Source: a virus
IMG/VR virus record: IMGVR_UViG_3300023170_000100
Coordinates: 1 to 33,519 of that record
DNA length: 33,519 bases
Strand: one strand, 5' to 3'
The translations under genes and the position numbers were made by a program. The notes beneath the pieces were generated by a model. The model had not been told where the DNA came from, did not search any database, and saw nothing but the letters and a program-made list of their open reading frames with translations. Of this stretch, positions 1 through 33,519 are shown piece after piece. Numbering within the stretch: the stretch's first letter is position 1; each line of letters opens with the position of its first letter.

Positions 1-795
1 CATTTGATCTGAGGGTTGTGAAATAGACTCACCTAAAACAGAAGAAATATCACCCACTTTGATGTGAGCAGGTTTAGTCGTTTTAAGGAGTTTTCTGAGG
101 TTGCTCTGCAAGTTGATAATCTGAGGAGGCAACCCAAAGTCTACTGTATGGGTGTGACCATTAGCTTCTTGAACAACCCCGTTTACAATGTCATGTTGGT
201 GTAGCTCATCACCCCAACGATAACCTACAGGGGCGAGTGTAGAACCGTACCCTGTCTTGGGGGCTAAGACTAAGTGCCGATGGTAGTCTGACCCACCTTG
301 ATTCGTATATCCAAGTAAAGACGTTGTTACGGAAATAAGATGATTACTGAGTTGTGTTATTTCTACCTCTGACCCACCTGCTGACTTAGTAAGTAAGTCC
401 AAGATCACAGAGCTTTCTGAGCCTTGTACGAGGGCTTTTGTCGTATCAAGAATAATCTGCTTTAACGTATAGTCATCTGATGTGATAGGGGTGTCCTCTT
501 GTTCAAAAACAAGAGAGGTAATTTTGGTTGCCAAAAACTCCGACCTCAGATCAGAAATAGAAGAATCACCTTCCAAATCTGTGAGGTCTATAATGATCTT
601 CGCAAAGATTTCAGCCACCCCGTCATAGATAATCCTATGGTTCGGGCCAAACTGATCGGTGTTGTAGTTAGACGCTGTACTATTAGCAAGAGTCTCGGAG
701 ATGTAGTTCGAGATGCCCCTCACTAAGTGTCTATTCAGATTAGATCGAGTTCCTAATACGTCCCTCGATTGTCTAGGGTCATAAGGTAAACTCAT
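1..795 (-). CDS. Tail or baseplate-associated protein, C-terminus cut by window edge
   Basis: The frame is open without a stop from an ATG at 795 to position 1, giving at least 265 residues beginning MSLPYDPRQSRDVLG. The ATG shares its A with the TAA stop of the baseplate J gene (TAATG), so translation is probably coupled. The visible part is mostly helical, then has a His-rich stretch around residues 185-225 (YHRHL, LHQHD, NGHTHTV). Such HxH clusters occur in phage tail and fibre proteins, where they can bind metal. Its place directly after gp25-like and J-like genes suggests a baseplate-periphery or fibre-attachment role. I do not recognise the family; the function is inferred from position only. 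Confidence 0.8.
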   Translation of the reverse strand, partial: MSLPYDPRQSRDVLGTRSNLNRHLVRGISNYISETLANSTASNYNTDQFGPNHRIIYDGVAEIFAKIIIDLTDLEGDSSISDLRSEFLATKITSLVFEQEDTPITSDDYTLKQIILDTTKALVQGSESSVILDLLTKSAGGSEVEITQLSNHLISVTTSLLGYTNQGGSDYHRHLVLAPKTGYGSTLAPVGYRWGDELHQHDIVNGVVQEANGHTHTVDFGLPPQIINLQSNLRKLLKTTKPAHIKVGDISSVLGESISQPSDQM

Positions 796-3700
796 TATGC
801 CTCCTCAAATGTGAAGCTCAACTCACCCACAGAGAACGCTGAGAAGTTATTTAAAGAAGCCTCAGAAATGACTTCATCTTTATCCTCCACTACATAGTCC
901 ACTTCAAAGTCGTAGAGTGAGGGGTCGTCACCTAAATCAAGACCGACAAGAATCTTACTAACACTATTATCTAACCCTGCTAAGCCTGCATTTCCTACAA
1001 TGCTTGCTGTATTTGTAGTCCAATTAGACGACACAACTCTCTGCACATCATCTAGTAAAGTAAGGCTCGTTTCTACGCTTGTAGACTTATTTCTCTTAAA
1101 AATACGAGCACCCATGCCCCCCAAGTTTTGAGGTGTGTTCAAGAGCCTTGTATCAATCACCCAAACCTTGACAGACGCATTAGATAAACTCGCAACTTCT
1201 CGGTAGCCTCCAAGAGCCACAGCTACCCTCTCTCTAAGAATGAAAGAACCTTCCTCAAAAGACATTCTCGTAAGGGGTAAGCTCACATGGCTGACACCCT
1301 CTGTTGAGTTTATTTCTCGGATTACTTCTGAGGGTCTAATCGAACCTCCGATAGTCTCTGATCTGATTAAGCTCGAAAGCCTAAACCTCAATAGGCTATT
1401 CACATCAGAAGCGTCATAACCCTCATCGAGAATGACTGTCGCTGTGATGCTCAAAGGCACACTTCTTATTTCTTTCACAACGACATCAGCACCTAAATTT
1501 CTTTGCTCATCAAGAAGCGTCTGTGCTGTCTGAACAACTAAGTTTGTTGTGTAGGTAATGACTACGTTTTCTAGGTATTCATAAGAAATGAGCAACGACC
1601 CCCCGTCAGGGATTAGGCTCGTGCTTGTACGCTTTATAGAAACCTGCCCTACACCATCATCTAGTATGTCGTAATCAGGACTAGAAGCGTAAGGGCTATT
1701 ATAGACTTTCCCTGTCGGACTCTTAACTACTAAGGAGAGTGGGTCTGCCCCTAGCTTATCAAGTCGTTCCTCATAAAAGCCGACTATTGTATGCGATTCC
1801 TCACTAATGGAAACGATCTTATTTCTATCCTCATTTGAGAGCGTGACTGAAACAGAATCTTTTGAAGAACCCCCTAAGAGTAGAGGGTCGTTATTGGTGT
1901 TTACGACATAGTTTTCTACATCAGCCCCGTCTTCCCAAACAACAGAAGAAACACTACGAACAGGCTGTCTTGAGAGGAACATTTCTGAAGAAGAATCACT
2001 TCTCCAATCCCCTAGTAGGATTTCAGTTATCGTATAGCTCGGCTGAACGAGAGAATCATCTAAAGCAATGGTGCGATAATCTTCTACTGAATACCCTGTT
2101 AGGTCAAAGTATTCCCCGTTAGATTTCCTAAGCCCATACTGCACTCTAACAGAGCCGTCAGAGTTATAGAAAGTCCTGTTTATCATTTCGTAGATAGGCT
2201 TATCTTCTGTCGCTTCAAGTGATCTAAACCGATAAGACCCTAAGCCACCTACAGGGACAAAACGAGAGCCAAAAGAAGACTGAAATGAAGGGGCGAAAAC
2301 ATCAGTCACTTGACTCAGACTTTCACCCTTCACCCATATGTCTACAGCACCCCCCAAGTTATTATCTCGCTTCATAAAGATACTTGAGGAATCAACAATG
2401 AATGAATCTGAAACTCCTGCAACTGAGCGACTCAGCCTTTCATAACCACCCCTCGTACCTCCGTCTATTGAGCTTAAAGCACCCAACGCCCTAGTGGTTA
2501 AACCTAAGTTCGTTTCTCGATCTTGACCTCCAAAAGTAGGAGAAGGATTTGTCACGGACAAACCTAATGGAGCACCTGTATTAATCTGACCCGTTGTGAT
2601 ATTTCCTGCCAAACCACCGTCAAGAGCAACTATAGGAGCTTTGACAGAATACTTCTTTGTCACAGGGTTGTAATACTGAGAGGCTGTTTCAAGTGGGATA
2701 CTGACATTTGCTGTCGTATTGAATACTTGCGAGCCACTTGAAACCTCAGTTCCCGAAGGAATGTTAAAACTGAACGTGGGAGGGGTTGATGTAGAAAACT
2801 CAACTTCACCCCTCGCTTGTGTAGACTCTTGTCTAACAACACCAAAGTTAGAAGCGAGCTTCTCAAAACTAGCGTCTATTAAGTCTTGGACTTGTTGTTC
2901 GTCTTGCAGAAATAACGCTGATTGTAAAGCTGTCTTGTACTGACTGTCTGCAACAGGTAAAGACCTGCCCTCATTCAAAGGGTCGTCTATCTGTAATAAC
3001 CCAAGAAAGCTAGAGCTACGATAAGCAAAGTCTAACAAGAACCTAGAACGCTCCATTTCTGAAACGATAGGGTCTATGATGATGTCTCGAATAACACTAC
3101 CTGCTTGTACGGCTACATCAGGCTGAGCTAAGTACATAGACGTAATCATGCTTCTAGTTAGATCATCTCGTGTGACCACAGGAATTGAAGTGTTTGAAGC
3201 TTGAATCTGAACAGGCTTACCCGACACCTCTGTAGAGTACGCAGACTCTACCTCAACCCCTTCAATCACCTTGGTTGCAGTCACGATATAATAGAGCGAA
3301 CTAGATGAAGGAAGACTCGCAAAAGTACCACTCAAGATTGTCGGTGGAAATGTATCTTCAGTACCATTTCTGAAGTGGCGAAAGGACACTTCTGTTCTAA
3401 GGTATATTTGGTGTATCTCAGAAGAAACTCTCATTCGTACCACAGATTCGGGTACTTCTATTTCCCCCACAGTAGTTGTGGAAACCTCTACTGTATTGTC
3501 TTTCTGAATAACACTCACTTCAGCAATCAAAGGGTCTACTTGTTCTGTCGGTATATCGTTGACTACCTCACCGACTTTCTCGACAACCTCTGACCTATTT
3601 CCGTACTTGGCAGGACTTAAAGGCTCAAGGTTAATCTGACTATAACCCTCAGCTCCACCACCCGAAATAGAACTCGCATAAATCGTGTAATAAACCACCT

Positions 3701-4103
3701 CAGTATCTACATGGGGAAATACAATTTTTACGGAGTTAGATTCCCTTCTTACCGAAATACCCACAGGAGGTTCAGGTAAGTTCAAGACCTCGCTCGATAA
3801 GATTAAGTTCGCAGACGCATAACTAGGGTTCTGATTAGGTACATACAGCTCTAACTTGAACGTGTTTACTCCGTCTGTTATTTCTATCCCATTAGGAAAT
3901 ACACTAGGGTTCGGAAACACAAAAGTCTTATCTAAGTTGATGAGAACATCACTATCTTCCGAGCTGAAAGTTTCCCCCTCATAGATCACCTTGAGAACTC
4001 CGACTTCCCCAACCGAACCTCTAAGAAATACCTCATTGTTCGAGGTAGAAAAAGTCGTTGTGCCTGTGACGCTTACTCCGTCAGGTTTGGTTATGTAAAT
4101 CAT
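795..4103 (-). CDS. Baseplate J-like protein
   Basis: This 1102-aa protein should form the baseplate wedge of a contractile tail, like T4 gp6 or P2 gpJ. Residues about 110-300 look like fibronectin-III or Ig-type beta domains (PPVGISVRRESNSVKIVF), an N-terminal extension relative to short J proteins. From about 311 there is the J core: an entry helix region (YLAQPDVAVQAGSVIRD), then the beta segment with FNIPSGTEVSSGSQVF, then the DRETNLGLTTRALGAL helix and GGTRGGYERL. The start ATG at 4103 overlaps the upstream stop (ATGA) and has a GGAGAT ribosome site. The downstream gene overlaps at TAATG. Family assignment is from motif pattern; the exact ring position in the baseplate is not known. Confidence 0.85.
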   Translation of the reverse strand: MIYITKPDGVSVTGTTTFSTSNNEVFLRGSVGEVGVLKVIYEGETFSSEDSDVLINLDKTFVFPNPSVFPNGIEITDGVNTFKLELYVPNQNPSYASANLILSSEVLNLPEPPVGISVRRESNSVKIVFPHVDTEVVYYTIYASSISGGGAEGYSQINLEPLSPAKYGNRSEVVEKVGEVVNDIPTEQVDPLIAEVSVIQKDNTVEVSTTTVGEIEVPESVVRMRVSSEIHQIYLRTEVSFRHFRNGTEDTFPPTILSGTFASLPSSSSLYYIVTATKVIEGVEVESAYSTEVSGKPVQIQASNTSIPVVTRDDLTRSMITSMYLAQPDVAVQAGSVIRDIIIDPIVSEMERSRFLLDFAYRSSSFLGLLQIDDPLNEGRSLPVADSQYKTALQSALFLQDEQQVQDLIDASFEKLASNFGVVRQESTQARGEVEFSTSTPPTFSFNIPSGTEVSSGSQVFNTTANVSIPLETASQYYNPVTKKYSVKAPIVALDGGLAGNITTGQINTGAPLGLSVTNPSPTFGGQDRETNLGLTTRALGALSSIDGGTRGGYERLSRSVAGVSDSFIVDSSSIFMKRDNNLGGAVDIWVKGESLSQVTDVFAPSFQSSFGSRFVPVGGLGSYRFRSLEATEDKPIYEMINRTFYNSDGSVRVQYGLRKSNGEYFDLTGYSVEDYRTIALDDSLVQPSYTITEILLGDWRSDSSSEMFLSRQPVRSVSSVVWEDGADVENYVVNTNNDPLLLGGSSKDSVSVTLSNEDRNKIVSISEESHTIVGFYEERLDKLGADPLSLVVKSPTGKVYNSPYASSPDYDILDDGVGQVSIKRTSTSLIPDGGSLLISYEYLENVVITYTTNLVVQTAQTLLDEQRNLGADVVVKEIRSVPLSITATVILDEGYDASDVNSLLRFRLSSLIRSETIGGSIRPSEVIREINSTEGVSHVSLPLTRMSFEEGSFILRERVAVALGGYREVASLSNASVKVWVIDTRLLNTPQNLGGMGARIFKRNKSTSVETSLTLLDDVQRVVSSNWTTNTASIVGNAGLAGLDNSVSKILVGLDLGDDPSLYDFEVDYVVEDKDEVISEASLNNFSAFSVGELSFTFEEA

Positions 4104-5146
4104 GCTAAATCTCCATCAAGTGGAATAGAGCCTGGGACTGCGAAAACTAAGTTTATTCTGACAGGTTGATAGGAATAGCTAACAACCGTCACTTCTACAA
4201 GATAAGAGGTTTCATCATCTCCTATTGTAGACACTTCTACATTTCTTACCTGCTTGACTCTTTCCTCTAAGCTCATTGTTTGTATTCTACTCTGTTGGTC
4301 TTGGACATTAATTAAGTCATCTAAAGCTCGCCTTACTGACTCTCTTAATGAATATACCACGCCTTGACTTACCTTTTGCCCTATCAAGCCCATAGCCGTA
4401 GAACCATAGAACTGATGAAATGGATTCGACCCTAATCTCGTTAATAAGACTTTAGCTACCTTCTGATAGAGCAAGTCATAACCCTCTATCATTTCTATCC
4501 CACCTTGCTCGTCAAAACGAAGGTCGTTTTCTACCCCTGTACCCGAACACCTACGACACAGGTCTTTCTCACAAGTATAAGAAATGTCAATCAAACCCTC
4601 TGTGGAAATAGATCGAGACAGCAGGACTTTATAGCCCCTAAAGTTCACCTGTTTTGTGAGTTTCCACGAAGGAAATAAAACCTTTTTGGAAGCTCTAAAA
4701 GAGTTCCCCTTAAACCCAAAGGTCTTGAGGACTGACCCACTCAGATTAAACTTACTTATCTGCTTGTCATCTGTGATCGCTACGCTCTTGTTTGACACTA
4801 CGGCTCTCAAAGGAAATGGAAGACTTGTGTTTAAAAAGTCCACTAAATCCTGTTGCCTATAAATCTTTGGCGGGATTGTTATTTCTCTTTCTGAAACCTC
4901 TGCTCCACCGACTACCAAGACATTTAACCCTGCCTTAACTCGATAAGGAGCTATGCTAGGAAATACTGCTTTGGTTTCAGAGCGTAATCCTTCTTTAGGT
5001 ATAGAAATCCCATCTACTCTGAGATCAAGCAAGCCCTCTCCTGAAATAGGAGAACGAGGGATAATCTCTCGACCTCCTATTATTTCTACCTGCTCATACC
5101 TTATGTAGTGTGGGCAAAGATGAGCTATTCGAGCGTCTATGCTCAT
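4100..5146 (-). CDS. gp25/GPW-like baseplate wedge protein with N-terminal extension
   Basis: The last third of this 348-aa protein (about residues 222-345) matches the gp25/GPW lysozyme-like baseplate family: LYQKVAKVLLTRLGSNPFHQFYGS followed by the helix SLRESVRRALDDLINVQDQQSR. In contractile tails this protein links the wedge to the sheath. Usual family members are 110-150 aa, so about 220 extra N-terminal residues are present. A cysteine knuckle (C192, C197, C200 in CEKDLCRRCSGTG) lies just before the gp25 domain and recalls half of a DnaJ-type zinc motif. The start codon is next to a 14-bp hairpin that covers the ribosome site. The stop overlaps the J gene start by 4 nt. Confidence 0.8.
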   Translation of the reverse strand: MSIDARIAHLCPHYIRYEQVEIIGGREIIPRSPISGEGLLDLRVDGISIPKEGLRSETKAVFPSIAPYRVKAGLNVLVVGGAEVSEREITIPPKIYRQQDLVDFLNTSLPFPLRAVVSNKSVAITDDKQISKFNLSGSVLKTFGFKGNSFRASKKVLFPSWKLTKQVNFRGYKVLLSRSISTEGLIDISYTCEKDLCRRCSGTGVENDLRFDEQGGIEMIEGYDLLYQKVAKVLLTRLGSNPFHQFYGSTAMGLIGQKVSQGVVYSLRESVRRALDDLINVQDQQSRIQTMSLEERVKQVRNVEVSTIGDDETSYLVEVTVVSYSYQPVRINLVFAVPGSIPLDGDLA

Positions 5147-5147
5147 A

Positions 5148-5190
5148 CTTCCCTCTCTTTCTTAATGTTGTCTCACGAAAGAGAGAGAAG
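5148..5190 (-). promoter_or_regulatory. 14-bp hairpin enclosing the ribosome-binding site of the gp25-like gene
   Basis: On the minus strand the arms CTTCTCTCTCTTTC (5190-5177) and GAAAGAGAGGGAAG (5161-5148) pair over 14 positions with one G-U wobble, around a 15-nt loop (5176-5162). The 3' arm holds the purine-rich ribosome site and ends one base before the ATG at 5146. Folded, it should hide the site, so it may lower or time translation of the gp25-like gene relative to the large upstream gene. There is no U-run after it, so it does not look like an intrinsic terminator. It could also be an RNase processing site. Confidence 0.65.
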
Positions 5191-5202
5191 ATAAAGCCAC
5201 TA

Positions 5203-8200
5203 TTACCTTTCTAACTCCACCAAAGAAGCAAACGCATTTCCACAGTCAGGGTCTAAGCCAAGAGACTCATAAAGTACATCTTCGCCTCCTTTAAGATAAG
5301 CACCACCCAAAAGAACAAGACCATTAAGGAACCCTTTGTAGTTGCTTGAAATCTCATCTCTTCTGTCTCCAATGTTACCTAATTGAATAGAGAAATTGGC
5401 TGAGATTTTCGGCTCTTGCTCCTCACCTCCACTAACCTCAACTGAAATAAGGTTTCTTCTTAAGTAAGACCTCGGAATCTGTGTGTCAAGTTGGTCTTCA
5501 AGAAGCCCTTTTATGTGATCTCTCAATTCCTCACCAAGACGTGTAACAGATTCTTCAGTCATTCCTGCTTGTCCTTTAAGAAGGTTACTAACCCCTTCAT
5601 TGTATCCGTTCTTTTCAAGAAATTCCCTTGCTTCTGTATAGAAGCCAACACTCTTATAAAGGTCAAAGACACCTGCTGATTGTTTGACGTAAATCTGACC
5701 ATTATCTACTTCGTAGTAGTTTCGGAGCGTCTGCTCTGCGACTTCAATAGAACAACAAACTGCAATGTATGCCACAAAGTCTGACACATAATTCGCTATT
5801 CTTCCTGAAGCAGAATCCTCAAAAGGGGAGTTAAAAGTCGGGGTATAAGAAGAACCTGAATTTGAGTCATAGAAGCGACCTATTTCCTTAAAGGACTTCA
5901 CAAATCCTTTGAGCAAAGACACCTGCACCTTATTCGTACTCACCCCTGAGAAACATTCAGGAGAGGTATCTAAAAAGTTAAGAAGGTCTGAGGGGTCAGC
6001 TTTTACGATTGCTGAGGTTACGCTCTTAGCGACACTTTTATCGCTTAGTAACTTAGCATTAGCTACAGAAGCTAACCCACGAGCGATATTTTGATTCTTA
6101 TAGGTTAGAGGGCTTGGTAATGAAGCTCCTGTCGAAGCTGTGTCGCCAAGTATTCTTGAGGTCAAGATGTTCTTTGCATCTTCAATTTTCTTTTGTGAAG
6201 CGATCTCTACGTCTAGGTCTGTTTGCTTCATTATTTCATCAACCTTGACAGAGTATCTCTGCTTCTTTTCTTTCTTCTCCATTCTTGCTCTATTTCTCGC
6301 AATCTTACCTGCCTCAGCAGTCCCACTAATGAGCTTGGCACTCTCCTCTTGTAGAGGGTGTAATCCTTGCTTTAACTGAGCAAGCTCTGTCTGTTCATCA
6401 GCAGTCAGATCAGTCTTATTCTTTTTACTTAGAGTATCAAGAAGTTTCTCGGCTTCCTCTTTCTTCGCCATACCCTTTTCTTCGGCTTCTAGCTTTGCTC
6501 TCAAAGCCTCTCTTTCAGGATACTCTGTAAGAATATCGAGTGCCATAGCGTCTCTGAATTTCTCGTAAGATTTCATCAGAGTTTTCTTGGCTTTGTCAGA
6601 AATCTCTAAAGCGTTGATACGAGCTTCAGGCAAGAGGAAATCTCCTTGAGAAAGTAAGGATTCTACCTCTGTCGTGAGTCTTTCTGAGACTTTTTCTGTC
6701 TGAGAAGAAGCGTTCTCAAGTAGCTCTGTTAGCTCTCGCTTTTCATCATTGGTTATTGAAATGTCTTCATCAAGGTATGTCCCTACATTTTGCACAACAA
6801 AAGTACTGAACCCAGCAGTCTCCAATTCCTTCAACTTCTTCTGTATCTCTGCTTCAGTTATCTCCCCACTCACGCTTTGAATGAACGTAGAAACTTCAGC
6901 TTTTGTCATTACTTCAGACTTTAAGTTTTGAGTCGCTTTCACCCAAGCGTCTTTAGCTTTTTGGATTGCTTTTTGAATCTTGTCTTCGGTCATAACAGGA
7001 CCACCTTTGTCCTTACCTAAGACATCTTCAATAATTTGGGCTTGATTTAATGCTGTAGAAGACAACTTAGCTGTCGCTGTCGCCCTTTGCCTCTTAATCT
7101 GAGAAGTGAACTTCTCTGTCCCACGTCTACTGCGAGGGGAAAGACTCTCAAGGGCAATTTCTCTGACGATACTTTGCTTCAGCGTTGCGAAGTCATCTGC
7201 ATACTCGCTATTCTCAGAAATGGCTTTGATGCCATTAGCATAAGTGGTAGAGAAATTGTCACTAAGCGTCTTATAAGCGTCATAAAATACGCCTGCTCGC
7301 TTAATCATTTCAGGACGATCAATATCATCTGGGTCTTGATTGCTGTAATCAACGACATCTTGAAAAGCCTTCTCAAATTTACTGAGGATGGAAATGTCGG
7401 AGACAATATCTTTAAGACTATTAAACTCTCCTCCTCTGTTAAAAGAAGGTTTACGATTGTATCGAGGTTGAAGATCCTCATATACAACTTTCGCAAACTC
7501 CTCTAACTGCTCATCGTTAGGACCTTTCTTACCTCCGAGCAAGTTGCCTGAGTCGCCTGAGTATATCTTAGAAATCGCTTCAACAGCAGAGAAAGAGAAG
7601 GATTGAACCCAAAGCCTGTAGGCTTCTAAGTCTTCCATATCACTCTTATAAGGCTCGGTTTTGAGCATCGCTGACTTCAGCTTGCTAAAGGTGCTTAACC
7701 TCTCATTAGTCAAGTTCCCTGCGTGTAAACTTGAAGCCCTAGTGCTAGTGTCTACCTCTTCATAGTTAAGAGAACTTAATGAGTTTAATGGGTGGCTTAC
7801 GATCTTCTTCGAGCTTAAAGCTTTTTTCATCTTCTTGCGAAGATGATCTATTTCGCCTAAGTTATGGTTCAGATCAATGGAATCAGAATTTACATCAGCA
7901 AGCACAAAATCATCAAATTGGGATTCGGCTACTCCGAAGCTTTTTGCTCTCTTTAATATCAAACCAAACAAGCCATTAACTTCAGAAATAGTCGCTTGCA
8001 GACCGATACCTATTTTGTCAGAAATCTGTATAGGCAAAGTCTCAAAACGAATTAATGCTTTTTCAGCAGGAGCTACGACTTTACTCCAAAAGTCGTCAGA
8101 AATAAGAGGGTACTGATCTGTGTCTACAAAGTAAGAATAACCATTCTCCTCGTCTAGTTCTGTCCCCCCAATATGTTTGTCAAATAAAGTAAACATAGGA

Positions 8201-9507
8201 CGCAAATCTTCTAGTCCAAATCTACTTGAAACAAGCCTCTTCATAGAAGCTTTTGCTCGCCCTCTGACTGCTTTATTTCCTCCTACTTCCGTATCGAGTA
8301 AGCCGATTTCACGAGGACTTAAACCACCAAGAGCATAAATACGCTTATACGCTAACTCTCTCATGTTTCTCTGCACACTTCTATCAGAAGAAACTGCTTC
8401 AATGTTAGCAAGAGCATAACGAATAAGATTAACACTCATACCATCAGCAAAAAGACTGCCGAAGATACTAGGGACATCAGAAGGCTGTAAGGAGTCCCTA
8501 TCAAGTTTCCTTGAGAGGTCTTTTGCTAGAGTCCTTAACTTGGTGCTATTAAGACCTTTATTGACGTACTCATCAAGAAATGCTTCAGCTTCGCCTCCAT
8601 CAAAGCTAAGATCAGTGATCTGATCGTAAATACTGATCCCATCTTCCATTTCCATTGTGAGTAAGGGCAAAGAAATGTCTTTGAGCTGATTCATCTTTCT
8701 TCTTGTGTAGTCGTAGATTTTTCTCTTTGCAAATTTAAGATCAGCGACAGTCTTTGCTTTAAATCTTTCCCAATCTCCTGCTTTAGTGCCTTCTTCATCA
8801 GAAGTCAATGATGCTCTCTTTGAATAAGAGTTGCTCGCTTCATTCATAAAGAAAGCTAAGATACTACGAGAACTCGTGACTCTTCTCATAGTCGAAATGC
8901 CAAGTGTCTTTAAGTAGTCATCACCTGTCTGCTCACCTGTTTCTCCTGCAACCACCTCTAAGATCGTATTCACGACAAATTCAGCGGGGTCATCTCCACC
9001 GACACTCTTGATATTTTGCTTCTTTATATAGTTGATTAAGCCACTTAGAGTGAAAGATTTACGAGACTTTCTATACAAGTCTTTCATTTCTCTTTCTTGA
9101 TCTCGTTGTGTTGTTATCCCTGTACCCGTAAACAAAATCTTGTCATATCCAAACTCTACGAGTTTCTTGTAGAACTTGTTCCCATTAGACGTTCTCTGAA
9201 TCGCTTTAAACTCCGTCTGACTAAGAGTGTCAATGTCAAGTCCTGTGCGTATGAGAAGCAGAGTGTGAAAGTATTGTATTTCCACTAAGTCAATGATTGA
9301 TTGAAAGTGATCGCCAATCTCCCATTCACTCAGATTAGTGCCTGGGTCAGACAGTCTTTTTCTTGTCATTGCAGAAGTCTTAATGAAAGAAATGAGCTGT
9401 CTCTTTAGCTCTGTCGTTTCAGATGCTGTCTTTGTAGAGTCTCCACAAATCGAAATGTAGATGAGTTTAGCGATGACGCTTCTCGCTTGATCTTGAGTGA
9501 TTAACAT
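5203..9507 (-). CDS. Very large helical tail-module protein (1434 aa), unknown function
   Basis: I do not recognise a family. The protein is almost wholly predicted-helical, with charged coiled-coil-like stretches in the second half (for example KLEAEEKGMAKKEEAEKLLD and AGKIARNRARMEKKEKK). It has no clear transmembrane run or signal peptide. The C-terminal part is more mixed and ends in a small beta-rich piece. It sits immediately upstream of the gp25-like and J-like genes, where many contractile-tail phages place the tape measure or hub genes. The size would fit a tape measure, but the hydrophobic segments usual in tape measures are missing, so that is only one option. Start ATG at 9507 has TAGGAG 5 nt upstream. 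Confidence 0.85.
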   Translation of the reverse strand: MLITQDQARSVIAKLIYISICGDSTKTASETTELKRQLISFIKTSAMTRKRLSDPGTNLSEWEIGDHFQSIIDLVEIQYFHTLLLIRTGLDIDTLSQTEFKAIQRTSNGNKFYKKLVEFGYDKILFTGTGITTQRDQEREMKDLYRKSRKSFTLSGLINYIKKQNIKSVGGDDPAEFVVNTILEVVAGETGEQTGDDYLKTLGISTMRRVTSSRSILAFFMNEASNSYSKRASLTSDEEGTKAGDWERFKAKTVADLKFAKRKIYDYTRRKMNQLKDISLPLLTMEMEDGISIYDQITDLSFDGGEAEAFLDEYVNKGLNSTKLRTLAKDLSRKLDRDSLQPSDVPSIFGSLFADGMSVNLIRYALANIEAVSSDRSVQRNMRELAYKRIYALGGLSPREIGLLDTEVGGNKAVRGRAKASMKRLVSSRFGLEDLRPMFTLFDKHIGGTELDEENGYSYFVDTDQYPLISDDFWSKVVAPAEKALIRFETLPIQISDKIGIGLQATISEVNGLFGLILKRAKSFGVAESQFDDFVLADVNSDSIDLNHNLGEIDHLRKKMKKALSSKKIVSHPLNSLSSLNYEEVDTSTRASSLHAGNLTNERLSTFSKLKSAMLKTEPYKSDMEDLEAYRLWVQSFSFSAVEAISKIYSGDSGNLLGGKKGPNDEQLEEFAKVVYEDLQPRYNRKPSFNRGGEFNSLKDIVSDISILSKFEKAFQDVVDYSNQDPDDIDRPEMIKRAGVFYDAYKTLSDNFSTTYANGIKAISENSEYADDFATLKQSIVREIALESLSPRSRRGTEKFTSQIKRQRATATAKLSSTALNQAQIIEDVLGKDKGGPVMTEDKIQKAIQKAKDAWVKATQNLKSEVMTKAEVSTFIQSVSGEITEAEIQKKLKELETAGFSTFVVQNVGTYLDEDISITNDEKRELTELLENASSQTEKVSERLTTEVESLLSQGDFLLPEARINALEISDKAKKTLMKSYEKFRDAMALDILTEYPEREALRAKLEAEEKGMAKKEEAEKLLDTLSKKNKTDLTADEQTELAQLKQGLHPLQEESAKLISGTAEAGKIARNRARMEKKEKKQRYSVKVDEIMKQTDLDVEIASQKKIEDAKNILTSRILGDTASTGASLPSPLTYKNQNIARGLASVANAKLLSDKSVAKSVTSAIVKADPSDLLNFLDTSPECFSGVSTNKVQVSLLKGFVKSFKEIGRFYDSNSGSSYTPTFNSPFEDSASGRIANYVSDFVAYIAVCCSIEVAEQTLRNYYEVDNGQIYVKQSAGVFDLYKSVGFYTEAREFLEKNGYNEGVSNLLKGQAGMTEESVTRLGEELRDHIKGLLEDQLDTQIPRSYLRRNLISVEVSGGEEQEPKISANFSIQLGNIGDRRDEISSNYKGFLNGLVLLGGAYLKGGEDVLYESLGLDPDCGNAFASLVELER

Positions 9508-9675
9508 ACCTGCTCCTAGTAATTTTAAGACTGCTTACACACTACCTCATATAGAAGATAAAAAAACAACCGAACCCTCTTGACGAGTGTGAGAAGATGT
9601 AGTACAAACTTCAACAAGCGTAGAGTTCAGACTCACAGATTACGCCTATCTTATCCCTGTCTCAGGAGTACACAC
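9508..9675. promoter_or_regulatory. Divergent intergenic region with a sigma70-like promoter candidate
   Basis: This 168-nt gap separates the tail operon (minus) from the sigma-like gene (plus). On the plus strand TTGACG (9580-9585) and TACAAA (9603-9608) are 17 nt apart, a fair host-type promoter placing transcription start about 60 nt before the ATG at 9676. AT-rich CATATAGAAG at 9549-9557, whose complement contains TATATG, could serve the minus-strand gene. An A-run at 9560-9566 adds local AT-richness. No hairpin terminator is seen. Confidence 0.45.
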
Positions 9676-10707
9676 ATGATGAATATACCACAAGAGAACA
9701 TCTCTTGTCCTAAGTCTATTTCTGCTTCTTACATAAAAAGCGTGTGGGGCAAAGAAGACTTAGAACTGCACACTCGATTTGAGTTAGCTGATCTGTACTC
9801 AACACCTAAGATTGACTTTACAGTTGAGTTGGCTGACCTGTACTCAACACCTAATCTCGATTTAACAGTTGAGTTGGCTGACCTTTATCCCTCTACACCT
9901 AAGATTGACTTAACAGTTGAGTTGGCTGATCTTTACCCTTCTACTCAGAAGACTTTTAAAGTAAAAGAGCGAAAGCGTCTGAACGAGACTTCTGCGTATC
10001 TCTACGCTACAGAGAACGATGAGACTCGCTATCTTGCGTGGCAAAAGAAAATGATTACCTACATTTTCGGGAAGCATAACCTCGCTTCCTCACATGAAGA
10101 AGCAAAAGACCTCGTAGGTGATTTCTTAACGTGGGCGATCAAAAAGAACAAGCTCGCTGAGAAGCTGAATGAAGGAAAGAAAATCTATTTCAATTGGGTT
10201 CAAGGCACGATGTTTTGGCAGTTCATCACTCAGACTCGACAGAAACAAGGGCAAGACTGTCATGCTCGCTTACGACATAAATATGCGAGAACAGAACAAG
10301 AGAAAAAGAAGCAGAAAGACTTTGTTTGGGTTGCCCCGAAAACTGCTAATGTGTTTAACACTTATGACGAGTCAACAAGGGCGATCACTAGCTCTGAGAT
10401 GTACTACGAAGAAGAATCACACGAGATTAAAATTCACAGAGAAATAGGTTGGTCTAAGCTCTATGAGCAGTTTGAGTTATGCGTGTCATCTAATGAAGAT
10501 GCGAAGCTGTGGACTTCAATCTTATCAGAGTATTTAGAGGGTTCGTTTGAGGGCGTTTCAGACACTAAGCGAGTACAAGATGAGGCTTGGGCTGAGTCTC
10601 ATAATATAAGTGTCGTAGAACTACGCTCAATTCGTAAAAGCATTTTCAAAGTGCTCAAGAGTAATAAGCAGATCATAAAGATCACTCAAGAGTACTTTGT
10701 CGATTAA
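9676..10707 (+). CDS. Probable sigma-factor-like protein with four-copy N-terminal repeat
   Basis: From the ATG at 9676 (AGGAG at 9664-9668) the protein has 343 residues. Residues about 36-95 are four copies of a 15-16 aa repeat with core ELADLY. Residues about 116-200 resemble sigma region 2: EEAKDLVGDFLTWAI, then FNWVQGTMFWQFITQTRQK, then a basic stretch. The last ~55 residues (EYLEGSFEGVSDTKRVQDEAW, then NISVVELRSIRKSIFKVLK) resemble a region 4 helix-turn-helix. It may direct RNA polymerase to phage promoters, as T4 gp55 does. It stands alone on the plus strand between two minus blocks. The first 32 residues of the longer TTG-initiated frame overlap a promoter and are unlikely to be used. 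The sigma call is moderate; a generic DNA-binding protein is the alternative. Confidence 0.7.
   Translation: MMNIPQENISCPKSISASYIKSVWGKEDLELHTRFELADLYSTPKIDFTVELADLYSTPNLDLTVELADLYPSTPKIDLTVELADLYPSTQKTFKVKERKRLNETSAYLYATENDETRYLAWQKKMITYIFGKHNLASSHEEAKDLVGDFLTWAIKKNKLAEKLNEGKKIYFNWVQGTMFWQFITQTRQKQGQDCHARLRHKYARTEQEKKKQKDFVWVAPKTANVFNTYDESTRAITSSEMYYEEESHEIKIHREIGWSKLYEQFELCVSSNEDAKLWTSILSEYLEGSFEGVSDTKRVQDEAWAESHNISVVELRSIRKSIFKVLKSNKQIIKITQEYFVD
9781..9960 (+). repeat. Four tandem copies of a 45-48 bp repeat encoding ELADLY units
   Basis: Units begin with GAGTTRGCTGA at 9781, 9826, 9871 and 9919, so the period is 45, 45 and 48 bp. The encoded units read ELADLYSTPKIDFTV, ELADLYSTPNLDLTV, ELADLYPSTPKIDLTV and ELADLYPSTQKTFKV. 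The repeat is in frame inside the sigma-like gene and is conserved at DNA level, which suggests recent duplication. Confidence 0.95.
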
Positions 10708-11810
10708 GCTAAGGCGAGCTGATCTTGTTCACGAGGGCTGAACGCTCTTGACTCTGAAAGCCAACTTGATAAGTTAGGAAATGCACTTTTCAAGATACTT
10801 GCGTTTTCGAGCAGATACTCTTTGAGTTCTGCGATGATAGCCTTGCCAACTTTCACAGCACCCGTAAAGACCTGCTTCAGAATCGCAAAGATGGACTTAA
10901 TAGGAACTAGAAATAGAGAAGTGAACGGATTTTTTAGACCCCATTCACGCTCGGCTCGACCAACATGAAGGAACTCAGAAAGAGCAATAGTCGCAAAGAG
11001 GATAAGCCAAATAGGTGTAGTATATAAGTGAAGACCTACAGCGACAAACTCTAGGAAAGCACCCCCTGCACCCGACATCATCCAACCGACCAAAGTGGAA
11101 ATGTTAGCTGCCGCAAAGCTGTAAATGCCCGACAAAATTGTCCATCTGTTCACTAAGAGTAGTGTCCACCAACCCCATTTCAAAGGCTTCCCTACTAAAG
11201 AGCCTTTAGGGAGTAGCTTCACAATCCACTCGATTGCATTTCCTCCTGTGAGAAAACTAACCACTTTGAGAGTCTTAGCAGACAGGTTGAGTAACTTCTC
11301 AGTTCCTTGGTCAATCTTTCTGACTCGGTGCTCGCCCCAATCATATTCATCGGCAGTCTTATTTCTTGTGTACCAAAGCAAAACGAGTGCGATCACTTCC
11401 TCGTCTACCTTGAGGACTTTCGCCATTTCCCCTACATCTTGCTTCTTATATGCAAGGCTCAGCTCACCGACTAGATTAGCCACTTCAACGGGGTCTTTCA
11501 TTCCGTTGGTACGCTCGTAAATGAGCCTTTGAATAGGGTCTTTAAGATTAGGCTTAGCCCCTTTCTTTGCAAGTTCAAGTATGTCGTTAAAGCTATTTAA
11601 ACCTGCCTCTTTAGCCGCCCATGCTAGACCCACTTTAGAAGCACTCGACTGACCCTTAAGCTCTTTCTGAACTCTTTGGTCAGCTTCCTTCATAAACAAC
11701 GCTGTGAGTTTTTCCTGTATGCCACTAAGGAAATGAGCTTGCTTTTCCATACGAGCCATTTTCTTAGAAGCTACTCGGATAACCATTTCTTGTCTTGCTT
11801 GCTTGTTCAT
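10704..11810 (-). CDS. Tagged membrane-segment protein, paralogue of the 16309-17379 product
   Basis: The 368-aa protein has three parts. Residues 11-27 carry the tag peptide IRVASKKMARMEKQAHF. Residues about 30-150 form a soluble helical domain ending VIALVLLWYTRN. From about 215 to 310 there are several hydrophobic helices (GWWTLLLVNRW, then the stretch WLILFATIALSEFL). The N-terminal 150 residues align with the 16309-17379 product: tag, GLNS, PIQ, KQDVGEMA, VALVLLWY.RN. The protein is probably a virion-internal or membrane-acting protein, but no family is recognised. GGAGG precedes the ATG, and its stop shares TTAA with the convergent sigma-like gene. Confidence 0.8.
   Translation of the reverse strand: MNKQARQEMVIRVASKKMARMEKQAHFLSGIQEKLTALFMKEADQRVQKELKGQSSASKVGLAWAAKEAGLNSFNDILELAKKGAKPNLKDPIQRLIYERTNGMKDPVEVANLVGELSLAYKKQDVGEMAKVLKVDEEVIALVLLWYTRNKTADEYDWGEHRVRKIDQGTEKLLNLSAKTLKVVSFLTGGNAIEWIVKLLPKGSLVGKPLKWGWWTLLLVNRWTILSGIYSFAAANISTLVGWMMSGAGGAFLEFVAVGLHLYTTPIWLILFATIALSEFLHVGRAEREWGLKNPFTSLFLVPIKSIFAILKQVFTGAVKVGKAIIAELKEYLLENASILKSAFPNLSSWLSESRAFSPREQDQLALA
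11730..11777 (-). other. RVA tag peptide, N-terminal copy (RVASKKMARMEKQAHF)
   Basis: Residues 12-27 of the 368-aa protein. It aligns position by position with the tag of the 356-aa paralogue (RVAxxx[ML]ARMxKxAxF). It is basic and predicted to be an amphipathic helix. Related copies occur at 12261-12305, 14628-14666, 15648-15689, 17308-17355 and 27209-27250. Confidence 0.6.
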
Positions 11811-11813
11811 CTT

Positions 11814-12911
11814 TTACCTCCTATCATTGAGAAGTCTATTTCTAGCGATTTCTCTTGCATTGCTTTCTTGTCTTTTTCGGATTGACTTAGGGTCTGGGTC
11901 GTATTCAAAGTCAACCGCAGGTGCAAATAGAAACCCTGATAGTAGAGCACCAATCTGACCCCCTCCAAGGTAATAAGCCACACCACCTAGCATAGCGAGT
12001 AAAACACCTAAGAATATGGCGACTCCTAGAGCCTTTTTACCGAAGTTGAAAGCTCGCTTTATGGAGAACGAGAAGTACCCCCAAAGCTCTCTAATAGAGG
12101 ATTTCTTTGGGGCTTCCTCTACGATCTTCATAAACTCTTTGTCTTTCTGAAGCAGTTTGATCTGCTTTGTGATTTGCTCTTCATTCGCTCCTTGAAGAAA
12201 TGCCTGAATCTCATTGGGGAAATAAGACATGATCTTAGTGATTATCTTCTTAGCGTTGATAAAGGCTTCTTTCTCCATTTGAGCAACCTTGAGAGAAGCT
12301 ACTCTGATTGCCATACTTTTTCTAGCTGAAGCTACTCTTAATGCGTTAGGGGGGAGGACTTCCTTCTCATTTCTTATATTCACGTCTTGACCGTCTAGTC
12401 TAATATCTTGGGGCGTACATTGATAATGACCATGTTCTTCATGGATAGGGTGGATTACACAGGGAATACCGTACTTTGACTCAATCACTTCTTTGTAGTG
12501 ATTGTAATTTTCGTTCTCCCATATGTGTACTTCTTCAAACGAATATTTCCTGTATAAGTCATCAATAACTTCTAACTTGAACTTTGCCGCAGAGATGCCT
12601 GTGTTGAAATAGAGATTATCTAATCCTCTTATCCCTGCTTTATTCAAAAGAGACAAAATGCGTGGTTTGTGTGCCTTAACACGACCTGTGCATATAATGG
12701 TCAAAGCGTCTCTATTTCTGACACTCTTTTTTGCTTCTTCAACTGTATACTTAATCCACCAATCACTTGAGGGATTTAAAGGAACACAAGGGTCTGTTAA
12801 AGATAATGGGTGTGATAACCAAGACCATTGGCCTGGAGCTTCCCACCAATCGGGAACATACTCAGGAGATTTAAACAAAGTCCCGTCAAAATCAAAAAGG
12901 TGTAGTTTCAT
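11814..12911 (-). CDS. HAD-family (SAK RNA-repair-like) domain fused through the tag to a membrane module
   Basis: Residues 1-165 look like the HAD domain described for 'Swiss Army Knife' RNA-repair proteins: LFDFDGTLF (D7, D9) as motif I, WWEAPGQWSWLSHPLSL, then CTGR (T75) as motif II, and VHIWENENYNHYKEVI near the end. Such enzymes act as phosphatases on nucleic-acid ends or small substrates; the substrate here is unknown. A double tag follows (LRVASARKSMA and RVASLKVAQMEKEAF, 191-217), then a helical stretch, a hydrophobic segment at about 294-330 and a basic tail. The start overlaps the nuclease gene stop (ATGA) and has GGAGGAG. The last codons contain the AGGAGG for the next gene. Confidence 0.75.
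   Translation of the reverse strand: MKLHLFDFDGTLFKSPEYVPDWWEAPGQWSWLSHPLSLTDPCVPLNPSSDWWIKYTVEEAKKSVRNRDALTIICTGRVKAHKPRILSLLNKAGIRGLDNLYFNTGISAAKFKLEVIDDLYRKYSFEEVHIWENENYNHYKEVIESKYGIPCVIHPIHEEHGHYQCTPQDIRLDGQDVNIRNEKEVLPPNALRVASARKSMAIRVASLKVAQMEKEAFINAKKIITKIMSYFPNEIQAFLQGANEEQITKQIKLLQKDKEFMKIVEEAPKKSSIRELWGYFSFSIKRAFNFGKKALGVAIFLGVLLAMLGGVAYYLGGGQIGALLSGFLFAPAVDFEYDPDPKSIRKRQESNAREIARNRLLNDRR
12261..12305 (-). other. RVA tag peptide, interdomain copy in the HAD fusion
   Basis: Residues 203-217, RVASLKVAQMEKEAF, preceded by a weaker copy LRVASARKSMA at 191-201. It lies exactly between the HAD domain and the membrane-type C-terminal part, so it is not limited to protein N-termini. Confidence 0.6.
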
Positions 12912-13279
12912 CTTGCTCCTCCGAAGTAAGCGACAGCATGACCCATTCTTATGAGCTCGTCATTGAGGGACTCCCCTAGTTCTTCCATGCCCTCCTCATA
13001 GACCCACACGACTCCAAGCCAACGCCCGAACTTGCCCTTCTCTTTCGTGTAGATGATGACCTGCTTACCCTCTAGGCGAGACTTGAGGTATTCACGAGCT
13101 TCAATGCCTCTAGCTTTCTCCTCAAGGTCTTTGGTTCTGATCTCTGGGGTGTTGATACCGTACATACGCACCTTAATGCGATTGTAGTGCTTCATGCCCT
13201 GATCGACCATAAGAGTCATAGTGTCTCCGTCATATACGGAAATAACCTCTGCTTTGTAGTGATATAGATTAAGACTCAT
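12908..13279 (-). CDS. Staphylococcal nuclease-like (SNase) protein
   Basis: The 123-aa protein is a compact SNase/thermonuclease domain: VYDGDTMTL (D17, D19), VRMYGINTPEIR with the catalytic pair R38 and E46, and KFGRWLGVVW with R86, matching R35, E43 and R87 of staphylococcal nuclease. The calcium ligand D40 of the classic enzyme is N43 here, a change also seen in other family members. It would cut DNA or RNA. There is no signal peptide, so it should act in the cell or travel in the virion. Its stop overlaps the HAD-fusion start by 4 nt. Start ATG at 13279 follows AGGGGA. Confidence 0.85.
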   Translation of the reverse strand: MSLNLYHYKAEVISVYDGDTMTLMVDQGMKHYNRIKVRMYGINTPEIRTKDLEEKARGIEAREYLKSRLEGKQVIIYTKEKGKFGRWLGVVWVYEEGMEELGESLNDELIRMGHAVAYFGGAR

Positions 13280-13290
13280 TTTTCATTCCC

Positions 13291-14625
13291 CTAGTCGTCA
13301 TTTTCAAACATGGATCCCCACTCTTTTTTATACTCGTCTATCAGTTCCATCAATGCAATTTCTCCTTCACCATTTGGACCTGCTTCACCATCGTATTCAC
13401 TTTCATCCAAATCTTGTAACCACTTAAGAGATTCCTCTCCTTCTTTTAGAGTTTTCTCATAATCTTTTCTACTTTTTGGATCATCCCAAAAAATACCTTC
13501 AGACATATCTTTATAGTAATCAACAAGTTCTCGCTCTGCTTTACTGAAGTCTATACTATTTCTGTCTTTTTTAGTTTTATAGGCATCTGGGTTTACTAGC
13601 CTATCTAAAGCCTCTAGTTTTTCGTTCCTCGCTATTGGAGGAAGTTTTTCAACTGTTTTATTTAGTTTTGCCATCGCCTCTTCGTAAGATTTATTGAAAT
13701 CTTCCAAAGACATTCCTCGGTTGTCTGTTATTTTTATTTTATTTCCCTGGCTGTCTGTTACTTCCATTTCTTTCTTTTTAGGTGCATCTTTCTTTTTAGG
13801 TGCATCTTTCTTAGTAGGTTCACCTTTCATCACTTTATTCAACTCTTCTTCTGATAACCCTTGCAGAGAGGGTGGTAGGTTTTTCTTAGGGGCTTCTTTA
13901 GGGGCTTCTTTAGGGGCTTCTTTAGGAGCTTCTTTAGGGGCTTCTTTCTTACCTTCTAAGCCTTCGGCACTAGACACTACTGCTTTGAGGTATCCCTCAT
14001 ATTGTTCTTGCCAAATTTTTTGATATGCCTCTTTTAAGCTAGGGTTCTTTACCTTACTAAAACCTGCAATCGTTTTAAGAGACACCTCTTTCTCTCTCTC
14101 TGCTCCTTTGCTTGTTTTGTACTTTACTTTCCTCTTCTTTTTAAGATTGTCTTCCCAAGCCTTTTTTAAAGAAGCACCTTCTTCGCCCAAAGCTTTAAAA
14201 ATCGCATTAAAAGCTCTCTTTCTAGCTTTAGGGTCAGCTTTAGGGTCTTGAATAATTGCACTTTGCTCCGAAATCGAAAGAGCAGGCTTTTTTTTGCTCT
14301 TTGCGGCAATCCTCATCAAATGCTCGATTTGATCTAGGCTGTCCCCACCCAAGTATGAATAGTAAGGACTCAATTCAACCTTGAGGTTACTTGTTTTGTT
14401 TGAGATCACAGAAAGATAATGATCCACAGGTATGCCTTGTGAAGCATACTTCATCACAGCAAGAGAACTTCTCCAATAATTAGACTGTTCACTTGCGTTT
14501 TTTAAGTTATGTGATGATGCTCTTTCTTCATCTGCCATATCAGAAATAAGGTTGAAAGTTGATTGAGCGATTCTGCTTTGAGGGTGCTTAAGAGCAATTT
14601 TAATAAGGGGTACAATGCACTTCAT
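13291..14625 (-). CDS. Lysine-rich helical protein with KEAP repeats, unknown
   Basis: The 444-aa protein is highly charged, Lys- and Glu-rich, and has no membrane segment. Residues 227-246 are five perfect KEAP units, followed by two KKDAPK units near 272-285. These probably form a stiff flexible linker between an N-terminal helical domain and a C-terminal acidic domain ending FENDD. I do not recognise a family. The start shares TAATG with the preceding gene's stop, and AAAGGA lies upstream. Its place between tagged membrane proteins and the nuclease suggests co-expression with them. Confidence 0.8.
   Translation of the reverse strand: MKCIVPLIKIALKHPQSRIAQSTFNLISDMADEERASSHNLKNASEQSNYWRSSLAVMKYASQGIPVDHYLSVISNKTSNLKVELSPYYSYLGGDSLDQIEHLMRIAAKSKKKPALSISEQSAIIQDPKADPKARKRAFNAIFKALGEEGASLKKAWEDNLKKKRKVKYKTSKGAEREKEVSLKTIAGFSKVKNPSLKEAYQKIWQEQYEGYLKAVVSSAEGLEGKKEAPKEAPKEAPKEAPKEAPKKNLPPSLQGLSEEELNKVMKGEPTKKDAPKKKDAPKKKEMEVTDSQGNKIKITDNRGMSLEDFNKSYEEAMAKLNKTVEKLPPIARNEKLEALDRLVNPDAYKTKKDRNSIDFSKAERELVDYYKDMSEGIFWDDPKSRKDYEKTLKEGEESLKWLQDLDESEYDGEAGPNGEGEIALMELIDEYKKEWGSMFENDD
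13888..13947 (-). repeat. Five 12-bp units encoding KEAP
   Basis: On the plus strand this reads as repeats of AGGGGCTTCTTT, one unit carrying AGGAGC. It is in frame and encodes residues 227-246 of the 444-aa protein. Such short units can expand or contract by slippage. Confidence 0.9.
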
Positions 14626-15791
14626 TAGATTAGTCCTTTACGGTTCATGTGGAGGCGAGCAACACGGACTGCACCTTGTATGTCTTCTTTAGTAGCTTCT
14701 TGGGCAGGGATTAGCTTCCCTTTAGCGTTCTCTAAGAAGATTTGCTCAGGCGATTGCTTTACTTCTTTTTCGACTTCTTCTTGGAACGAATCTTCTTCAC
14801 TCTTAGCGAACTTAAGCCACAGTTTTTTAAAGCCTTTCATCAGTAGCTTTGCCGCTGAGGACTTAGCAAAACCTAAAGACCCACCCTTATAAACAAACGT
14901 AGCAAACAAAGCACCAAGACCTGAAATGACTCCCCCTGTAAAGATAGTAGCAAAGTTAAATCCAGCCATAATAGCTATAAATAGCTTAAATAACCCATAA
15001 ACACTCCCAACAAGCAAAGAACCTGCACCTGCTTTGAAAACACCCCATTTCCCACCATCTGCGTTTGTACCTAAGACTTTGCCATAAGTCTCTTTCATAG
15101 CTTCCCAAATACCATAAGGGTTGATTAGAGCAATCATTTCCTCAAGGACTTTAAGAACTGCTCTCCCAGGGAACTCGTCTTCGATACGGGCGACAAGGTA
15201 ATCTTCCAATCTCTCACTTTTAGCTACATTTCTGAGCTGAGTTACTCGACTATCTAGCACACCATTCGCAAGACTGTTCTTTGCCCACTCAAAGCCTTTG
15301 AGATAAGCATGGAGGTCGAAGTTATCTTTTCCCGCTTGTCCGGGCGTTGTATATTCAGGTTGTATATCTCTAGGGTCTAAATATTTAGAGGCTGAGATAA
15401 AGTCATTCGCACCTTTAAGATACGACTGAAACACGATTGGGCCCATTGACTCATAGACCCATTTCTTAAACCAGTTAATGAAAAAGTTATTGAACTCTCG
15501 ATCTCCGAGAAATGCCTTAAATAAATAATTCACTCCTCGAACCACTAAGTCTTTAAGACCTGCAATAAAAGTACTTCCAAGAGAAAATACATTCGACAAC
15601 CAATCCCTCACCCCATCCCATGCGTCACCAAGCCACCCTGCTGTCTTAGCCTCTTTAAGAGCCACTTCAAACTGCATACGAGCAAGGCGAATCTGAATTT
15701 CTTTGTTCACCATTGGCATGGAACTCGCTCTTTTATTTCGGAGCTGACTTTGGAAAGTCTGTGGGTCTACAAGTAAATCATATGCGTACAT
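14625..15791 (-). CDS. Tagged membrane-segment protein with tag-like peptides at both ends
   Basis: The 388-aa protein has a tag-like helix at residues 35-48 (RLARMQFEVALKEA) and another at the very C-terminus (RVARLHMNRKGLI, 376-388). Between them lie amphipathic helices with many aromatic residues and a hydrophobic stretch at about 265-310 (VGSVYGLFKLFIAIMAG, FATIFTGGVISGLGALFATF) that could span a membrane two or three times. A KEEDSF-type charged region follows. No family is recognised. It is the first gene of the minus block that starts at the divergent promoter region 15792-15892. The ribosome site is weak (AAAGAAAG). Confidence 0.75.
   Translation of the reverse strand: MYAYDLLVDPQTFQSQLRNKRASSMPMVNKEIQIRLARMQFEVALKEAKTAGWLGDAWDGVRDWLSNVFSLGSTFIAGLKDLVVRGVNYLFKAFLGDREFNNFFINWFKKWVYESMGPIVFQSYLKGANDFISASKYLDPRDIQPEYTTPGQAGKDNFDLHAYLKGFEWAKNSLANGVLDSRVTQLRNVAKSERLEDYLVARIEDEFPGRAVLKVLEEMIALINPYGIWEAMKETYGKVLGTNADGGKWGVFKAGAGSLLVGSVYGLFKLFIAIMAGFNFATIFTGGVISGLGALFATFVYKGGSLGFAKSSAAKLLMKGFKKLWLKFAKSEEDSFQEEVEKEVKQSPEQIFLENAKGKLIPAQEATKEDIQGAVRVARLHMNRKGLI
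14628..14666 (-). other. RVA tag peptide, C-terminal copy
   Basis: Residues 376-388, RVARLHMNRKGLI, the last residues of the 388-aa protein. It is closest to the tag of the 17379-start protein (RVARMHLARMNKRAFF). Confidence 0.55.
15648..15689 (-). other. Tag-like peptide, N-terminal copy, divergent
   Basis: Residues 35-48, RLARMQFEVALKEA, preceded by a basic stretch with NKRASS. It keeps the R-[VL]-A start and the KxA end but not the ARM core, so the match is weaker. Confidence 0.4.
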
Positions 15792-15834
15792 GAGTTAACT
15801 TCTTTCTTTAGAGGCTCAGAGTTTTACATCTCAC

Positions 15835-15855
15835 GTTTATAAACTATCTATAAAA
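15835..15855. promoter_or_regulatory. Back-to-back TATAAA promoter candidates
   Basis: In the divergent gap 15792-15892, the minus strand has TATAAAC (complement of 15835-15841) about 45 nt before the ATG at 15791. The plus strand has TATAAAA (15849-15855) about 38 nt before the Nudix ATG at 15893. Neither has a convincing -35 box. The arrangement resembles T4-type late promoters, which need only a TATAAATA-like -10 element and a phage sigma factor. Confidence 0.5.
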
Positions 15856-15892
15856 CTCCCCCTGTCGAACAAGAAATAGATAGGAGTCTGAC

Positions 15893-16312
15893 ATGGGTGC
15901 AGGAGTTATGTTTCAGAAAGACGGGAAAGCCCTCTTACTTAGAAGATCAAAAAGAAATAAAGACGAATGGGGAGGCTATTGGAACTTCCCCGGCGGCACT
16001 ACCGAAATAGGTGAGTCTCCCTATGAGACTGCCATTAGAGAAAGCCGAGAAGAAGTAGGTCCTCTACCTCCTTTTAAGGTTTACAACCATGTCTCTATAA
16101 GAGGCTATACTCTATTTCTAGCTGAGGTGTCTTATCAGTTCACCCCACGACTCAACTCTGAACATACCGAATGGGAGTGGGTAGACCTTTCCGATATAGA
16201 AAGCTACCCACTACACATCAAAGACAAGAAAACGATAAGGAAAGTACCTATGCCTAAAAGAAAAGAAGAAAAAGCAACCCCCCCTGCACCTGTACCCCCA
16301 CCTCAATCTTAG
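15893..16312 (+). CDS. Nudix hydrolase
   Basis: The 139-aa protein has the Nudix box at residues 35-56, GTTEIGE...REsrEEVG, with R49, E50, E53 and E54 in place to bind metal and cut a nucleoside-diphosphate-linked substrate. The hydrophobic position of the box is Ser here. YWNFPGGTTEIG is typical of MutT/NUDT-like nucleotide-cleaning enzymes; the substrate is not predictable. The tail is Pro-rich (TPPAPVPPPQS). TAGGAG at 15881-15886 sets the start. The gene is alone on the plus strand, and its stop overlaps the stop of the convergent gene by 4 nt. Confidence 0.9.
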   Translation: MGAGVMFQKDGKALLLRRSKRNKDEWGGYWNFPGGTTEIGESPYETAIRESREEVGPLPPFKVYNHVSIRGYTLFLAEVSYQFTPRLNSEHTEWEWVDLSDIESYPLHIKDKKTIRKVPMPKRKEEKATPPAPVPPPQS

Positions 16313-17379
16313 ATCGCTTCCATTTCCAAGAGCATAGGGTCGCTTGGCTCTAGCAAGTCTTTATTGTCGGAAATGAGAGACTTGATATTAGCATACGCCC
16401 AAGAAGTGACTTTTATCACCCCCTTACCGATCAGCTTAATAAGAGTCCAAATGACTTTGAGAGGGAACTCCACAAGCACTCTACTTGGGAGTCTTGTGAC
16501 TTGATAACTCAGCCAAGAAATGCCTAAAAGAGCATAGTACACGATAAGAGCAACACCGAGAACTTTAAGGACAGCGACAATCCCAAAAGCTCCTGTACTC
16601 TTAACAATAGAAGCCTTGATAAGACCTAAAGCCAAGCCTCCTGCTTTGGCGACCAAAGCCCATGCTTTCCCTAGAATGAAATAGATAGCAGACCATGCTT
16701 TACCCGCAGGTAAAGAAGGCAACCAACCATGAGGTATGATTGAGTATAACCAACCCAATCCCTTTCCAATCAGAGTTGAAAGTTGACTAATGACAGTCCC
16801 CGATAAATTGAGAACCTTCTCTACAATCACGGCTTGGGCTTGAAATGGAGGAGGAGGAGGAGGAGCGACAGCAAAAGGATTCCACAATCCAAACGCTTCT
16901 TTACTTACAGACGCTTGTTTATTTGCAGGAGGGGCTTGGACGTTCTTTTCATTTCTTACATACCATAAAAGAACAAGAGCTACGGTTTGTTCCTCGAACC
17001 CTGTTGCTTCTGCCATGCCTTTGATGTCTTGTTTCTGAAATGCGTTGGCAAACCTACCTAGTATATCTCCTGCTTCGCCTGCACTTTTAGCTTTAGAACC
17101 TGCAATCGCTACCATTTTCTGAATAGGATTGCTCTCGTCATAATCGGATTTTTCCATAGCCTTGATGAAGCTCTCTAGGGAGTTAAGTCCGAAATGCTTT
17201 TGTAAGAACTTTAGACCTGCTTGCCCTTCTCCTGAAATAGACTTGGCTTCTTTTGATGCTTCACTCTGAAGAAAGGAACTCACAACTCCCTCTTGGATAT
17301 TATCCATGAAGAAGGCTCTCTTGTTCATTCGAGCGAGGTGCATACGGGCAACTCTCTGTGTACTTGCTGTCTTTCTCAT
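16309..17379 (-). CDS. Tagged membrane-segment protein, paralogue of the 10704-11810 product
   Basis: The 356-aa protein begins with the tag RVARMHLARMNKRAFF (residues 9-24). The helical domain to about 143 ends VALVLLWYVRN and parallels the 368-aa paralogue. A linker contains a second tag-like piece (NKQASVSKEAF, 153-163) and a run of six prolines (173-178). Several hydrophobic helices lie between about 195 and 320 (for example GIVAVLKVLGVALIVYYALLG). It is probably a virion-internal or membrane-acting protein; no family is recognised. TAGGAG precedes the start, 10 nt after the metallopeptidase gene. Confidence 0.8.
   Translation of the reverse strand: MRKTASTQRVARMHLARMNKRAFFMDNIQEGVVSSFLQSEASKEAKSISGEGQAGLKFLQKHFGLNSLESFIKAMEKSDYDESNPIQKMVAIAGSKAKSAGEAGDILGRFANAFQKQDIKGMAEATGFEEQTVALVLLWYVRNEKNVQAPPANKQASVSKEAFGLWNPFAVAPPPPPPFQAQAVIVEKVLNLSGTVISQLSTLIGKGLGWLYSIIPHGWLPSLPAGKAWSAIYFILGKAWALVAKAGGLALGLIKASIVKSTGAFGIVAVLKVLGVALIVYYALLGISWLSYQVTRLPSRVLVEFPLKVIWTLIKLIGKGVIKVTSWAYANIKSLISDNKDLLEPSDPMLLEMEAI
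17308..17355 (-). other. RVA tag peptide, N-terminal copy (RVARMHLARMNKRAFF)
   Basis: Residues 9-24 of the 356-aa protein. Identical to the 368-aa paralogue at R-V-A, A-R-M, K, A and the final F. Confidence 0.6.
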
Positions 17380-17389
17380 TTCTTATCTC

Positions 17390-17854
17390 CTATGTGTTAG
17401 GGGTATTCTCATCATCAGAGTCTTTTGAATCTTTACACTTATCACCATGTATGGGTTTGGCTATATCTAAGTCTTCATCTCCACCTATAGGGTAATCAAG
17501 CCAAGCAAACCTTCTCCGACAATCAAGGTAATTCATGTAATCATCGCAATCCCAAGCCTCCTGCTCAAAGCGAATCGCAAGGTAAGAATCACGAGTGAAG
17601 CCTTTCTTTTTGATGATTGCGGCATACAAGAAATCGTAGAGATAAACCAACAGGAAACCAATCACGAAAGTCTCAAGGTACTGTTGGAAATGGATAGTCT
17701 CGTGACGCTTTGTTTTCTCCGAAAGTTCACCTCTTGAAAATACAAAGCAAAAGAGCGTGATTGCGTTGATCTCTATCGGTGCGAGCTTGCTCAGAATCAC
17801 AGGAACTCTTGAGTTCTCAAAGAAAAAGGGCTTCATTAGTTTGATCGGCTTCAT
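17390..17854 (-). CDS. HExxH metallopeptidase-like membrane protein
   Basis: The start is set at the ATG at 17854, which has AAGGAG (17867-17862) upstream, giving 154 aa. A longer reading to 17908 would run through the leader of the divergent gene. H51-E52-x-x-H55 (KRHETIHFQQ) is a zinc-peptidase motif, with further acidic residues in FEQEAWDCDD (about 96-104) as a possible third ligand. A hydrophobic segment (FVIGFLLVYLYDFL, about 63-76) directly follows the motif, so the site would lie at a membrane face. The tail is Asp-rich. Small proteins with this INAIT...HExxHfqQ...FExEA layout are common in bacteria and phages. The substrate is unknown. Confidence 0.7.
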   Translation of the reverse strand: MKPIKLMKPFFFENSRVPVILSKLAPIEINAITLFCFVFSRGELSEKTKRHETIHFQQYLETFVIGFLLVYLYDFLYAAIIKKKGFTRDSYLAIRFEQEAWDCDDYMNYLDCRRRFAWLDYPIGGDEDLDIAKPIHGDKCKDSKDSDDENTPNT

Positions 17855-17898
17855 TTCTGAACTCCTTCTGTAAGTTTCTTTAGTCTGTCTATATTGCG

Positions 17899-17906
17899 TT
17901 ATAAAC
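17899..17906 (+). promoter_or_regulatory. TATAAAC promoter candidate upstream of the 17930 gene
   Basis: TTATAAAC lies about 24 nt before the ATG at 17930 in a 75-nt divergent gap. It shares the TATAAA core with the motifs before 15893, 20116, 23921, 24463 and 31053. On the minus strand the same gap contains CAATATAGACAG, which may serve the metallopeptidase gene. Confidence 0.4.
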
Positions 17907-17929
17907 AAAACACAAAGAAAGGTTCTGTT

Positions 17930-18412
17930 ATGAGGTCAGTAGAATTTAGACGAGCCCACTCAACCCTAGTGAAAATGACACACTTAGGAATCCAAGAAAT
18001 CGTTAAAATCTTCAATGATATTGACGACCCTTTAGCAAAGACGATTGCTTTTCGCAGGTGGAAGAATAACTACGATTTCCCTAGTGGGACTACTCGCATT
18101 TCGGGAGAGTTTGCGATCTTGGGGCTGATCTACAGAGAAAACCTAAAAGACTTCAGGCATTATGACCGAAGGTATGAAGAAGATAGAGTCAGACTTACTC
18201 CTATACAAGAAATGAAAGTCAACAAAGCGATGAGAGACGCTATGAAATGGATCTATACTTATTGGAGTGCCGTCACGATGGCTAGGCTTGTTGTTAGAGG
18301 GGGAGGGTTTGAGTTTATGGAGCTTCACATCAGAGAGTATAACCTCATCAGAAATACAGCCATGAGAAACTCTAACGAGTACAGCGAGCTACTTTCGATC
18401 TTGTTCGAGTAG
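17930..18412 (+). CDS. Unknown 160-aa helical protein
   Basis: The start is the ATG at 17930, preceded by AAAGG at 17918-17922; a longer TTG reading would start inside the promoter. The protein is basic at the N-terminus (MRSVEFRRAHSTLVKM), helical, with no membrane segment or known motif. It contains FRRWKNNYDFP and a central charged region. It is the first gene of the plus-strand replication block and ends 57 nt before the helicase gene. Confidence 0.75.
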   Translation: MRSVEFRRAHSTLVKMTHLGIQEIVKIFNDIDDPLAKTIAFRRWKNNYDFPSGTTRISGEFAILGLIYRENLKDFRHYDRRYEEDRVRLTPIQEMKVNKAMRDAMKWIYTYWSAVTMARLVVRGGGFEFMELHIREYNLIRNTAMRNSNEYSELLSILFE

Positions 18413-18427
18413 TTCTGACCTCTTTCC

Positions 18428-18466
18428 TATATAGTATGAGCCAAACCTCCTCCATAGAAAGGCTCA
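18428..18466 (+). promoter_or_regulatory. TATATAG promoter candidate followed by a hairpin leader
   Basis: TATATAG (18428-18434) lies about 36 nt before the helicase ATG at 18470. It is followed by a perfect 6-bp inverted repeat, TGAGCC (18437-18442) and GGCTCA (18461-18466), with an 18-nt loop. The 3' arm overlaps the only ribosome-site candidate (AAAGG, 18458-18462), so the hairpin may control translation of the helicase. Confidence 0.4.
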
Positions 18467-18469
18467 GAG

Positions 18470-20071
18470 ATGGAAAGTGAAAAGCTCCTAGCAACGATTG
18501 AAAAACTTCGGAAAATCAGAACCAAAAACGACCTCAAAGCACCCGAATCAAAGACCTTAAAGACAGCTCTTGATGATGGTTCTCCTCTGATTCTTAGGCA
18601 GTATCAAATACAGGGTATCTTACACCTACTCGCTATGCCTCGCTTCGTGTTAGGCGATGATACGGGACTTGGTAAAACCCTTCAGACTGTTGCGGCTCTC
18701 AGCTACCTGTGGGACAAGAAGCCCGACATTCCTGCACTCATCTGCACTACTAAGTCAGCCGTTGGTCAATGGGAGTCAGAAATAGATCGCTTTACGGTTG
18801 GGGTTAAAGTCTTCAAGTGCTTAGGCACAAAGAAAAAAAGAGCCAAAATCCATGAGGAGTTCCAAGCCTATAACGCAGGACCGAAAGCCATGATTATGGG
18901 CTATCGTACAGCCGTCATGGACTTCCAATACCTACAGCCTATTTCGGGGCATATCATGGTGTTTGATGAGGCTACTGCTTTTAAGAACGACTCCTCTCAA
19001 GTTCACCAAGTATGTAAACACCTCGCAGGTTCAGCAGAACGTGTGTGGAGTCTGTCAGCTACGATCATCAAGAATAGGCTCATGGAAGCATGGGCTATCT
19101 ATAAGGTGACTGTACCTCACTTGTTCACCACTAAGACCTCTTTCATGCGTGAGTACTGCATCACAAGAGAACAAACGATTGCAGGCTCTCGTAGACGCAT
19201 TCAGATTGTAGTCGGACATAGGAAACGAGATGTAGAAGCATTTCGTAATGTGATCGACCCTTATTTCATTGGGCGACCCAAACACGAAGTTGCTCAAGAA
19301 TTACCCCCTCTCACAACTAAGGTTATTTCCTGTGAGCTTTCTAAGCAACAGAAAGGGAAATACAAAGAAGCCCTTGAGGGTCTGCTTGAAGTCTTAGACC
19401 CCGAAACAGGCGAGATCATAGAGCGTGAAGTGACTAAACTAACTGCTGTCACGATCTGTCAGCAAATCGTCAACCACCCTGCTCTTATTGACTGTGATGG
19501 CGATAGTGGTAAACTCGACACCCTTTTAGACTTACTGCAAAATGAACTTGAGGGTGAGAAGGTGATTATCTTCTCTAGGTTTAGAGGAATGGTCGATATT
19601 CTCGAAGCAGAAATAGAGGGCAAAGGCATTAAGACTTGTCGTATTACAGGGGCAGAATCGGGAGATCAACGTGTAGCAAGTCAGCAAACATTTCAAGACG
19701 CTAAGAGCGAAACCAAAGTCTGCTTGATTACTATGGCTGCGGCTGAGGGTGTGAACTTACAACTTGCTAAGGCTGTTATCTTCTATGACACCCCTTGGTC
19801 AGCAGGTGACTACCTTCAGATTATTGGTCGCATGATTCGTATCGGGTCTATTCACGATAAGGTGTTCAGCTACCATATCTGTGCCCCTAAAACGATTGAC
19901 GACAGGGTAATGAAAACCCTCAAGAATAAGATGAACTTGATTGAAGCCGTCTTAGGCAAAAGACTAAAAGAAGACGGAGAAGAAGATGATGTTCTTGAGG
20001 TAGGTCAGTCCGAGCTTAACGACATTTTTGATGGACTGCTAGAAGATGCAAGAGACATTATAAAAGTCTGA
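18470..20071 (+). CDS. SNF2-family DNA helicase/translocase
   Basis: This 533-aa superfamily 2 ATPase has Walker A DDTGLGKT (63-70), a Q-like entry LRQYQIQGI, motif Ia TTKSAVGQW, motif II FDEAT (165-169), motif III SAT (196-198), motif V-like AAAEGVNLQ and motif VI QIIGRMIRIGS (450-460, R454 and R457). The order and spacing fit small SNF2/RapA-type proteins common in phages. It would remodel DNA or protein-DNA complexes during replication, recombination or transcription. No extra nuclease or zinc domain is seen. The ribosome site is weak and partly in the leader hairpin. Confidence 0.9.
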   Translation: MESEKLLATIEKLRKIRTKNDLKAPESKTLKTALDDGSPLILRQYQIQGILHLLAMPRFVLGDDTGLGKTLQTVAALSYLWDKKPDIPALICTTKSAVGQWESEIDRFTVGVKVFKCLGTKKKRAKIHEEFQAYNAGPKAMIMGYRTAVMDFQYLQPISGHIMVFDEATAFKNDSSQVHQVCKHLAGSAERVWSLSATIIKNRLMEAWAIYKVTVPHLFTTKTSFMREYCITREQTIAGSRRRIQIVVGHRKRDVEAFRNVIDPYFIGRPKHEVAQELPPLTTKVISCELSKQQKGKYKEALEGLLEVLDPETGEIIEREVTKLTAVTICQQIVNHPALIDCDGDSGKLDTLLDLLQNELEGEKVIIFSRFRGMVDILEAEIEGKGIKTCRITGAESGDQRVASQQTFQDAKSETKVCLITMAAAEGVNLQLAKAVIFYDTPWSAGDYLQIIGRMIRIGSIHDKVFSYHICAPKTIDDRVMKTLKNKMNLIEAVLGKRLKEDGEEDDVLEVGQSELNDIFDGLLEDARDIIKV

Positions 20072-20078
20072 TATAAAG
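20072..20078 (+). promoter_or_regulatory. TATAAAG promoter candidate upstream of the helicase-loader gene
   Basis: GATATAAAGAG lies about 38 nt before the ATG at 20116. A second TTATAAAAG occurs at 20059-20067 inside the end of the SNF2 gene. A strong ribosome site follows (AAAGGGGGGAG, 20101-20111). Confidence 0.45.
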
Positions 20079-20115
20079 AGAGACAACAACTAACCACATG
20101 AAAGGGGGGAGTTAA

Positions 20116-20841
20116 ATGGCGAAGTGTAAAAAGTGCCATGATTACGGCTATATACAGGTTGATGATGGACACTATGGAATCCCACAGGCTATCCCATGCT
20201 CTTGTACTCTTAAAAAGGCTCTCGGAGTACAGGCACAGAAAGCATGGGCAGGACTAGAAGTTGTACCTATTAAGAAAACAAGCCTACTTAAAGGCAAGGT
20301 TCGTGAGAACGTAGTGATTACAGCTCATAAAGGCGAGCTAATGCTACACATGAGATCGGCTCTCGCTCACCATGCAAGACCCGAAGAGTTTATCAAAGTC
20401 GTTTCTGACGCTACTCTCATTTCTGCATGGCTCTCTAACCTTGCTCGCTCTGACTCTGAAATCATTGACCCCGATTTCAAGCGAGATGTTCGTGTAGCAA
20501 CGCTAGAAGACTTGGCTGAGTCTCCTACACTACTTGTGATTCGTTTGGGTGTTAAGACTGCTAGAAATAGTGCTATGCCCGAAGTCCTCGCTGAGACTAT
20601 CGAGCTACGTCAACATTTGGGCAAACCCACATGGCTTGTAGTCGAACCCGAAAAGCCTTTAGAAGAAGGTCACATTTCTTGGTCAAGAGCAGTAGATGAT
20701 GCACTAGACGGTTGGGAGCGAATCGGTATTGTTGGTGGGAGGTCTGACGCAAAAGTAAGAGGTTCTTTGAGTGTTCAGACTCTTAGTGGAAATAATAACC
20801 CTGCACTTCCAACAGCTAGACATAAGACGATGAAACTATGA
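20116..20841 (+). CDS. Degenerate DnaC/DnaI-like helicase loader
   Basis: The 241-aa protein starts with a zinc-knuckle typical of DnaC/DnaI-type loaders: C4, C7, C28, C30 (CKKCHDYGY ... PCSC). The region that should hold Walker A (about 64-80, VVITAHKGELMLHMRSAL) lacks GxxGxGKT. The Walker B region (TLLVIRLGVKT, about 138-148) lacks the acidic pair. The remaining fold pattern (AETIELRQHLGKPTWLVVEP) still recalls the AAA+ loader core. It would bring the DnaB-like helicase to DNA without its own ATPase activity. Its stop overlaps the helicase start (ATGA), supporting a partner role. Confidence 0.65.
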   Translation: MAKCKKCHDYGYIQVDDGHYGIPQAIPCSCTLKKALGVQAQKAWAGLEVVPIKKTSLLKGKVRENVVITAHKGELMLHMRSALAHHARPEEFIKVVSDATLISAWLSNLARSDSEIIDPDFKRDVRVATLEDLAESPTLLVIRLGVKTARNSAMPEVLAETIELRQHLGKPTWLVVEPEKPLEEGHISWSRAVDDALDGWERIGIVGGRSDAKVRGSLSVQTLSGNNNPALPTARHKTMKL

Positions 20842-22346
20842 GAATATTAAGATCAATAATCCCCGAACCTCGTATCGGTGATGATGAAAAAGCCATGCTT
20901 CAAAACTATACGGCTTTGCGAGAATCAATCCTTAACTTTGATATGCCTGTAGATCGTGTGATCTATGACTATATCAAAGAGTTTGTGTCTCAGCACTCTC
21001 ACTTACCCACTCAAGAAACAGCGATTAACTTCCTAGACAGCAACAATCAATATGATGAAGCTGATCGTATTCGTTCACTCTCTACGATTGAGCCTGCCTA
21101 TCGTGGTGACTTCATCTTCTTAATTGAAAAGCAAGTAGAAGAAGCCCGTATCATGTCTCTCAGTGAGACTATGGCACAGGTCAAAGAAATCACTAGAAAT
21201 GGCATTGAGATTAAAGAGGGGAAAACTAAGAGAACGCTCAAGGGTGCTCGTGATGCAGGGCGATTTATCTTTCAGCAACTACATGATTTAATGACCCCTA
21301 CATTTGGCACTCGTATTGGGGGCGAAGCTCTTGGAGATGGTGAGGAATTTTGGGAGGAATATCAAAAGATTAAGGATACAAAAGTGGAAGTTTTACCAAA
21401 GACAGGACTGCAAGTCATTGATGACGCTATCGGTGGCTTTAAGAGAAAAGAACTCTACATTATGGCAGGCTTTACAGGACACATGAAGTCTAAGTCGGCT
21501 GTAAATTGGGTGTATAACCAAGCGATTTTTGGTGGGACAAGTACCATCTATTTCTCGTTAGAAATGCACTATTCTCAATGTCGCAGAACCATCTACGCAT
21601 TTCATAGTATGCACCCTAAGTTTCGGCAGAAGCGTATCGCTTTAGGTATTCAAGCTCAGCCCAATCCTGATGTTGGTCTTGACCCGATCAAAATCAGAGA
21701 TGGTAAGCTCACTCAAGACGAGGAGCTATTTCTGAAAGAGGTGATTGATGATCTCAAGACCAATATGCAGAATGGTACTTACGGCTCTATTTTCTTTGAG
21801 GTAGCTGACCCCGATAGCCTTGACTTTACTGTTGAGGACATGAGGACTAAAGCAGAGACTATCGCCTCTAAACACCCTGTGAAATTAGTAGTAGTTGACC
21901 ACGCACTCTTAATGTCTAGTAGACGTTGGGTAGCGTCTACTACTGAGCGTTTGAATGAAGTTATCCGAGACTTGAAAAAGACAGCTATGGGCTTCAATAG
22001 AGGGCAAGGCGTTCCTATCCTATGTCTATTTCAGATTAACCGTGAGGGCTTCAAAGCGGCTGAGAAGAATGACGGTACATATAACCTCACTCACCTCTCG
22101 TATGCCAACGAAGCAGAGCGTTCAGCAGACGTTGTAATCGCTTCTTGGTATGACGATAATATGAGGCAGAAAGGCATGATTAAGTATCAATGCTTGAAGT
22201 CTCGTGACCAAGCTCCTTTTGAGGCTTTTGAAGCACAGACAGCTTGGCCGGTGGGTCGTATTCTGAACACCCCAATGAACTTCAAGATGGGTGCTTCGCC
22301 CAATGCTAAACCAAAGAAGGAAGACCCTCTTGATGATGTAGTTTAA
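20838..22346 (+). CDS. DnaB-like replicative helicase
   Basis: This 502-aa RecA-fold helicase has an N-terminal helical domain (about 1-150) and a C-terminal motor. The motor has TGLQVIDDAIGGFKRKELYIMAG, Walker A GFTGHMKS (211-218), the catalytic Glu in FSLEM (E242), Walker B LVVVDHALL (D354), the Gln sensor LFQINREG (Q399) and KSRD near 454-457 as arginine-finger region. The P-loop has M in place of the usual G before K. It would unwind the phage replication fork as a hexamer, loaded by the product of the overlapping upstream gene. Confidence 0.9.
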   Translation: MRILRSIIPEPRIGDDEKAMLQNYTALRESILNFDMPVDRVIYDYIKEFVSQHSHLPTQETAINFLDSNNQYDEADRIRSLSTIEPAYRGDFIFLIEKQVEEARIMSLSETMAQVKEITRNGIEIKEGKTKRTLKGARDAGRFIFQQLHDLMTPTFGTRIGGEALGDGEEFWEEYQKIKDTKVEVLPKTGLQVIDDAIGGFKRKELYIMAGFTGHMKSKSAVNWVYNQAIFGGTSTIYFSLEMHYSQCRRTIYAFHSMHPKFRQKRIALGIQAQPNPDVGLDPIKIRDGKLTQDEELFLKEVIDDLKTNMQNGTYGSIFFEVADPDSLDFTVEDMRTKAETIASKHPVKLVVVDHALLMSSRRWVASTTERLNEVIRDLKKTAMGFNRGQGVPILCLFQINREGFKAAEKNDGTYNLTHLSYANEAERSADVVIASWYDDNMRQKGMIKYQCLKSRDQAPFEAFEAQTAWPVGRILNTPMNFKMGASPNAKPKKEDPLDDVV

Positions 22347-22408
22347 GCTCAGTAAATCTTTTATGACCATACCTTTCTGTAAACTTCTTAACAGAGAAAA
22401 GAGGGTAT

Positions 22409-23869
22409 ATGAGACATTTACAGGCAGGTGGGGAAATAGACTTTCTTCGAGAATCACAAAGTGATGCAGTAAAAGCTAGTGCTGTCGTTTTAAGACAGAT
22501 GATCTCGACAGTAGGGAACTTGGGCGAGTTGCTTAACAAAAAGAAGATCGCTGAGTTGGTCTTACTGAACCCTGCATACAAAGACTTTGTTAGCTCACAT
22601 TTCGAGTTTGCTGATAAAGACATTCAAAAGAGCCTAGTAAGTGCTTTTGTTGAGTACTTTCATGGAAAGAAAGCAGGGGAAGAAAAACCTGTTTTTAATA
22701 AGATATGGAAGCTCGTAGAAGAGTACGTCAAGGGCAGAATGATGGACGAGGGGCAAGAGAACTATCTTAACACTATCCCCGAAGAGTTAAGGAAGTTCCT
22801 ACCTAAAACTCTAGCCGTTGATGTAGATTCCACAGGCGAAATACAATATATCACCGACTTGTTCGTCAACGAAGTAGACGATGTAAACTATAAGATTAAG
22901 AAGATGACCACACTCCTTAAAAGATATAACCATATCGTAGATGTGGTAAAGAGCGACCTGATGTCTAATGATGTCTTTTTAAGAGTCAAAGCCTTGATTG
23001 TGGCGATCATCATGGAAACAGGAATCCGACCTGCTATGGGTGAAGGTATTTCTAAGATGAAAGGTATGGACGGGAAATACCTAAAAGATGAGGAGGGTGA
23101 ATATATTGAAATGGAAACCTTTGGTGCTAGAACTCTGAAATTGAGCTTCATTAAGGACTTGATCGGTAAAGATGGCGATCAGATTGAAGTGAGGTTTAGA
23201 GGGAAAGCGTACACCGAAAATGTAGCTTATCTAAGTGACCCCCAAGTCCTGGCAGAATTGAGAAATCTTGCGACTGAAGCTGAAATAACCAGAAATGAGC
23301 TAGGGATAGACCCATTTCTGTTTACAAGACCTGATGGAGATGTAATTACAGGAGATCAGTTAAACAGGTACTTTAAGAAGATCGTCAAAGACACTAACCT
23401 AACCCTTACTGATTTCCGTAAGCTCAAGGCAACACAAGAAGTCTTTAACCACCTAAAGAACAAAAAAGTTGATCTGCTTTATAAGATTAGAGAGTTCGCT
23501 AATGAGCAGGCTGAAAGTCTCAAAGAGAGAGCGACACAGGAAATAACAGATACTGTCAACCAAGCGATTAGAAATGCACAAGAAGCAATCAGTCATGGTG
23601 AGTTTGATACTACTGTGTCTTACTACATCAACCCTACTGTAGTCTTAAAGTTTCTCTCAGAGGGTAAGGTAGGAGAAAAGTTGGAAGACGCTGTAATGAC
23701 AAACCCCAAACACCTTACTTTCAACCTAGACGCATTTCTTGACGAAGCTGTTATGATTGGACCTATCCAAAAGAGAGGCACTAATCTTCAGAATCTCGTA
23801 GACGACCTAGAAATGAAACTAGGTGAAAATCTACTTAGCTTAGTAGAGCATATCCAAGAAACCACATAA
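22409..23869 (+). CDS. Topoisomerase IB-like protein, copy 1
   Basis: The 486-aa protein matches the type IB topoisomerase catalytic domain in order: R207 in METGIRP, FGARTLKLSFIKDL (238-251), K266 in VRFRGK, R337 in TDFRKLKAT, H396 and Tyr405/406 in HGEFDTTVSYYINP. His and Tyr are 9 residues apart as in poxvirus and bacterial enzymes. It would nick and reseal one strand to relax supercoils. The first ~190 residues are a helical N-terminal domain, and the C-terminal ~70 are unassigned. It is paralogous to the 28630-30186 product. DFRxxxAT and YYINP favour topoisomerase over tyrosine recombinase. The ribosome site GAGGG is only 3 nt from ATG. Confidence 0.75.
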   Translation: MRHLQAGGEIDFLRESQSDAVKASAVVLRQMISTVGNLGELLNKKKIAELVLLNPAYKDFVSSHFEFADKDIQKSLVSAFVEYFHGKKAGEEKPVFNKIWKLVEEYVKGRMMDEGQENYLNTIPEELRKFLPKTLAVDVDSTGEIQYITDLFVNEVDDVNYKIKKMTTLLKRYNHIVDVVKSDLMSNDVFLRVKALIVAIIMETGIRPAMGEGISKMKGMDGKYLKDEEGEYIEMETFGARTLKLSFIKDLIGKDGDQIEVRFRGKAYTENVAYLSDPQVLAELRNLATEAEITRNELGIDPFLFTRPDGDVITGDQLNRYFKKIVKDTNLTLTDFRKLKATQEVFNHLKNKKVDLLYKIREFANEQAESLKERATQEITDTVNQAIRNAQEAISHGEFDTTVSYYINPTVVLKFLSEGKVGEKLEDAVMTNPKHLTFNLDAFLDEAVMIGPIQKRGTNLQNLVDDLEMKLGENLLSLVEHIQETT

Positions 23870-23880
23870 TAATCTAGTCG

Positions 23881-23900
23881 GGTACTATATAAAGAGTACC
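23881..23900 (+). promoter_or_regulatory. TATATAAAG promoter candidate inside a 6-bp inverted repeat
   Basis: GGTACT (23881-23886) and AGTACC (23895-23900) are perfect inverted repeats flanking ATATAAAG. If TATAAAG (23888-23894) is a -10 element, transcription would begin near 23900. That makes the ATG at 23921, with AGGA at 23911, the better start for the next gene. The palindrome could be an operator or, in read-through transcripts, a small hairpin. Confidence 0.45.
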
Positions 23901-23920
23901 TAATGACAATAGGATTATTA

Positions 23921-24262
23921 ATGGACATCTCTAGTATTCTAAAAAGTTTGAAAGAGCGTAAACTTGAACGCAAAGGTGATTGCCTTTACTTCATTCAAGA
24001 ACGCTCCACAGGCATGATAAAAATAGGTCGCTCAAAAGACCCTAAAAGACGACTCAAAACCCTACAGACAGGAAATGCTAACGAACTCAGATTAGTGTGT
24101 TATCTTGAGGGGCTTGGGTGGCGTGAACGTGACTTACATGAAGCCCTAAAGAAATGGCGTACTTCGGGTGAGTGGTTTGAGTATGATTGTACGGGTAGCA
24201 TACCCGACGAAATCTATGAGCTTATTCCTTGGGGTAGCCTAGATGATTGGTGGAGGGATTAA
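23921..24262 (+). CDS. GIY-YIG-type (T5orf172/MUG113-like) protein
   Basis: The 113-aa protein has the short GIY-YIG variant seen in T5orf172 proteins: CLYFIQERSTGMIKIGRSKDPKRRLKTLQTGNA (about 21-53), then E70 in WRERDLHEALKKWR and the end motif GEWFEYD. These are predicted endonucleases or DNA-binding modules in phages. Nothing upstream suggests an intron or homing arrangement. The start at 23921 is preferred over 23903 because the latter would leave almost no leader after the promoter. Confidence 0.8.
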   Translation: MDISSILKSLKERKLERKGDCLYFIQERSTGMIKIGRSKDPKRRLKTLQTGNANELRLVCYLEGLGWRERDLHEALKKWRTSGEWFEYDCTGSIPDEIYELIPWGSLDDWWRD

Positions 24263-24265
24263 GAA

Positions 24266-24430
24266 ATGTTTCTCTTTGAACTGAGTATGATTTTAGGGTC
24301 GGTTATTACGGTTGTTATAACCGACAGAAATCCTAACTCAATGACAAAGTTGGGCGTTTTTTTCTTAATTTCTACCTTAGTGTACTTTTTGCTTTGTGTG
24401 TGCCTTTTTGTAGGTAAAGTCCTTACCTAG
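24266..24430 (+). CDS. Small two-helix membrane protein (54 aa)
   Basis: The ATG at 24266 follows GGAGGG (24252-24257) that lies in the last codons of the GIY-YIG gene. The product has two hydrophobic segments (MILGSVITVVIT and LGVFFLISTLVYFLLCVCLFV) separated by the polar turn DRNPNSMTK. It is probably a small inner-membrane protein of unknown role; phage holin, antiholin or superinfection proteins can look like this. A 9-bp inverted repeat lies within the gene. Confidence 0.7.
   Translation: MFLFELSMILGSVITVVITDRNPNSMTKLGVFFLISTLVYFLLCVCLFVGKVLT
24298..24325. repeat. Perfect 9-bp inverted repeat within the 54-aa gene
   Basis: GTCGGTTAT (24298-24306) and ATAACCGAC (24317-24325) are exact inverted repeats with a 10-nt spacer. 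No T-run follows directly, so it is not a standard terminator. It could be an operator for a dimeric regulator or an mRNA hairpin. Confidence 0.7.
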
Positions 24431-24435
24431 TCTTA

Positions 24436-24442
24436 TATAAAG
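24436..24442 (+). promoter_or_regulatory. TATAAAG promoter candidate upstream of the 24463 gene
   Basis: TCTTATATAAAGGG begins right after the stop of the 54-aa gene. TATAAAG lies about 27 nt before ATG 24463, and the ribosome site CAGGAGG falls between them. Confidence 0.5.
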
Positions 24443-24462
24443 GGATTCAGGAGGAAGCCCGT

Positions 24463-24924
24463 ATGAACACAGAAACATTGATAATCACCACAACGCCCCT
24501 TGACTGTGCTTGTAAAGGTGATGGAATCATTCACAAAACAAAAAAGCCCTGCCCTATACATTTCTTGTACGCAACATCAGAGGAGTTTAGAGAAGTAAGT
24601 TTAGGGCTTTATGCTCAGAGTCTCACAGCTACCGTCCTCCATATTATCGAGGAGCATGAAGCATTTCAAAGACACCGAGAGATCGGCTTTCTTGACAGCG
24701 AAGAAAGCCTTGACCTATTCGTAGAACTTTTTTGGAATCCTCAAGATATTTCTGAGAGAGTCAAAGCACTTCAAGTACTTGTTCGGTTGATCTACGGACA
24801 CCTATCAAGATGTAAAAGCAATCTTCCTAAAGCCGATAGCTTTGACTTATTTTCCTTTGCCGAAGCGAATACAAGTTTAGACCACCAATTTATATGGAAG
24901 CCCTTATACACAGATGAGCAGTAA
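24463..24924 (+). CDS. Unknown 153-aa protein with N-terminal Cys/His cluster
   Basis: The N-terminus holds DCACKGDG and KPCPIH (C16, C18, C31, H34 approximately), which could bind one zinc ion in a CxC...CxxH pattern. The rest is an acidic helical domain without a recognised motif. AGGAGG lies about 6 nt before the ATG. The 3' end overlaps the CHC2 gene by 11 nt, so the two are translationally linked and may act together. No function is claimed. Confidence 0.75.
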   Translation: MNTETLIITTTPLDCACKGDGIIHKTKKPCPIHFLYATSEEFREVSLGLYAQSLTATVLHIIEEHEAFQRHREIGFLDSEESLDLFVELFWNPQDISERVKALQVLVRLIYGHLSRCKSNLPKADSFDLFSFAEANTSLDHQFIWKPLYTDEQ

Positions 24925-25462
24925 AAGAGCAGATCGGATTAAAGAAAAAATCCCGATCACTCGTGTACTATCAGATTATGGGTATGACGTGTATGAGGGT
25001 GGAGGTGAACAACAATTTCGTTGTGACCTTCATGGAGATGGGTCAGACAATGCCCCTTCTGCCCGTGTGTACCCTGAGTCTAATTCTTTCTTCTGCTTTG
25101 CTTGTGGTAAAGCAAGAGACTCCGTTGCTCTTGTCATGGAAAAAGAAGGGTCAGACTTTAACAAGTCATGCTCTTTATTAGAACAGAAATATGGGCTAAA
25201 AGAATGGGTTTATAAAGAAAAGGCAGACCCCTTTGAACAAAGTGACCGAGCAGAAGAACCCTCTAAGAGAAATATTTTAGAGCGAAAAGTGGGAAACAGA
25301 CTCTTAATGCTCACTAAAGAACGTGACGTTGAATATGACCTTATCCTAAAGCTTTGGGAAGGGTATGATTTACTGTGTTCACTAGAACATCAATCTGACT
25401 CCCATTGGAGAAAGTTAGTAAGTCAAATCCCAACTCAAAGGTTTGAAGATGATGAGTGGTAA
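24914..25462 (+). CDS. CHC2 zinc-finger primase-like protein without TOPRIM domain
   Basis: The 182-aa protein starts like a DnaG primase: IKEKIPITRVLSDYG, then a CHC2 zinc finger with C37, H40, C61 and C64 (FRCDLHGDG ... SFFCFACGKARDSVALVM). In bacterial and phage primases this finger reads the template and is followed by a TOPRIM catalytic core. Here the protein ends about 110 residues after the finger, with a helical region that lacks TOPRIM motifs. It may be the template-binding subunit of a split primase, or a regulator. It overlaps both neighbouring genes (11 nt and 14 nt). Confidence 0.8.
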   Translation: MSSKRADRIKEKIPITRVLSDYGYDVYEGGGEQQFRCDLHGDGSDNAPSARVYPESNSFFCFACGKARDSVALVMEKEGSDFNKSCSLLEQKYGLKEWVYKEKADPFEQSDRAEEPSKRNILERKVGNRLLMLTKERDVEYDLILKLWEGYDLLCSLEHQSDSHWRKLVSQIPTQRFEDDEW

Positions 25463-25775
25463 AAACGATAACGAAATAGATATTACAGAACTCTTTGAGT
25501 ATTCTATAAAGCTCTTAGCTGAACAGGCAGAGACACCTCAAGAATTGATTAGTGTTTGGATTAACTTAGGGAAAAGACTTGGTGTAGAGGACATTTTTTC
25601 TAGCCTTAAAATAGTCCTCTATGAAGACGACAACCAAGAGCAACACATGGTAGGGTTTGTCGGTTCTCCGAGCGAAGAAGTGACCGAAATCCTAAGCTCA
25701 GAAATAGTCTTTAACGAGTACATTTGTGACAAAGCTGTAGAAGCAATTAATGAGAAAAAAGTAGTGTACCACTAA
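25449..25775 (+). CDS. Unknown small acidic protein (108 aa)
   Basis: The ATG at 25449 has AAAGG at 25437-25441; ATG 25452 is an equal alternative. The product is acidic, with one helical region (ELFEYSIKLLAEQAETPQELISVW) and no known motif. It overlaps the CHC2 gene by 14 nt, and its TAA shares an A with the next ATG. It is a real member of the operon by packing, without an assigned role. Confidence 0.7.
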   Translation: MMSGKNDNEIDITELFEYSIKLLAEQAETPQELISVWINLGKRLGVEDIFSSLKIVLYEDDNQEQHMVGFVGSPSEEVTEILSSEIVFNEYICDKAVEAINEKKVVYH

Positions 25776-26206
25776 TGATGTATCGTAGAAATGGACTCAT
25801 CTTTACTAAGCTCTCAGACAAGACATGGGCAAACCCAAAGATAGCTCGCATTATCCCTAACGAACAGGGAGGCTCTTGGGGTGAATTCTTAGAGCTAAAA
25901 GATACTGAGTGGGCAAGGTTTGTTGATGTCATTTCCCTAGACTCATTAGATCGTGCTTTGAGGGGCGACTGCACTCCTTTAATGAATGAGGGACTTCGTG
26001 ACCCTAGAGGTTGCTTGAAACGAGCCCCATTTCCTAGTGTGTGTGCAGACTATAAGAATTGTGCTTCTTATGCACCCAAGATATGTCAGCCGAAATCTCC
26101 CAAAGCTCCTGAGTGTCTCTCTCTAGGGGCTGAACTTCCACAAACTGTCAGAATTCTTATTTCTGCATGGACTGAAGGCTACTATGTAGTCCGAGAAGGT
26201 GAATGA
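25775..26206 (+). CDS. Unknown 143-aa protein with Cys-rich C-terminal half
   Basis: Residues about 65-115 contain six cysteines (DCTP, GCLK, VCADYKNC, KICQPK, ECLSL), which could hold metal or an iron-sulfur cluster. The N-terminal part has WANPKIARII and GGSWGEFLELKD. No family is recognised. It is coupled to its neighbours: start in TAATG, stop 1 nt before the ClpP-like start. Confidence 0.75.
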   Translation: MMYRRNGLIFTKLSDKTWANPKIARIIPNEQGGSWGEFLELKDTEWARFVDVISLDSLDRALRGDCTPLMNEGLRDPRGCLKRAPFPSVCADYKNCASYAPKICQPKSPKAPECLSLGAELPQTVRILISAWTEGYYVVREGE

Positions 26207-26207
26207 A

Positions 26208-26852
26208 ATGAAGTACGTCAACCCTCCAACTAATCGTAGGATTTACCCTACACCCACTAATAATATGCCTGTTAGAAATGGAAGCGACAAAGACTATCAT
26301 GGCGAGCTTTCTATTTCTGATAATCATATCTATCTTTACCAAGACATCACTCCAAAAGCGATCATGGAATTGGGTATTGCGATTAGGCATATAGGGCAAC
26401 ATATCTTTAACATGGTTACAGAGTTAGACTTACCCTCAGCACCTGCTATCCATTTACACATCAACTCAAATGGTGGGTGTGCTTTTAGTGGGCTTGCAGG
26501 GGCAAGTCATATCCTTAACTCTCAAATCCCTGTCATCACTTATATTGAAGGAGGGGCGGCATCTGCGGCGACTATCCTATCATGTGCAGGGGCAAAGCGT
26601 TTTATCACCGAACACAGCTTTATGCTTATCCACCAAATCAGTACAGGTGTTTGGGGGACATACGAGAATCTGAATGATGAGAAAGAGTCTATGGACTCAC
26701 TCATGGAAATGATTCAGTCAATCTACCTCAAGCATACAAACATGAAGAAGAAGCAACTGAAGCAACTCTTAAAGAGAGACTTATGGCTGAACCCTGAGAA
26801 ATGCCTAGAGCTAGGCTTAGTAGATGAGATTATTCACTACGAGAGAAACTAG
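26208..26852 (+). CDS. ClpP-like serine protease
   Basis: From the ATG at 26208 (GAGAAGG at 26193-26199) the protein has 214 aa. The ClpP fold is clear: IHLHINSNGG, then TYIEGGAASAATILSCAG with nucleophile S119, FMLIHQ with H142, and KRDLWLNPEKCLELGLVDEI with D191, so the triad is complete. Phage ClpP-like enzymes often act as capsid maturation proteases, but those genes usually lie beside portal and capsid genes. This one is the last gene of the replication operon, so it could process non-capsid proteins. The stop shares CTAG with the convergent gene's stop. Confidence 0.85.
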   Translation: MKYVNPPTNRRIYPTPTNNMPVRNGSDKDYHGELSISDNHIYLYQDITPKAIMELGIAIRHIGQHIFNMVTELDLPSAPAIHLHINSNGGCAFSGLAGASHILNSQIPVITYIEGGAASAATILSCAGAKRFITEHSFMLIHQISTGVWGTYENLNDEKESMDSLMEMIQSIYLKHTNMKKKQLKQLLKRDLWLNPEKCLELGLVDEIIHYERN

Positions 26853-27862
26853 TAGCGTCTCAAAGCATGGGAGAAGAAAGTCCCATGCTTAAGAATTTGA
26901 AGCAAGTCCTCATCACTATAGTCGTATGAGGCTATAGTGATCGTAAAGCTAGGTAATGAAATGCCGCCGTGATGCTGTGAGGTTCGCATAACAAACCTAA
27001 GCCCGAAAACGCCCATCTTATCAAAGATGATTTTCTTAGGGTCAAAAATCTCACTCGAACTCAGCCCCCTAGTGTATTTCTTGTACTCTTTTTCCACCAA
27101 TTCTTCTAAGTCTCTCTCACTTTCAAGATCAAAAGTCTTGGGGTAATCCTTCATTAGGTACGGGGGATTCCAAATACTTTTAAGAGTGGTGTCTAAAGTA
27201 ACTTCATAAAAGCCTTTTGAAGCTCTCTTCATCGCCAACCTAGCGACTCTAATAGCCATCGCTTTCTTAGGGGTTCCTAAGAGTTCTACAACGTGCTTCC
27301 TATTGATGAGTTCTATGTCTTCACTTTCAACAACAGCTTTCATCGCATGAACGCCTGCATACCCATACTCATCGAAGACTTCTTCCCCAAGCATAGGAAC
27401 ACCATCAACCTTAAATAGAGTCATCATAAGGTTATCATATGCCGAAACAAGTGCCTCTACTAAGTCGGAAATGTGTGGTCTGAGGTCATATTCAAGTTGC
27501 CCATTTCTTCTTACCGACTTCAACAAAGCGTCTGCTTTATTGTGTGGCTTTTTAAAGACTTTCTTGTAAAGCTCCCTCTTGCCCTGTTCGGCTTCTAAAA
27601 TAAGAACAGGACGAATTCCTTTGTTCCCTTTGATCGCCCCATCTTGCTCTATTAAAGAAAACAGTAAGACATATTGCTCGTTGTCATCATTGATAATCCA
27701 AGCCTTACGACCTTTAACCCAACCACTTTTCCTCCACCTGATTTGTGGAGTCACCCCTCTCCCGTGAGCCATATTATCCTCTACGAAAGTCCAACTCTGA
27801 GGGCTTCTTCTATTGAGTTCAGCTATTAGAGGGTCTAACCAATTTTCATCTATGTAGCTCAT
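26849..27862 (-). CDS. Two-domain protein with internal RVA tag, unknown
   Basis: The 337-aa protein has a mixed alpha/beta N-terminal domain (1-198; VLLFSLIEQDGAIKGNKGIRPVLILEAEQGKR) and a C-terminal domain (about 220-337; VFGLRFVMRTSQHHGGISLPSFTITIASYDYS). They are joined by LGTPKKAMAIRVARLAMKR, the tag (205-218). The layout matches the HAD fusion, where the tag also lies at about residue 200. No family is recognised for either domain and no membrane segment is present. GAGAGAAG lies before the ATG. The stop is shared with the ClpP-like gene across CTAG. Confidence 0.75.
   Translation of the reverse strand: MSYIDENWLDPLIAELNRRSPQSWTFVEDNMAHGRGVTPQIRWRKSGWVKGRKAWIINDDNEQYVLLFSLIEQDGAIKGNKGIRPVLILEAEQGKRELYKKVFKKPHNKADALLKSVRRNGQLEYDLRPHISDLVEALVSAYDNLMMTLFKVDGVPMLGEEVFDEYGYAGVHAMKAVVESEDIELINRKHVVELLGTPKKAMAIRVARLAMKRASKGFYEVTLDTTLKSIWNPPYLMKDYPKTFDLESERDLEELVEKEYKKYTRGLSSSEIFDPKKIIFDKMGVFGLRFVMRTSQHHGGISLPSFTITIASYDYSDEDLLQILKHGTFFSHALRRY
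27209..27250 (-). other. RVA tag peptide, interdomain copy (RVARLAMKRASKGF)
   Basis: Residues 205-218 of the 337-aa protein, preceded by KKAMAI. The same MAIRVA lead-in occurs in the HAD fusion (SMAIRVAS). Confidence 0.6.
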
Positions 27863-27974
27863 TTATACTTCTCTCTTTCGGGAAATCTACAACTCTTAAC
27901 GGATAAACAAAGTACATCGGGAGAAATGAGCATGAGAAAGGTTGAGATAATCTAAGTGGTGAAAACTCTCCTTT

Positions 27975-28565
27975 TTAAGACTTCTTGGCTTTCTCTTGAG
28001 CTTTCTTCCTGTCCTCAGCTCTATACTTTTGCTCTAAGATAGGAAGTGCCTTTTCTGCTTGGTCGAGTTTGTGAGCTAAGTCTCTCGCTTCTCTACTAAG
28101 ATTCATATTTCCTAGCAAAGTGATCTCGCCTGTTGTGGTGTCTTGTAAGCGAGAAGTCAAACCAACCGTATTAGGCATCAACTGCTTGATGATCTTCGGG
28201 TCTATGTTTTTAAGAGCTATGTCCCACACCATTTCTAGCTCTAATCCTTGCATGATAAGCATAGGCTGACCTCCATAACCTAAGTTCATCTTTTGACGAA
28301 ATAGACTCATGCCCGAACGGGTACGAAGCTCCATATCAAAGAAATGAACAGGCATAGGGTTTTCAGGTCGATCAAAGAACATCTTGAACCCAAAGTGCAG
28401 ATTCTTATCCCCAAACACGAGGGTAGGGTTATCCACATAACCCCATTCGTGAATGATAATGTAAAACTCATTCTTCTCTGCAAGCCGAGAAATAAACTCT
28501 TGCTCAATCTCGGACATAGGTATGTAAAGACTGTTCTTATTTTTACCACCAAATACGTTAGACAT
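27975..28565 (-). CDS. Unknown 196-aa protein with basic coiled tail
   Basis: The N-terminal 130 residues are mixed alpha/beta (EFYIIIHEWGYVDNPTLVFGDKNLHFGFKMFF). The last 50 form a charged helix ending KKAQEKAKKS that may bind nucleic acid. No family is recognised. Its ribosome site (GAGGAG) lies within a 6-bp hairpin upstream. A 112-nt gap follows before the 27862 gene, in which I see nothing certain. Confidence 0.75.
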   Translation of the reverse strand: MSNVFGGKNKNSLYIPMSEIEQEFISRLAEKNEFYIIIHEWGYVDNPTLVFGDKNLHFGFKMFFDRPENPMPVHFFDMELRTRSGMSLFRQKMNLGYGGQPMLIMQGLELEMVWDIALKNIDPKIIKQLMPNTVGLTSRLQDTTTGEITLLGNMNLSREARDLAHKLDQAEKALPILEQKYRAEDRKKAQEKAKKS

Positions 28566-28570
28566 GAAAA

Positions 28571-28597
28571 ATCTCCTCTAGTGTACTAATGGGAGAT
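28571..28597 (-). promoter_or_regulatory. Hairpin covering the ribosome site of the 28565 gene
   Basis: On the minus strand ATCTCC (28597-28592) can pair with GGAGAT (28576-28571). GGAG is the core of the ribosome site for ATG 28565. The loop is 15 nt. TATGAT overlapping the upstream arm (GGGGTATGATC) could be a -10 element. Confidence 0.4.
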
Positions 28598-28629
28598 CAT
28601 ACCCCAAAACTAACCCGAATTTAACGAAC

Positions 28630-30186
28630 TTATCCTCTTTTACTTCTTAAGGCTCTTATGCCCATGATAGAACCTGTCACCTCGCCCATTTCACTATCCA
28701 TGTCCTCTAAGAGCGAACTAAGGTCATAACTACCTGTCACCTCGCCCATTTCACTGTCCATAGCTTGAAGAAGCTGTGAAAGATCAGTAGCTCTCTTGAG
28801 AGGATAAGAATCAGTCCCAAATAGGTTCGCAACATCAATGAACTTCTGTATGTCAAAAGATACTGTGTCATAACCTTGTGCGACAGCCTTGCTTATATTT
28901 CTTTCAATGTAGCCTTGATGAAGGAAATTCAAAACAAAGTTAGGGGCGATATAGTAGTCAATCGCACTACCCATTTCTGAGTGGTGCAGGGAATCGGAGA
29001 CAGCCTTAATCGCATCATTAATAAACTGAGTCACTCTAGTAGCCACTGCTTCTTGGAGATTCTGAGTACCTGCGTCTACAAGGGCTTTCACATCTTCGTG
29101 TAGTTGCTCTTGATCTCCCTCCATAACCTCAAACAATCTCCTATTAGCGAAAAGCATACGGAAATCGTGAGGCTTCATATCGAACTGCCCAAACTTACGA
29201 TCTATATACTTAATGAGCTTCGTGTAGTCGTATCTCCAACCATTCAAACCTCTAAAAACAGGAGGCTCTTTAGACGGAGTTCCCAAGTCCATTCCTGCAT
29301 CTAAAGTTGCTTTATCCACATAAGGCTTGAGAGCTGTAGCAATATCAGAATCAGTCATCTCATAAAGAAGAGTGTTACCGTATTTCCCAACTAACTCTAT
29401 TTCAAAACGGCTCGCTTGCAAGCTCTTGACATGAGAAGGTCGAAGCTCGGTTAAGCCGAAAGTTTTTACTTCTACTTTAGTGCCGTCTGCAAGTTTCTTA
29501 ATCGTTTTGCCAGGTCTACCACCACCAACACGAACTCCTGTCTCTAACATAATAGCTGTAAGGATAGCGTTAAGGGTGTCCCTCTCGTTATTCGATGACA
29601 TGAGGTCTGCTTTCACAGACGTTAACATAGAGTTATATTTCCCAATAGTCTGAACGAGTATGTTGTGCTTATGCGTAAGGCTTCTGATCTGATTTCCTAC
29701 ACGCTCACGAACACCTGTCACCTTACCTGCTTTATCCACATCTAAAACAAGATTGCGAGGTAAGAATTTCCTGATGTCTACCTCTAGGGCATCTCTCAAA
29801 CTTTGTTGCTCTGTACCCAAGAACTTGTACTCGAAACCTAGCTCAGCAGACAACGTAACTTGGTCTTGTATTTCAGGGTCGGAAATGGAAGCCCCTTCAA
29901 CCACAATCTTAGCTAAGGCTCTAAGGAGTTTAGCTCTGTTCTGTGCGATGCTTCTAACATTACGAGGATTACCATGACCCTCTATTTCTTTGCCTGCATA
30001 CTTGTCGAGAAAAGACTGTATATTTCTCATACCTTGAGCGTCAGAAATAAAGTCTTTAACTGAATCAAAAACTAACCCTTTTTTAGCTACATTTCTAGCA
30101 ATCGTAGAGATTGCTCTCTCCGTAGCTTTAACGTGCTTGATCTGTTCTTTTCTGTCCCGAACATTTAAGTCATCATAAGAAGGCAT
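28630..30186 (-). CDS. Topoisomerase IB-like protein, copy 2
   Basis: The 518-aa protein has the same motif series as the 22409-23869 product: R219 in LETGVRV, FGLTELRPSHVKSL (243-256), K268 in IELVGK, R343 in HDFRMLFAN, H402 and Tyr411/412 in SAIDYYIAP, again with 9 residues from His to the first Tyr. The two also share LP..L.LDVD..G and K.DLMS. The canonical T of DFRxxxAT is N here. The C-terminus has two copies of MDSEMGEVTGS. It lies in a minus-strand operon with structural-looking genes, unlike copy 1, which lies with replication genes. AAAGGA precedes the start. Confidence 0.75.
   Translation of the reverse strand: MPSYDDLNVRDRKEQIKHVKATERAISTIARNVAKKGLVFDSVKDFISDAQGMRNIQSFLDKYAGKEIEGHGNPRNVRSIAQNRAKLLRALAKIVVEGASISDPEIQDQVTLSAELGFEYKFLGTEQQSLRDALEVDIRKFLPRNLVLDVDKAGKVTGVRERVGNQIRSLTHKHNILVQTIGKYNSMLTSVKADLMSSNNERDTLNAILTAIMLETGVRVGGGRPGKTIKKLADGTKVEVKTFGLTELRPSHVKSLQASRFEIELVGKYGNTLLYEMTDSDIATALKPYVDKATLDAGMDLGTPSKEPPVFRGLNGWRYDYTKLIKYIDRKFGQFDMKPHDFRMLFANRRLFEVMEGDQEQLHEDVKALVDAGTQNLQEAVATRVTQFINDAIKAVSDSLHHSEMGSAIDYYIAPNFVLNFLHQGYIERNISKAVAQGYDTVSFDIQKFIDVANLFGTDSYPLKRATDLSQLLQAMDSEMGEVTGSYDLSSLLEDMDSEMGEVTGSIMGIRALRSKRG
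28669..28761 (-). repeat. Two 33-bp copies (period 60 bp) encoding MDSEMGEVTGS
   Basis: Residues 476-486 (28761-28729) and 496-506 (28701-28669) are identical. The surrounding LLQAMDSE and LLEDMDSE show that the duplicated unit is about 20 residues. Confidence 0.9.
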
Positions 30187-30200
30187 ATCTATTTCCTTTC

Positions 30201-30554
30201 TTATAGAGTACCATCAAAGTCGTCAGTATCAGACCCTAAAGGAGGCTCAGACTTTTTTGGTTTTGGAGGAGTCGGTTTACCTCCATTTTGCTCTAAAGCT
30301 GTAGTCGCTACATGGGTGTATTTATCTAGTGCCGCTTGCCCTAATATGTAGCCAATCTGAATGAAACCACTCGTGACAATCATGGTGACAAGTACCATAA
30401 ACGCATAGTGGTCGATTTGAGTCTTGTACTCCCACACAACATAGAACATGAGAATCTTCCACCCTACATCTGCGATCAAGTAGGCAAGGAACTTCTTGCT
30501 TTTAAGAGGAACGCTACTCAAGTGTGTTGGGTCTTGTGATTTTTGAGTGGTCAT
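30201..30554 (-). CDS. Small two-helix membrane protein, holin-like
   Basis: The 117-aa protein has a basic N-terminus, two hydrophobic segments (FLAYLIADVGWKILMFYVVWE and FMVLVTMIVTSGFIQIGYILG) joined by a short polar loop, and a soluble Pro/Lys/Asp tail. Size and topology fit class II holins or other small phage inner-membrane proteins. No endolysin gene is visible in the window, so the holin role is a guess. GGGAG lies 7 nt before the ATG. Confidence 0.7.
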   Translation of the reverse strand: MTTQKSQDPTHLSSVPLKSKKFLAYLIADVGWKILMFYVVWEYKTQIDHYAFMVLVTMIVTSGFIQIGYILGQAALDKYTHVATTALEQNGGKPTPPKPKKSEPPLGSDTDDFDGTL

Positions 30555-30612
30555 ACCAATCTCCCATTAGGTTTAGAGTGTTTGTTTTTACATTGTCTGA
30601 CAGATAAAAGAT

Positions 30613-30987
30613 TTATCTAAGTAAAGGCTTGGTGTTTATCCTTAACCCACTCTTGGTGTTTGAAGGCTGTGTTTTCCCTCTAAGCTGACCTAACATAGTA
30701 TTGTTAACCCTCAAGTCGTTCATTGAAGTCTGAAAGTTGTCTTCAATCTGCTGAGGTGGCTTATTGGAAATGAGTATTGAGGGGTGACTTTCGATTAGCT
30801 CCTCAAGGCGAGCTTGTTCTTCGGGCAACATACTTGGTAGTAGAGCGAACAAGTCCTCTCTCGATTTCTCATGCTCTTTTAAGAACTCTAAAATCACATG
30901 GTCAGGCAAGAAAGGTGGGTTAGCAGGATTTGTGTAGCTCCCTTTGAGCGTGTTGTGACCACTACCATTTATCCAAAAGTTACTCAT
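30613..30987 (-). CDS. Unknown 124-aa protein
   Basis: It starts MSNFWINGSGHNTLKGSY and has one central acidic helix (HEKSREDLFALLPSMLPEEQARLEELIESH) with a basic C-terminal tail. No membrane segment or known motif. TAGGAG lies before the ATG. It is the first gene of the minus-strand operon that starts divergently from the DNA polymerase. Confidence 0.75.
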   Translation of the reverse strand: MSNFWINGSGHNTLKGSYTNPANPPFLPDHVILEFLKEHEKSREDLFALLPSMLPEEQARLEELIESHPSILISNKPPQQIEDNFQTSMNDLRVNNTMLGQLRGKTQPSNTKSGLRINTKPLLR

Positions 30988-31028
30988 GGCTTTACTCCTA
31001 TTCTGATATGTACTTCATAACCCTCACA

Positions 31029-31046
31029 TATAAACAGAGTAAGGAG
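31029..31046 (+). promoter_or_regulatory. TATAAAC promoter candidate and ribosome site of the DNA polymerase
   Basis: TATAAAC (31029-31035) is followed closely by AAGGAG (31041-31046), which sets the TTG at 31053 as start, 6 nt downstream. Transcription would give only a very short leader. The 65-nt divergent gap also serves the minus-strand gene at 30987. Confidence 0.45.
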
Positions 31047-31052
31047 AAGCCC

Positions 31053-33519
31053 TTGTTTGACGATTTCCTAGCAGACCTCAGAAAGCCCTCAATCGAAAAG
31101 TACGATTGGATGAACGATGTTGAGTTGATACTTGGCACTAAAGAAAACCTCACCCAAGCGATTGATGAGTGTATCGCTTCAGAAATATATGGCTGTGACA
31201 TTGAAACTACGGGGCTTGATAACCGAGTTTTTGACGGCAGAACAGTTGACTCTATCGTGGGTATCGGACTCGCACCCACACCCGACAAGGCTTACTATTT
31301 CCCAATCGGACACAGAGCAGGCTCAGAATATAACATTCCTTGGTCTATGGTCGGCAAAGAGTTTGGGAGGCTATTTCACCCTGACACTAAGGCTAATCCT
31401 GTCTTCCACAACATCGCATTTGACTCCGTATTTCTTGAGTATAACGGCTTCTTCCCTCTTGGGGTAGATCGGTGGGACGATCATAAGAAATGGGAAGACA
31501 CCCTCATTGTTAAGTACCTGCTTAACCCTCGCCAAAAAGGTGGGCGAGGACTGAAGGCTCTATCAGATCAACTCTGTGGTATGAAGATGATCGAACTCAA
31601 CGAGCTAATCCCCGATGAGAAGATTAAGGATTACGCCACCCTCGACCCAAGTTGGGAGCCTTGTGTATGGTACGCTGCGGCTGACCCTCTCTGTACGCTT
31701 CGTGTATGGAACATTCTAAGAGGTCAATATGTAGACGCACCCGAACACTCAGATTCAATCTACAACTTAGAAAAAATGTGCCTCGTTTCAGTAAGTTGGA
31801 TGCACAGAAGCAGAGTGTATGTAGACAGAAATAGAGCCTTAGAGTCTTGTAAAGAAGGGCAACGCCTATGGTGGGAAAGTTTGCTTGAAGTATATGACGG
31901 AGCAAGTGAAATCTTAGGTCGAGATATAACCCCTAACTACCTTCGGATAATGAAAGGTGAGATCAAAGGTGCGATCAACATCTTTGAACCCGATGACGTA
32001 GGAAATGACTCTAAGATGTCCTATAAGATTAGAGTTGATGAAGCTCGCAAGGAAGCGAAAAGAAACTACCCCGACCCTGTTCAAGTCATCTCAAAAAACG
32101 TGGCTCTCGTGGGCAAGGAAGCAGGGACTGAGAAAATCGATTTCCCTATCGTCTATGACATTATGTCTCCTCAGCAACTTGGACTCTTATTTCGTGAGTT
32201 AAAAGTACCTAACCTCATCGCCTCTGAGAAATCGGGTCAAGTAGTCACAGCAGGCGATGTGCTTGATGATGTGATCGAAAAAGCTGAGAAAGACTTCCCA
32301 TTCATGGGGAAAGTTAAGAACTTACGTTTCCTCTCTAAAGCTCTCGGTCAATACCTTATCCCCTTTGTCGAAGATGTGGGTAAAGACGGAACTCTGAAAC
32401 CTCGCTTCGATCAGTTTGCGGCTGATACAGGTCGTTTCTCTTGCAAGTCCACCTCTAAGCCTTGGGAAGTCAAAGACGGGGGCTGTAGAGTACCATTTCA
32501 AGGTATTCCTGCTTATGGGAAAGACAAGGACAAGAAGCCTGCTATCATTTCTTATATGCGTGATTGTATCGCTTCAAGAGGTGATGGGTGGTGGCTAGTC
32601 GCAATCGACTATGCAGGTGTTGAGCTTCGCTTAGTCACCAACCTCAGCAAAGAACCTCTATGGGTTAAAGCGTTCTTCGAGTGTTCAGATTGTGGGAAAC
32701 AATACCCACAGGAAATGAATGATGATAATATCCCTAAAGCAACCCCCACTTATTGCGTTTGTGGCTCTGACCGAATAGGCGATCTTCACACCGTCACAGC
32801 AGTTGCTTTCTATGGCGAGAACGCTAAGAATTTGCCCGATTGGAAAGACAAGCGAGGAAATGGCAAAGGGTGTAACTTTGCTCTCTCTTATGGTGGGACA
32901 GGTAAAGCCGTACAGCGTACTATCGGTTGCTCGGCTCAAGAGGGTGAGGAGAAATACAGGAAGTTCACAGGCACTTATAAGACTCTTGCGAAGTGGTGGA
33001 CTCACCAACATGACTTTGGTCGTAAGCATGGCTATGTAAAGACAGCTTTTGGTCGTGTTCAGCCCCTACCTGACATTAATGAGGGTGACTTCAGAAAGAA
33101 ATCAAAAGACGAGCGTAAAGCTGTGAATGGCCCTGTGCAGGGTACGAGTGCAGACATCACCAAGCTCGCTATGAGTCTGATCTATAAAGAGGTCAAGAAG
33201 CGTGGTTGGTTCGATAAGCTCAAGATGATTCTGACTGTCCATGACGAAATCGTTTTTGAGATACATGAAGACGTAATCGGTGAAGCTATCCCTGTACTCA
33301 CCAATCTCATGTCGAGAAATAAAGGTATCGCTAATCAAGGTTGGGCTGTACCTCTACTTGTAGACGTAGAGATCGGTAAGACTTGGGGTGTCCCTTATGA
33401 CCTCAAAGACCTCAAGCGTGGCTATAAAGAAAAGCTCGTGCCTGATGGCGTAGACGAGGAAGGCAAGAAGAAATACAAGGAAATACAAGTACCTGTACCT
33501 GAGTCTTTAGGTCGTATCT
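31053..33519 (+). CDS. Family A DNA polymerase with 3'-5' exonuclease (right end cut by window)
   Basis: At least 822 residues from a TTG start with a strong ribosome site. Exonuclease: Exo I D49-x-E51 (CDIETTGLD), Exo II N120-D124 (NIAFDSVFLE), Exo III Y207-D211 (YAAADPLCTL). Polymerase: motif A AIDYAGVELR (D519), motif B with R601, K605, F609 and Y613 (RGNGKGCNFALSYGG), motif C VHDE (730-732). All catalytic residues are present. Between motif A and the GDLHT helix lies a CxxC...CxC segment (C544, C547, C568, C570) that looks like a zinc ribbon, unusual for this family. It should be the replicative polymerase, working with the DnaB-like helicase. No stop before the window edge. Confidence 0.95.
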   Translation, partial: MFDDFLADLRKPSIEKYDWMNDVELILGTKENLTQAIDECIASEIYGCDIETTGLDNRVFDGRTVDSIVGIGLAPTPDKAYYFPIGHRAGSEYNIPWSMVGKEFGRLFHPDTKANPVFHNIAFDSVFLEYNGFFPLGVDRWDDHKKWEDTLIVKYLLNPRQKGGRGLKALSDQLCGMKMIELNELIPDEKIKDYATLDPSWEPCVWYAAADPLCTLRVWNILRGQYVDAPEHSDSIYNLEKMCLVSVSWMHRSRVYVDRNRALESCKEGQRLWWESLLEVYDGASEILGRDITPNYLRIMKGEIKGAINIFEPDDVGNDSKMSYKIRVDEARKEAKRNYPDPVQVISKNVALVGKEAGTEKIDFPIVYDIMSPQQLGLLFRELKVPNLIASEKSGQVVTAGDVLDDVIEKAEKDFPFMGKVKNLRFLSKALGQYLIPFVEDVGKDGTLKPRFDQFAADTGRFSCKSTSKPWEVKDGGCRVPFQGIPAYGKDKDKKPAIISYMRDCIASRGDGWWLVAIDYAGVELRLVTNLSKEPLWVKAFFECSDCGKQYPQEMNDDNIPKATPTYCVCGSDRIGDLHTVTAVAFYGENAKNLPDWKDKRGNGKGCNFALSYGGTGKAVQRTIGCSAQEGEEKYRKFTGTYKTLAKWWTHQHDFGRKHGYVKTAFGRVQPLPDINEGDFRKKSKDERKAVNGPVQGTSADITKLAMSLIYKEVKKRGWFDKLKMILTVHDEIVFEIHEDVIGEAIPVLTNLMSRNKGIANQGWAVPLLVDVEIGKTWGVPYDLKDLKRGYKEKLVPDGVDEEGKKKYKEIQVPVPESLGRI

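Follow-up and report, generated by a model that had tools for sequence, protein, structure and literature searches.

DNA uptake sequences (DUS in Neisseria, USS in Haemophilus) are words of 9–12 bp that are maintained in bacteria by biased transformation, and the type IB topoisomerase of poxviruses recognizes the target (C/T)CCTT. Chi, the word associated with RecBCD, is over-represented in lambdoid, T5-like and P1-like phages (PMC3784561). Additionally, viral genomes, including those of phages and giant viruses, encode many solitary (orphan) DNA methyltransferases of the m6A/m4C type (PMC10711547, PMC7253447). The phage DNA described here carries a short non-palindromic word that is kept at the DNA level and whose identity changes by lineage.

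The stretch that was analyzed (the window), 33,519 bases long, is a virus record of IMG/VR and represents a fragment of an uncultured jumbo-phage family (very large bacterial viruses). Positions 848–33519 are 99.9% identical to positions 71020–38349, on the minus strand, of the 71 kb contig IMGVR_UViG_3300023173_000013 (G001). Genes of the window code for baseplate proteins, a head maturation protease, helicases of the SNF2 and DnaB-like types, a primase zinc-domain protein, two proteins resembling type IB topoisomerase, and one protein each of the Nudix and GIY-YIG kinds; the ORF at 30948–33518 on the plus strand, open at the right end, has by eye the look of a family-A DNA polymerase. The gene list used for the codon tests comprised 30 genes, covering 97% of the window. 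Relatives were retrieved by means of their DnaB and SNF2 proteins as contigs of up to 376 kb, all of them possibly incomplete, and the window's own phage is represented by partial contigs. A search for cultured relatives returned none, the only moderately related phage being an uncultured one of 485 kb.

The original prediction reported 29 copies of GAAATAGA/TCTATTTC in the window, and a recount gave the same copies at the same positions, 15 on the plus strand and 14 on the minus strand. These are listed below together with the sites of the broader word RGAAATR.

20..27, plus strand, GAAATAGA copy, in the terminal ORF 1-804 (minus strand)
554..561, plus strand, GAAATAGA copy
3457..3464, minus strand, GAAATAGA copy
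3664..3671, plus strand, GAAATAGA copy
4605..4612, plus strand, GAAATAGA copy
6289..6296, minus strand, GAAATAGA copy
7847..7854, minus strand, GAAATAGA copy
9715..9722, minus strand, GAAATAGA copy
10184..10191, minus strand, GAAATAGA copy
10910..10917, plus strand, GAAATAGA copy
11835..11842, minus strand, GAAATAGA copy
12606..12613, plus strand, GAAATAGA copy
12711..12718, minus strand, GAAATAGA copy
15873..15880, plus strand, GAAATAGA copy, intergenic
16111..16118, minus strand, GAAATAGA copy
16678..16685, plus strand, GAAATAGA copy
17234..17241, plus strand, GAAATAGA copy
18779..18786, plus strand, GAAATAGA copy
19610..19617, plus strand, GAAATAGA copy
21547..21554, minus strand, GAAATAGA copy
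22025..22032, minus strand, GAAATAGA copy
22433..22440, plus strand, GAAATAGA copy
25473..25480, plus strand, GAAATAGA copy
26310..26317, minus strand, GAAATAGA copy
28298..28305, plus strand, GAAATAGA copy
29396..29403, minus strand, GAAATAGA copy
29981..29988, minus strand, GAAATAGA copy
30188..30195, minus strand, GAAATAGA copy, intergenic
31828..31835, plus strand, GAAATAGA copy, in the terminal DNA-polymerase-like ORF 30948-33518 (plus strand)
1..33519, 79 on the plus and 74 on the minus strand, 153 RGAAATR sites, about 4.6 per kb, largest gap 925 bp

GAAATAG, for which about 42 copies on both strands had been claimed, was recounted at 42. The over-representation itself stands, but the hand-made expectations of about 2 and about 6 copies were somewhat low, since a third-order Markov model gives 3.65 for GAAATAGA and 10.1 for GAAATAG; under this model GAAATAGA is the top repeated 8-mer of the window by z (13.3). 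As had been noticed, two copies (15873 and 30188) lie between genes and the remaining 27 of 29 are coding, and with the full gene list the latter are spread over the frames as described (sense0 8, sense1 4, antisense0 7, antisense1 4, antisense2 4), filling five of the six phases; the sixth phase would give an in-frame TAG. The contention that codon or amino-acid bias does not produce the word agrees with the synonymous-codon shuffles, where the 27 coding copies compare with 3.06±1.65 and a maximum of 9 in 2000, and about 30 copies are predicted neither by the Markov nor by the codon-shuffle null. GAAAT is part of most of the other repeated 8-mers with strong enrichment, which do not refute the claim; many 8-mers sharing GAAAT are raised as well. 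Enrichment is not lost beyond the window either, with 45 copies in the 71 kb of G001, 32 in the 46 kb of G002 and 37 in the 61 kb of G003, against 4, 2 and 9 copies of a backwards control word; it continues in the other contigs of this phage and in a relative 78% identical to it. The word is over-represented overall at three to eight times chance. These results support the view that selection acts on GAAATAGA in double-stranded DNA, or at least that the word is retained there, codon and amino-acid usage being no explanation.

The enriched unit is graded and can be written RGAAATR(GA), GAAATAGA being the best member of the family. RGAAATR occurs 147 times in the coding sequences of the window versus 34.7±5.2 in synonymous-codon shuffles; because the RGAAATR consensus was settled on with the data in view, the original claim is tested more cleanly by the GAAATAGA figure. 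In G001 and G003 pooled, enrichment reaches 8.1x for RGAAATAGA, 4.2x for YGAAATAGA and 3.8x for RGAAATR, with no gain for RGAAATY (0.9x) and YGAAATY (0.5x). In single-base neighbor tables of G001, A or G comes after GAAAT and, by preference, also before it, other neighbors lying mostly at or below about 1.3. A longer consensus was considered and rejected, the flanks being near random except for the 5′ purine preference and the 3′ GA. Spacing of RGAAATR in the window is slightly more even than Poisson (CV 0.83); a constraint on spacing was rejected as a general property of the words, as the slight evenness is found in the window clade only and other relatives are near Poisson.

The identity of the word is specific to the lineage, and more distant relatives carry others that are just as sharp (RGAAATA, AGAAATC, GAAAB, YGGATA, RGCGC). 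The top word is RGAAATA in G012, G017 and G004, AGAAATC in G021 and G011 (it is the second word in G015 and weak in G020, at 2.3–2.6x), GAAAB in G007/G008, YGGATA in G015 and G018, a RGCGC-like word in G013 and CACCTR in G016 (2.6x); G019 has weak words of its own. RGAAATR, RGAAATA, AGAAATC and YGGATA are sharp, IUPAC-like words with R/Y positions, most of their single-base neighbors being near or below 1. In every word-bearing relative tested, the word exceeds expectation several-fold among sense copies and also among antisense copies, each judged against an expectation of its own; nearly all frames take part, and enrichment extends outside genes, with similar intergenic and coding densities. 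A role at the RNA level or as a promoter was rejected because sense and antisense copies are both enriched; orientation is not tied to transcription and the strands are balanced. A score S for the best word in 50 kb, which is high only if both orientations are enriched, gave 6–18 in most word-bearing records, 5.3–6.1 in G016 and 4.4 in G020, and 2.9–6.0 in T4, phiKZ, SPO1, lambda, E. coli, Tunturi_5 phage and LR745208; by best word on this score, no comparable enrichment was seen in the control phages and E. coli. G014, which is nested inside the AGAAATC/YGGATA clade, has no word (S 4.1–4.5, best word in both orientations), and GAAAT is depleted there (0.31).

Replacement of the word bears on a possible host origin, in which each phage would enrich the RecBCD/AddAB (Chi) or uptake word of its host and the words would differ as the hosts differ. 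Chi is likewise a short asymmetric word and is over-represented by phages without recombinases (median O/E 3.12; PMC3784561). However, six of the seven largest relatives (G008, G011, G014, G015, G019 and G021) encode their own RecA-like recombinase, the density of the words is 1–5.7 per kb compared to 0.2 per kb reported for E. coli Chi (PMC3784561), and the word differs between phages whose helicase proteins are 84–85% identical and is lost in G014, so that a host-derived word appears improbable.

Relatives keep word sites at about double the rate of permuted words. G011 and G021, which are 85% identical over 191 kb, have 154 of 191 AGAAATC sites in identical form, compared to 43% for permuted words, and AGAAATC is the best conserved among 302 common 7-mers; between G001 and G003, GAAATAGA is kept at 10 of 14 sites (permuted words, 30%). 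Per-base conservation is higher inside the word and drops at its edges. This pattern would fit purifying selection on the word, and an unusually low local mutation rate would look identical. Context-dependent mutation or repair could make these sites unusually immutable even if the word itself were under no selection, as the lower loss rate (19% versus 57% for permuted words, G011 versus G021) and the similarity of intergenic and coding densities might suggest. On the other hand, no reciprocally depleted donor was found among the single-base neighbors of RGAAATR, RGAAATA, AGAAATC and YGGATA, and mutational conversion from a depleted neighbor was rejected on these neighbor tables; no mutational context known to us has the form of an exact 7-mer whose neighbors are flat, as in AGAAATC, and close relatives have come to carry unrelated words (YGGATA, RGCGC). 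Low mutability is thereby rendered very unlikely as the source of the words.

Avoidance of restriction sites is extreme in the family. CCAG occurs 15 times in the window versus 157 expected, GCGC is absent from ten contigs (0 versus 551 expected in G014), neutral in G003 and G004 and enriched in G013 and G008, ACGT is absent from six contigs, and AATT lies at 0.09–0.5 in most of the family; GGCC and many palindromes are avoided as well. Since restriction sites are so heavily avoided, the phage DNA is probably ordinary and restrictable. Several further methyltransferases are carried by contigs of the family, and some lineages avoid GAAAT or GCGC-containing words where others enrich them, which would fit lineage-specific protection. 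Enrichment could also be a by-product, if the removal of CCAG, AATT, GGCC, GCGC and many palindromes shifted codon choice toward the remaining words, a reading for which the extreme avoidance speaks. Compensation should nevertheless produce broad and mild gains, whereas here one exact word gains 3–10x with its neighbors at about 1, and with the same avoidance in G014, where there is no word, this explanation becomes extremely unlikely.

Candidate readers of the word were sought among gene families present in the large word-bearing contigs G008, G021 and G015 and absent from G014, and 16 families passed. One of these, multi-copy and tandem, comprises ~400-aa proteins that share the motifs DFSxGWGDRL and FTSPPYF (TSPPYF and SAM motifs); it scored above the Pfam N6_N4_Mtase cut-off in two of the four members tested and matches PHROG DNA methyltransferases. 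Its AlphaFold2 model is confident (pLDDT 88.9), and SAM-dependent methyltransferases come out as the top matches of the model, with no close DNA methyltransferase among these. These proteins are predicted amino-methyltransferases and the best candidate for the reader. They are present in seven copies in G021, four each in G008, G017 and G020, three each in G001, G011, G013 and G015, two in G012 and one in G016 and in the partial contigs G003 and G018; no member was found in G014, G019 and the partial contig G004. The three copies of G001 (31874–37551; singly 31874–33049, 34252–35460 and 36358–37551, minus strand) lie 0.8 to 6.5 kb past the right end of the window, beside replication genes. Several relatives have their arrays between the genes for GIY-YIG and DnaB, which in G014 directly adjoin each other at an intact junction that lacks the array; several other methyltransferases are present in G014 despite the lack of this family. 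The N-terminal ~180 residues diverge far more than the C-terminal part among both orthologues and paralogues (identities of 0.61 versus 0.88 and 0.33 versus 0.66 in two examples), as expected of a target-recognition domain. One enzyme clade has a member from every sampled array-carrying RGAAATR, RGAAATA and GAAAB phage and none from the AGAAATC, YGGATA, RGCGC and CACCTR phages, and another joins only the two YGGATA phages (G015 and G018).

Among the protein roles listed in the original prediction, a modification enzyme is the most supported, through the adjacent multi-copy methyltransferase family, and this support is correlative. In other phages, around 50 loci that encode distant homologues of the enzyme carried no word (S 2–4.4); possession of the enzyme is therefore not enough. 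Co-variation of word and methyltransferase independent of phage relatedness was not established, since the partial correlation between word sharing and N-terminal similarity is only 0.14 after removing core-protein similarity, and a one-to-one assignment of enzyme to word was not achieved. A family of 108-aa membrane proteins has nearly the same presence pattern as the methyltransferases, G020 harbors four copies with only a weak AGAAATC, and G019 has weak words without the family. Matches to the family in bacterial genomes were too scattered and distant for naming a host. That the words are the sites of these methyltransferases is proposed tentatively, at rather less than even confidence, because of the distant homologues without a word, the low correlation, the membrane-protein pattern and the words of G019.

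The word could instead be read by a different phage protein that binds DNA genome-wide (nucleoid, packaging, type IB topoisomerase, primase or partition-like) and whose specificity drifts between lineages, a rather unlikely alternative. The graded effect of context, from RGAAATAGA (8.1x) through YGAAATAGA (4.2x) to RGAAATR (3.8x), resembles binding affinity, the window encodes the two type IB topoisomerase-like proteins and the primase zinc-domain protein, and most word phages have 3–6 sites per kb on both strands (AGAAATC, about 1 per kb), with slightly even spacing in the window clade. The topoisomerase, however, is present in the word-less G014 and was not found in the CACCTR-bearing G016, and it was rejected as the reader for this mismatch; the primase zinc domain, whose gene is present in G014 and G019, was rejected for its presence in the word-less G014. 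No specific candidate of this kind co-varies better with the words than the methyltransferases.

The best explanation, still short of probable, is that RGAAATR(GA) is the site of a sequence-specific DNA enzyme or protein acting genome-wide, likeliest one of the tandem ~400-aa methyltransferases, and that many sites are selected. A methylation site need not be enriched. In the proposed mechanism, the methyltransferase set of each lineage, with its N-terminal domain diversifying, would write marks (m6A or m4C) on a lineage-specific word; the reader would act along the whole genome and the phage would be under selection for many RGAAATR(GA) sites. Dense marking could benefit the phage, for example as self-marking or as armor against nucleases where restriction is strong. 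A wider proposal, possible but doubtful, is that this jumbo-phage family marks its genome with lineage-specific words through diversifying arrays of its own methyltransferases while the coding sequence evolves to be word-rich, a self-identity code that would be re-coded at each change of specificity.

The phenomenon is broader than first claimed, comprising a lineage-specific genome-wide word in several jumbo-phage relatives, for which a methyltransferase reader is plausible; the different words of related viruses suggest a protein that reads the word genome-wide, perhaps the DNA-marking enzymes of the virus itself. A short word can thus shape a whole phage genome in every reading frame, switch identity between relatives and reach a density far above that of Chi. 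Identification of the reader of RGAAATR offers a testable route to how a large virus that heavily avoids restriction sites distinguishes or protects itself, and the word could help to show, by sequence alone, which contigs belong to one phage or which reader gene goes with a phage.

Regarding the known systems, the poxvirus type IB topoisomerase is also a viral enzyme with a short asymmetric target and the window has two topoisomerase-like genes, but their presence does not track the words across relatives. The giant-virus motifs of orphan methyltransferases were all palindromic (PMC10711547, PMC7253447), unlike the phage words described here, and a literature search found no report of a virus over-representing the word of its own methyltransferase. 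Avoidance of restriction sites by phages is likewise a lineage-specific selection on k-mers at the DNA level, very strong in this family, although of opposite sign, and the enriched words are asymmetric rather than palindromic. DNA uptake sequences share the dense, genome-wide distribution in both orientations, whereas the words described here are of 6–8 bp and occur in phages. Like Chi, these are short asymmetric words under genome-wide selection in phages in any frame; unlike Chi, they are about 5–25 times denser, are lineage-specific within one phage family and occur mostly in phages with their own RecA.

In G014, a 296-kb contig of a more distant relative that is devoid of the 400-aa methyltransferases, GAAAT occurs at only 0.31 times its expected frequency, the opposite of what is seen in the window. 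Restriction-site avoidance is extreme across the entire window and its relatives: CCAG/CTGG was observed 15 times against 157 expected, GGCC 5 times against 47, and GCGC and CGCG are essentially absent. GCGC occurs normally in the close relative G003 (73 vs 75 expected) and is missing from G001, which is the same phage as the window.

A DPPY-type DNA methyltransferase appears to be divided among separate small ORFs, arranged as an array, in five of the distant relatives:

G015 95213-100637, split methyltransferase array
G008 245937-248217, split methyltransferase array
G011 140696-144584, split methyltransferase array
G021 20354-24519, split methyltransferase array
G014 222219-226252, split methyltransferase array

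The arrays comprise ORFs of ~190 aa that carry motif IV, variable ORFs of ~105-217 aa that are TRD-like and start with MIITLLRKPLEGSVAEN, and a single SAM-binding ORF with DPFLGSGTTG; together these possibly form a combinatorial multi-subunit enzyme. Three genes, labeled by eye as thymidylate-synthase-like, PP-loop-like and PLP-enzyme-like, adjoin methyltransferases in G008 (104537-106957); the same genes are found in G011, G015 and G021, and perhaps represent a nucleotide-modification cassette.

Several window proteins, unrelated in other respects, have in common a short basic motif on the pattern (M)AIRVASLKVAQMEKEA or RVARMHLARM, which may be a signal for virion targeting or head-protease processing:

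10704-11810, protein with the motif
11814-12911, protein with the motif
14625-15791, protein with the motif
16309-17379, protein with the motif
26849-27862, protein with the motif

The window ORF at 9580-10707 has a repeated unit, VELADLYPSTPKIDLT, immediately upstream and at its start. The window also encodes two type IB topoisomerase-like proteins:

22409-23869, + strand, first protein (Pfam Topoisom_I, 25.5 bits, passing the 23.7 cut-off)
28630-30186, - strand, second protein

These are mutually paralogous, one being the usual number in relatives.
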